A DNA stretch of 47,999 nucleotides from Membranihabitans marinus (GTDB lineage: Bacteria; Bacteroidota; Bacteroidia; Chitinophagales; Saprospiraceae), in contig NZ_JAJQYA010000039.1 of assembly GCF_021729155.1 (NCBI RefSeq), positions 2,872-50,870 on the forward strand, written 5' to 3'. The notes under the pieces were generated by a model. It worked only from the letters and a program-made list of their open reading frames with translations, searched no databases and was not told where the DNA came from. The translations under genes and the position numbers were made by a program. Shown piece after piece: positions 1 through 47,999 of this stretch (the stretch's first letter is position 1; every line of letters begins with the position of its first letter).

Positions 1-3000
1 GCTCTAAGCGCATGCTGTAGGTCTGTGAAAGCATTCGTCCAGGAGGTACCATCGTTCGCACCGCTAGCAGAAATATCAACATAAGCCTTACCCATAAAAG
101 AATTACAATCGATGACCGTCGAACACCCCATTACATTTAGGCCAATGGCCGCAGTATCAGTACACAGACTATTATCATCACTCACTACTACATAAATCGT
201 CGTGCCATCCATCGCCGTATATGGACTGCTAATTCCTGAAGTGGCCATTGCATCGCTGTAATAATCATAACTGATGTCAGCATTGCCATTTACATCACTT
301 ACTGCATCTTCTAGATTAAATTCGCCATTCCCCCCTGAAGTCTCACATTCGGTCAACATCGCATCGTTGGCCGTTGGGGCCGCCGTCACATTCAGGGTAA
401 TGGCTGCAGTATCACTACACATACTATTATTATCACTCACTACCACATAGACCATAGTGCCATCCGTTGCTGTATAAGGATTACTAATCCCCGTCATGGC
501 CAATGCATCACTATAATAGGCATAACTGATATCCATACCTCCATTCACATCACTTTCTGCATCTTCCAAGGTAAATTCTCCATTCCCTCCTGAAGTCTCA
601 CATACCGTCAACATCGCATTGTTAGCTATCGGGGCTGATGTTACATTTAGTGTAATGGCTGCTGTATCGGAACACATCGTAATATCATCCCTTACTACCA
701 CATAAATCGTTGTCCCTGTTGTCAAATAGGCTGAACTATTTACAATAGGTAAAGTAGCATCTTCATCGGTAAAATAGGCATAGGAGACGCCCATTCCTCC
801 ATGAACTGAAGATTCTGTGCTTTCTAGGTCAAATTCTGCTTCACTATTGGACAACTCACAGGCTGATAGCTGGGCATTGCTTGCTGTGATATTGCAACTT
901 TCCATCTCATAAACCCCCATATCTATGATTATATTTTGCACACGTGGGTTTCCATCAAGATCAACGGGCCCAGCATTTTCCATAAAAAATCCGGACAAAT
1001 CTGTTCCCGGATCACCCATATTTATGGCTGGTGAACTCGGCATCAAATGAAAATCTCCAGCTGTGGTCGGCGCAGAAGATGTGGGTGGCGCATTGACAAA
1101 TTGTGGATCCGTCGAAAATTGATTATTCCCGTTATCGCTTACAATAGAAGCGTGATTAACCGTGATATAATCCACATCAAATATAGAATGGGATATACCA
1201 GGAACAGAAAATCCATTATTATAAAAAACTGGGCCATCAGGGGCATCGTTTTGATACAGGATGCAATTCGTCAATTGCGGTGAAGAATTAACATTATAAA
1301 TAGAACCTCCAGCAGCAGTACCAGAAGATGAGACTGTATTACCCGAAATTACACAATTGATCAATAGTGATGAAGAATTTTTATAATATAAAGCGCCGCC
1401 AATAGCAAAAAAAGAATTAGAAGATGAAGCTATGTTGCCCGATAGCAGGCAATTTGTCAAAACCAATGAAGAATTATCATTAAATATAGCACCAGCAATA
1501 GCATCACCAGTAGATGAAGCCGCGTTGCCAGATATCACGCAATTTGTCAAAATAGGAGAAGAACCGGAATTATACATAGCACCACCATGAGAAGCACCAG
1601 TTGTACCAGAAGATGAAGCCGTGTTATTCAAAAATTCACAATTTGTCAAAATAGGAGAAGAACCGGAATTATATATAGCACCGCCAATAGCAGCAACAAC
1701 AGAACTAGAAGATGAGACCGAATTGCCCAAAAATTTACAATCTGTTAAAACCGGAGAAGAACTAACATTATATATAGCACCACCATAAACACCGGAGGAA
1801 GAAGAAACCATATTATTCAAAAATTCACAATCCATCAACTCCATAAAAGAATGATCATTATATATAGCACCGCCATTAGTTAAAGCCGTGTTGTACGAGA
1901 AATCACAATTGCGAATCCTCGGGTTGGAGCTATTACCTGTACCTACTCCAATATTATACCAACCTCCACCTGAATTATTGGGGGTTGATCCATTCGCATT
2001 CCCCCCAGTGATAGTAAAGCCATCCACTAATGTAGCCGAGCTTACATTCTCCGTCCTTACCACATGATAGCTATTCCCGGTGGGCATATTATCTCCATTT
2101 ATATCCCCGCTGAGTATGGTTTGATAAAGATCCCAATTCCGTGCTGATAACGGACTGCCTCCTGCGGGAAATCCACCCAAAACCACCACTCCGTCTGGAA
2201 TCCAAAATGAAGTATCTCGGTTTATACCACCTGGTGTAGGATAATAAGTCCCCTCTGCCACAAAAATAGTATCGATAGCTCCGAGACAGTTTTCCCGGGC
2301 ACGGAGAGCATGTTGCAAATTTGTAAAAGCATCAGTCCAGGAGGTGCCATCGTTTGCACCACTGGCAGAGATATCTACGTAGGCTTTACCACTATATAGA
2401 TTACAATCTATGGCCCTCCATTCAAAAGCTCCTATATCAATCGTGGCGTTATATACCCTGGCAAAACCATCTAGGTCTGTAGCTTCCGTATTCACACCAT
2501 TCTGCCCCATATCTATAGCTGGAGAAGTCGGCATCAAATGAAAATTACCAGCTGAGGTCGGTGCGGAGGAAGCGGGTGGCGCATTGACAAACTGGGGATT
2601 GGTAGAAAATTTATTATTTCCATAATCGATTACAAGAGAAGCGTGATTAACCGTGGCAAAATCTTCATCAAATATAGAATGGGAAATGGTGGGTATAGCC
2701 ATTCCAACATTAAAAAAAACTGAACCATCTGACGCTTCATTCTGATACATGATGCAATTCGTCAATACCATAAAGCTTATACCTGAATGTGCCGAACTCA
2801 TTATGGCACCACCATTGTTAGTTGCGGCATTCCCTGACAAAACACAATTATTCAATATCGGAGTGCTCTCTCCAGAATTATTAGCATCATTATAAATAGC
2901 ACCACCATCGTTAGTTGCGGTATTTCCTGACAAAACACAATTATTCAATATCGGAGAGCTCTCTCCAGAATTATTAGCATCATTATAAATAGCACCACCA

Positions 3001-4370
3001 TCGTTAGCTACGGTATTTCCTGACAAAACACAATTATTCAATATCGGAGAGCTTTCTCCAGAATTATTAGCATCATTATAAATAGCACCACCATTGATAG
3101 TTGCAGAATGCCCAGACAAAATACAATTATTCAATATCAGAGAACTCTCTCCAAAATTATTAGCATCATTATAAATAGCACCACCATTGCTAGTTGCGGT
3201 ATTCCCTAATAAAACACAATTATCCAATATCAGAGAACTCTCTCCAAGACTAGTAGCATCAATATAAATAGCACCACCATTAGACGCAAAATTACCAGTA
3301 AATGAGCAATATCTTAATTTTTGCGAACTTTCTGTATAAAGACTAGAGGCATAATTATACAAGGCACCGCCCTTTAAAGTCGCAGAATTGCCCGAAAATA
3401 AACAATCATTTAATTGAATTCCTACAGAATTATGATTAAAAATCCCACCACCATTAAGATTAGCAAAGTTGTTCATAAATGCACAATCCGACAATTCAAG
3501 AGAATATTCTCCACCAAAATTATCATTATACATACCCCCTCCTTCACCAGCTTCATTGCCTATGAAATCACAATAAGTCAATTTAACAGAAAATTCTCCA
3601 CCAAAATTATCATTATATATACCCCCTCCTTCACTAGCTTCATTGCCTATGAAATCACAATAAGTCAATTCAACAGAAAATTCTCCATCAAAATTATCAT
3701 TATACATACCCCCTCCATAAAGATTAGCAAAGTTGTCCTTAAATGCACAATTCCGGATCGCCATGTTGGAGCTGCTTCCCAACCCAGAAGCAATATTCAT
3801 CCATCCACCACCAGAATTATTCGGAGACGATCCATCTGCATTCCCCCCGGTGATGGTAAAGCCATCCACTACCGTAACCGAGCTTACATTCTCCGTCCTT
3901 ACCACATGATAGCTATTCCCTGTGGGCATATTATCCCCGTCTATATCCCCGCTGAGTATGGTTTCATATAGATCCCAATCCCGAGCCGATAATGAACTGC
4001 CTCCTGCTGGAAAACCACCCAGTACCACCACTCCGTCCGGGAGCCAGAAAGAAGTATCCCGGTTTGTACCGCCCGGTGTAGGATAATAAGTTCCCTCCGC
4101 TACAAAAATAGTATCGATGCTTCCTGAACCGGGGCAATCCTCACGGGCACGGAGTGCATGCTGCAGGTCTGTAAAAGCATCCGTCCAGGAGGTACCATCG
4201 CTTGCACCGCTTGCGGATAAATCAACATAGGCTACACCGCTAAAGTTATTGCAATCAACAGTTGGCAGTAAATCCTTTGTATTTAATGATGTATTTGAAA
4301 ACAATTGAGAAGTCGTAAACAAAAATAATAACAAACAAAAATTATGATATTTGGGGAATATAATTTTCAT
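1..4370 (-). CDS. Giant secreted right-handed beta-helix (Pmp-like) repeat protein, 3' end outside window
   Basis: Open on the minus strand from an ATG at 4370 to the left window edge, about 1456 codons with no stop, so the C-terminus is missing. A signal peptide covers residues 1 to about 25 (FCLLLFLFTTSQLFS). Two full modules and the start of a third follow. Each opens with AYVDxSASGA, DGTSWTDAF and LQHALRA, then continues with polymorphic-membrane-protein-like repeats (GGAIYND, LxNCxLSGN) and closes with IDMG/IDIGAFE, as in choice-of-anchor Q proteins. Modules 2 and 3 are joined by three Ig-like repeats of about 85 residues (AITLNV, ECETSGGNGEF). Such Bacteroidota proteins are usually large surface or secreted adhesins, often exported by the type IX system through a C-terminal sorting domain. 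That domain would lie to the left and cannot be confirmed. The ligand is unknown. Confidence 0.85.
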   Translation of the reverse strand, partial: MKIIFPKYHNFCLLLFLFTTSQLFSNTSLNTKDLLPTVDCNNFSGVAYVDLSASGASDGTSWTDAFTDLQHALRAREDCPGSGSIDTIFVAEGTYYPTPGGTNRDTSFWLPDGVVVLGGFPAGGSSLSARDWDLYETILSGDIDGDNMPTGNSYHVVRTENVSSVTVVDGFTITGGNADGSSPNNSGGGWMNIASGLGSSSNMAIRNCAFKDNFANLYGGGMYNDNFDGEFSVELTYCDFIGNEASEGGGIYNDNFGGEFSVKLTYCDFIGNEAGEGGGMYNDNFGGEYSLELSDCAFMNNFANLNGGGIFNHNSVGIQLNDCLFSGNSATLKGGALYNYASSLYTESSQKLRYCSFTGNFASNGGAIYIDATSLGESSLILDNCVLLGNTATSNGGAIYNDANNFGESSLILNNCILSGHSATINGGAIYNDANNSGESSPILNNCVLSGNTVANDGGAIYNDANNSGESSPILNNCVLSGNTATNDGGAIYNDANNSGESTPILNNCVLSGNAATNNGGAIMSSAHSGISFMVLTNCIMYQNEASDGSVFFNVGMAIPTISHSIFDEDFATVNHASLVIDYGNNKFSTNPQFVNAPPASSAPTSAGNFHLMPTSPAIDMGQNGVNTEATDLDGFARVYNATIDIGAFEWRAIDCNLYSGKAYVDISASGANDGTSWTDAFTNLQHALRARENCLGAIDTIFVAEGTYYPTPGGINRDTSFWIPDGVVVLGGFPAGGSPLSARNWDLYQTILSGDINGDNMPTGNSYHVVRTENVSSATLVDGFTITGGNANGSTPNNSGGGWYNIGVGTGNSSNPRIRNCDFSYNTALTNGGAIYNDHSFMELMDCEFLNNMVSSSSGVYGGAIYNVSSSPVLTDCKFLGNSVSSSSSVVAAIGGAIYNSGSSPILTNCEFLNNTASSSGTTGASHGGAMYNSGSSPILTNCVISGNAASSTGDAIAGAIFNDNSSLVLTNCLLSGNIASSSNSFFAIGGALYYKNSSSLLINCVISGNTVSSSGTAAGGSIYNVNSSPQLTNCILYQNDAPDGPVFYNNGFSVPGISHSIFDVDYITVNHASIVSDNGNNQFSTDPQFVNAPPTSSAPTTAGDFHLMPSSPAINMGDPGTDLSGFFMENAGPVDLDGNPRVQNIIIDMGVYEMESCNITASNAQLSACELSNSEAEFDLESTESSVHGGMGVSYAYFTDEDATLPIVNSSAYLTTGTTIYVVVRDDITMCSDTAAITLNVTSAPIANNAMLTVCETSGGNGEFTLEDAESDVNGGMDISYAYYSDALAMTGISNPYTATDGTMVYVVVSDNNSMCSDTAAITLNVTAAPTANDAMLTECETSGGNGEFNLEDAVSDVNGNADISYDYYSDAMATSGISSPYTAMDGTTIYVVVSDDNSLCTDTAAIGLNVMGCSTVIDCNSFMGKAYVDISASGANDGTSWTNAFTDLQHALR
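110..900 (-). repeat. Three 255-bp repeats coding Ig-like domains
   Basis: Within the giant gene, three in-frame copies are spaced exactly 255 bp apart. The equivalent sites begin near 151, 406 and 661 (GCAGTATCA and variants). Each codes one domain of about 85 residues with a conserved Cys pair region and a YVVVSD strand. The copies are diverged, which suggests an old duplication. Confidence 0.75.
2790..3290 (-). repeat. 93-bp tandem repeats coding 31-residue beta-helix rungs
   Basis: Five copies are spaced exactly 93 bp apart (CAAAACACAA or close variants at 2838, 2931, 3024, 3117 and about 3210). The period is 31 codons and the frame is kept, with each copy adding one GGAIYNDANN...ESSPILNNC rung. 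The middle copies differ at only a few bases, so recent duplication or gene conversion is likely and copy number may vary between strains. Confidence 0.85.
3490..3720 (-). repeat. 87-bp tandem repeats coding 29-residue rungs
   Basis: Three copies are spaced 87 bp apart (TATCATTATA at 3521, 3608 and 3695). Each codes a rung with the NDNFGGEFS and CDFIGNEA pattern. The unit differs in length and sequence from the 93-bp array in the same module, so the rungs were amplified separately. Confidence 0.8.
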
Positions 4371-4402
4371 CAATATAAATATTACAGGGCTTAAAACTAA
4401 GA

Positions 4403-4410
4403 CAAATATA
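4403..4410 (-). promoter_or_regulatory. Probable -7 element of the beta-helix gene promoter
   Basis: The minus strand reads TATATTTG, an exact match to the Bacteroidota -7 consensus TAnnTTTG. It lies 33 bp upstream of the ATG at 4370, giving a short leader of roughly 25-30 nt. No good -33 TTTG is seen at the usual distance. Confidence 0.45.
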
Positions 4411-4880
4411 CCACCACGTGTAGGTTAAAACATACAATAAAAATAAAAATATAAAATAATTTATTTAATTAAATAGAACACAACTGATTAAAACACAGCA
4501 TTTTACATTATTTTTAAAAATAAAAACTATAACAAAGCAAATTATTAATATGTAGAAAATAGAAAAATTTGATTAAAGTTAAATTTACACAAAACACATA
4601 TTAAATATTTGTAATATCATTGACAAACAGGACATTCCACATAAAAAAAATAAATACAATCGAAAAAGAAGATGACTATTTAGGCAGCAATTGAAAAGCT
4701 ATTCTATAATACAATAATGTATTTAATTATATTTTTTCATGATAATTAACATATAAGTATTAAGGCTATAGAAATATCATGACATATACAGCTAGTATAT
4801 ATACCACCGTCAATTATTACAAAATATAGTCAAGCTGCAGTGAGCATGTCGAGATTCCATAAATTTTGCTGTCGAATTAA
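4411..4880. other. A+T-rich intergenic stretch
   Basis: About 470 bp of very A+T-rich sequence upstream of the giant gene. I see no coding frame, RNA gene or repeat in it. It is bounded on the right by the hairpin-repeat cluster. Confidence 0.5.
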
Positions 4881-4885
4881 AGTGC

Positions 4886-5400
4886 ACGACTGAATAAAGT
4901 TACTCAAAGAGCAACCAGATGAACTAAATATGACCGAGCGAAGTGCGAAGCACCGATGGTCGTAAATCGACCTACGGAGAGAGAGCCGGAGCCACTGTGC
5001 TCCGGATGGGTATGCCAGGATGAAGGAGCCACGACCACTGTGTCGTGGGTGAACGACCAAAATGCAAAGCATCGTAGACCGTTAATCGGTCTACGGGGAG
5101 TGAAGTCGCAGCCACTGCGCTGCGACGAGATTCCATGAAATTCGCTATCGAATTACATTACTGTCACGCCGGAGCACAGTGGAAATCTGTATAAATCTTA
5201 TTGATACCTAGCCGGAGCACAGTGGCCAACCCACCCGAAACACGGAGGTTTCGGTTCCTTCACCCAATCGACATTTAGTCGATTGGATACTTCGTATTTC
5301 GTTCAGTCATCCTCATCCGATGGACATTTAGTCCATCGGGTTGCTCTATAGAGCAACTGCATTCGGTCACCCCGCCAGCGGGGGACATAAGAGATACTGG
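4886..5400. repeat. Cluster of dispersed multi-hairpin elements, both orientations
   Basis: Forward-oriented hairpins are H1 at 4943-4953 (GTGC/GCAC around GAA), H2 at 4958-4972 (loop TAAAT), H3 at 4986-5005 and 5029-5048 (loop CCACTGTG), H1 at 5062-5072 (loop AAA), H2 at 5073-5095 (loop TTAAT) and H3 at 5106-5125 (loop CCACTGCG). Inverted copies follow: a CCGAAAC hairpin at 5235-5254, H2 at 5264-5286 and 5317-5339 (loop ATTTA), and H1 at 5287-5297 and 5341-5356. A G+C-rich hairpin (CCCCGC/GCGGGG) sits at 5370-5383. Stems differ from copy to copy but remain complementary. The short open frames here are by-products of the repeats. Confidence 0.8.
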
Positions 5401-5518
5401 GCAAAAAGTGTGACAAATCCGGAATCATCATAATCTCCCCCCCATTCAAATTATTCAATCTGTTCATGTCCGTGATTTAACCTGAGGTATGGATGATTCC
5501 TGCCGACAGAAATGAATT

Positions 5519-5640
5519 CCTTCGTCCCTTCAGGACTTTTTTCGTGGAAGGCATCCTTTTTATAGGGTTTCACCCTATGCTAATAGACTATGTCCACTTC
5601 GACCAAGCTCAGTGCGCCGCTTTCAGGACTTTTCTCTTGT
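5519..5640. repeat. Intergenic repeat with TTTCAGGACTT and GGGTTTCACCC hairpins
   Basis: Contains a CTTTCAGGACTT word twice and a hairpin with stem AGGGT/ACCCT around TTC followed by ATGCTAA. The same words recur at about 23532-23620. Short repeats of this form are, from memory, frequent between genes in Bacteroidota. No coding potential is seen. Confidence 0.6.
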
Positions 5641-5731
5641 TATATTAAATTGGTTTGCTCAAAGCCACTGGCTAAAAACCTATCTAATTACGTTGCAGTC
5701 ATGCCGGACCACATAGATATTGGTGTAAAAT

Positions 5732-5765
5732 AAAAAAAGACTGTCCCCAACACGGAAACAGTCTT
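5732..5765 (-). terminator. Rho-independent terminator of the nqr operon
   Basis: On the minus strand an 8-bp stem AAGACTGT/ACAGTCTT is followed by a run of seven T. It starts 28 bp downstream of the nqrF stop codon at 5793. This is the clearest intrinsic terminator in the window. Confidence 0.85.
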
Positions 5766-5792
5766 CTATATTTATATCTAAAAGGCTTTTGC

Positions 5793-7112
5793 CTATCCAA
5801 AATCATCAAAGGCAATGTTCTCAGAAGGTACACCCAACTCATCAAACATCTTCATACATGCATCCAACATTGGTCCAGGTCCACAAAGATAGTACTCAAT
5901 TTCTTCTGGCTCTGGGTGATTTTTTAAATAATTTTCATACAAAGCATTGTGGATGAATCCCGTAAATCCATCTCCTTCTTTGTCATCGATAGATTTCTTA
6001 ACTTTCCAATTGTCTTCTTCCAAGGCTGCAGAAAGCGCAATATGATATTGGAAGTTATCGTATTCGTCTTCAATCTTTCTAAAGTGATCGGTATAGAACA
6101 ACTCTCTTTTGGATCGACCACCATACCAGTATGAAATCTTTCTATCTCTTGTTTTCTCTGTGTGAAACAGATGGAATAAGTGAGATCTCAACGGTGCCAT
6201 ACCAGCTCCCCCACCAATGTAAATCATTTCTTTTTTAGTATTTTTAATAAAGAACTCTCCATAAGGACCGGAAATAGTTACCTTATCTCCAGGTTTCTGA
6301 TTGAATACATAGGAAGAACAAAGTCCAGGATTAACGGCTTTCCAGTTATTAGTATTTCTATCCCATGGTGGAGTAGCAATACGAATATTTAACATCACTA
6401 TATTTCCCTCTGCTGGGTGATTGGCCATTGAATAAGCTCTAAATTGAGGCTCAGGATTATGCATTTTCAAATCCCACAATTTCCAAGTATCCCACTCGCT
6501 TTTAAATTTCTCTGGACCAGCCGGATCATCGGGCAAAGGTGCAATATCGAAATTTTTGAAATCGACGTCGATTTTTGGTACATCAATTTGAATATATCCT
6601 CCTGATTCGAAATCCAGTGTTTCTCCCTCAGGCAATTTCACTACAAATTCTTTGATAAAGGTCGCCACATTGTAATTGGATACCACTTCGCATTCCCACT
6701 TCTTGATACCAAATATCTCTTCGGGAATACCAATCTCCATGTTGTCACGCACTTTGACTTGACAAGCCAATCTCTCATGGTTAGCCGCTTCTTTCTTTGA
6801 CAAGTGATTCATTTCTGTAGGTAACACATCACCACCTCCTGTATACACCTTACACTTACACATGGCACAGGTACCACCACCTCCACAGGCCGAAGGCAAA
6901 AATATATTGCGATCAGATAAAGTAGACAAGAGTGAAGATCCAGGTTGAATTTCAATTGGATTTTCTTTGTCGCCATTGACAACAATAGAAACCAAACCCT
7001 GTGGCACCAATTTCTTTCTCGCAGCGATCAACATTATTGATAACAATAAAATGATGACGCTAAATACAATCACCGCATATACAATCGGCATAAAATCAAG
7101 CAAAATAAACAT
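5793..7112 (-). CDS. nqrF: Na+-translocating NADH:quinone reductase subunit F
   Basis: 439 residues. NqrF is the electron entry subunit: it oxidises cytoplasmic NADH with FAD and passes electrons to a 2Fe-2S centre. An N-terminal membrane anchor covers about residues 8-30. The ferredoxin-like domain has the cluster cysteines C76, C82 and C85 (CGGGGTCAMC), with C117 as the fourth. The FAD-binding RAYSMAN motif and a C-terminal NADH-binding domain (YIGGGAGMAP, YLCGPGPML) follow, ending in the family-typical AFDDFG. It is the last gene of the nqrABCDEF operon, 21 bp after nqrE, with a strong terminator downstream. Length and motifs are normal and all cofactor residues are present. Confidence 0.98.
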   Translation of the reverse strand: MFILLDFMPIVYAVIVFSVIILLLSIMLIAARKKLVPQGLVSIVVNGDKENPIEIQPGSSLLSTLSDRNIFLPSACGGGGTCAMCKCKVYTGGGDVLPTEMNHLSKKEAANHERLACQVKVRDNMEIGIPEEIFGIKKWECEVVSNYNVATFIKEFVVKLPEGETLDFESGGYIQIDVPKIDVDFKNFDIAPLPDDPAGPEKFKSEWDTWKLWDLKMHNPEPQFRAYSMANHPAEGNIVMLNIRIATPPWDRNTNNWKAVNPGLCSSYVFNQKPGDKVTISGPYGEFFIKNTKKEMIYIGGGAGMAPLRSHLFHLFHTEKTRDRKISYWYGGRSKRELFYTDHFRKIEDEYDNFQYHIALSAALEEDNWKVKKSIDDKEGDGFTGFIHNALYENYLKNHPEPEEIEYYLCGPGPMLDACMKMFDELGVPSENIAFDDFG

Positions 7113-7133
7113 GTATTATACTTTTAAAATTTC

Positions 7134-7733
7134 TTAAAATGCATTTGGATCAATACCGAGCAAACTCAAAAACGCTATCCCCATCAAACCAGTCAACAAG
7201 AAAGCCATACCTAGACCTCTCATTGGAGCGGGAACCGCTGAATAGCTCATTTTTTCTCGAATAGCAGCAATTGCAATGATTGCTAAAAACCATCCAAAAC
7301 CACCACCAAGACCAAAAGCCACAGACTCTCCAAAGTTATACTCACGAGTAACCATAAAGAGTGAACCTCCTAATATGGCACAGTTTACCGTAATCAACGG
7401 CAAGAATATACCTAGGGAATTATATAATGACGGTGAAAATTTTTCTATAACCATTTCGACCAATTGTACCATTGAAGCAATAACTGCTATAAATAATATC
7501 AATCTTAAAAATGTCAAATCAGTACCCAAAATACCATCGGGACTCAAAATATAATTGGCAATTAACCAGTTAACTGGCACGGTAAAACCCAATACAAAAA
7601 TTACTGCCAATCCCAATCCAAAAGCCGTTTTTACAGATTTGGACACAGCTAGATAAGAACACATACCCAAGAAATAGGATAAGATTAGATTCTCAATAAA
7701 AGCCGATTTGATGAAAATATTAATATACTCCAT
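7134..7733 (-). CDS. nqrE: Na+-translocating NADH:quinone reductase subunit E
   Basis: 199 residues, almost entirely membrane-embedded with six predicted helices. NqrE pairs with NqrD in an inverted-repeat arrangement and helps form the membrane part through which sodium passes. The start [20 protein letters not shown] and internal [16 protein letters not shown] are typical of the family. It also belongs to the NqrDE/RnfAE superfamily, but the operon with NqrA and NqrF decides for Nqr. It begins 20 bp after nqrD ends and is followed after 21 bp by nqrF. Confidence 0.97.
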
Positions 7734-7753
7734 AATATTCTTATTATTTATCG

Positions 7754-8488
7754 TTACGAAACGTCAATTAATTTCTTATTCCATGCTCTATGTACCCAAA
7801 TCAAACCAGCAATTAAAAACATAGCTGCCGATGAAATAACCATTAGGTTGTTATTTTGATACCATGAAAACCATGTACCGATTCCTTCTGTAGCTGTTGT
7901 ATTAATTAAATACTCAGGTGAGGCCCCAATTAACTTTAAAGTTCCAAAAGGACTTCCAGCAAACAATGTTCCCTTACCAAACAATTCTCTAAAAAAAGCA
8001 ATGATTAATAAGATAGCACCATAGCCCAATCCATTACCAATACCATCCAAGAACGATCTCCATGGTTTATTGGCCATTGCAAAAGCTTCCAAACGTCCCA
8101 TTACAATACAGTTGGTAATGATCAGTCCAATAAATACAGACAATTGTTTGTATACTGTATAATTCATTGCTTTTAAGGTAAGTTCCACAACAGTCACCAA
8201 AGCAGCTATTATCACTAATTGTACGATCATCCGTACAGCTTTGGGAATATAATTCCTCAACAATGAAGTCAATAAATTGGCGAATGCACATACGAAAACT
8301 ACTGCCACTGACATAACCAAAGAAGGATAAATCAATGTAGTCACGGCCAATGCAGAACATATACCCAATACTTGAACTGTTATTGGATTGTCGTCATTGA
8401 TAGGATCCGTTAATAATTTTCTTTCCTCCGCACCAAAAAGAGGTTTTTTCTCCTCTAAAGGCTTTTGTTTAACTACTGTTTCAGCCAT
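7754..8488 (-). CDS. nqrD: Na+-translocating NADH:quinone reductase subunit D
   Basis: 244 residues. It is a polytopic membrane subunit of the NQR complex, homologous to RnfE, with six helices. NqrD sequences are often about 210 residues. Here an N-terminal soluble segment of about 35 residues ([19 protein letters not shown]) precedes the conserved part, which starts near [20 protein letters not shown]. The conserved [27 protein letters not shown] region is present. It lies 4 bp after nqrC and 20 bp before nqrE, so the genes are probably co-transcribed and translationally coupled. Confidence 0.97.
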
Positions 8489-8492
8489 AATA

Positions 8493-9212
8493 TTAATTTT
8501 TCCCTAATGATTGCAAATAAGGTTCATAGTTTTTAATACCATCATATAGCATATCACTTACTCCGTTACAAGTAACGGTGGCACCAGATATACCATCTAC
8601 TTCATGGTCAGGCTCTTTAATCACGCCTTTAATTACACTTACAGACTGATAGTTTCCAGCCTCATCATATATCTTTTTCCCTTGAAATTGTTTGGGGAAT
8701 GCAGGATTATCTTTAATTTCTGCTCCCAAACCTGGTGTTTCACCTTGGTGATCAAAACTAGCACTTACGATGGTTGTTAGATCGTCTTCCACAGCGACAT
8801 TAGCCCAAATAGCGTCCCATAGACCTTGACCGCGAATACTCATGATATAATATTTTTTCCCACCGTTGGTATAAATATACATCGGATACTCTTGATCGGC
8901 TGCTGGTTTTGCCAATTCATCTTTTAATTTTATACTCTCAGCCAACTTACCGTCAACCGTTTCTCCTGCACTATTGATAACAAAAGCATTAATCTTATTT
9001 TCAAAGATTTCCTGTACTTCATCATCGGTTAATTGATCAACCGGTTTATCTAAAACCGGATTTACAGCTAACAAAACACTTCTTTTATTATATACCGCTT
9101 CATTTTTGTCATGAATAGGCTTTAAAACCGTTTGCATACCTGCTAGAACAAATGCCACAATCACTGTCATGATTAGGACAAATTTTACAATGTAGTTAGT
9201 TGAATCACGCAC
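8493..9212 (-). CDS. nqrC: Na+-translocating NADH:quinone reductase subunit C
   Basis: 239 residues. NqrC has one N-terminal membrane helix (about residues 8-28) and a periplasmic domain that carries a covalently bound FMN. The flavinylation motif is DGISGATVT at 206-214, with T212 the predicted attachment residue. In known systems the FMN is attached by an ApbE flavin transferase, which is not in this window. The start is a GTG, and the gene overlaps the nqrB end by 8 bp, which suggests translational coupling. Length is slightly under the usual 250-260. Confidence 0.97.
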   Translation of the reverse strand: MRDSTNYIVKFVLIMTVIVAFVLAGMQTVLKPIHDKNEAVYNKRSVLLAVNPVLDKPVDQLTDDEVQEIFENKINAFVINSAGETVDGKLAESIKLKDELAKPAADQEYPMYIYTNGGKKYYIMSIRGQGLWDAIWANVAVEDDLTTIVSASFDHQGETPGLGAEIKDNPAFPKQFQGKKIYDEAGNYQSVSVIKGVIKEPDHEVDGISGATVTCNGVSDMLYDGIKNYEPYLQSLGKN

Positions 9213-10455
9213 GTTTCAATCTTTTTTGTATGTTACCAAGAACAGTATAATGATCAATAAGAGGAGCAAAAGTATTTAAAAATAATATTGCCAACATCCA
9301 TCCTTCGGGATAAGCAGGGTTAATTACACGAATTATCATCCCTATCATCCCTATCATGATACCATAAATTACTTTTCCAAAATTTGTTGCAGAAGCTGTA
9401 ACAGGATCGGTTGCCATAAACACGATAGCAAACCAAAAACTTCCCATTAACAACTGATTATACCAAGGAACTGTCATAAACTCAGTCGCTCCCCATGCAT
9501 TGAATATCATGGACATAAGAGCCGCTCCAACGAGACCACTTAACATTATTCTCCAACTTCCTATTTTGGTTATTAAAAGAATAGCTGCACCAGCGATGAT
9601 CAATGGTTTTGAGGTTTCACCCACTGATCCTGGTATTGATCCCCACAACATTTGTGCACTGGAATAAACATCGGTTACTGCAGACCAACCTCCCTCATAG
9701 GCCAAAGCCAAAGGAGTAGCTCCAGTAAATCCATCGACAATGGTGGCCCCGGGATCAAACTGAGCCCAGCCAAACCATTCAAATATTGTATTACAGAACG
9801 AAGTCTGCCACCATCCGTAATCCGTTACAGCTCCTGGCATTATTTGATCAAATCCAGCAACCCATACTTGATCACCTGATATGGTAGTAGGATAAGCAAA
9901 GAATACAAAAGCACGGGCCAACAAAGCCACATTCCATATATTCATACCTGTTCCTCCAAAAGCTTCTTTACCTAAAAATACGGCAAATGCCACAGCCAAA
10001 CACAATATCCAAATCGGAAGATCTGGTGGCATAATTAATGGAATTAATGCTCCTGATACCAAGAATCCCTCTTCGATTGCGTGGCCTTTTTTCCATGCAA
10101 AATAAAACTCAATTCCAAGACCTACCAAGTGGGTCCAAATAAATAAGGGCAAGATTTTGGTCAAACCAAAAGCCAATTTCAAGTGAAATCCTTCAAAGAA
10201 AGATTCATACATTCCCAAAGCCACAAAATGTTGTTGACCGATATTATACATTCCGATCAAATAGCAGAATTGCAATGCTAAAACCACGATAACCATCGTC
10301 CTTTTTAGATCAATTCTATCTTTGATATGAACACCTCCATCAGCTGTCACTTCATTTGGAGCAAATAAGAATGTAAAAAGTCCATCATACAATGTATGAC
10401 CCAGACTCCCCTTCTTTGGTTCTAAACTTTTAACAAAATTCAGCAGTTTTTTCAT
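9205..10455 (-). CDS. nqrB: Na+-translocating NADH:quinone reductase subunit B
   Basis: 416 residues, a polytopic membrane subunit that carries a covalent FMN and, in characterised complexes, riboflavin near the sodium path. The flavinylation motif reads DGFTGAT (residues 241-247), making T247 the predicted FMN-bearing threonine. The region GKEAFGGTGMNIWNVALLARAF and the C-terminal ATDPVTASATNFGKVIYG are typical of the family. It starts with ATG 46 bp after nqrA ends. Related RnfD lacks the long N-terminal region MKKLLNFVKSLEPKKGSLGH seen here. Confidence 0.98.
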   Translation of the reverse strand: MKKLLNFVKSLEPKKGSLGHTLYDGLFTFLFAPNEVTADGGVHIKDRIDLKRTMVIVVLALQFCYLIGMYNIGQQHFVALGMYESFFEGFHLKLAFGLTKILPLFIWTHLVGLGIEFYFAWKKGHAIEEGFLVSGALIPLIMPPDLPIWILCLAVAFAVFLGKEAFGGTGMNIWNVALLARAFVFFAYPTTISGDQVWVAGFDQIMPGAVTDYGWWQTSFCNTIFEWFGWAQFDPGATIVDGFTGATPLALAYEGGWSAVTDVYSSAQMLWGSIPGSVGETSKPLIIAGAAILLITKIGSWRIMLSGLVGAALMSMIFNAWGATEFMTVPWYNQLLMGSFWFAIVFMATDPVTASATNFGKVIYGIMIGMIGMIIRVINPAYPEGWMLAILFLNTFAPLIDHYTVLGNIQKRLKRA

Positions 10456-10501
10456 GCTTTACGTTAATTTCTTCTGACTATTTGTAAAAACTAATTTATT
10501 C

Positions 10502-12115
10502 CTAAACTTCCTTCATCATAAAATCCAGCCCTTCGCGCAAAATCTTCTGCAACGGCTGCTTTGATGTACACACAAACTCGCATAAGGCCACATCCTCTTC
10601 TACCAACTCATAAATACCTAATCCTTCCATATTCTCTACATGTCTAGTGATTATAGACTTAAATAAATATTGAGGATAAGTGTCTACTGGCAGTACAGAT
10701 TCGTATTGACCTGTGACTACAAAAGCACGTTTCTCACCATGAGTATTGGTGTCTACTTGATATTTGAAATCCTTAAACAAGAAATTCGGATAGGTTCTAG
10801 ACGCAGAAGGTCTCATAGTTTGTGGCAATAACCAACCAAACATTTCATAATCATCTCCTTCATCGATGCAAGTCACTTGATCTTTATAAAAATCTAAGAA
10901 TGCATTGTCTTCGTTTTTAGCCAATCCATGGAGTACATTACCTGCTATTATACGTTTGCTTTTATCGGACAACTCTTCTCCGAGAATTTCCTTAAGATCA
11001 GCTCCACTATAACTTTGGTAGTAACCACCTTTTTCGGTAGCCAGACCTGCTATATTAAATACTCTTTCTGCTCTGTATTCATTCTTCAAGAACATATTAC
11101 CTAAAGTAATCAATTCTTGTATTCCAATTGTCCAAACAACATCACCAGCATTAATTGGCTTGATATGGTGGATTTGAATACCGACTAAACCAGCGGGATG
11201 AGGTCCATCAAAATAGTGAATATCTACACCGTGCATATGATCCAACTCTGCTGGAATAGCAGCTCCTTCACGACCGTCTAAACTCATATACACCTTGCCA
11301 TCAGTCAATTTATTCAACACATTGATACCTTCTTGAATAGCTTCAAATCGACCGTTTATTTTCATCGCCATATCTCCAGCCAAAGGGGCAGTATCAAAAC
11401 CAGAAATAAAAATATCTCTTGGCTCTTCATCTACTCCAGGTAGAATATTAAATGGACGCTGTTTAAACAATGGCCATCCGCCATTGGCTTTTAAAAACTC
11501 TCTTAATTCAGCTCGATCTACTTCATCTATATTGGGGCTATTCAAAGCCTTGAACTCTACATCTTTATCAGCCAATATAACCACTTGAGCGATAGAACGC
11601 TTAGGTCCTCGCTTCACTTCTACCAGTTCTCCACTCACTGGAGCCACAAAATTGACATTGGGATGACCTTTATCGTAAAACAAGGGTTGACCTGCTTTTA
11701 CTTCCTGTCCTACTTCTACAATCATTTTGGGGATAGGGGCAATATTGTTGAAGTTAAAAGGCATTACAGCATATCTACTGCTGTGAAACTTTTTGATTTC
11801 AGAACTACTCTCTCCTTTCAACTTAATGTTTAGACCTTTTTTCAAGACATGGTTCTTGGAAGCCAACAAATCTTCATCGACGACTTCGCCATTGGTGTGG
11901 TTTCCAACCTTAACTGATAATACTTGAACCATACTATTACCAACTACTGCCACAGCTCCCAATACTAAAGCCCCGAGAATTAAAATAACACCAATAGTAA
12001 CCACGTTACCATCTTTGCCTGTCTGGGCTAGAGCCATCTGTGAACTAAGCACAACGATAGATAGTGCCGATAACATTTTGGTAAATAACTGAACGAAAGA
12101 GGATACAACCTTCAT
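10502..12115 (-). CDS. nqrA: Na+-translocating NADH:quinone reductase subunit A with N-terminal membrane-anchor extension
   Basis: 537 residues from the ATG at 12115. A TTG two codons upstream would give 539, but the ATG is more likely. NqrA is normally a soluble, cytoplasm-facing subunit of about 450 residues. Here the family core begins near residue 90 (VLKKGLNIKLKG) and is preceded by about 88 extra residues. These include a signal-peptide-like stretch ending ALAQ near residue 31 and a strong hydrophobic helix at about 38-60 (VVTIGVILILGALVLGAVAV). The layout predicts an outside-in anchor leaving the core in the cytoplasm. Core features such as GFDTAPLAGDMA and MFGWLLPQTMRPSASR are present. 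It is first in the nqr operon, with a promoter 38 bp upstream. Confidence 0.95.
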   Translation of the reverse strand: MKVVSSFVQLFTKMLSALSIVVLSSQMALAQTGKDGNVVTIGVILILGALVLGAVAVVGNSMVQVLSVKVGNHTNGEVVDEDLLASKNHVLKKGLNIKLKGESSSEIKKFHSSRYAVMPFNFNNIAPIPKMIVEVGQEVKAGQPLFYDKGHPNVNFVAPVSGELVEVKRGPKRSIAQVVILADKDVEFKALNSPNIDEVDRAELREFLKANGGWPLFKQRPFNILPGVDEEPRDIFISGFDTAPLAGDMAMKINGRFEAIQEGINVLNKLTDGKVYMSLDGREGAAIPAELDHMHGVDIHYFDGPHPAGLVGIQIHHIKPINAGDVVWTIGIQELITLGNMFLKNEYRAERVFNIAGLATEKGGYYQSYSGADLKEILGEELSDKSKRIIAGNVLHGLAKNEDNAFLDFYKDQVTCIDEGDDYEMFGWLLPQTMRPSASRTYPNFLFKDFKYQVDTNTHGEKRAFVVTGQYESVLPVDTYPQYLFKSIITRHVENMEGLGIYELVEEDVALCEFVCTSKQPLQKILREGLDFMMKEV

Positions 12116-12152
12116 GAGCAATATTAAATTGACTATTTAATAAATTATTTCG

Positions 12153-12160
12153 CAAATATA
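12153..12160 (-). promoter_or_regulatory. Probable -7 element of the nqr operon promoter
   Basis: The minus strand reads TATATTTG, a perfect TAnnTTTG, 38 bp upstream of the nqrA ATG at 12115. No clear -33 TTTG is visible. It matches the elements before the beta-helix and porP genes. Confidence 0.5.
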
Positions 12161-12635
12161 GAAAGGATTGTACATACACCCCCTTCATTATTTCATGACA
12201 GATTTATTTTAGATTTAATCTAAATAACTGTCGCATTAATTCGTTTTTCTTTTCAGTCCGCAAATGTATATATTAACCTCCGGATATCATAGCATAATGG
12301 TAAACTTATATAATAAAAATAAATATATTAATATTGAAAATATATAAGTGATACTATATTCATGTAATACTGGTATTATTGCTCAATAGTCAATATTCAA
12401 GTCGGATATTGTCCAATAAAATTTCAGAAAACTTTCATCTCATCAATAGACAAGATGGAATATAATACGAAATACATTTAAAATTGAAGGTAATATTTGG
12501 ACTTGTTTAAAGTTTTTACTTCGTTAAAATGATTAGGCTATTGGATAATACTTGAAAATTAAAATCCTCTGTCCTTATTTTAATACTATGAAAAAGTAGA
12601 AAAATCTGAAGGTAATTCAGTAATGCATTTTGAGG
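12161..12635. other. Intergenic stretch, no gene seen
   Basis: A+T-rich DNA between the nqr promoter and the inverted repeat at 12636. I see no credible reading frame or RNA gene. Confidence 0.45.
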
Positions 12636-12705
12636 ACGTAGAGACGCAATGCCTTGCGTCTCCCAAAACCACCTAATTGAGACGCAAGGCATTGCGTCTC
12701 TACGT
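12636..12705. repeat. Perfect 27-bp inverted repeat (GTAGAGACGCAATGCC family)
   Basis: Arms at 12636-12662 and 12679-12705 are perfect reverse complements with a 16-nt spacer. Each arm also contains its own dyad (GACGCAA/TTGCGTC around TGCC), so both a long cruciform and two short hairpins are possible. A related copy with a partly decayed left arm lies at 36289-36356. A truncated left end (GAGGACGTAGAGAC) recurs at 23701-23714. Confidence 0.9.
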
Positions 12706-12714
12706 TAAAACATG

Positions 12715-12800
12715 ACTGGCCCTTAAATCAATAGGATTTTAGCCACTGGCCTCGGTTCCTTCATCATTGACCGATTTACGGTCAATGGCTCTCAGAGCTT
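12715..12800 (-). repeat. Dispersed multi-hairpin element, inverted copy
   Basis: Contains the shared TTTTAGCCACTGGC segment near 12737-12750, then H2 at 12765-12787 (stem CATTGACCG/CGGTCAATG around ATTTA), H1 at 12788-12798 (GCTC/GAGC around TCA) and the linker TTCATTCAGTCAT. The order is the mirror image of the forward copies at 23.3-23.9 kb. The sequence to 12915 is a more decayed continuation without a gene. Confidence 0.75.
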
Positions 12801-12915
12801 CATTCAGTCATAATCAGTTATATCCGGTCTACTTTAGATCGATTAACTTTCACCTTGATAATTCGCGATAATATTTCCCTGCTTAATCGACCTCATAAAC
12901 GGCCGATAGATTCAT

Positions 12916-15282
12916 TTAATTGATCTGAACCTTGAATTGGATCGAAGTAATGGGAGGATTGGTATTGGCTAATACATCAATGGTTTTATCTTGCAAGCCT
13001 AAGGGTTGATCTGTGCTATCAAAAATGAGTTCAATCTTTCCGCTTTTACCGGGTAAAATCGGACTTCTCGTCCAATCAAGAGTAGAACATTCACAGCCAC
13101 TAGCCACCTCAATCAACAATGGTGCATTTCCAGCATTGGTAAATGGAATTTCTGTAGTTATCTTATCCCCTAATTTCACCGAACCTAAATCATAGGATGG
13201 TTTTTCGAATTTCATTAAAGGTTGCCCTTTTTGAGGACTTAGACTTCCCTCATCCTCGTTGTCCCTTTTTCGAACTTTATCCTTTTCCTTTTTGATTTGG
13301 ATGGTCTGCGGACCGGCAATGATCTTAAATTCCGTACGTCTGTTCAATAGATGTTCTTCATCGGAACAATCGACACCATTGGTACAGTGATTCAGTATTA
13401 GATTTTCCCCATAGCCGACTGCCTTAATCCGTCCCGACTCAATACCTTTTGCAACCAAATAAGATTTAGCAGAATTGGCTCTACGCTGAGACAAATCCAG
13501 ATTATAAGAATCCGTTCCACGGCTATCTGTATGAGAGGACAACTCAATGACCATGGTTGGATATTCCAACAATAAATCATAGAGGAAATCTAAGTCAGCC
13601 TCAGCTTCCATCTTAATTTTATCATCGTCAAAATCGTAATAGATATTATTTAGCCTTATCGGTTCATTCATGGCAATAGAAGTACTTTCTTCAACTTCTG
13701 GCAATTTCTTTAGTTTAAACACACCGCGAAAATCTTTAGATTCCTTTACCCCCACAGTATTAAATGCCACAGTATCAGAAACATAACCCTCTCTACTTAC
13801 CAAAACCTGATATGCTTTATCGGCGTCTATGGAAAAAGTAAATTCATGTCCATCGGCATTGTATTGCACATCAGGCGAACCCCATTCATTGTCCACAACT
13901 GGAAAAATGGATATGCTAGCTTGATTCAAAGGATTGTCTCCATCTTGAACACTGGCCAACAATCGAATGATAATTTCTTTGTTGTCCAATTGATAGATAT
14001 CATCACAACAAGTAGAACTCTGCACCGACCTTGTACCCTCTCTATTAGAAACCAAATAGGCATGATTGCCATTGATAGAAGGGAAATAATAAGATTCATC
14101 TAATGTTGAATTTACCCCTTTGCCTATATTTTCCACTTTGGCCCAAGATTCTCCCGTCCACAAAGCACTATATATGTCGAATCCTCCAATACTGGGATGC
14201 CCATCTGTACTAAAATACAAGGTATTACTGTAAAAAATGGGAGATATTTCGTTACCGGAAGTATTGATTTCTTCCCCTAATGGCACAACTGAACTCGCTT
14301 CTGTAGGTGAGGCCAATGGGCTATAGAATATATCATAGCCACCTTTGCTACCTCCTCCGTTATAGGAGTAGAATAAAACTTCTTTACCCAATATGCTTCC
14401 CAAGGAAGGATTCTTTACTATACCATTGACCGGAAGGCCATTAACTCTCTTGGGTGAAGACCAACCTCGTCCGCTAGATGTAGAATGATAAACCGTACTC
14501 GATGCCAGTTTGGACCCGTGTAAGGTGAAATAGGTAAAATACATTCTGCGTCCATCTTCTGAAACGAATACATTCCCTATATGCCCCTCCTCTCCTTGCA
14601 ATATGCCATCTACAGCTTGAGCTTTTTTGGTAAATTCTCCGCTGTCATTAATTTTAGAGGTAAATATTTTGGCTTGCATATTTAATTCATCATCTCCTCG
14701 CTGTAAGAGTTTATTTTCCCCAAAGGAAATAAAATACAATTGTCCGTTGGTTACTGGAACTGGACTGGTTTCAGAATTTCTAGTATTCAGTTTTGTCCCT
14801 ACATTATTTACTTCAATATTATCTGGACGCTTCAAGGATTCGGCCAGGGTAATCCCTTTCAATTCCAATTTTGCTACCTGAAGTATGGAATCGGATTCAG
14901 GTTTGGCTTCGATTTCTTGAAATACGATGGCGGCCTCATTGTATTTGCCGTTGGCTTTTAAAATTTTGCCGTAATTCAATCGAGCGGTTTTATAAGAACC
15001 AGCTGCGTGTTTATCCAATAATCGTCTATGCCATTGTTCTCCTCGTTTGTAATCCCTAACCGTGTAATACAACTTAGCGATCAATGCCAAGTACTCATCC
15101 GACCTCGATTCACGGTATACTTCATTATACCATTCCAATGCATTGTAGTAATCGTGATTAGCATAAGCCGTATCTGCAGCTTCAATTTTAAATGCTAATG
15201 GTATTTCCGACAAAGGCTGTGCACTCACCGATAGAGCGCTAAAAAATAGACTACAAAAAAATAAATATTGAATACTTTTCAT
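12916..15282 (-). CDS. OmpA-family protein with TPR, PD40 repeats and a C-terminal DUF1573 domain (PorE-like)
   Basis: 788 residues from the ATG at 15282. A TTG at 15309 would add nine residues but lacks the A-rich context seen before the ATG. A signal peptide ends near LSVSAQ. Domains in order: TPR-like helices (about 25-150), PD40/WD40-like propeller blades (about 160-420, with STDGHPSIGGFDIY and the typical CCDDIY), a carboxypeptidase-regulatory-like beta domain (about 455-540), an OmpA peptidoglycan-binding domain (about 540-655, SHTDSRG, LSQRRA) and a DUF1573 domain (about 690-788, GCECSTLDW). Proteins of this type anchor type IX secretion or gliding components to peptidoglycan. It lies 107 bp after the PorP/SprF gene, its usual partner. 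The DUF1573 tail is not part of the usual PorE layout. Confidence 0.88.
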   Translation of the reverse strand: MKSIQYLFFCSLFFSALSVSAQPLSEIPLAFKIEAADTAYANHDYYNALEWYNEVYRESRSDEYLALIAKLYYTVRDYKRGEQWHRRLLDKHAAGSYKTARLNYGKILKANGKYNEAAIVFQEIEAKPESDSILQVAKLELKGITLAESLKRPDNIEVNNVGTKLNTRNSETSPVPVTNGQLYFISFGENKLLQRGDDELNMQAKIFTSKINDSGEFTKKAQAVDGILQGEEGHIGNVFVSEDGRRMYFTYFTLHGSKLASSTVYHSTSSGRGWSSPKRVNGLPVNGIVKNPSLGSILGKEVLFYSYNGGGSKGGYDIFYSPLASPTEASSVVPLGEEINTSGNEISPIFYSNTLYFSTDGHPSIGGFDIYSALWTGESWAKVENIGKGVNSTLDESYYFPSINGNHAYLVSNREGTRSVQSSTCCDDIYQLDNKEIIIRLLASVQDGDNPLNQASISIFPVVDNEWGSPDVQYNADGHEFTFSIDADKAYQVLVSREGYVSDTVAFNTVGVKESKDFRGVFKLKKLPEVEESTSIAMNEPIRLNNIYYDFDDDKIKMEAEADLDFLYDLLLEYPTMVIELSSHTDSRGTDSYNLDLSQRRANSAKSYLVAKGIESGRIKAVGYGENLILNHCTNGVDCSDEEHLLNRRTEFKIIAGPQTIQIKKEKDKVRKRDNEDEGSLSPQKGQPLMKFEKPSYDLGSVKLGDKITTEIPFTNAGNAPLLIEVASGCECSTLDWTRSPILPGKSGKIELIFDSTDQPLGLQDKTIDVLANTNPPITSIQFKVQIN

Positions 15283-15416
15283 TTTTAAAGCTTTTCCACA
15301 AGAATTCAACGATAATTTTCCCCTCTTTTATATTCGTTTCGGTTATCGTTTTCCTTCTTATTTATATTATGATATCTTGAAAGCGTTTATTGAATTAAGA
15401 ACATTTCTCAAAATCA

Positions 15417-16403
15417 TTAAAATGGAGGACAGAAAATGACTTCCTTCACTTTAGGTCGCTTAAATATCTTTCCAATATAAGTTAAACCGATTTCAAAACT
15501 TTGCGCTGGTGAGAGTTGACTGGTGCCATAATCGTAAGCTATACCGAACCTCCAACTTTTATAATCTACTCCAGCTAATACCTGAACCGCATCTCCTACT
15601 CTATATCCCAATCCTCCTACCAATCGAAAATCACTCTCAGGAGTTACTTTGTATGCCAATCTAGCCTGACCGTATCCGAGGAATAAACTCTCTTTAACTT
15701 GAACCACAATAGCAGGTTCAATATCCATTTGTGGATTGACCATAAAAGACCCGTCTCCATGAATATTTATTTGCATGGATTCTTCTTCATTCCCATTGCT
15801 AGTCAATTGGTAATCAATCGGCAATATATGTCTTACCCCAAGTCCAAATCTCACCATGTCGGTTTTATTGACTTTTGAAGTAAACATTAAACCAGCTCCA
15901 AAATCTGTACCTCCAGAAGCATCAGTACTCAGACTTTGCTCTCCCTGACCTTGATCTTCAAAAATATATGAAGAAATATCTCCGATCTTTTTGCTGACAG
16001 ATCCTCCACTTAAGCCGATGGTCAATACATTTTTTCTCTGTTTGTCAAGGGCTAGATGATAAGACAATGAACCACTAAACCCCGTAGTAGATAGTTTTCC
16101 TATCCCTGCTCTATCTTGATAAAAATTTACCCCTACTCCGATCCAATCCTCTTTTTTCAAACCTATCGCCAAAGGAGCATCCAAGGTAATGGCTGGTGTA
16201 GAAAACTGATTAGGTAGGATATTGGCCCATTGATCTCTGTAAATCGCCGTAACTCTTATCGAACCATTATAGGCACCAGTATGGGCAGGATTTAACATAA
16301 CAGGTTGCAAATCATACCTGGTAAAATGAATATCTTGACCTTTAGAAGGTGTGATGATAAAAAGAAAAAGCGTAATAAAAACAAGTATAAATTTTAATTG
16401 CAT
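15417..16403 (-). CDS. PorP/SprF family type IX secretion membrane protein
   Basis: 328 residues with a signal peptide (FILVFITLFLFIITPSKG) and an outer-membrane beta-barrel. The first mature segment, DIHFTRYDLQPVMLNPAHTGAYNG, is the hallmark of the PorP/SprF family. Family members are outer-membrane proteins needed for type IX secretion or, in gliding species, for delivery of adhesins such as SprB. Bacteroidota carry many paralogues, often next to an OmpA/PD40 gene as here, so specificity cannot be assigned. A perfect -7 promoter element lies 25 bp upstream, and the OmpA gene downstream probably shares the transcript. Confidence 0.9.
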   Translation of the reverse strand: MQLKFILVFITLFLFIITPSKGQDIHFTRYDLQPVMLNPAHTGAYNGSIRVTAIYRDQWANILPNQFSTPAITLDAPLAIGLKKEDWIGVGVNFYQDRAGIGKLSTTGFSGSLSYHLALDKQRKNVLTIGLSGGSVSKKIGDISSYIFEDQGQGEQSLSTDASGGTDFGAGLMFTSKVNKTDMVRFGLGVRHILPIDYQLTSNGNEEESMQINIHGDGSFMVNPQMDIEPAIVVQVKESLFLGYGQARLAYKVTPESDFRLVGGLGYRVGDAVQVLAGVDYKSWRFGIAYDYGTSQLSPAQSFEIGLTYIGKIFKRPKVKEVIFCPPF

Positions 16404-16427
16404 ACGATCATATATTACTTATAATTT

Positions 16428-16435
16428 CAAATATA
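16428..16435 (-). promoter_or_regulatory. Probable -7 element for the porP/ompA-type operon
   Basis: The minus strand reads TATATTTG (exact TAnnTTTG) 25 bp upstream of the ATG at 16403. The -33 element is not clear. Confidence 0.45.
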
Positions 16436-16589
16436 GTATTTTACAGATTTATTCTATCCTCATTTATTCATAAAATTAAATCTTAACTAAGTAGACTCGG
16501 TTTTTAAGCCCTCTGCAAATTCCCTATTTCCAGTAAAATACTTGTTATTTCTGAAAATTTAATTAAAATAAAAAGATACGTTTTGTAAT

Positions 16590-18353
16590 TTATGATTTGC
16601 TTTTGCTCAGTCGCTGGCCAATTGATCTAAAAAATCGATTCACCCTTGTCAAATCCAAAGACAACTTTGAATCATTAATAGCTTTGTACAACAGAAATAT
16701 TGAAATGGGGAATAATATAAACAACGGTAGATAAGCCCCTAAGAAGGAAGAAATCCGGAAACTCTCTGCCGTCTTTCTAAAGGTTATACTCAACATGATA
16801 AAACTGATAAAAAATATAATGGCTATAAGCAAGGAATATCCAAATCCCCCCTTCCTCACAATAGACCCCATTGATCCACCGATCAATACAAATACAAGAC
16901 AGGATAATGCCAATACAAACTTATAATGTAATTCATAGGTCGACTTTACGATCTTAATACGATCGGACGATAATTGCTTGGATCGGTATCCCAATTGATC
17001 TTTGGCGCTTTGAACACTGCTGCGCAAGGAACCTATCAAATCAACAGAATGTCGAGATGGTATAGTTTCTACCAGCAAACTATCCTTGGGTAGGCTGTCG
17101 ATAAAACTAGGGGATAGATTTACCCATTTAAGTGCATACTCCGAAACAGTTCTTTTAGTGGAAGTAGCTTCTGACTTAGCTGATTTAGATGTTTTAACAG
17201 TTTTTGCATCCTCTTTCACTTCCTTATCGACCACTTTTTTAGCTTCATTCTGACTACTATCTCCGGTGTCGGTATCCACCACCATAGTGTTTAAAACTTC
17301 AGCCGTCGAAGTATCGAGATATTCCCCATTCATCTTTGTTCCATCGCGCTTAGCCAAACTATCTTCAGCCATCGCAGTACTATCCAATTTTTCCTCTGTA
17401 TTTTGAGTTGAATCACTTTCCTCCAATGCTCTCTCCTTCAATATTCTAGACTCCAAAAATGGTAGATCATAAGACATTTCCAATTCTATGCGATCTTTTA
17501 CAATTCGCATTCTGGATTCTGTAGAATCAATACTAGAGATTAACTCCCTAGTATTCATGGTTTTCTGATGATTTTTAAAATAACTTTCGTTTGTATTTTT
17601 TAATTCAAAAGCCGACAAATCAAAGACCTTTTGGTATTTATCAAAAGAGGTAACCATAAATGGTTCTTCAACTTGTTTTCCTCGGTTATATCTCTTTACT
17701 TCTTGGTATTGTTTTCCATCATTTAGGATTAAGACAAAATATTTTTGATCCGGGGTAATAATCATTTCCCCATCTTTGGCCAAGATCATATTCGAAGTTC
17801 CTTGGTATTGACTGTTGTAATCATAGAGAATGACATCTTTTATTTTTGAACCGTCTTCACTTTTTTCTTTTACTCTAATACCATAACCATCAAAAGCCGT
17901 GTTAAATATTCCCGCTTTGATATTTAAAGTGGGTTTCTTCTTAGAAATATCGTAGAGTCTACTTCTAGATTTGACATTGGCCACGGGAATAATGTACTCC
18001 GAGACAATAAAGGAAGAAATAGATACAAATAAAGCAAAGACGAAGGCAGGAAGCATCATGCGTTGAAAAGAGATGCCTGCGGACTTGGCGGTAGCCAATT
18101 CATATCGCTCGCCCAGTGCCCCGTAGACCATAACACTACTAATCAACACACTAATCGGCAATGCCATAGGCACAAAGGTGAGAGATAGATAGAATATCAT
18201 TTCCAAAACCGTTAAAAACCCAACACCTTTCCCTGCAATTTCATCGATATATAAAAACATAAATTGCATCATCAAAACGAATACCGAGATGAGGAATGAA
18301 ATTATAAATACCGGAAATATTTCAAATAATATAAGTCTATCTAACTTTTTCAA
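16590..18353 (-). CDS. LptF/LptG family permease with a long low-complexity insert
   Basis: 587 residues. LptF and LptG are the membrane subunits of the LptB2FG transporter that extracts lipopolysaccharide from the inner membrane. Three N-terminal helices (about 8-35, 50-75, 98-122) and three C-terminal ones (about 478-555) flank a periplasmic beta domain, as in the YjgP/YjgQ family. Between about 310 and 420 there is an insert rich in Glu, Asp, Ser, Thr and Lys (SAKSEATSTKR, VDKEVKEDAK) that is not part of the core fold. The only start giving the first helix is a TTG at 18353; the next Met lies inside helix 1. It is divergent from the sigma factor gene, 57 bp away. LptF versus LptG cannot be decided. 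Confidence 0.9.
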   Translation of the reverse strand: MKKLDRLILFEIFPVFIISFLISVFVLMMQFMFLYIDEIAGKGVGFLTVLEMIFYLSLTFVPMALPISVLISSVMVYGALGERYELATAKSAGISFQRMMLPAFVFALFVSISSFIVSEYIIPVANVKSRSRLYDISKKKPTLNIKAGIFNTAFDGYGIRVKEKSEDGSKIKDVILYDYNSQYQGTSNMILAKDGEMIITPDQKYFVLILNDGKQYQEVKRYNRGKQVEEPFMVTSFDKYQKVFDLSAFELKNTNESYFKNHQKTMNTRELISSIDSTESRMRIVKDRIELEMSYDLPFLESRILKERALEESDSTQNTEEKLDSTAMAEDSLAKRDGTKMNGEYLDTSTAEVLNTMVVDTDTGDSSQNEAKKVVDKEVKEDAKTVKTSKSAKSEATSTKRTVSEYALKWVNLSPSFIDSLPKDSLLVETIPSRHSVDLIGSLRSSVQSAKDQLGYRSKQLSSDRIKIVKSTYELHYKFVLALSCLVFVLIGGSMGSIVRKGGFGYSLLIAIIFFISFIMLSITFRKTAESFRISSFLGAYLPLFILFPISIFLLYKAINDSKLSLDLTRVNRFFRSIGQRLSKSKS

Positions 18354-18410
18354 AAAAATACCTTTTTATTGTGTAACAAAAATAAGATAATGTTCGTCAA
18401 ATTTATGTAA

Positions 18411-18911
18411 ATGAATTACAACCAAATTTTTAATGAAGAAGTTTTTCCTCTTCGTGACAAATTATATCGATTTTCATTGGGCATCGTTAGAAAGAACGAC
18501 ATAGCCGAAGATGTAGTACAAGAGGTATTGATAAAGGTGTGGGACAAGCGTGAAGATTGGGTTAATTGGAAGAATATTAAAGCAATGACATATACCATCA
18601 CAAGAAATTTGTCCTTGGACAAATTAAAAAGTAAGCACAATCAACTAAAACCCATGTTGGATGGTTTTGATACTGCAGCAGATGGAGACAGTCCAATGGG
18701 TGAATTGATATCGAAAGATGTCAATGCCATTGTCCAAAAAGCCATTTATCAATTAAACGATGTCCAGCGAATGGTCATCCAACTCAGAGATATGGAAGGC
18801 TATACCTATAATGAAATAGCCGACATAACCAATCTGACCTTGGCCCAGGTAAAAGTCAATCTGCACAGAGGTCGATTGGAATTGCGTAAAACACTACAAA
18901 ATATTTTGTAA
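18411..18911 (+). CDS. ECF-type RNA polymerase sigma factor (sigma-70 family)
   Basis: 166 residues. Region 2 is at about 25-75 (NDIAEDVVQEVLIKVWDKR, ITRNLSLDKLKS) and region 4 at about 115-163 (QRMVIQLRDMEGYTYNEIA, LTLAQVKVNLHRGR), the normal two-domain ECF layout with no extra domains. It would direct transcription of a small regulon in response to an envelope signal. The stop codon overlaps the start of the next gene (TAATG), the usual coupling between an ECF sigma factor and its anti-sigma. The target promoters cannot be told from the window. Confidence 0.95.
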   Translation: MNYNQIFNEEVFPLRDKLYRFSLGIVRKNDIAEDVVQEVLIKVWDKREDWVNWKNIKAMTYTITRNLSLDKLKSKHNQLKPMLDGFDTAADGDSPMGELISKDVNAIVQKAIYQLNDVQRMVIQLRDMEGYTYNEIADITNLTLAQVKVNLHRGRLELRKTLQNIL

Positions 18912-19390
18912 TGACAACTAAAGAAATAGAACAAATCATCGAAAAATATCTCAACGCGGAATCTTCCATTCAAGAAGAAGAGTTATTGAGATCATGGATA
19001 AGTCAACAAAATGACCTCCCTGAAGAATACCGGTATTTAAAGGATATGTTTGGATATTTTGATGTTCAAAAAATAAATACATCTATACCTAATTTTGTAA
19101 ATCCAAGTCAAGAAAGACCTGTTATTCAAAAAAATAAAAGAATAATAAATATACAATGGATAGGTATTGCCGCATCGATACTATTATTAATTGGTTATTT
19201 TACACTTTTTAATAATAGAAATCTACAACCATATACTAATGATACCTTTGAGGATCCAACTGTAGCCGCTGAAAATGCAGCAGAGGCATTGGAGTTAATT
19301 GCCTATCAACTCAACAAAGGCAGTGCGATAACCAAGGAAAATGTAAAAGATTTGGAAGTCATCAATAAATATATAAACATTTTTAAATAA
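18911..19390 (+). CDS. Probable anti-sigma factor, single-TM protein
   Basis: 159 residues. A soluble N-terminal part (EIEQIIEKYLNAESSIQEEE, then LLRSWI) has the composition of short Bacteroidota anti-sigma domains. One membrane helix lies at about 81-100 (IQWIGIAASILLLIGYFTLF), followed by about 59 periplasmic residues. It overlaps the sigma factor stop codon by one base and so is surely co-translated. The role is inferred from position and topology. I see no zinc-binding HxxxCxxC motif, so it is not a classical ZAS-type anti-sigma. Confidence 0.7.
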   Translation: MTTKEIEQIIEKYLNAESSIQEEELLRSWISQQNDLPEEYRYLKDMFGYFDVQKINTSIPNFVNPSQERPVIQKNKRIINIQWIGIAASILLLIGYFTLFNNRNLQPYTNDTFEDPTVAAENAAEALELIAYQLNKGSAITKENVKDLEVINKYINIFK

Positions 19391-19408
19391 AATTTTAATC
19401 CTAAAATA

Positions 19409-19885
19409 ATGAAAAACAAGGTAATTGCTGTTTTTATTCTTCTTTTAAGTGTGGTATTTCTTCAAGCCCAAAATAAATCCGTCAACGATTTTTTTGAAAA
19501 ATATAAAGCAGACTCCAGTTTCACCATCGTCAACATCAGTCCCAGCATGTTTTCCATCATTTCGGGAATGGATATAGAAAGTATGGATGCCGACGTCAAA
19601 GAATTGCTAAATAGCATTACAGGGTTAAAAATTCTGAGTAAAAATGATGGCAATAAATATTATAAAGAAGCACTACAAATGCTTAATAACAATCCTATGG
19701 AAGAATTAATGTCCATTAAAGAAGAGGATAGCGAAGTGCTGATCTATGGAAAAAACGATGGCAATCAGCATCTTTCCGAAGTTATTATGTTGACCTTAGA
19801 GAAAAACAACTTTGTATTAATGCAAATTATGGGTAAAATTTCATTGAGCCAACTTTCGAAATTAAGCTCTACCTTTAATCGTTAA
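19409..19885 (+). CDS. DUF4252 domain-containing protein
   Basis: 158 residues with a signal peptide (MKNKVIAVFILLLSVVFLQA, then QN). The mature part, with FFEKYKADSSFTIVNIS, SGMDIESMD and a C-terminal SEVIMLTLEKNNFVLMQIMG, matches the DUF4252 family of exported Bacteroidota proteins. These often sit beside an ECF sigma factor and anti-sigma gene, as here (18 bp after the anti-sigma gene). The biochemical function of the family is unknown. It may be a periplasmic sensor or an output of the sigma factor, but that is inference from context only. Confidence 0.85.
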   Translation: MKNKVIAVFILLLSVVFLQAQNKSVNDFFEKYKADSSFTIVNISPSMFSIISGMDIESMDADVKELLNSITGLKILSKNDGNKYYKEALQMLNNNPMEELMSIKEEDSEVLIYGKNDGNQHLSEVIMLTLEKNNFVLMQIMGKISLSQLSKLSSTFNR

Positions 19886-19944
19886 AAATATTTAATTTTA
19901 ATTTTCTATCTTAGATATACATTAGAATTCAGGAAAGCAAATCT

Positions 19945-20718
19945 ATGGAATTTCAAAATTTAAAAGTTACTACACAGGATCAAATCGTTGTTTTAACCAT
20001 ATCTCGACCTCAACAATTGAATGCGTTAAATAATGTAACCATGAACGAATTAGAACAATTCGTCAACAGTATTGCATTGGATAAACAGATAAAAGGTTTG
20101 GTGATTACTGGCGACGGCAATAAAGCCTTTGTCGCTGGAGCAGATATCAAAGAGTTTACTGAATTGGATGTCAAAGGCGCTGAATCGATGGCTGAGAGAG
20201 GACAAAAAATTTTCCAATCCATTGAAGACCTCCCCTTCCCCGTAGTAGCAGCGATCAATGGATTTGCCCTAGGTGGCGGATTGGAGCTCGCCCTTGCTTG
20301 TCACATCAGAGTAGCTGGCAGCACGGTTCAAATGGGACTGCCAGAGGTAAAACTGGGAATCATTCCGGGCTATGGAGGCACGCAGAGGCTAACCAAAATC
20401 ATCGGCAGAGCCAAGGCCATTGAATTTATTGCCTCGGGTGAAATGATTGAAGCCCGAAAAGCTAAAGAAATGGGTCTGATCTCCCATGTAACTATATTGG
20501 GAAATGAATTATTGAAATCTATTGAACTTATTCATTCCATCACAAAATATTCTCCCAATACCATGTCCAAAATCCTGAAGGCTACGGCTATAGCAGGTAG
20601 TAAAAACGGATATCAGTATGAAAGAGAAGCCTTTGGAGAACTTTTCAATACCCAAGATGCCAAAGAAGGTATTCAGGCTTTTATTGAAAAAAGAAAGCCG
20701 TCCTTTAAAGGATTTTAA
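19945..20718 (+). CDS. Enoyl-CoA hydratase/isomerase family protein
   Basis: 257 residues, the usual length of the crotonase family. It hydrates trans-2-enoyl-CoA in fatty-acid or short-chain acyl-CoA breakdown. The CoA and oxyanion-hole segment is AFVAGADIKEF (61-71). Both catalytic glutamates of true hydratases are present and 20 residues apart as expected: E114 in ALGGGLELA and E134 in GLPEVKLGIIPGYGGTQRL. This favours hydratase over isomerase. The gene follows the DUF4252 gene by 59 bp and converges with a short-chain dehydrogenase gene. Together they could supply two consecutive beta-oxidation steps, but the natural chain length is unknown. Confidence 0.93.
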   Translation: MEFQNLKVTTQDQIVVLTISRPQQLNALNNVTMNELEQFVNSIALDKQIKGLVITGDGNKAFVAGADIKEFTELDVKGAESMAERGQKIFQSIEDLPFPVVAAINGFALGGGLELALACHIRVAGSTVQMGLPEVKLGIIPGYGGTQRLTKIIGRAKAIEFIASGEMIEARKAKEMGLISHVTILGNELLKSIELIHSITKYSPNTMSKILKATAIAGSKNGYQYEREAFGELFNTQDAKEGIQAFIEKRKPSFKGF

Positions 20719-20769
20719 AACTGGATATATGGTTGTGGATTAGCACCGACAACAATAATCTAGGTTATG

Positions 20770-21534
20770 CTATGTCATTCGGACGGCACCGTCGAGACGG
20801 ATAACACTTCCATTGATCATGACATTGGTCAATATCGATATAACCAATTGACCGTATTCTGACGGCTTACCTAATCTATGTGGAAAGGGAATTTGTGCGG
20901 CTAAGTCGGCTTGAACCTTGTCGGGAAAACTATCCACCATGGCCGTCTTAAAAATCCCAGGAGCAATGGCATTTATCCTGATTCCGTGGCTAGCCAATTC
21001 TCTGGCTGCAGGAAGAATCATTGCATTGACTCCCCCCTTAGAGGCCGCATAAGCCACCTGACCTATCTGTCCTTCATAACTGGCAACACTAGATGTCAAA
21101 ATAATACAACCCCGTTCTCCATCTGGGTATTCAGGCTCGTTCTCTAAAAGAATAGGGGTGATAGCATTTACAAAGTAAAAACTACCTAGGAGATTGATCG
21201 ATATCACCTTTTCAAACAGAGAACCGGAATGAGAACCTTTAGTCTTGCTATAAATCTTGGCCGCTGGTGCTATTCCCGCACAGTGAATACCTCCGTGAAT
21301 ATGGCCCCAATGTTTCTGTCCCTGCCTTAAAGTTGTAGTCAATAAATCATTTTGAGATACATCACAGAGGTGTTTTGACAATACTCTAGGGGAGTGATCC
21401 AATAAATCGAGGCCTTCCTTAGAATGGTCTATTGCCATAACCATTCCTCCCCTACTCAATATATGTTCCACCGTTGCCATACCCAATCCAGATCCTGCTC
21501 CAGTAATGGCAAAAACTTTATTTTTAATCTCCAT
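20770..21534 (-). CDS. Short-chain dehydrogenase/reductase, 3-hydroxyacyl-CoA dehydrogenase type II-like
   Basis: 254 residues, classical SDR. The cofactor-binding motif TGAGSGLG lies at 11-18, D36 after the second strand suggests NAD+ preference, a catalytic serine lies at S148/S149 (ILTSSVAS), and Y162/K166 form the YxxxK pair (YAASK). The stretch APGIFKTAM and the overall pattern resemble HSD10-type enzymes that oxidise 3-hydroxyacyl-CoA. That would fit the neighbouring enoyl-CoA hydratase, whose 3' end faces this gene's 3' end 52 bp away. Substrate assignment is an inference, since many SDRs share these motifs. Confidence 0.9.
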   Translation of the reverse strand: MEIKNKVFAITGAGSGLGMATVEHILSRGGMVMAIDHSKEGLDLLDHSPRVLSKHLCDVSQNDLLTTTLRQGQKHWGHIHGGIHCAGIAPAAKIYSKTKGSHSGSLFEKVISINLLGSFYFVNAITPILLENEPEYPDGERGCIILTSSVASYEGQIGQVAYAASKGGVNAMILPAARELASHGIRINAIAPGIFKTAMVDSFPDKVQADLAAQIPFPHRLGKPSEYGQLVISILTNVMINGSVIRLDGAVRMT

Positions 21535-22262
21535 ATTCCATGATTTTCGTATTGATCTAAGATAGGAAATAAAACAATGGATCTTTAGTTAAAATTGGAC
21601 AATTGAAAAGATACAACTCCATTGGGAATAATAAATTCATCATGAGTGTCCCAAATATTCGTACTTAGGTAAAACAACATGAGTATCCAATATAAATGTA
21701 AAAGGCAAAGACCAGATATATGAAATGTATTCTGAATTACAATAAAATCAAAAATAATAGGATTAGAACATGGTTTTCACGGGAGATAAATAAGCCATTT
21801 TAATAGTAATAAATTCAGTCATGCTTATGATTACTCCTAGTATTTCACTATAACTATGTTTTTATTTTAATCGATTTAGCCATTGCGACCTCATAGTATT
21901 AGGATACATTGTAAAAATTCCGTCCTGGTATCACCGATTTATCTAATATGGCAAAATGCCATCCATAGTCAACGAACCATGGTTCCGATACTGATGGAAG
22001 ACCATTCGTGTTCAATATCACCGGCATAGAATATCGCTTAAATCAATATTTTAGGTGAAAAAATAACTATTGTAACTGGCAATACTTTCCACTCAAAAAT
22101 ACCATAATGAAGGCTATGTTAATAAAAGGGGTTATACCAATTTCATTTATATTCTTTTTTACACCAATAGCTCCTGCTTAGTTTCATTACAGACGGGCCG
22201 ACAATATATATACTTCAGTCTGATCAATTTTCAAACTAGTCCTAGATTATTGCTTCCCCTGC
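21535..22262. other. Intergenic region without recognised gene
   Basis: 730 bp of A+T-rich DNA between the divergent-side start of the SDR gene and the end of rlmF. I see no reading frame of any length with coding character, no tRNA-like fold and no clear repeat. It may contain the SDR promoter close to 21540-21600, but no exact TAnnTTTG is evident. Confidence 0.45.
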
Positions 22263-23222
22263 TTACTGCCATCTCTTTTGCCCCCATGCTTGGCGCTCTT
22301 CGGAGGACAAAAAGGTCCAGGCCACGATGCGGCTAGATTTGTTCCCTGTGCCCATGGCTATGGTTTTGAGTTGGAAGATGTCGGTTTTGTCCAAGAGTTT
22401 ATAAATGCGTTCTACATTGGATTGTTTGGAGACCAGGGTGGTAAACCACAGACAATTTTTGCCTATAAACTCACTTTCTTTGATCATATTGATGATAAAT
22501 TGGTATTCACCTCCAAAATAAATCAGTTCATTGTTGATTCCTGAAAAATTGAGGGTAGGCGTTTTTTCTCTTTTCCCTGAAAGGTTCTTTATTTTTCTTC
22601 TACTTCCTTTTTGAGCCTCCTTCTTGGACGAATGGAAGGGAGGATTGCAGATGGACAGATCGATCTTTTCATCTCTTTCTAAGATGCCTCTAAAGATGGA
22701 TTTGGGATTGTTTTGCAATCTACAGCTGATCTTATTCTCTAATTGAGGATTGGAGTCGATAATTTGTTGGGCTGACTCCAGCGATTTCGAATTTACATCA
22801 CAGCCTATGAATTGCCAATCGTATTCTGTGACTCCGATGATGGGATAGATACAACTGGCGCCCACACCTACATCGAGACAAGTAACACGATCACCTGTGG
22901 GAATAATTCCGTCGTTGTTCTCAGCCAGTAAATCGGCCATATGGTGAAGGTAATCGGCTCGTCCGGGAATGGGGGGACATAGATTCTCATCGGGAAAATC
23001 CCATTTTTCTATCCCATAATAATGGTGAAGTAGGGCTTGGTTGAGCAATTTAACCGCTCTGGGATTGGCAAAGTCTATGGAATCAGATCCTTGTTTGGAA
23101 GGTTTTACATGGTTTTTTAATTCCGGGATGGCTTGAATGAGGGCCTGTAGATCATATCTTTCTCGGTTCTTATTGCGAGGGTGCAGCCTGGTTTTGACTT
23201 GTTTATTGATTTCTTGGGACAT
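22263..23222 (-). CDS. rlmF: 23S rRNA (adenine(1618)-N6)-methyltransferase
   Basis: 319 residues. RlmF methylates N6 of A1618 (E. coli numbering) in 23S rRNA using S-adenosylmethionine. The start (LHPRNKNRERYDLQALI, then IPELKNHV) and DFANPRAVKLLNQALLHHYYG, then WDFPDENLCPPIPGRADYLH, are characteristic of the family. The SAM-binding motif is LDVGVGASCIYP (116-127) and the catalytic motif NPPF is at 193-196. It lies alone, with repeats on its 5' side and an empty region on its 3' side. The ATG start is clear. Confidence 0.96.
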   Translation of the reverse strand: MSQEINKQVKTRLHPRNKNRERYDLQALIQAIPELKNHVKPSKQGSDSIDFANPRAVKLLNQALLHHYYGIEKWDFPDENLCPPIPGRADYLHHMADLLAENNDGIIPTGDRVTCLDVGVGASCIYPIIGVTEYDWQFIGCDVNSKSLESAQQIIDSNPQLENKISCRLQNNPKSIFRGILERDEKIDLSICNPPFHSSKKEAQKGSRRKIKNLSGKREKTPTLNFSGINNELIYFGGEYQFIINMIKESEFIGKNCLWFTTLVSKQSNVERIYKLLDKTDIFQLKTIAMGTGNKSSRIVAWTFLSSEERQAWGQKRWQ

Positions 23223-23339
23223 GATATCTTGTATATAGACGGTGTATTATTCTTGACCACGGATTCGATAAGGCCTAATATATTAGGACAACGATAATGG
23301 TGTTGGCCAATGCTGAATTCTGAACCCTAAATGTAGTTC

Positions 23340-23910
23340 TTTTTTTTATAATAGTTGGATGACCGAATGAAGTTGCTCGAAGAGCAACCAAAGGTCGTAA
23401 ATCGACCTTTGATGAGGGAACCGAGGCCTCCCGGCCGAGGCGTGACTGCCCCGTAATTCGAAAGATTTTTAGCCACTGGCTTCGGCGTGACTGCAATGTA
23501 AATCGTGAGGATTTCCCCTTAATCTTTTATGTCGTCCTTTCAGGACTTCTTTTCAAGATGACAATTAATTCATAGGGTTTCACCCTATGCTGACATATTT
23601 CGTCCTTTCAGGACTTTTTTATCAAGCTGATTTGGCGTAATTACACTTCAATTCGGCAGCGAATTTTCACTGCGTATACGCGTGATATTTTAATGCATTT
23701 GAGGACGTAGAGACATGACCGAATGAAGTTGCTCGAAGAGCAACCAAAGGTCGTAAATCGACCTTTGATGAGGATGACTGAGCGTAGTTGCTCTTTAGAG
23801 CAACCATTGATCCTTAATGGATCAATGGCGAGGATGACCGAATGAAGCTCGAAGAGCCAAATGCCTTAAATAGGCATTTGATGAGGGAACCGGAGCCACT
23901 GTGCTCCGGC
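23340..23910 (+). repeat. Tandem multi-hairpin elements, forward orientation (best-preserved cluster)
   Basis: Four H1-H2 pairs share the leader GACCGAATGAAG (or a close variant) and the linker GATGAGG. The pairs are 23372-23386 with 23388-23410, 23729-23743 with 23745-23767, 23788-23803 with 23804-23828, and 23847-23857 with 23858-23880. A closing H3 lies at 23890-23909. H2 stems are CAAAGGTCG (twice), CCATTGATCC and CAAATGCCT, each perfectly paired with its own partner around TAAAT or TTAAT. The H3 position after the first pair (23420-23440) is broken and not self-complementary. A repeat of the 5519-5640 type is embedded at about 23532-23620. Confidence 0.85.
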
Positions 23911-24165
23911 GTGACTGCCCTGTAAATTGAAAGATTTTTAGCCACTGCACTCCGGCATGACTGCCCTGTAATTCGAAAGATTTTTAGCTCCGGCGTGAAT
24001 GCCCTGAAAATTGTTAGGTATTTTACCACTGGCTCCGGCGTAGTATCAATAAAATTTCATGACAATCTTTACTGCGCTCCGGCGTGACTGCCCTGTAAAT
24101 TGTTAGGTATTTTACCACCTCGCTCCGGCGTGATTACCCCGTAATTCGAAAGATTGCCGTTAATT
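23885..24165 (+). repeat. Degenerate tandem unit, CTCCGGCGTGACTGCCC family
   Basis: About five imperfect copies of a 45-65-bp unit. The unit has CTCCGGCGTGACTGCCC, then TGTAAATTG or CGTAATTCG, then AAAGATTTTTAGCCACTG or TTAGGTATTTTACCACT. The core recurs once at about 23437-23485, near 12720-12750 and, inverted, near 5655-5710. It follows the H3 hairpin directly, so it may be the tail of the multi-hairpin element. No reading frame stands out. Confidence 0.7.
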
Positions 24166-24255
24166 TTAATATATTTCGTATAATACACTGTAAGTGATTC
24201 ACATAGGTCCTACTTGATTCCTTATGATGGTAGGTAAATTTAAATACAATTGATT

Positions 24256-24651
24256 ATGGTCAAAATAATATCAACTCCCAATTGTGGAAACTCACCCAAG
24301 ATGGAATTTATCAAACAATTCAATATTGACTTTGCAGAAGGAAACATATCCTATTTAACCGACAGAGTGACAGATGATATAATATGGCAGATCATTGGCG
24401 ATAAAATTATAGTGGGCAAAACCAATTTTGTAAAAGCAATGGAGGAAATGAAATCCATAAAAGTATCAGAATTAACCATCACCCAAGTTTTATCCCATGG
24501 AAAAGTAGGTGCTGCGCATGGAATAATAACCCTAGACAATGGAGAACAATATGGGTTTTCTGACTTTTATGATTTTCATGGAGCAAAAGCCATCAAAATA
24601 AAAAAAATCACTTCCTATAGTATAAAATGCAATGATAACAAATCAGTCTAG
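24256..24651 (+). CDS. NTF2-like / SnoaL-like domain protein
   Basis: 131 residues from the ATG at 24256. A TTG two codons upstream is less likely. It is a single-domain protein of the nuclear transport factor 2-like superfamily, a cone-shaped alpha+beta fold used for small-molecule binding or catalysis. Visible pattern: an N-terminal helix (KMEFIKQFNIDFAEGN), DDIIWQIIGDKIIVGKTNF, and C-terminal strands with GEQYGFSDFYDFHG. The stretch ISTPNCGNSPK before the helix is common in one Bacteroidota subfamily. No catalytic residues can be named and the function is unknown. It stands between the repeat cluster and the small lipoprotein gene. Confidence 0.75.
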   Translation: MVKIISTPNCGNSPKMEFIKQFNIDFAEGNISYLTDRVTDDIIWQIIGDKIIVGKTNFVKAMEEMKSIKVSELTITQVLSHGKVGAAHGIITLDNGEQYGFSDFYDFHGAKAIKIKKITSYSIKCNDNKSV

Positions 24652-24859
24652 ATACAGAGAAACAGAAGTCAGACCGATATAAACCAGAATCAAAATTTTG
24701 AATAGATTAAAAATTTTCACCATATCTGTTTTTTAGGTATCACAGACCTCGACATTCAAATATAATGCTAATATATAACGGTTTATATCAGTAAATTTCC
24801 TATAAAAACCTAAAATTTCTTAATTTTATATATTGTAATCTAATATTATTTGTAATCTT

Positions 24860-24867
24860 TACGTTTG
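24860..24867 (+). promoter_or_regulatory. Possible -7 element for the small lipoprotein/ytxJ operon
   Basis: TACGTTTG matches TAnnTTTG exactly and ends 16 bp before the ATG at 24884. The -33 element is not obvious and the leader would be very short, so this is tentative. Confidence 0.3.
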
Positions 24868-24883
24868 AAAAATAAAATCTATT

Positions 24884-25018
24884 ATGACATATAAATCAAA
24901 AAGCAAGACTTACCTCCTTTTAGCCGTAGTATTTATGGCATTCGTTTTTACAAGTTGCAATAGAGGTTATGGCTGTCCTGGTGAATTTTCTTTAAGCTTT
25001 ATTTTAAACTTATTTTAG
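24884..25018 (+). CDS. Small lipoprotein of 44 residues
   Basis: A short reading frame reads MTYKSKSKTYLLLAV, then VFMAFVFTSC with a lipobox cysteine at C25, then NRGYGCPGEFSLSF to the stop at 25016-25018. The first 24 residues are a normal lipoprotein signal peptide, leaving a mature peptide of only 20 residues with a second cysteine (C31). It ends 19 bp before ytxJ on the same strand, so the two are probably co-transcribed. I recall similar tiny CNRGxGCP lipoproteins in other Bacteroidota but cannot verify that here. The function is unknown. Confidence 0.7.
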   Translation: MTYKSKSKTYLLLAVVFMAFVFTSCNRGYGCPGEFSLSFILNLF

Positions 25019-25037
25019 TATAGTTGGTTAGCCATAT

Positions 25038-25385
25038 ATGAAAAATATTAAAGAATTACAGTCCACTGAAGATTTGGATCTTTTGATTGAAAGATCTAAA
25101 GAAAAGCCACAAATTATTTTTAAACACAGTACGAGTTGTAGTATTAGTGCATTTGTAAAAAACCGTGTTTACAAACAGTTAAAATCAGATTCTCAAGATC
25201 TAGATTTCAATTACTTAGATCTTATTCAATATCGAAACATTAGCAATTTAATCGCCGATCGTTTTCAAGTGATTCATGAATCTCCACAAATTATTGTTGT
25301 TTCAAAAGGACAATCTATCTATAATGCCTCTCACTTAGATATTTCTATGGACGCCCTACCCGTTGTTCTAGAGAAAATATCATAA
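25038..25385 (+). CDS. ytxJ: Monothiol bacilliredoxin of the YtxJ family
   Basis: 115 residues, thioredoxin fold. YtxJ (BrxC) proteins act in bacillithiol-dependent redox repair, removing bacillithiol from mixed disulfides. The active-site segment is FKHSTSCSIS with the single reactive cysteine C34 and a serine where dithiol enzymes have a second cysteine. The cis-proline region appears in VIHESPQIIVVSKGQSIYNASH. Its presence suggests the organism uses bacillithiol, as many Bacteroidota do; the bsh genes are not in this window. It is followed after 25 bp by a terminator. Confidence 0.92.
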   Translation: MKNIKELQSTEDLDLLIERSKEKPQIIFKHSTSCSISAFVKNRVYKQLKSDSQDLDFNYLDLIQYRNISNLIADRFQVIHESPQIIVVSKGQSIYNASHLDISMDALPVVLEKIS

Positions 25386-25410
25386 CCAAAGTTTTACAAA
25401 AATATACATA

Positions 25411-25457
25411 CCCAAGATATCTTTGGACGAAATTTTCACTGACTATCTTGGGTTTTT
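25411..25457 (+). terminator. Rho-independent terminator after ytxJ
   Basis: A 9-bp stem CCCAAGATA/TATCTTGGG encloses a 24-nt loop and is followed by TTTTT. It lies 25 bp after the ytxJ stop. The loop is long but the stem and T-run are clear. Confidence 0.75.
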
Positions 25458-25845
25458 GCTCTTCATAGAACGACAGTGTCATAGTCATATTTACGTGACA
25501 ATATTTTACAACTCCTCCCCCTTTCCTACAACCATATGAAATTATCAGACCAGTAACATAGAATTATTTTATGGCTACAGCGGCAGGTAAGCTACAACTA
25601 TTGCACAGACACCTATACGATACTATCTCCCCTTACACACGAGGACTAATTATCAGTTACTTTGTTTCCCGTATTTTTAATAACACAGGTCCTATTGTAC
25701 GAAATACACAGATATAAAACCAAGTAATATTATAGATTGCCTAGAATTGATATTTAAACTATGGAAAATATTATTCTTTCTATCGGTATGAATTTAGAAA
25801 AAACTAAACCTTCAGTCAATCTGCGATCAACGAAAAGAATCCAAT
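25458..25845. other. Non-coding stretch before the tandem arrays
   Basis: About 390 bp with no credible reading frame, RNA gene or repeat that I can recognise. Confidence 0.45.
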
Positions 25846-25847
25846 CT

Positions 25848-26100
25848 TATCTAGTTTCAACTCACCTAGTTTCAACTCACCTAATTTTAACTCATCTTGT
25901 CTAACTCACCTAGTTTTAATTCTCCTAATTTTAACTCACCTAATTTCACCTCACTTAGTTTTAACTCCTCTAAGCTTAACTCACCTAATTTTAACTCATC
26001 TTGTTTTAGCTCATCTAGTTTCAACTCACCTAAATTCACCTCACTTAGTTTTAACTCCTCTAAGCTTAACTCACCTAATTTTAACTCACCTAATCTTATA
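25848..26100. repeat. 15-bp minisatellite array (CTCACCTAATTTTAA unit)
   Basis: About 16 copies of a 15-bp unit, consensus CTCACCTAATTTTAA with variants such as CTCACTTAGTTTTAA and CTCCTCTAAGCTTAA. A higher-order block of several units is repeated (about 25940-25997 and 26036-26093). One unit near 25893 has 14 bp. Because 15 is a multiple of 3, both strands read as 5-residue repeats (KLGEL on minus, SFNSP on plus), giving open frames of 70-80 codons. The minus frame could only start at a GTG and the 14-bp unit breaks it, so I call this a repeat and not a gene. Confidence 0.85.
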
Positions 26101-26435
26101 CAATGATATCCAACAGAAATTTCCTTATTCACGGCAGTGATCTTATGCTATGGATTATAGGACATTCTCTAAGATTGAATATAATTCGGTGAGCAAAAAA
26201 AGATACATTGATAATAGTTACCCTCTCCATCGATAAAGCAATCCCTTCCCAATAAATACAATCAAATCATTCGATTATTCTATAAAGTTTTTACATAATA
26301 CTACAATAGAGAAATACAAACCTAAGTAATCAAGAAATAAGAAAGCCGCAGAGAAATAGTAGTAAGCCACAGTAATAGGTTATGCCTCATAGAATCTACG
26401 AAAATCTACATATTCTAAACTTACAATGAAAACAG
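26101..26435. other. Spacer between two tandem arrays
   Basis: About 335 bp of A+T-rich sequence with no recognised gene or repeat. Confidence 0.4.
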
Positions 26436-26439
26436 TAAA

Positions 26440-27290
26440 TCTCCCTTGTTTCCCCTGGTTTTCTCTAGTTTCCACAAGAGTTACTTGCGTCCACTTGAGT
26501 TAATCGAGCCCCCTAGAATCCAATAAGTCTAAATGCAACAAGTGCAACAAATCCTCTTGTTTCCCCTTCTATCGCCTTGTTTTCTCTTGTTTCCGCATGA
26601 GTTCCTTGCGTCCACTTGAGTTAACCGATCCACATAAAATCCAAAGAGTCCACATAGATCCACTTAAATCCAACGAATCATCTTATTTACTCTTGTATCA
26701 CCTTGTTTTCTCTTCTTTCCACATGAGTTCCTTGTGTCCACTTGAGCTAATCGAGCCCCATAGAATCCAATAAGTCCACATAGATACACTTACGTCCAAT
26801 GAATCCTTTTGTTTACTCTTGTATCACTTTGATTTCTCTTCTTTCCACAAGAGTTACTTGCGTCCACTTGAGTTAATCGAGCCCCCTAGAATCCAATGAG
26901 TCCACATAGATCCACTTAAATCCAACGAATCATCTTGTCTGTCCTTGTTTCACCTTATTTACCCTTGTATCACCTTGTTTTCTCTTCTTTCCACATGAAT
27001 TCCTTGCGTCCACTTGAGTTAACCGATCCACATAAAATCCAAAGAATCCACATAGATCCACTTAAATCCAACGAATCATCTTGTTGTCCTTGTTTCACCT
27101 TATTTACTCTTGTATCACCTTCATTTCTCTTCTTTCCGCATGAGTTCCTTTCGTCCACTTGAGTTTATCGAGCCCCCTAAAATCCAAAGAGTCCACATAG
27201 ATCCACTTGAGTCCAATAAATCCTCTTGGTTCCGCTTGGATTTAATAGAGACCAACGAATCCTTATGGTTCCGCTTGCTCCCCTTAAGCC
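26440..27290. repeat. Long-unit tandem array, about 121-146 bp per copy
   Basis: Six imperfect copies can be aligned on the word GTCCACTTGAG (or GTCCACTTGAGC), found at about 26489, 26610, 26735, 26862, 27008 and 27152. Each contains TTTCTCTTCTTTCC, CATGAGTTCCTTGCG, TTAATCGAGCCCC, AATCCAA and CACATAGATCCACTT. The last two units are about 20 bp longer because of an added CTTGTTTCACCTTATTTA segment. The purine/pyrimidine bias is strong (plus strand pyrimidine-rich). Short open frames cross it on both strands but none looks like a protein. Confidence 0.8.
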
Positions 27291-27525
27291 CACCTATAAT
27301 TCGACTGTATAATGTTATACACATTAATAAACTAAATACTTCAGTATAATATCAATTTCTTACTTTCCACTAATTAAACAAAATATATGGCATGAATTGG
27401 CTTCAATTTAAATTCGATAAATGACCAATGATATTGGCATCAATCAGTTATGTCATTCATAAAATAAATTTCAATTCTCAACCTTACAATACTTTTCATA
27501 TCTTTCACATTGAAAAAAAGAAATA

Positions 27526-28836
27526 ATGAAAAAAATAGCATTACACTGGCAAATTTTGATTGGAATGTTTGTAGGGATTCTAATTGGATTTGTGGCAGTA
27601 CAAATTAATGGTGGAGATTTTATAGCGGATTGGATAAAGCCTTTTGGTGCTATATTTATCAACTTATTAAAACTCATCGCAGTACCATTAATTATTGTAT
27701 CCCTACTCAATGGTATAGGTGACTTACAAGATATTTCTAAGTTATCCAAAATGGGGACAAGGACCATCCTTATTTATATATGTACCACAATAATAGCTGT
27801 TACCGTAGGTTTAATAACCGTAAATACTTTTGGACCGGGATATAAAATTAAAGAAGAGACCAGAAATAATCTTCTTGAAAATTACGCCTCTGATGCCAGT
27901 GGTAAAATCGAAATGGCCATGAGTCAAAAAGACCAAGGTCCTCTTCAACCTTTAGTTGACATTGTCCCCGACAATATTTTCAGAGCCATGACTGAAAATG
28001 GCAGTATGTTACAGGTAATATTTTTCATTATATTTTTTGGCATTGCATTAATTCTAATCGATCCCAAAGACGCAGCACCGGTCAAGGCATTTGTCAAAGG
28101 TGTCAATGAAGTCATCCTCAAACTCATTGACATCATCATGTTGGCAGCCCCCTATGGGGTATTGGCCTTAATGGCTTCATTAGTTGTCGAAGCACCGAGT
28201 TTAGATCTTTTTCAAGCATTGTTATGGTATGGATTCTGTGTAATTTTGGGCTTGGCCATTATGATATTTGTATTTTATCCTTTGGTTGCCAAAGCCTACA
28301 CTGGCTTTAGTTATCGTTCTTTTTTCAATGGCATATCTCCAGCCCAACTCCTCGCCTTTTCTACGAGTTCTAGTGCAGCTACCTTACCTGTCACCATGGA
28401 GCGTGTCACAGAGCATATGGGAGTGGATGAAGAAGTCAGTAGTTTTGTACTGCCCATTGGTGCGACCATCAATATGGATGGCACCAGTCTATACCAAGCC
28501 GTAGCTGCTGTATTTATTGCCCAAGCACTGAATATCGATTTGACTTTTACAGATCAAATAATGATTGTAGTCACTGCCACTTTGGCTTCTATAGGTTCGG
28601 CCGCAGTTCCAGGTGCCGGTATGGTCATGTTGGTTATCGTCCTGGGTTCTGTAGGCATACCGGAGGCCGGTCTTGCATTGATATTTGCGGTAGATCGTCC
28701 CCTAGACATGGCTAGAACCGTAGTCAATGTTACAGGAGACGCCAGTGTGTCTATGATTGTCGCCAAATCACTGAATAAATTAGGCATACCACATCCAAAA
28801 GGTTTGAAAGATCACTATGTTCCCCCTTCAGAATAG
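27526..28836 (+). CDS. Dicarboxylate/amino acid:cation symporter (DAACS family)
   Basis: 436 residues with eight membrane helices and two re-entrant hairpins, as in GltP/GltT/DctA proteins. It would import glutamate, aspartate or C4-dicarboxylates with Na+ or H+. The serine-rich hairpin (FSTSSSAATLPVTME) and the substrate/cation motif INMDGTSLYQAVAAVFIAQ are intact, as is the C-terminal DRPLDMARTVVNVTGD. The presence of Na+-NQR in the window makes sodium coupling plausible. The substrate cannot be decided from sequence alone. It converges with the corA-like gene, with only 4 bp between stop codons. Confidence 0.93.
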   Translation: MKKIALHWQILIGMFVGILIGFVAVQINGGDFIADWIKPFGAIFINLLKLIAVPLIIVSLLNGIGDLQDISKLSKMGTRTILIYICTTIIAVTVGLITVNTFGPGYKIKEETRNNLLENYASDASGKIEMAMSQKDQGPLQPLVDIVPDNIFRAMTENGSMLQVIFFIIFFGIALILIDPKDAAPVKAFVKGVNEVILKLIDIIMLAAPYGVLALMASLVVEAPSLDLFQALLWYGFCVILGLAIMIFVFYPLVAKAYTGFSYRSFFNGISPAQLLAFSTSSSAATLPVTMERVTEHMGVDEEVSSFVLPIGATINMDGTSLYQAVAAVFIAQALNIDLTFTDQIMIVVTATLASIGSAAVPGAGMVMLVIVLGSVGIPEAGLALIFAVDRPLDMARTVVNVTGDASVSMIVAKSLNKLGIPHPKGLKDHYVPPSE

Positions 28837-28840
28837 TTTT

Positions 28841-29791
28841 CTAAAACAAATTTTTACGCCTAAAGAACAACAATAGGATAAGAGACAATCCTATAGACAT
28901 GCCCACAATAATATAGAAGGCAAATGGATGATTGCTCAAGGGAAGACCTTCGACATTCATACCGTAAAAACTGGCTATAAGTGTGGGCAACAATAACACA
29001 ACGGTAATTATAGTCAATCGATTTACAAATAAATTCAGGTTATTTGAAATGATAGAAGCATATGCCTCCATGGTACCATTTAAGATATTGGTGTGTATAT
29101 TGGCCATCTCAAGGGCCTGAGAATTGTCGATAATAACATCTTCGAATAAGTCAGTCAATTCTTCGTCATCGCCAATACGCAAGAAGTCCGTCCTCTTCAT
29201 TTTCATCTTTAACAATTCGTTGGAGCTTAAAGAATTTATAAAATATACCAAACTCTTTTCAATCCGAAGCAATTGCTTCAAATCCGAACTTTGACTACTG
29301 TTGTACAATTCCGACTCTACAAGGTGTCGCTTTAAATTCAATTTCTTCAAACAAGCCAAAAAACGAATCACAATTTGCTCGAATAATCGCAATACAAAAA
29401 GAGCCCCATTACTGGGATCCCAATCCTTTACTCGGCTTTCAATAAATCGTTGCAAAATAGGATCGTCTTGACCGGATATGGTAATAATATGATCATTGGT
29501 CAAGATAATGCCAATAGGGGCAGTAAAATATACGGCTTCGTTTTCTTGGTCTTTTTCATTGATAATGGCTGAATTCACCAAAATCAAACGAGCTTCTTCT
29601 TCACGCTCATATCTTGAACGTTCATCAATATCTAATGCATCGGTAAAAAAATCGATAGGCACTTCAAAAAAATCTGCCAGTTCGTTGAGCTCATTGGGAG
29701 CAAAGGGAGGCTTGATATTAATCCAGCAACCAGGCTGTATAGAATCCAGCTCTATGACTTTTCCGCTTTCTTTGATAAGGTATTGGATCAT
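28841..29791 (-). CDS. corA: CorA-type magnesium/divalent cation channel
   Basis: 316 residues. It has a large N-terminal cytoplasmic domain, a long stalk helix and two C-terminal membrane helices (about 256-275 and 286-307). The signature GMN follows the first helix at 277-279 (YGMN), and the tail ends in basic residues (FFRRKNLF). CorA channels carry Mg2+ and sometimes Co2+ or Ni2+. The protein is more like the short Bacteroidota/TM-type CorA than the E. coli enzyme. The start is an ATG at 29791. It is a single gene, convergent with the symporter. Confidence 0.93.
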   Translation of the reverse strand: MIQYLIKESGKVIELDSIQPGCWINIKPPFAPNELNELADFFEVPIDFFTDALDIDERSRYEREEEARLILVNSAIINEKDQENEAVYFTAPIGIILTNDHIITISGQDDPILQRFIESRVKDWDPSNGALFVLRLFEQIVIRFLACLKKLNLKRHLVESELYNSSQSSDLKQLLRIEKSLVYFINSLSSNELLKMKMKRTDFLRIGDDEELTDLFEDVIIDNSQALEMANIHTNILNGTMEAYASIISNNLNLFVNRLTIITVVLLLPTLIASFYGMNVEGLPLSNHPFAFYIIVGMSIGLSLILLLFFRRKNLF

Positions 29792-30003
29792 TGCTTGTCG
29801 ATTCCATTATTTGAGTAAATTTTATTCAAGTACAAGTATAAAACATCTCGCTCACAAAAAAAATTTTAATTTCTAACGACGATGTAAATTTATATTTAAT
29901 TCACATTTGACCTTTATCGAAAAATTTAATAATGCGAAGCGGAGCATTGAATTTGAAAAGGCAATTTATTATCGCCTAAATTCCCCTATCTCTATTTATG
30001 GAC

Positions 30004-31245
30004 TTAGGTAAAACGCAAGGTTTTGGAAGGATTTATTTTGGACAATATCATGGCTGGTAAAAACATAAAAAGAAAACACATCAACAATGTCAGCACGTTG
30101 ATAAACAATATGAATTCTAGGTTAAATTCTATTGGAACGGCGTCTATATAATAATCGGCTTCTTTTAGTTTAAACCATTTCCATTGCTGTTGAGCAAACC
30201 CCAATCCCAAGGCCACAAAGTTGCCAATTCCCAATCCAATTAAAAGTATTCTCAGCGCCAAATAAATGAAAATACGTCGAATTTTTGCATCGGTTGCTCC
30301 AATGGCTTTAAACAAACCTATCAATTGCACCTTTTCCATTACCAAGATAAAAAATACGGTGACCATATTGATAATACATACAATCAACAATAAGCCAATA
30401 ATGATTTTTTCATTGGTTTCCTGCAAACGCACCCAATTAAAAATATCGCTAAATAGTTCTTCTATACTATAATTAAATAGTTCTGAAGGGATTATATTTT
30501 CATAAATAAAATTGTCGTATTCTGCAATATCTCTTGGGTCGTCCAGCACTATTTCATAACTGGTAAATTCTTTATCGCCAAAATTCAGCACTTCCGCTAC
30601 ATCTTTCCGCTGTACGAAAATTATTTTTTCATCATATTCCAATAACCCTGTATTATAAATACCAGCCACCTTAAACCGACGAGGAATTTCTTTACCGTCT
30701 CGTACAAAATTTAGAATTAAATATTGACCGATTTTAGTATTCAGTTTTCGATTGATTTCCTCAGACAACAATACAGATCGAGGCTGAACCATAAAACTAT
30801 CTAGACTGCCCTCAACCACAAATTTTCTAAGAACGTCGTAGGGATAGTCATCGTCAATCCCTCTAAGGATACTCCCTTCCAACTCGGTATTATTTTGCAA
30901 TATCACAGGATACTGTATAATCCCTGTCACTGATTTCACCGCACCTATACTGCCTTGTGAACGCAGGTCAACTCCTTTGATCTCGTCAATGGTTTGGTCC
31001 GAAAGATGAATGGCTTCGGCATCAAAAAAATCATTCATATAATTGGCGCTAATATGAATATGACCCCAAAAATTATATATTTTATTACTGATCTGATTTT
31101 GGAATCCATTGGTGATTGCACTGGTAAGTATCATCACTGTTACACTGAGGGCTACACTCAATATACCCAACAAGAGCATAAATCTTGTAAATCGCGCGCC
31201 TTGCCCAACGCCTATCTTTTTTGCTATATACCAAATGTGTTTCAT
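30004..31245 (-). CDS. FtsX-like permease family protein (LolC/LolE type)
   Basis: 413 residues. One N-terminal helix (about 20-45), a periplasmic domain of about 230 residues and three C-terminal helices (about 275-400) give the MacB/LolCE/FtsX layout. The start MKHIWYIAKKIGVGQGARFTRF and the helix TSAITNGFQNQISNKIYNFWGHIHI are typical of Bacteroidota members of the lipoprotein-releasing group. Such permeases work with an ATPase (LolD-like), which is not encoded next to it here. Lipoprotein release is therefore likely but not proven. It is divergent from tyrS, 83 bp away. Confidence 0.88.
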   Translation of the reverse strand: MKHIWYIAKKIGVGQGARFTRFMLLLGILSVALSVTVMILTSAITNGFQNQISNKIYNFWGHIHISANYMNDFFDAEAIHLSDQTIDEIKGVDLRSQGSIGAVKSVTGIIQYPVILQNNTELEGSILRGIDDDYPYDVLRKFVVEGSLDSFMVQPRSVLLSEEINRKLNTKIGQYLILNFVRDGKEIPRRFKVAGIYNTGLLEYDEKIIFVQRKDVAEVLNFGDKEFTSYEIVLDDPRDIAEYDNFIYENIIPSELFNYSIEELFSDIFNWVRLQETNEKIIIGLLLIVCIINMVTVFFILVMEKVQLIGLFKAIGATDAKIRRIFIYLALRILLIGLGIGNFVALGLGFAQQQWKWFKLKEADYYIDAVPIEFNLEFILFINVLTLLMCFLFMFLPAMILSKINPSKTLRFT

Positions 31246-31328
31246 AGAATGTTTTGCAATTTGGTAAATTCTTTAGATTTTTGGCAATTAAATGTGATAT
31301 TGTTTTCAAATAGTAAAAATAAATAAAA

Positions 31329-32597
31329 ATGACCTTTTTAGAAATAATGAAATGGCGAGGAATGATTCAAGATGTGACACCAGGTCTCGATGAGTATTTA
31401 GCCCAAAACAAAACCAAGGCTTATATTGGATTCGATCCTACTGCCCCTTCATTAACCATAGGCAACTATGTGCAAATAATGTCGCTTACCCATTTTCAAC
31501 AAGCTGGACATATTCCAGTGGTTTTAATGGGAGGAGCCACCGGAAGGATTGGAGACCCCTCATTCAAGGACGAGGAGCGCAGTTTGAAGACTACAGAGGA
31601 AATCGAGCGCAACTTACAACATCAAAAAGAACAATTTTACCGCATTCTCAACTTTGAAAGCGGAGACAATAAAGCGATAATGGTCAACAATTATGATTTC
31701 TACAGCAATATGAATGTCTTAGATTTTCTAAGAGATGCTGGAAAAACATTAACGGTGAACTATATGATGGCCAAAGAAAGTGTAAAAAAGAGAATTGAGA
31801 CCGGTCTCTCTTTTACCGAATTTAGTTATCAAATGCTTCAAGCCTATGATTTTCAATTGTTGTATCAAAACTATGGCATTCGACTGCAAATGGGAGGGTC
31901 TGACCAATGGGGCAATATCACATCGGGCACGGAATTTATTCGTCGCAATTTGGGAGAAAAGGCTTACGCACTAACATCTCCCCTATTGACCAAAGCAGAT
32001 GGGTCCAAATTTGGAAAATCTACAGAGGGGAATATTTGGTTAGATCCAGAATTGACTTCACCGTACAAGTTTTATCAATTTTGGTTAAATGCCGACGATA
32101 GAGATATCGAAAAATACATTAAAATCTTTTCTCTCAAACCAATATCAGAATTGGATGAACTCCTCAAAACGGAAACTGATCCAAGAAATCTCAAACGCAT
32201 TCTTGCTGAAGAATTGACGATTAGAATTCACGGTGAAGAAAACTTCAAAGGGGTGCAAAAAGTTTCGGAATTGTTATTTAACAACAAAGTCGATAAAGAT
32301 TTTATCCACCAATTGACACCTTCCGAATTAAAAGCTATATCTGGTGAAATCCCATCATTTACCATAGCCAAAGAAGAATTAACCTCTACTGATCTTATCT
32401 CCTTGATCGTCGGTGAAGACAAAATTTTTAATAGCAATGGAGAAGCGAGAAGGGCCATTAAAGGAAAGGCCTTAGCCGTCAACAAAGAAAAAGTAACGGA
32501 TAATGAATTTAAGTTGGATCTTTCCCATGTTCTCCAAGGAAAATTTGTATTATTGGAAAACGGTAAAAAGAATAAGTTTATCGTAGAAGTCCAATAA
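31329..32597 (+). CDS. tyrS: Tyrosine--tRNA ligase with altered HIGH motif
   Basis: 422 residues, class Ic synthetase of the bacterial TyrRS type. It activates tyrosine with ATP and charges tRNA-Tyr. Y32 in AYIGFDPT matches the tyrosine-binding residue. GGSDQWGNITSGTE and the KMSKS-type loop KFGKS (227-231) are intact, and a C-terminal S4-like RNA-binding domain spans about 350-420 (ARRAIKGKALAVN). The HIGH motif reads TIGN (43-46, in APSLTIGNYVQ), so both histidines are replaced; Asn at the second place occurs in some TyrRS, while Thr at the first is unusual. The next gene starts 4 bp downstream. Confidence 0.95.
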   Translation: MTFLEIMKWRGMIQDVTPGLDEYLAQNKTKAYIGFDPTAPSLTIGNYVQIMSLTHFQQAGHIPVVLMGGATGRIGDPSFKDEERSLKTTEEIERNLQHQKEQFYRILNFESGDNKAIMVNNYDFYSNMNVLDFLRDAGKTLTVNYMMAKESVKKRIETGLSFTEFSYQMLQAYDFQLLYQNYGIRLQMGGSDQWGNITSGTEFIRRNLGEKAYALTSPLLTKADGSKFGKSTEGNIWLDPELTSPYKFYQFWLNADDRDIEKYIKIFSLKPISELDELLKTETDPRNLKRILAEELTIRIHGEENFKGVQKVSELLFNNKVDKDFIHQLTPSELKAISGEIPSFTIAKEELTSTDLISLIVGEDKIFNSNGEARRAIKGKALAVNKEKVTDNEFKLDLSHVLQGKFVLLENGKKNKFIVEVQ

Positions 32598-32601
32598 CAC
32601 T

Positions 32602-33720
32602 ATGAGTAAAATCGGAAGAAAAAAATTCCTAAAACAACTAACTATTGCAGGCGCCACAGGTGGTCTTGCCCTAGCTTGTGATACAGATAAAAAACAGGTT
32701 GTCAATCAACCCAATATTATCACGGAGAAGAAATACAAATGGTACATGGTCACCACTTGGCCTCCAAATTTTCCCGTCATCGGTACAGCTTGTAATCGAT
32801 TTGCCGACAAGGTAAGGGAGATGTCCAATGGCCAGCTCGATATTAGAGTTTACGGGGGCAATGAATTGATTCCACCATTGGAAGTCTTCGATGCCGTGAG
32901 CTCTGGAACATCTCATCTGGGACATGGAGCTTCATACTATTGGACGGGAAAGGTACAATCGGCACAGTTTTTCACCACTGTTCCCATGGGACTCAATGCA
33001 TTGGAACAAACCACTTGGATCAATCACGGAGGTGGAATGCAACTCTGGCGAGATATATACGATCGATTCAATCTTATTCCCTTCGTTTCTGGGAATACAG
33101 CTCTTCAAATGGGAGGATGGTTTAACCGAGAAATCAACAGTGTAGATGATTTCAAATCACTGAAAATGCGTATTCCTGGTTTGGCGGGAAAAATATTGAA
33201 AGACTTAGGTGCAACCCCAGTTTTGGTAGCTGGAGGTGAAATATATACCAATTTGGAAAGAGGGGTTTTGGATGCCACAGAATGGCTAGGCCCATATCAT
33301 GATCGATTAATGGGATTTCACCGTATCGCCAAATACTATTACACACCTGGTTGGCATGAACCGGGCAGCACTTTGGAAATGATCGTCAACAAGGAGGCCT
33401 ACCAATCATTACCCAAACACCTTCAAACCATATTGGAGGTAGCCAATGGGTATTTGAATGATTGGATGACTACGGAGATGCTCTATAGAAATGCCCAATC
33501 CTACCATGAATTAATGAATGAATCCAATTTGGAAATAAGACAGTTTAACGACGATATTTTGGATTCACTGCGGCAAAAAACCGACGAAATCCTCGATCAA
33601 ATGGCTGCAGAAGATGGTGAAATTAAAAAGGTCTACGATTCTTTCCTAGATTTTAAAAAGCAAATGAAAGCCTATAGTTCTATATCGGAAAAATTGTACT
33701 ACAATAAAATAAATAGCTAG
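32602..33720 (+). CDS. TRAP transporter substrate-binding lipoprotein (DctP family)
   Basis: 372 residues. The N-terminus has a basic GRKKFLKQL segment resembling a Tat motif with RK for RR, then GGLALAC with a lipobox cysteine at C26. The mature part matches DctP-type binding proteins of the alpha-keto acid/TakP-like branch: WYMVTTWPPNFP, ELIPPLEVFDAVSSGTSHLGHG, LKMRIPGLAGKILKDLGATPV and GVLDATEWLGPYHD, where the conserved Arg (MRIPG) normally binds a carboxylate. No dctQ or dctM membrane genes are nearby, so its transporter partner is elsewhere or absent. It is wedged between tyrS (4 bp) and the lactonase gene (3 bp), which indicates one transcript. The ligand is unknown; a sugar acid would suit the neighbours. 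Confidence 0.9.
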   Translation: MSKIGRKKFLKQLTIAGATGGLALACDTDKKQVVNQPNIITEKKYKWYMVTTWPPNFPVIGTACNRFADKVREMSNGQLDIRVYGGNELIPPLEVFDAVSSGTSHLGHGASYYWTGKVQSAQFFTTVPMGLNALEQTTWINHGGGMQLWRDIYDRFNLIPFVSGNTALQMGGWFNREINSVDDFKSLKMRIPGLAGKILKDLGATPVLVAGGEIYTNLERGVLDATEWLGPYHDRLMGFHRIAKYYYTPGWHEPGSTLEMIVNKEAYQSLPKHLQTILEVANGYLNDWMTTEMLYRNAQSYHELMNESNLEIRQFNDDILDSLRQKTDEILDQMAAEDGEIKKVYDSFLDFKKQMKAYSSISEKLYYNKINS

Positions 33721-33723
33721 AAT

Positions 33724-34920
33724 ATGATACAGCGAATAATTCAATACACAGCCATTATTTTCATAGTTAACCTGTTTTATGGATGTTCTTCTAATGAAAA
33801 TCAAAATCAATCTAATAATAGCGAAAACATGAACAATAAAAAATTTCACGCCTTTGTAGGCACTTACACTGCATTTGCCACCAATGGATTGGAAAAATCT
33901 AAGGGAATATATTCCATCTATACTTCACCGGAAGATGGATCTATCACTCTAGATACCTTGTCTTACGCCGTAGATAATCCCAATTTTTTGGCTTTATCTG
34001 CGGATGAAAAATATCTCTATGCTTCTGGGGACAACGACACAGCCGAAACGATTAAAGGTGTAATTCACGCCTTTGAAGTATTAGAAGACAATACCCTTCG
34101 ATATATCAATACCCAATCTTCTTTGGGCAACTCAGCCTGTCATGTCGCTTTGGACAAAAATAATAAATTTGCCTTTGTAGCCAATTACAGCAGCGGAGTA
34201 TCGGCAGTCTATAACATAGAAGCAAATGGTGGTTTATCTGCCCCAATACACAAGTTTGAATTTGAAGGTTCTGGTCCGCATAAAAATCAAAAATCTTCAC
34301 ACCCACATCAAACCACGATATCCCCTGACAATAAATTTGCCTACATCCCAGATTTGGGAACGGATAGAATCCATGCCTTTAGAATATTATCCGATGAAAA
34401 CAAAGTTGTAAAAGCTGATATCGAAGACATCACCCTTCCTCCGGGATCGGGACCTAGACACATGACCTTTCACCCCAATGGCAAATTTGCCTATGTAATC
34501 AATGAACTCAACAGCACTTTGCAAAGCTTTGAATACGATGCAGAAACTGGATTTTTAAAGAAAATTGCCCTGTATTCCACCTTGCCTGAGGGTTACGAAG
34601 ATGTAAGTTATTGTGCGGATATTCATATCGATCCTAGTGGCGAGTTTTTATATGGTAGCAATAGAGGACACAATTCCTTAGTCGGCTATAAAATCAACCA
34701 GAATACTGGAGAATTGGAGGTCATAGGACATTATTCGGTAGAGGGCAATTGGCCAAGAAATTTTGCCATCAGTCCGAATGGTGAATTCGTATATGTAGCC
34801 AATCGGAAAACTGGAAATATCACTACCTTAAAAAGAGATTTAACCACAGGACAATTGAGTTTGGTAGATTCCAGCTATCAAGATATAAATGAACCAGTCT
34901 GCGTATTATTTTCCAAATAA
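33724..34920 (+). CDS. Lactonase family lipoprotein (6-phosphogluconolactonase-type beta-propeller)
   Basis: 398 residues. A lipoprotein signal peptide ends at C21 (FYGCSSN), then a Ser/Asn-rich linker precedes a seven-bladed propeller of the YbhE/Pgl lactonase family. Diagnostic segments are FVGTYTAFATNG, SSHPHQTTISPDNKFAYIPDLG, LPPGSGPRHMTFHPNGKFAYV and GNWPRNFAISPNGEFVYVANR. Family members hydrolyse sugar lactones to the acid. The lipid anchor puts it in the envelope, so phosphorylated cytoplasmic lactone is an unlikely substrate. It lies 3 bp after the TRAP binding protein gene and 55 bp before the oxidoreductase gene, a likely source of lactone. Confidence 0.92.
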   Translation: MIQRIIQYTAIIFIVNLFYGCSSNENQNQSNNSENMNNKKFHAFVGTYTAFATNGLEKSKGIYSIYTSPEDGSITLDTLSYAVDNPNFLALSADEKYLYASGDNDTAETIKGVIHAFEVLEDNTLRYINTQSSLGNSACHVALDKNNKFAFVANYSSGVSAVYNIEANGGLSAPIHKFEFEGSGPHKNQKSSHPHQTTISPDNKFAYIPDLGTDRIHAFRILSDENKVVKADIEDITLPPGSGPRHMTFHPNGKFAYVINELNSTLQSFEYDAETGFLKKIALYSTLPEGYEDVSYCADIHIDPSGEFLYGSNRGHNSLVGYKINQNTGELEVIGHYSVEGNWPRNFAISPNGEFVYVANRKTGNITTLKRDLTTGQLSLVDSSYQDINEPVCVLFSK

Positions 34921-34975
34921 ATGTTTTACTTTTAGGGTGATAGGATATTTATAGAGAATAAAAATCGATTACCCG

Positions 34976-36073
34976 ATGACACAGAATAGAAGGAAGTTTT
35001 TAAAAACGACAGCGGCCACTTCACTGTCCCTCGGAATAACTATGCCTAATTTGTTTGCCAACCAACATCGGAAAAAGGAAAAGCGATTGGGTATAGCTAT
35101 TTTGGGTTTAGGGGGGTATGGAGGAGGACAGGTGGCTCCAGCGCTGTTAGAGACAAAGTATTGTTACTTAGCTGGAATTGTCACAGGTAGTCCAGAAAAA
35201 ATTCCCGAATGGCAGGAAAAGTATAATATACCAGATAAAAACGTATACAATTACGACAATTTCGATTCAATAGCCGACAACTCGGACATAGATATTGTCT
35301 ATGTAGTCACTCCCAATGCCCTGCATATGCCTTTTGTTCTAAGGGCAGCTGCAGCTGGTAAACATGTGATATGTGAAAAGCCGATGGACATATCATCGGC
35401 AAATTGTCAAATAATGATGGATGCTTGTAAAAAAGCAAAGCGAAAATTACAGATTGGTTATCGTCTGCGATATGAGCCCAGACATTTAAAGTTAATGGAA
35501 CTGGCTAAAACCAAACCTTTTGGCAAAATTCAATCCATAGATACCAATTTTTCATTTTACGGAATCAACAACAGCAATTGGAGATTTACCGACCCAGCTC
35601 TTTCGGGAGGAGGTCCATTAATGGATATAGGAATATATTGTTTAGACGCTTGCCGGTATGCCACAGGGTTGGAACCTTTATCTATTACTGCCCAAAAGTA
35701 CAAGACCGTCATGGACAAATTGCCGGGAATGGAGGAATCCATATTTTGGCAAATGACATTTGATGACGGCATAGTCGCCAATTGCGGGACCAGCTATGTA
35801 GCGAGAAGAAATTATATCTGGATATCGGCAGAAAAGGGCAATTACGGTATAGAGCCGGCTTTCTCCTACAGAGGCCTTGTAGGCAAGATCAAAGATCAAG
35901 TGATGGAGGATACTTCTACCGTACGACAACAAGCCCTGCAAATGGATGCCTATGCCCAGAATATACTAATGGATACAGAGGTTGTTGCCTCTGGAGAACA
36001 TGGCAAACAAGACATGATTTATATAGAAGCCATTTATGAAGCAGCGGAAACAGGAAAAACCATATTGTTTTAA
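34976..36073 (+). CDS. Tat-exported Gfo/Idh/MocA family oxidoreductase
   Basis: 365 residues. The N-terminus carries a twin-arginine signal (NRRKFLK at 4-10, then a mild hydrophobic stretch ending LFANQ). The Rossmann domain starts IAILGLGGYGGGQVAPALLE and includes VVTPNALHMPFV and the family motif CEKPMD. The C-terminal domain has GGGPLMDIGIYCLDACRY. The layout is that of glucose-fructose oxidoreductase-like proteins, which keep NADP(H) bound when exported and convert sugars to lactones while reducing a partner. The preceding lactonase fits such a role, though the real substrate is not shown. It is followed by hairpin repeats. Confidence 0.92.
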   Translation: MTQNRRKFLKTTAATSLSLGITMPNLFANQHRKKEKRLGIAILGLGGYGGGQVAPALLETKYCYLAGIVTGSPEKIPEWQEKYNIPDKNVYNYDNFDSIADNSDIDIVYVVTPNALHMPFVLRAAAAGKHVICEKPMDISSANCQIMMDACKKAKRKLQIGYRLRYEPRHLKLMELAKTKPFGKIQSIDTNFSFYGINNSNWRFTDPALSGGGPLMDIGIYCLDACRYATGLEPLSITAQKYKTVMDKLPGMEESIFWQMTFDDGIVANCGTSYVARRNYIWISAEKGNYGIEPAFSYRGLVGKIKDQVMEDTSTVRQQALQMDAYAQNILMDTEVVASGEHGKQDMIYIEAIYEAAETGKTILF

Positions 36074-36084
36074 TTCCCGAATGA

Positions 36085-36226
36085 TGACTGAACATGACCG
36101 AATGCAGTTGCACGAAGTGCAACCCAATTGATATTTAATGGATTGGGTACTTCGTACTTCATTAGGTCATATAATGTATTCGGTCGTACTAATAATATCC
36201 CCCGCTGGCGGGGGTGCCTGAAAGGC
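36085..36226 (+). repeat. Dispersed multi-hairpin element plus G+C-rich hairpins
   Basis: After the leader GACCGAATGCAG come H1 at 36107-36123 (GTTGCAC/GTGCAAC around GAA), H2 at 36123-36147 (outer stem CCCAAT/ATTGGG, inner part decayed, loop ATTTA) and an inverted H1 at 36147-36157 (GTAC/GTAC around TTC). A strong hairpin with arms CCCCCGC/GCGGGGG is at 36199-36214 and a short GCC-TGAAA-GGC at 36216-36226. It lies between two convergent genes, so it could act as a transcript end. Confidence 0.75.
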
Positions 36227-36288
36227 GGGGGTGGATAAATATTAGTAAATTAAATTGACTTCCGATGTAAATTGCTATCACTCCATAA

Positions 36289-36356
36289 CGTAGAGACGCA
36301 ATGCCTTGCGACTTAATTAGGTTGTTTCGGGAGACGCAAGGCATTGCGTCTCTACG
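36289..36356. repeat. Second copy of the GTAGAGACGCAATGCC inverted repeat
   Basis: The left arm at 36289-36310 pairs over 22 bp with the right arm at 36331-36356. It matches the 12636-12705 element in the arms, but the left arm diverges after TTGCG and the spacer is different. Confidence 0.85.
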
Positions 36357-36360
36357 ATAT

Positions 36361-36435
36361 GGCGTCATTGCACTTTAATTCGGCAGCAAAATTCCCCTCC
36401 ATTGGAGGGGTGTCAGTTGAAAACTGACGGGGTGG
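36361..36435. repeat. Intergenic hairpin pair (CCCCTCC and GTCAGTT stems)
   Basis: Hairpins at 36394-36410 (CCCCTCC/GGAGGGG) and 36412-36428 (GTCAGTT/AACTGAC) are followed by GGGGTGG. The 30 bp before them (GGCGTCATTGCACTT, AATTCGGCAGC) recur at about 23633-23666. From memory such hairpin pairs are common between Bacteroidota genes. The rest up to 36681 holds no gene that I can see. Confidence 0.65.
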
Positions 36436-36681
36436 TATAGATTTTAAAATGGACAGAATAAACCTATCAAGATTCTGATTTAGGATATTCGATTAATACC
36501 ACAAACACCAGTTTTTCAAATAACCCATATACGAAATTTATATATCAAATATATATCATAACGCTGATAATCAACTCATTAAACACCCACAACTAAAATT
36601 TTTATTTAATCGATAATCATCATGTCGGATCATTAAATGCTTTGACATGATAAATCAACCATTGTCTATCAGAAAAATAAT

Positions 36682-38001
36682 CTATTCAGCTAACCATGTC
36701 CACCGCTGAGCCCAGTCCATGAGAAAATCTTTTCTATACTTTGAAACGGTCTTAGCGCCTTGTTGGTCAGAAATAAAGTATTCCGCCTCTGGTCGATCTC
36801 CATACCAATGTTGCCCTAGCGAATAATCACTCGCCCCTCTTTCACCAGGCCAAGGAACGATACTCACAAATTGCCCTGTTAAATTATTTAATTCCTCAAT
36901 TTGACTCTGAGTTTTATAGGAGGCTCTCTCTGGTTTCTTAGAAGAATATCGTACTCCATATTGTCCATTTCCCAAATAATATCCATGCCATATTTGCTTG
37001 GATATCTCCATTTTAAAACATACTGAATCTTGAGGTATATCTATTCTAGGTCCTGGAAAACGCCACTCAATAATGGCATAAGTAGAAAGCGTATCATCAA
37101 CAGTTGTATTTCTGTAAAATACACTCCGAGAACTATAACCCATCCGGGTAAATTGACCACCCCAACTCCCCCCTGTTGCATCATCAGAATCACCATCCAT
37201 AAGATAGGCCAGCGACGGTGTATCGCCCATTTTTATCTGACCATCATAATAGTTTTTAAAAGCCTTGCCCATCACTCCTTTACCTTGAATATAATGATCA
37301 TAATATCCTTTACTCGATATATCGGAAGGAAAACCATCATCCATAAACCAGCCTCGATAAGTCGCATTGGCTTCTATAATCCAAAGATTGGGATGATGAT
37401 CCGCTATATAGTTATAGGCATTAGCACTCCACTTTTTATTCGGCCCACCAATCCAATATACTTTTATACGATTTACAATCGTCGAATCATCGTGTAAAGC
37501 CTGAGCCAAATCTTCCAATCCGCCCCATACCAAAACCCAAAGAGGCTGATCACTCTCTTTATTGGCACAGTGAATAATATGGTTAGAGCCTTCAGTAGAT
37601 TGGCCATATCCTTTATAATTAGCTAGTTCTGTGCCTCCTTGTTTACATACTTCTCTCAATGAAGTTGGAGAAGGAAAATCTTTAGAATGCTTTTTTAAGT
37701 TTGGGAAATCTTCCTCATATAAATCAATTATATCCAAAAAATCTTGTTTACGTCCCATTCCATAGGGTGAAGAAACCAAGCCTTCAATTTGAAATAAATC
37801 GGCATACATCAACAAATGAATCATTGATTGAAAATCATCAGGGTCTGTACCTCCAATATCACTACTTATTAAAATCCTCGGTTTTATCTCTTCATTTACT
37901 TTTGAACTACAGGAATACAATACCGATATGGAAGCAAATATGGGGATGAAAATAAATACAAAGATGTTTATATTTTTAAAAAGAACACTTTCTTTAATCA
38001 T
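36682..38001 (-). CDS. DUF1593 / nucleoside hydrolase-like lipoprotein
   Basis: 439 residues from the ATG at 38001. A TTG at 38016 is inside a palindrome and less likely. A lipoprotein signal peptide ends at C31 (LYSCSSK). The N-terminal domain has the DUF1593 pattern RILISSDIGGTDPDDFQSMIH, where the acidic cluster resembles the Ca2+-binding site of nucleoside hydrolases, with EGLVSSPYG and QPLWVLVWGGLEDLAQAL. A C-terminal beta domain contains KQIWHGYYLGNGQYGVRYSS. DUF1593 proteins are usually found in polysaccharide-degrading gene sets; an exported glycan- or nucleoside-related hydrolase is likely but unproven. It follows the macroglobulin gene on the same strand after 262 bp. Confidence 0.88.
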   Translation of the reverse strand: MIKESVLFKNINIFVFIFIPIFASISVLYSCSSKVNEEIKPRILISSDIGGTDPDDFQSMIHLLMYADLFQIEGLVSSPYGMGRKQDFLDIIDLYEEDFPNLKKHSKDFPSPTSLREVCKQGGTELANYKGYGQSTEGSNHIIHCANKESDQPLWVLVWGGLEDLAQALHDDSTIVNRIKVYWIGGPNKKWSANAYNYIADHHPNLWIIEANATYRGWFMDDGFPSDISSKGYYDHYIQGKGVMGKAFKNYYDGQIKMGDTPSLAYLMDGDSDDATGGSWGGQFTRMGYSSRSVFYRNTTVDDTLSTYAIIEWRFPGPRIDIPQDSVCFKMEISKQIWHGYYLGNGQYGVRYSSKKPERASYKTQSQIEELNNLTGQFVSIVPWPGERGASDYSLGQHWYGDRPEAEYFISDQQGAKTVSKYRKDFLMDWAQRWTWLAE

Positions 38002-38005
38002 ATCT

Positions 38006-38049
38006 AAATCATTCAATTTTAACTAAATATAGTTATAATTGAATGATTT
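38006..38049. promoter_or_regulatory. 44-bp near-perfect palindrome at the start of the DUF1593 gene
   Basis: Arms at 38006-38025 and 38030-38049 are 20 nt each with one mismatch and a 4-nt centre. It ends 5 bp upstream of the ATG at 38001. On the minus strand it also contains TATATTTA, one base off the -7 promoter consensus. It could be an operator or an RNA hairpin that covers the translation start. Confidence 0.7.
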
Positions 38050-38213
38050 TACTATCGTTCGCCAATAAAAATTTCGGGATTAACCAAAGGTTCTTTCTTA
38101 TAATTCCAAAATAATAAAACTGCATATCAAGGCATACTAGGGTGATATCTACTCCATAATTATCCCTGAGATTGTATGACAAAGAACTTCCTATAAATAG
38201 GATATTCCACCTT

Positions 38214-38251
38214 TTAAAAATAATTCTGTCGCAGTCCGTAGACTGCAACAG
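38214..38251 (-). terminator. Probable terminator of the macroglobulin gene
   Basis: On the minus strand an 11-bp stem (CTGTTGCAGTC with GACTGCGACAG, one mismatch, loop TACG) is followed by AATTATTTTT. It begins 13 bp after the stop codon at 38264. This suggests that the DUF1593 gene has its own promoter. Confidence 0.65.
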
Positions 38252-38263
38252 TTTCAACCATTA

Positions 38264-41200
38264 TCATTTTATCTCTAATCTCGGTCGCCACTGATCGTGA
38301 CCAGAAATTTCTGGAGTATAAAAGGATTGTATCTTACTCCGAGGCATTACAAACTGACCAGACCGCACAACACCCAATTCATATTCCAAAACATGTTTAC
38401 CTTTTGGTAAATGTCGAATAAAAAACATAGCCTTATCCGGATCAAAAGTTTGATATAGTGACAATCCATTAATCGTTTTGAATCCACTAAAGGCAATGCC
38501 TTCATCCAATCCAGGCACCAAAGGATCGGAAACATAGACATAATCCAAATCGCGATCGGTTTCCAATAAAAGTTGTACCATTATTTTATCCCCCATTACT
38601 ATTGTATCTCGAGAGGAAGGTATAATAACGCTCTTTTTGATATCCAATGGGCTATCCTCCACGATAACAACATCCTCAGGTTGGACTTCTTCTATCCATT
38701 GAATACCTAGCCAAACTGGTTGTCCACCTAAGTTAACGGCGTGCAATGTAGATAAATCCCTTGTGGCAACATCAAAAATAGAACCTCCCCCCCTATTGGA
38801 ATCGGAATAAGTCTTATGAGCAGATTGTAACACAACATTGCCTGGCATTGTTAAAGTTTGTGGCGTAGCTTTCATAGCAGCCAGCATTAAATCGAATACA
38901 GCTGGATTCTCGTGCCAATCATTTGTCATTTTTTGAACGACAATCCAATGAACCGCACCTTCATTGAGCTGACTAATTGAATTGAGATTTAAGAGATCCA
39001 TTATACCAGCATGTAAGTATAAATAGTTGGCTTGAGAACCCCTGAAATTATAGCGCCAATACGTTCCCAATTTCTTGGACTGTATCGCATTGTCGACAAA
39101 TGATTCTGCAATTTTTAAACTGAACTCGTGATCGTGTAAGTAATGGGCAGATTTCCCAATCTGTACTTGCTGCATCCAATCCACTGATGTCCATTCTGCA
39201 TAGATTACCTTCTTAATTGAATCCCAAAAATCTTGATGAATGTCTTGGATTTCATACTCATCCATGTACTGGGATCTGACTTCAAAATAGTTTAAAAAAC
39301 TGATTCCAATTTTATCTTTGCGTTCAGGATCTGCCTTCGTCAGTGTTGTCCATCTCTCAAAATTAACCTTGTCTAAATACGAAATGGCATTTTCTATAAT
39401 ACGGGGCTCAACATTATTATCAATATTCAAACTCTCAATTTTGGCCAGTGAGGCCAATAATCTCAAAGTGATATAAGGATCTGATGGCCACCCACTAATC
39501 CATGGAAATCCACCATCGGGATTGACTGCTACCATCCATTTATCAAAATTTTGACTAATGATATTTCTCATATGGTTGTCATCAAAATACAAAGCCATCA
39601 TTTGCATTTGCTCCTCCATTGAAGCATTTTGTTTGACCCATGGCGTTTGTATAATAGGCTGATATTTGGCCATGGACTCATCGCCTAATCTCCCTTTTAA
39701 CTGTCCCAATGACTTCCAAGATTGATACAATTCTTCAAATCCTGGAATTTTTTGCCCTATATACTGCCCCAGTGTAGCATATAAGTAATTTCGCAACATT
39801 TGATCCGTGGTCCGCGGTTGAGGATTATCCAGATATGGCAAAGACTTTAACAATTCCACATACATATTGTCAATAATTCGCAATTTTACTTGTTTAATTT
39901 TGGAATCAGTGGTAATTAATTGGTTAAACCTATAGGTTTCTCCAGGCTTCAACACCACCATATCACCGCTAATAATGTTTTCTTTCGAAGGCAAAATATC
40001 AATATAGTGTTCTACTTCATCCCATTGATGACCTGAAGTATTCATGAGTTTAGCAACCAAACGAAGAGCATCCTTGGCTTCTGCATCAGCTTCTATTGCA
40101 AAACTATAGGACTTACTGCCATTTGCCGGTATTTGATAAGATTGACTATCCATTTTATGATGGACTGAAGAATCTGGCCACATCCCCATCTGACTCAATT
40201 CTAATACCCCATTAATGGGCTTTGATGTAGTATTGAATATTGTGTAACGCACATTCACTAAATCCCCTTGACGCATATATTCTGGCAAATACGACTCTAC
40301 GTATACATCTTTCTTGGTTATCAAATCAAATGAATAGGTTGCCGTAGCCAATGCGGTGTCGTGAGCCAAAACTAAAACTTTCCACCTCCCGATTTTATCA
40401 TTGGTAGAAAAGGGAATGGATATACTGCCATCTTCAGCGGTATGAAGCTTGCCTACAAAAAGCAAATTCTCACTAAAATCACTGCGTTTCCCACCTTCTT
40501 CACCCCCTTCTACTTCAGGAGATGGTGGACTGGCAACCATGTCCGTTGCTGCAGCTTCACTAGCCACCTCCATTAATCCCCCATCATCATTTCTGCTCAT
40601 GGATTTGGCCATATACATTGTACCGCGCACAGGGTATTGCAGCCCAATATTTGGCAATTGCGGTTTGTGAATCCGTGGCACATCGATCGGATTGTCCCAG
40701 TAATTATTCTCAAAACCAATAACTTGTGCCAAATTAGTGGACAGAATATTCGCATGGATGTAGGAATTAAATTTTCTGAAAAAATAATTCTCTGTAGTCC
40801 ATTCATTGGCTTTGTAAGCATCCAATGATGCATCGTAAATAGCAATGGCAACTTCCGATGGTAGACCCTGGCCATACACATCTACAATATTGAAATCCAA
40901 TGAATAATCCTTATTTACATCTAGGGAGTCCAAACCGTCATTTCTGATGATTTTCAAACTCTTTTCTCTCCATGGAATATCTATAAAATAGGACTCAATC
41001 TTGGTTCGGTTATACAACTGACCAATCACTTTAATAGGAATACCTCCCAAATCACTAGCCCGCAATTTTATCTTATAAGTCTGATTGCCTTTCAATGATA
41101 TGATCTTCTCTTCGCCACTGGGACGCACATAGACCAATAGCAATTGTTTCAGTTTTTTGTGCGTATAAAAGCGCAATTCCACCTCATCACCTGGTTGGTA

Positions 41201-44065
41201 TTGATCCTTATTAATATCAACTACAAATGGAGAATGCATTAGATCGAAATCTTCATCATCATAACCAAACAAATATTTTTGGTCAACTGATTTTCCGTCA
41301 TCTTGAACCACTTCGATTTTATAATAACCCGGATTTTTGATCATGGCATCAATCATCAAATCCAAACTTCCATCCAGATCAATTCCCTCTTGATACACCA
41401 CAGTTTCGATCTCCCATAGCTCCCATGTTTCCATACTGGGTTGGGGAACAGGCATTATATGGGAATCGTATTTTTCCAGTGACACTATAGGTTGATCGGG
41501 ATTGGCCCATAATCTAGGTACCATATATTTCTCTGGAAGTCTAAGTGAAGACACTACGATTTTTCCACTCCACGGGGTTGGATTACCCAATCCATCTTTG
41601 GCCTTTAATTTTATAAGTCCACCACTATTCAATTTCACTTGATCACTGACATCAATTGACAGATACTTTTTATTTTCATCCACTGGTGTCAAAACCGATG
41701 TCTCTTGGATTTCTCCTGAGAGCGCGGTTGCAGATATTGAAAAATCATAATTATACGATGACCAACCATCATTTTTTAAGGGTATAATGGGTTCAAATTG
41801 GAATTCAAATCGCCCATTATCATCAGAATTCACCTCTGTACTAAACAACAAAATGGGTTTTTCATTTCCGGGATAATAAAACCATCGTTGCTGTTGCTTT
41901 AAATAAACCTCAATCTTCACCTTTCCTTCTTGTATAGGAAATCCCGCATACGTTTTAAGATATCCGAAACCATTGACCGACTTTGGAGTCATTTTAATAT
42001 CTTCTGCGTTAAAATGGATCTCGTAATTAGGTCTTTTATATTCTTCTATTAAAATCGATTTTTGCCCTGACAAATTACTAGACAATGTCCAGTTCCCCTT
42101 TAATCCCTGATTGGGAATGGGAATAATAGCGGTGTAAGAACCCCATTCATCGGTGGTCAAACTCTTTTTCCAAACTTCTTGACCATTGGCATCTCTCAAA
42201 TACAAATCGATGGCCTTATTTTTTAATAAATCACTTGTCAAACGATTTGAAGAGACGACTAGCCCCTTTACAAATATTTTTTGACCGGGTTGATAGATGG
42301 CTCTATCCGTATACATTACCGTTTTTGTATCTTCGTAGTTTTCAGAAGGATACCTTCTTCCGGTATAATATCTAGGACTGAAATAGATATCTTTTTTACG
42401 CACTACTTTTACGTAGGTAGATTTGCCCAATCCTTTGTCATTGATAATAAATCTGCCACCATCGACCTTGGAATGCATCATGGGCACTGGTCGCCCTAGG
42501 TCACCATAATTGGATTCGAATAATGCAAGTTCAGCATTCTTTATAGCCGATCCTGAAGTCCGATCCAATATGTGCATCTCTTTTTTCTCTTCCAATTGGA
42601 TATCGATAACATTGATATTGGATATTTGAAATAACTGACAACCAGCAATGCGAAATCCGGAGGATTCGGTATAATAGTATAAACCATATTGGCCATAAGA
42701 TAGATTTTTATCCAATATATATTCACTGGAATGACTGTCATAGTCGCCAAGGTTATTGAGTTTCACGGCTTTCTCCCAAATGACTTTCTTGCCTTTTAGA
42801 TCACTTATTATTTGATTTTCATTATTCCTTCTCTGATAATTATATTGCACAAATTCCTCTGGTGTCAACTTAAATAGCTGAAAATTAACATCATCAATAT
42901 TTCGATAATTAATATTGAATAACACCGAAAGTTTTTTGGGATAGGCGTACTCCATTTCTATCTGAAGTTCTTTGGCCAAAATACTCTTTAACACCTGCTG
43001 CAATGCAGCTACATCTGAAGGCAAGGCAGTATTAGAAAACAAAGAAAGTCCCGAATCAACTATAGACTTAGCGGTTATATAATCTCCTTTACCCTGAAAC
43101 AAAATTGCTTTTAGATAATAGGCTTTTAATATATGAGGCTCTTCTTTATAGGTAGTCATTAATCCATCCAACAAGTTGACATATGGAGTATCACTATTAG
43201 TAGCGAATTGACCATGAACTAGCTCTGCTCGTTGTAAGACAATCTCTAGATATACCTTGTAGTCTTTTCGGCTGAGGTGAAATTGCTCCCAATCGCTATA
43301 AGCTTGAAGTAAATCGATGTCTGCGGAAGGATATTTGTTGTCGGATTCAAGAACAGATTGCAGATCTTCACTGAAATAAGAGGCTTTTCCATCTTCTCCC
43401 ATGGAAATTTCAGACGGAATACCGGAATACCGTTTATTTTGTAAAAATTGAATGTTTCTATCCATTAATAAATCGTATAGGGTAGGTAACCAGGTATAAT
43501 CTAATGCTTCGTCATCGGGATAAACAGATTGGAATTTAGAAGATTCAATGGTTTTTAGTCCTTGAGGCTGCACACTCCTCATGTACAGAGATTTCATCTT
43601 ATCGATAAAGTTTGCCTCAGACCACAGCGACAGATCATCGCTCGAAATCGATGAAGTATCCGTACGATTACTGATTTTATATCGATGTCTTTCAAAATAC
43701 AGACTATACATCTCGGCTGTGTAACTATCCAAAATAGCTTGCAAAATGGAAGAAGTTGGTTTCTTAGATTCTACTGCCTGGATCATGCTTAGCAGAGCTT
43801 CATCATCTATATAATAGCTACTATTGACCATGACAATTAGAGATTTTATCACAGCGGGCACATTCTGAGACTGAATAGCTTTATCAAAAATCGCTTGAGA
43901 CAGTGTATAACGACTTCCTTGTTTGCCTTCTTTGGATAATTCCTCCAGTTTTTGCCAATCAGAAGAAAAAACATCGTCCCAATGCAAGTCATCTGTTTGC
44001 TGGGCCATGAGTGAACAAAGGGAGAACATCATGATGGAGGAAATATATATTTTTACTAATTTCAT
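38264..44065 (-). CDS. Bacterial alpha-2-macroglobulin family protein without thioester motif
   Basis: 1933 residues with a signal peptide (IYISSIMMFSLCSLMAQQ). After an N-terminal helical part of about 400 residues come macroglobulin domains. MG2 contains YTDRAIYQPGQKIFVKGLVV near residue 590. A Pro/Glu/Gly-rich linker (SPPSPEVEGGEEGGKR) precedes the segment SENLLFVGKLHTAEDGSISI and the A2M core. The alpha/alpha barrel spans about 1400-1700. Bacterial A2Ms are periplasmic protease traps. At the usual position of the CxEQ thioester motif this protein has TTDQ (1419-1422), so it should not trap by covalent bond. It lies upstream of the DUF1593 gene, with its own terminator. Confidence 0.93.
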   Translation of the reverse strand: MKLVKIYISSIMMFSLCSLMAQQTDDLHWDDVFSSDWQKLEELSKEGKQGSRYTLSQAIFDKAIQSQNVPAVIKSLIVMVNSSYYIDDEALLSMIQAVESKKPTSSILQAILDSYTAEMYSLYFERHRYKISNRTDTSSISSDDLSLWSEANFIDKMKSLYMRSVQPQGLKTIESSKFQSVYPDDEALDYTWLPTLYDLLMDRNIQFLQNKRYSGIPSEISMGEDGKASYFSEDLQSVLESDNKYPSADIDLLQAYSDWEQFHLSRKDYKVYLEIVLQRAELVHGQFATNSDTPYVNLLDGLMTTYKEEPHILKAYYLKAILFQGKGDYITAKSIVDSGLSLFSNTALPSDVAALQQVLKSILAKELQIEMEYAYPKKLSVLFNINYRNIDDVNFQLFKLTPEEFVQYNYQRRNNENQIISDLKGKKVIWEKAVKLNNLGDYDSHSSEYILDKNLSYGQYGLYYYTESSGFRIAGCQLFQISNINVIDIQLEEKKEMHILDRTSGSAIKNAELALFESNYGDLGRPVPMMHSKVDGGRFIINDKGLGKSTYVKVVRKKDIYFSPRYYTGRRYPSENYEDTKTVMYTDRAIYQPGQKIFVKGLVVSSNRLTSDLLKNKAIDLYLRDANGQEVWKKSLTTDEWGSYTAIIPIPNQGLKGNWTLSSNLSGQKSILIEEYKRPNYEIHFNAEDIKMTPKSVNGFGYLKTYAGFPIQEGKVKIEVYLKQQQRWFYYPGNEKPILLFSTEVNSDDNGRFEFQFEPIIPLKNDGWSSYNYDFSISATALSGEIQETSVLTPVDENKKYLSIDVSDQVKLNSGGLIKLKAKDGLGNPTPWSGKIVVSSLRLPEKYMVPRLWANPDQPIVSLEKYDSHIMPVPQPSMETWELWEIETVVYQEGIDLDGSLDLMIDAMIKNPGYYKIEVVQDDGKSVDQKYLFGYDDEDFDLMHSPFVVDINKDQYQPGDEVELRFYTHKKLKQLLLVYVRPSGEEKIISLKGNQTYKIKLRASDLGGIPIKVIGQLYNRTKIESYFIDIPWREKSLKIIRNDGLDSLDVNKDYSLDFNIVDVYGQGLPSEVAIAIYDASLDAYKANEWTTENYFFRKFNSYIHANILSTNLAQVIGFENNYWDNPIDVPRIHKPQLPNIGLQYPVRGTMYMAKSMSRNDDGGLMEVASEAAATDMVASPPSPEVEGGEEGGKRSDFSENLLFVGKLHTAEDGSISIPFSTNDKIGRWKVLVLAHDTALATATYSFDLITKKDVYVESYLPEYMRQGDLVNVRYTIFNTTSKPINGVLELSQMGMWPDSSVHHKMDSQSYQIPANGSKSYSFAIEADAEAKDALRLVAKLMNTSGHQWDEVEHYIDILPSKENIISGDMVVLKPGETYRFNQLITTDSKIKQVKLRIIDNMYVELLKSLPYLDNPQPRTTDQMLRNYLYATLGQYIGQKIPGFEELYQSWKSLGQLKGRLGDESMAKYQPIIQTPWVKQNASMEEQMQMMALYFDDNHMRNIISQNFDKWMVAVNPDGGFPWISGWPSDPYITLRLLASLAKIESLNIDNNVEPRIIENAISYLDKVNFERWTTLTKADPERKDKIGISFLNYFEVRSQYMDEYEIQDIHQDFWDSIKKVIYAEWTSVDWMQQVQIGKSAHYLHDHEFSLKIAESFVDNAIQSKKLGTYWRYNFRGSQANYLYLHAGIMDLLNLNSISQLNEGAVHWIVVQKMTNDWHENPAVFDLMLAAMKATPQTLTMPGNVVLQSAHKTYSDSNRGGGSIFDVATRDLSTLHAVNLGGQPVWLGIQWIEEVQPEDVVIVEDSPLDIKKSVIIPSSRDTIVMGDKIMVQLLLETDRDLDYVYVSDPLVPGLDEGIAFSGFKTINGLSLYQTFDPDKAMFFIRHLPKGKHVLEYELGVVRSGQFVMPRSKIQSFYTPEISGHDQWRPRLEIK

Positions 44066-44283
44066 AGACTGGGTTTTGACTTATATACCAAATGCATTTA
44101 GTATTATACGTATTACATTCTAAAAGATCAAGATAATTATATAAAAAACGAAATTATCACATAGGATAATATAGCCATTTTAATGGATATTATATCTTGA
44201 CACAATCACCTTTAAGATGGAATGAAACAAGAAAAAAATCAAAATAAAAACACAATTAACAAGATGATAACAATATAGTGTTT

Positions 44284-45330
44284 TTAATAGAATCTCTGTA
44301 TATCGACTTCTGTGGGTAATTCTTGATTTTTAAATACAAATTGATAAAATACATTGGCGAAATAAGGAATTAAACTGGTTCCTTTTGAGCCAAATCCATT
44401 AAATATAGCAATAGAATGGTTGCTAGGATGATACCCCATAATTGGTCGACGATCTTCGGTGGCAGGTCTAAAAGCAGCTAGATGACTCCGTACTTCGTAG
44501 GGTGATTTCATCATCAAGTCGAGATGTTTTATTAAGTATTTTTTGCCTCCAGCTGTAGGTTCTTCGTTGTCACATTCCCATGTATTATAACTTCCCACCC
44601 AAAATTCTTCCCCCTCAGGAATAAGAAATAATCGCTGTTTCAGAATAGAATCCAGAGGTAATTGAGGACTGGACAATTTGAGAACCTCCCCTTTATTTAT
44701 ATTAAAGCCAGGCCATGTAAACCCCCTACTATCAGTCGAATGTGCTCCTCGAGCTAATATAACTTTATTTGTAATATAATCTTTGTAACGGTGAGAGGAT
44801 TGACTTTCATCTAGAGATTCAATCTCAAAATTATCTTCATACCATATACCTTTTGATTTCAAAAAATCTATACCTCGATCCAAAAAAGTAATCGTGTCTA
44901 ATTGATATCCTTTAAAAACATAGCCCAAATCAGGGAAGGAAGTCAAAGTCTGAAACAAGGTCAATTCATCTGCTGTCATTGGTCTACATAATTCGCCATA
45001 ATCACTCAGTTTGGCATCGAGATCATTGACCAATCGATGATCGGTAATCGCCCGGTATATATCAATGGACTTAAAAAAACGAGAGTTAAATATTTTCTCC
45101 CAATACTGATATTCTGACACAAAAACAGGCTGCAATTCATCGTATAGCCAAGTCTTGACAAAGCGCCGTCCAGTAATGGGATTGATCAAACCAGAGGCAA
45201 TCCTCGAAGACGAATGTTCTTTGTATTTATCTATAACAATAAAAGAGAGTCCCTCTTTATAAAATTTTAGCGCAAGATGTAGACCAGCTAATCCTCCACC
45301 GACTATGATGACATCAATGTTATTCTTCAC
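44284..45330 (-). CDS. FAD-dependent oxidoreductase of the DAO (glycine/D-amino acid oxidase) type
   Basis: 348 residues. The FAD-binding motif GGGLAG (11-16) lies in DVIIVGGGLAGLHLALKFY, followed by DKYKEHSSSRIASGLINPITGRRFVKTW, which is typical of a Bacteroidota subgroup related to MnmC C-domain and ThiO-like oxidases. A conserved C-terminal segment, HLAAFRPATEDRRPIMGYHP and FNGFGSKGTSLIPYFA, closes the flavin site. The start is a GTG inside the end of the DUF983 gene (11-bp overlap), so the two are translationally coupled. The substrate is unknown; amine oxidation of a small amino acid or a modified nucleoside is possible. Confidence 0.88.
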   Translation of the reverse strand: MKNNIDVIIVGGGLAGLHLALKFYKEGLSFIVIDKYKEHSSSRIASGLINPITGRRFVKTWLYDELQPVFVSEYQYWEKIFNSRFFKSIDIYRAITDHRLVNDLDAKLSDYGELCRPMTADELTLFQTLTSFPDLGYVFKGYQLDTITFLDRGIDFLKSKGIWYEDNFEIESLDESQSSHRYKDYITNKVILARGAHSTDSRGFTWPGFNINKGEVLKLSSPQLPLDSILKQRLFLIPEGEEFWVGSYNTWECDNEEPTAGGKKYLIKHLDLMMKSPYEVRSHLAAFRPATEDRRPIMGYHPSNHSIAIFNGFGSKGTSLIPYFANVFYQFVFKNQELPTEVDIQRFY

Positions 45331-45694
45331 TCGTGGATAATATCTGTGGATCGTATTTTACATAGATGTGAATCCATACTGATCGAGCCAATCTGAAAAA
45401 ATAGACAAAAGTAAGTGCTCCAACAGCAATAATAATCATCATAGCCTTGTTAAATTCCATGCCCATGACGAAAATCAAAATGGCACCAATGGCAAAGAAC
45501 AACCAGGCCGTCATACCATAGCCAATAAACATTGCTCCATAGAAAAATCCGGGCTCAGGAAAATAATTTTGATTACATGTAGGACATCTTTCAGGCATAT
45601 CGAAAGATTTGGATAGACTAAAAGGCTGCACAAACAACTTGCCTTTTCTACATTTTGGGCAGGTCATTTTAAATATAGAACGTAATAATCCCAT
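45320..45694 (-). CDS. DUF983 family membrane protein
   Basis: 124 residues. Two CxxC pairs (C12/C15 in TCPKCRKGKL and C37/C40 in CPTCNQNY) form a probable zinc ribbon. EPGFFYGAMFIGYGMTAW, a strong signature of the family, and two membrane helices (about 53-78 and 83-102) follow. DUF983 proteins are of unknown function and are sometimes found near cytochrome oxidase genes, which is not the case here. It is the first gene of a two-gene unit with the FAD oxidoreductase. Confidence 0.92.
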   Translation of the reverse strand: MGLLRSIFKMTCPKCRKGKLFVQPFSLSKSFDMPERCPTCNQNYFPEPGFFYGAMFIGYGMTAWLFFAIGAILIFVMGMEFNKAMMIIIAVGALTFVYFFRLARSVWIHIYVKYDPQILSTSEE

Positions 45695-45730
45695 TATTAT
45701 TAATTAATTAAACAGTAAAAAATTGATATG

Positions 45731-45758
45731 CAAAATTAACTATTTAAGCCGATTCAAA
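45731..45758 (-). promoter_or_regulatory. Probable promoter of the DUF983-oxidoreductase unit
   Basis: The minus strand carries TTTG at 45758-45755 and TAATTTTG (exact TAnnTTTG) at 45738-45731, separated by 16 bp. This is slightly shorter than the usual spacing. The -7 element lies 36 bp before the ATG at 45694. Confidence 0.5.
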
Positions 45759-45816
45759 TAGTAATACAGTATAAATATTCTATATTGATAAGAAATAGAC
45801 CAGCATTTAGGTAAAT

Positions 45817-47259
45817 ATGAAAAAAATCAAAAAAGTACTAATTGCCAATAGAGGAGAAATTGTATCAAGAATTATCTCAACCTGTCGTAAAATGGGCATC
45901 ACTTCCGTCGCTGTATACACAGAAACCGATGCGGAATTGCCCTATGTCGGTGAAGCTGATGAGAAATATTTGTTGCAGGGCAATAGTATCGCCGACACCT
46001 ATTTGTCTATAGAGACCATTATATCTATTGCTGTACTCTGTAATGCCGATGCCATACACCCCGGATATGGATTTTTAAGCGAGAATCCAAGATTTGCGAC
46101 TGCTATCGAGGAAGCCGGATTAATGTTCATTGGTCCATCGGCTCAAAGTATGGAATGGATGGGCAATAAAATTTCAGCTAAAAAATTGGCTCTTGATGCC
46201 GAAGTCCCATTAGTACCTGGTGATGCTTCTACCATAATCCATCATCAACACGCACGAAATGTGGCCAATCAGATCGGCTATCCAGTACTCATAAAAGCAG
46301 CAGCTGGAGGTGGCGGCAAAGGTATGAGGAAGGCGAATGATGAAACTGAATTAATCCATTACATTGATTTGGTAAAAAGTGAAGCAGAAAACGCATTCGG
46401 CAATGGTGAAATATTCATTGAAAAATTTATTGAAAATCCGAAACACATAGAGATTCAAATATTTGGTGACTGTGATGGCAATATTGTCCATCTATACGAA
46501 AGGGATTGCAGCATACAACGAAGACATCAAAAAGTAATAGAAGAAGCACCCGCAATGGTTCTGTCCAAGGATACAAAAGCTAAATTGTATAAATCTGCTA
46601 TTGAACTAGCCAGAAAATGTAATTATTTCAGTAGTGGAACCGTAGAATTCTTAGTAGATAAATATCAAAATTTCTACTTTTTAGAAATGAATACCAGATT
46701 ACAGGTTGAACATCCAGTCACAGAAATGATCACCGGTATTGACTTAGTAGAATGGCAAATAAAAGTGGCTGAAGGAAAACCTCTTCCTCTGTCTCAGGAA
46801 GAAATATCTTCAACCGGTCATGCCATTCAATTGAGAATCTATGCAGAAGATTATACTGATGGCTTTACACCATCACCAGGGGAAATTATACATTTTGAAA
46901 TTCCAACTTCTGACAGGGTTCGCTTAGACAGTGGATTCAAATCCGGTAATTCGGTTTCTCTTTATTACGATCCAATGATAGCCAAACTCATAGTTTGGGG
47001 TAATACGAGAGCAGAAGCCATATCGACCATGCAAAAAACCATAGCCTCCAGTCGAATCCAAGGCATAATGACAACTATGGCCTTTGGAGATTATGTACTG
47101 ACGGATGAAGAGTTTATCACTGGAGAATACACCATAGAATACATATCATCTGTCTCCGTAGATCAACTTACGGCTAAAGAAAAGCAATTGGGTAAAATAG
47201 CAGCTTTATTCTGCCAGGAATACCTAGCCAACCACAATAAAAAGGCTTTTTTAGGTTGA
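45817..47259 (+). CDS. Biotin carboxylase subunit of an acyl-CoA carboxylase (AccC-like)
   Basis: 480 residues. It carboxylates the biotin of a carrier protein using ATP and bicarbonate. Start KKVLIANRGEIVSRII, ATP-grasp glycine loop GGGGKGM at about 165-171, ERDCSIQRRHQKVIEEAPA, and the catalytic strand EMNTRLQVEHPVTEMITGID (about 290-309) are all intact, followed by the C-terminal carboxylase domain (LRIYAEDY, GFTPSPG, YYDPMIAKLIVWG). No carrier (BCCP) or carboxyltransferase gene is in the window. It may be AccC of fatty-acid synthesis or a subunit of a propionyl- or methylcrotonyl-CoA carboxylase. Sequence alone does not decide, so I give no symbol. Confidence 0.93.
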   Translation: MKKIKKVLIANRGEIVSRIISTCRKMGITSVAVYTETDAELPYVGEADEKYLLQGNSIADTYLSIETIISIAVLCNADAIHPGYGFLSENPRFATAIEEAGLMFIGPSAQSMEWMGNKISAKKLALDAEVPLVPGDASTIIHHQHARNVANQIGYPVLIKAAAGGGGKGMRKANDETELIHYIDLVKSEAENAFGNGEIFIEKFIENPKHIEIQIFGDCDGNIVHLYERDCSIQRRHQKVIEEAPAMVLSKDTKAKLYKSAIELARKCNYFSSGTVEFLVDKYQNFYFLEMNTRLQVEHPVTEMITGIDLVEWQIKVAEGKPLPLSQEEISSTGHAIQLRIYAEDYTDGFTPSPGEIIHFEIPTSDRVRLDSGFKSGNSVSLYYDPMIAKLIVWGNTRAEAISTMQKTIASSRIQGIMTTMAFGDYVLTDEEFITGEYTIEYISSVSVDQLTAKEKQLGKIAALFCQEYLANHNKKAFLG

Positions 47260-47370
47260 GTAATGCCCTAATTATCTGATTCAAGCGATGGATTTTATGA
47301 TTCAGCAGTGAATTAATTGTGTCGTAATCTTTGTCATACCATCTGTCATTGATTGAATTCAAATACAATT

Positions 47371-47445
47371 GTAAGTGACCAAGCAACTATGTCTTTGTGC
47401 TATAATTAATCGAGATGAAGCTTTTGCAAAATGAACAGCTTAATT
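47371..47445. repeat. 75-bp direct repeat, copy 1
   Basis: Matches 47924-47998 at 67 of 75 positions without gaps (starts GTAAGTGACCAAGCAACTA, ends AACAGCTTAATT). Six of the eight differences are transitions, the mark of old copies under drift. It may be an edge of a mobile or repeat element. No gene is seen here. Confidence 0.8.
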
Positions 47446-47487
47446 TATTGGTTTTATCATAGAATACGAGGTCATGCTCATTCACAC

Positions 47488-47640
47488 CCACGACACTATG
47501 GTCGTGGCTCCCTCATCAGATGAACATTTAGTTCATCGACTTGCTCTTTCCTCACCCACCCAATGCGCAGAGGCATAGGTGCCTTCATCCTATGTAACTT
47601 CATTCAGTTATATTCGGTTGTGAACTTCATTCAGTCATGT
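47488..47640 (-). repeat. Dispersed multi-hairpin element, inverted copy
   Basis: H3 at 47488-47507 (stem CCACGAC/GTCGTGG, loop ACTATG), linker CTCATCA, H2 at 47519-47537 (stem GATGAAC/GTTCATC around ATTTA), a decayed H1 (CTTGCTCTTT) and the leader in inverted form (CTTCATTCAGTTATATTCGG, then TTCATTCAGTCATGTTCGG). The order is that of the 5.2-kb and 12.7-kb inverted copies. Confidence 0.75.
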
Positions 47641-47827
47641 TCGGCCACCTTAATCGTTGATTATATTTCAAACACAGGCAGAAATACTACTTAGTTTTCC
47701 TCTTAAACACCTTCATATTTTTCTACTTTTTCATTGTATTAAAAAGGAAATATTAAATTTTATTTATCAAACATCATCAAAAAGCTAAATACTTAAATCG
47801 AAGTACATCTTCTAGTAAATCCAAAGA
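47641..47827. other. Non-coding stretch
   Basis: A+T-rich sequence without a recognised gene; it follows the hairpin element. Confidence 0.4.
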
Positions 47828-47870
47828 TGACCGTGATCTGTAAATGTAATTGGTCTTACATCCACGGTCA
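47828..47870. repeat. Stem-loop TGACCGTG/CACGGTCA
   Basis: Eight-base arms at 47828-47835 and 47863-47870, perfectly complementary, enclose a smaller dyad (TGTAA/TTACA). No T-run follows on either strand that would make it an obvious terminator. Confidence 0.55.
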
Positions 47871-47923
47871 GATTTATTCACCACTACGGCTACATAGATT
47901 TGCACAAAGGACACAAATAGTTT

Positions 47924-47998
47924 GTAAGCGACCAAGCAACTACGTCTTTATGCAGTAATCAATCGAGATGAACCTTTTGTAAAATGAACAGCTTAATT
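47924..47998. repeat. 75-bp direct repeat, copy 2
   Basis: Second copy of the repeat at 47371-47445, same orientation, 553 bp apart, reaching the right window edge. The full extent of this copy may lie beyond the window. Confidence 0.8.
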
Positions 47999-47999
47999 A

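Follow-up and report, generated by a model that had tools for sequence, protein, structure and literature searches.

Repeats in a Bacteroidota genome that keep a three-way-junction shape while their stem sequences vary

The window analysed here (47,999 nt of Membranihabitans marinus contig NZ_JAJQYA010000039.1) raises the question of why an intergenic repeat should keep its hairpins when the sequences forming them differ from copy to copy, and how such a repeat might multiply. The initial annotation described, at five places, a recurring order of leader, hairpin H1, hairpin H2, linker and hairpin H3. The full order was found at two of these (4.93-5.37 and 23.36-23.91 kb, with at least one clean copy each); the other three carry it in part, as an H3 remnant (12.76-12.81 kb), a mirrored form without linker and H3 (36.08-36.17 kb) and a rearrangement (47.49-47.64 kb). 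Covariance model R3, which was built partly from window copies, matched 11 stretches in the window (E up to 0.1), covering all five places.

Each unit is a three-way junction made of an outer helix (P1) and two hairpins, P2 (the former H1) and P3 (the former H2); hairpin H3 and a GGGTGGG tail often lie 3′ of it. P1 is formed by the leader paired with the linker, the two strands enclosing a near-invariant tandem G.A between two 2-bp steps, and this core is confined to one strand.

The first place begins with a nested pair (4886..5048, plus strand), whose outer unit consists of a leader at 4886, P2 and the 5′ half of P3 to 4929. An inner element (4930..5019, plus strand) sits at the P3 tip, with its leader at 4930-4942, P2 at 4943-4953, an imperfect P3 at 4954-4976 (CGATGGTCG/CGACCTACG), H3 and the tail GGATGGGTATGCCAGG; behind it the 3′ strand of the outer P1 reappears (5020-5030, plus strand; ATGAAGGAGCC), followed by the outer H3. 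Three further units lie at 5049..5101 (plus strand; P1 AC-GA-CC / GG-GA-GT, P2 ATGC, P3 CGTAGACCG), 5258..5310 (minus strand, with H3; P2 ATAC-GAA-GTAT, P3 CCAATCGAC) and 5311..5370 (minus strand; P2 GTTGCTC-TATA-GAGCAAC, P3 CCGATGGAC). A single unit at 12759..12811 (minus strand; P2 GCTC-TGA-GAGC, P3 CATTGACCG) has a degenerate H3, reduced to a 3-bp remnant. The unit at 23359..23417 (plus strand) comprises leader 23360-23371, P2 23372-23388, P3 23389-23411 and linker 23412-23417. A tandem array of three plus-strand units starts at 23715..23773, directly after the left portion of an R palindrome (the junction reads GTAGAGAC / ATGACC), and continues at 23774..23833 (P1 CT-GA-GC / GC-GA-GG, P3 CCATTGATCC) and 23834..23909 (P3 CAAATGCCT, H3 GAACCGGAGCCACTGTGCTCCGG). 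Just downstream of an oxidoreductase gene, 36084..36170 (plus strand) holds a truncated leader and a mirrored palindrome, leader-H1-H2-H1′-leader′, lacking linker and H3. The rearranged copy (47485..47638, minus strand) has three leaders close together, a GGGTGGG tail and then a P3-linker-H3 remnant.

Helix P1, which the initial annotation had missed, is the best evidence that the fold is maintained, and this is strongly supported. With P2 and P3 as sole anchors, its four positions are Watson-Crick in 122, 122, 118 and 116 of 129 units (expected 64, 76, 65 and 99.5), and the GA/GA core is present in 124 of the same set. The P1 strands lie 37-45 nt apart, and their mutual dependence (0.68 and 0.63) exceeds that of neighbours 2 nt apart (0.11 and 0.06); the dependence thus tracks pairing and not distance. 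When four units of the window were folded as DNA, P1 was too weak to show in the minimum-energy structures.

The earlier claim that stems change yet pair with their own partners was confirmed for P3. Among 168 units anchored on leader, loop and linker only, the stems not being used, P3 is Watson-Crick at 9/9 pairs in 136, has one exception in 27 and three or more in 5, and 47 distinct arm pairs occur. Within this set, 72 of 84 units from loci that the covariance model had not picked are perfect, so that paired copies clearly dominate over mismatched ones. The P3 arms also vary more than the loops and the G.A core: 16 of 18 arm positions carry 0.6-1.8 bits, whereas most positions in the loops and in G.A have 0-0.4, although the constancy of loop, leader and linker is partly imposed by their use as anchors. 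The three nucleotides 5′ of P2 are GAA in 71 units, AAA in 39, GTA in 30, GCA in 12, ATA in 9 and others in 7 (n=168). Models and alignments built from the 55 units initially chosen for perfect stems (51 were used, two L025 and two L034 units being excluded) carry a selection bias in P2 and P3 but none in P1; the 168-unit P3, 129-unit P1 and 84-unit non-model counts are less biased, and come from loci around leader or model hits rather than from the whole genome.

Perfect P3 classes recur, 19 of 21 having at least two copies as against 4 of 26 imperfect classes (Fisher 2e-7), of which 22 are singletons. Duplication of the whole unit is likewise seen in 22 of 95 perfect classes vs none of 32 imperfect ones. 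Copy-based statistics, these included, are not independent, the copies being related. The recurrence of perfect P3 classes, and its rarity among imperfect ones, links the fold to propagation. Some imperfect P1 classes have spread (AC-GA-GC/GC-GA-GA, 7 copies).

Pairing could also be kept by a mutational route. During replication, template switching would copy one arm of a quasi-palindrome onto the other, turning one-sided mutations two-sided in one step, and hairpin jumps would build nested arrays with no dedicated transposase. Where perfect P3 classes differ by a single pair, the step is a transversion in 5 of 10 cases and so has no route through G.U, and the 22 copy pairs with near-identical flanks (at least 97% identity over 70 nt downstream) show 47 two-sided vs 17 one-sided stem changes; restarts, moreover, are located at hairpin tips and helix ends. 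The two-sided differences could, however, also arise by recombination of whole hairpins, and simple arm correction is harder for P1, whose distant strands enclose two hairpins. The conserved G.A core and the layout shared between genera also ask for recognition, which goes beyond a mutational process. We regard arm rewriting as a lesser possibility, to be kept in view. The initial annotation had offered selection on structure or rewriting of whole palindromes; there is strong support for the fold being maintained, and either route may be at work.

The genome-wide covariance search that had been suggested revealed a family larger than described, two models giving 174 and 164 matches across the 5.4-Mb genome. 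The sequence GACCGAATGAAG occurs 40 times and its reversed control not at all, so the recurrence is not due to chance. The units lie between genes; of 87 clusters, 7 coincide with predicted ORFs, three of which we take for leader matches that are false and fall within genes, and four for arrays over which a spurious ORF was called. Of 209 units, 144 are directed away from the gene end closest to them, which may be trivial given arrays with long right tails.

This placement bears on whether the unit could act as a structured RNA (an sRNA, a stabiliser of mRNA or an element of 3′ UTRs) that has multiplied in the genome and whose RNA fold is under selection in each copy. Such a role would be favoured by the one-stranded G.A core, by the nearest gene end being a 3′ end in 49 of 76 scorable clusters and by the excess of G.U over A.C among pairing exceptions (34 vs 17, p 0.024; mostly in P2, 15 vs 2). 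The orientation relative to the nearest gene is mixed, however, imperfect stems are mostly singletons, as expected for decaying insertions, and a model search near orthologues of the 36-kb-site gene in G001 and G002, two species of the genus, found no unit. Rfam gave no match to the unit, either across the window at gathering scores or up to E 1 in 23300-24100; the sole match in the window, Acido-Lenti-1, lies outside the units. H3 was also considered as an intrinsic terminator and dropped, no terminator-like site being found at H3 in the one stretch 23300-24100. A structured RNA would therefore be quite an unlikely explanation. An earlier argument against RNA, the lack of a wobble preference, was abandoned: G.U roughly equalled A.C in early counts, before misparsed units were removed and P2 was added.

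Units of the same layout with other stems are found in further genera of the family. In another genus P1 varies jointly, both steps being paired in 20 of 24 copies in three forms; the shared P2 and P3 of these copies were fixed by the search pattern. The cross-genus alignment A4 (28 rows: 17 of the 24 G000 rows of A3, preselected for perfect P2 and P3, plus 11 from G001, G002 and G005) has 96.4% of its cells paired and double changes in 15 of 18 pairs. Shuffling reached its paired cells or its covariation score in 0 of 500 trials, and its number of double-change pairs in 3 of 500. Genome G015 was excluded from A4 since its P2 is 3 bp; it was found by model R2 and missed by R3, whose counts are consequently low. 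The sequence TGACYGAAYGWAGTTGCYC occurs 56 times in this genome and in none of 59 relatives. A collection of 84,980 genomes gave 9 hits to it, none with a partner arm for P2, and these were dropped as relatives, as was one viral-contig hit with no P2 partner by eye. A phylum-wide search, scoring only 14 candidates per genome, found a carrier in 1 of 395 genomes, our own.

Signs of mobility come from the arrays and insertion sites. Units are found inserted within one another, within palindromes of other kinds and within a gene resembling a tyrosine recombinase, where the array starts about 6 nt or less from the end of the alignment to a homologue. Leader spacing in arrays, up to 70 nt, takes few values only, and seven R palindromes are interrupted by units between GTAGAGAC and TTGCGTCT. 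Together with the lack of units near the G001 and G002 orthologues, these observations argue for mobility; flanks of the 36-kb site are unalignable between species, so that this is not a strict empty site. Half-units at P3 tips were considered as mere deletions and this was dropped, since in the cases read the missing outer P1 strand lies behind the inner element. Target loss is variable (some 8-13 nt where units are nested, as judged by eye, and about 10 codons in the recombinase-like gene) and no target-site duplication was seen by eye at the filled R palindromes or the split gene, which argues against textbook transposition. A MITE of a DDE transposon would be expected to have terminal inverted repeats as well as such a duplication; the right end of the element is not sharp. 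Adjacent array units share a P3 arm in 0 of 18 cases, where only 1.3 would be expected.

The REP/REPIN repeats moved by RAYT, a Y1 HUH transposase, resemble the units in copy number, palindromic form and mostly intergenic placement. The initial annotation proposed a search for such a transposase. It gave a single RAYT-like gene in G000, whose NF047646 score of 71.5 bits falls short of the cut-off (80) and which is not directly flanked by units (the nearest is 2.3 kb away on one side, and the 1.4 kb retrieved on the other side contain none), and no Y1/RAYT match in G015 (24 matched copies; 430 contigs, 97% complete). RAYT was accordingly dropped as the likely mover; the G015 result would also suit arm rewriting. 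No conserved GTAG/CGTC tetranucleotide stands at the palindrome foot, the junction being GTA in 30 of 168 units, and we consider membership of this class very improbable.

We return to the reading that the units form a mobile but non-autonomous family of short palindromes, in which new copies can be made only from a folded unit; we hold it to be moderately probable. Paired sequences that vary between copies of constant shape suggest mobile DNA recognised by its fold. One strand would fold while single-stranded, either during replication or in an intermediate, and what a trans-acting factor recognises would be its fold, loops and G.A core, not the sequence of its stems. Copies able to fold would be propagated, and once inserted may decay; with pairing as the sole test, stem sequences would be free to drift, and the preferred targets would be the tips of hairpins in palindromes already present. 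Against mobile palindromes we count that no transposase is tied to the element, as well as the spread of imperfect P1 classes, the right end without a blunt limit and the weakness of P1 in DNA folds; the G.U excess, mostly in P2, would also fit an RNA fold. It is conceivable, though unlikely, that a selfish DNA family is propagated by its fold alone, host replication and repair copying folded junctions into palindrome tips and rewriting arms, so that pairing and not sequence is inherited.

The initial annotation could name no known class with this layout, and a literature search found no described repeat that has it. Stem covariation by itself is not new: REPIN hairpins are described with compensatory changes (PMC3116915), and REPs with sub-families that differ in stem residues yet keep them complementary (PMC3733652). 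REP/REPIN and RAYT systems (PMC3116915, PMC3733652, PMC2817692) share with our units short intergenic palindromes, hundreds of copies, clusters and compensatory stem changes; unlike them, our units are three-way junctions with an outer helix around tandem G.A, have no constant GTAG/CGTC head, insert in nested fashion at helix tips and ends, and occur in one carrier genome with no detectable Y1 gene. Mitochondrial double-hairpin and repetitive hairpin-forming elements (PMC2800124, which also cites the Allomyces elements) are similarly dispersed consecutive hairpins, thought mobile and often limited to related species. Sponge mitochondrial elements are described as conserving stems and varying loops (PMC2800124), the opposite of what is seen here, and our units further differ in their bacterial host and outer helix P1.

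Fold recognition with variable stems would work in our units much as it does at integron attC sites. There, a folded single strand is recognised and the stem sequence is free to vary. No integron integrase (TIGR02249) exceeded its cut-off in any of five carrier genomes, however, and no cassette genes were noticed between units. BOX, ERIC and the cyanobacterial small dispersed repeats are, like the units here, short, structured and modular or nested; we know of no sequence or layout common to them and our units.

Few repeats show so plainly that the shape of a nucleic acid, and not its sequence, is kept between copies. A carrier with no detectable Y1 transposase makes one ask by what means these palindromes spread at all, a matter that, as far as we know, is not settled for REPs either. 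From the nested arrays one can read which insertions into hairpin tips came before others, and the copies, hundreds in number, with about twenty types of perfect stem in a single genome and other stems in other genera, amount to a natural mutagenesis of what the copying machinery reads.

Within the 5,396,799-base genome the leader sequence GACCGAATGAAG was found 40 times and its reversed control not once; a longer pattern occurs 56 times, versus none in 59 relatives. In none of the nine single matches in other named genomes does the first hairpin have its partner arm, and these matches appear fortuitous. Direct reading of the sequence confirmed the five places at which the initial annotation had located the repeat in the window. 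Judging from genes for PorP/SprF and the Na+-translocating NADH reductase, the window belongs to a Bacteroidota genome.

The repeat unit consists of the leader, hairpins P2 and P3 and a linker, often followed by a third hairpin, H3. We anchored units on the leader, the P3 loop and the linker only, with no selection on stems, and removed repeated contexts, leaving 168. All nine P3 pairs were Watson-Crick in 136 of these; 27 had one exception and five had three or more, two of the latter appearing misparsed. P2 was perfect in 147/168, and 47 distinct P3 arm pairs were present, bearing out the original description of stems that vary between copies while remaining self-paired. Half of the 168 came from loci chosen by covariance model; among the 84 from other loci, 72 had a perfect P3. 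Of the 96 units with GA after the linker, 76 had an H3 hairpin of 5 bp or more, eight had CCGAGG on both sides, giving tandem G.A, and 12 had neither form.

A further helix, P1, overlooked in the initial annotation, joins the leader (TGA-CC-GA-AT) to the linker (AT-GA-GG). When units were anchored on P2 and P3 only (129, of which 92 were distinct), Watson-Crick pairs linked leader positions 9, 8, 5 and 4 to linker positions 1, 2, 5 and 6 in 122, 122, 118 and 116 units, whereas column composition predicts 64, 76, 65 and 99.5. GA faces GA between these pairs in 124/129 units. Where GA follows the linker (96 units) the pattern extends: 95 units show tandem G.A and 90 have a T-A or C-G pair. Alignment counts agree (92.7% and 96.2% of P1 paired), a share matched by none of 500 shuffles. 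The strands lie 37-45 nt apart, and share information of 0.68 and 0.63, compared with 0.11 and 0.06 for neighbouring dinucleotides 2 nt apart. This pairing and strand dependence argue that the unit is a three-way junction of P1, a 3-nt joint, P2 and P3. P1 was absent from the DNA minimum-energy folds of all four window units tested and present in the RNA fold of one of the four; it is a weak helix, and its support comes from covariation. Variant units at window 36094-36170 and at 1368-1436 of fetched locus L034 have a leader that is paired along nearly its whole length with a mirrored leader, so that a palindrome with four arms takes the place of the three-way junction with its G.A core.

Conservation of the G.A core is confined to one strand, so that strand is taken to be the folded one. 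Non-Watson-Crick cells comprised 34 G.U versus 17 A.C (p 0.024; distinct classes 29 versus 15, p 0.049), distributed as 12 versus 12 in P1, 15 versus 2 in P2 and 7 versus 3 in P3. The excess mildly favours a tolerance of wobble pairs, which holds for RNA and, to a lesser degree, DNA.

Perfect P3 arm classes recur far more often (19/21 with at least two copies; 136 copies in all) than imperfect ones (4/26; 32 copies; Fisher 2e-7), and whole units recur in 22/95 perfect classes versus 0/32 imperfect (p 0.001). This bias is expected if only folding copies make new copies and inserted copies then decay; it would also follow from arm repair during copying. Among the perfect P3 classes, ten pairs are one base pair apart, five by transversion. 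In 22 pairs of copies whose downstream 70 nt are at least 97% identical, stem changes were two-sided in 47 cases and one-sided in 17; whole-hairpin exchange, however, could also produce this.

Distances of up to 70 nt between successive leaders cluster at 10 (14), 17 (23), 25 (6), 38 (4), 42 (4), 44-46 (12), 53 (14) and 59-60 nt (19), other values accounting for 7/103. The preferred spacings correspond to the point at which the 5′ strand of P1 ends, the P2 tip, the P3 tip and the whole unit. When the sequence is read onward, inner elements are found inside outer units, as at window 4886-5048, where the 3′ strand of the outer P1, ATGAAGGAGCC, comes after the tail of the inner element. One and the same inner element sits in distinct outer units at loci L013 and L030, and in the nested cases measured by eye the outer unit loses about 8-13 nt. 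In seven copies the element fills an R palindrome, another palindromic repeat, between GTAGAGAC and TTGCGTCT, and four more start there. At 1056-2313 of L030 (contig C43) an element array interrupts a tyrosine-recombinase-like gene: homologue residues 208-317 and 328-374 align on either side, and the first leader begins about 6 nt or less from the alignment break. An oxidoreductase gene adjoining window 36084 has orthologues in two congeners, G001 and G002 (65% and 71% identity); in the loci fetched, no unit lies downstream of these by eye or by the cross-genus covariance model R3 (E up to 0.1), and the flanks at the window site are not alignable with either genome. Seven of 87 clusters overlap ORF calls; these overlaps were attributed either to genes that contain a false leader match or to arrays over which a spurious ORF was called.

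Other repeats lie nearby. An Acido-Lenti-1 RNA (RF01687; 47 bits) matches window 23571-23615, with related hairpins near 5500-5640; repeats of this type were also present in fetched loci, a few of them with the element inside (AGCCGTGGGT followed by GACCG). A dispersed palindrome, GTAGAGACGCAATGCCTTGCGTCTC, at window 12638-12705 and 36290-36356, is element-filled in other loci. Direct repeats of about 45 bp (CTCCGGCGTGACTGCCCTGTAA...TTTTTAGCCACTG) at window 23910-24100 hold the H3 loop and 3′ arm and lack the 5′ arm.

The covariance-model search proposed at the outset, extended to relatives, recovered 174 (R1, short P2) and 164 (R2, long P2) matches in the genome itself, with 150 candidates scored in each search. 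R2 also matched (E up to 0.01) G001 (22) and G002 (8), and G005 (1) and G015 (24) of the same family, with no match in 55 other relatives. Units lie close to the ends of contigs C4, C20, C29, C33, C54, C55 and C62, so assembly was probably interrupted at the repeats and the copy number is probably an underestimate. R3 matched 10/150 family genomes, the own genome included (9/112 genera), and, at weak search settings, 1/395 in the phylum. In other genera the order of the unit is kept and the stems differ, and GAA/GAA or GA/GGA, as read from the sequence, replaces GA/GA in some. Among 24 G015 copies, collected with P2 and P3 fixed in the search pattern, both P1 steps were paired in 20, in three forms (6, 9 and 5), and not in four. 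The cross-genus alignment has 96.4% of cells paired, with double changes in 15/18 pairs.

Of three Y1 matches in the genome, two are IS200-like and the third, RAYT-like, scores below the family cut-off; none is directly flanked by units, one having a unit about 0.65 kb away. G015 gave no Y1 match despite its 24 matched copies, although its assembly is fragmented into 430 contigs. Y1 genes occur in carriers and non-carriers alike (eight other genomes checked), so finding them has little diagnostic value. In five carrier genomes no integron integrase was found at its cut-off. The remaining candidate movers are host replication and repair, or a non-Y1 factor that acts in trans.

In lifestyle the closest known system is the REP and REPIN repeats. 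Compensatory changes are stated for REPIN hairpins in PMC3116915, and PMC3733652 reports stems that are alternative yet complementary and include GT pairs. Mitochondrial hairpin elements, as described in PMC2800124, have conserved stems and variable loops, which the present element reverses. The literature searched, which covers few subscription journals, held no three-way-junction repeat of this kind. Because two defining REP features were tested and not found, the element is not classed as a REP and is placed among the short palindromic mobile repeats as a variant form.
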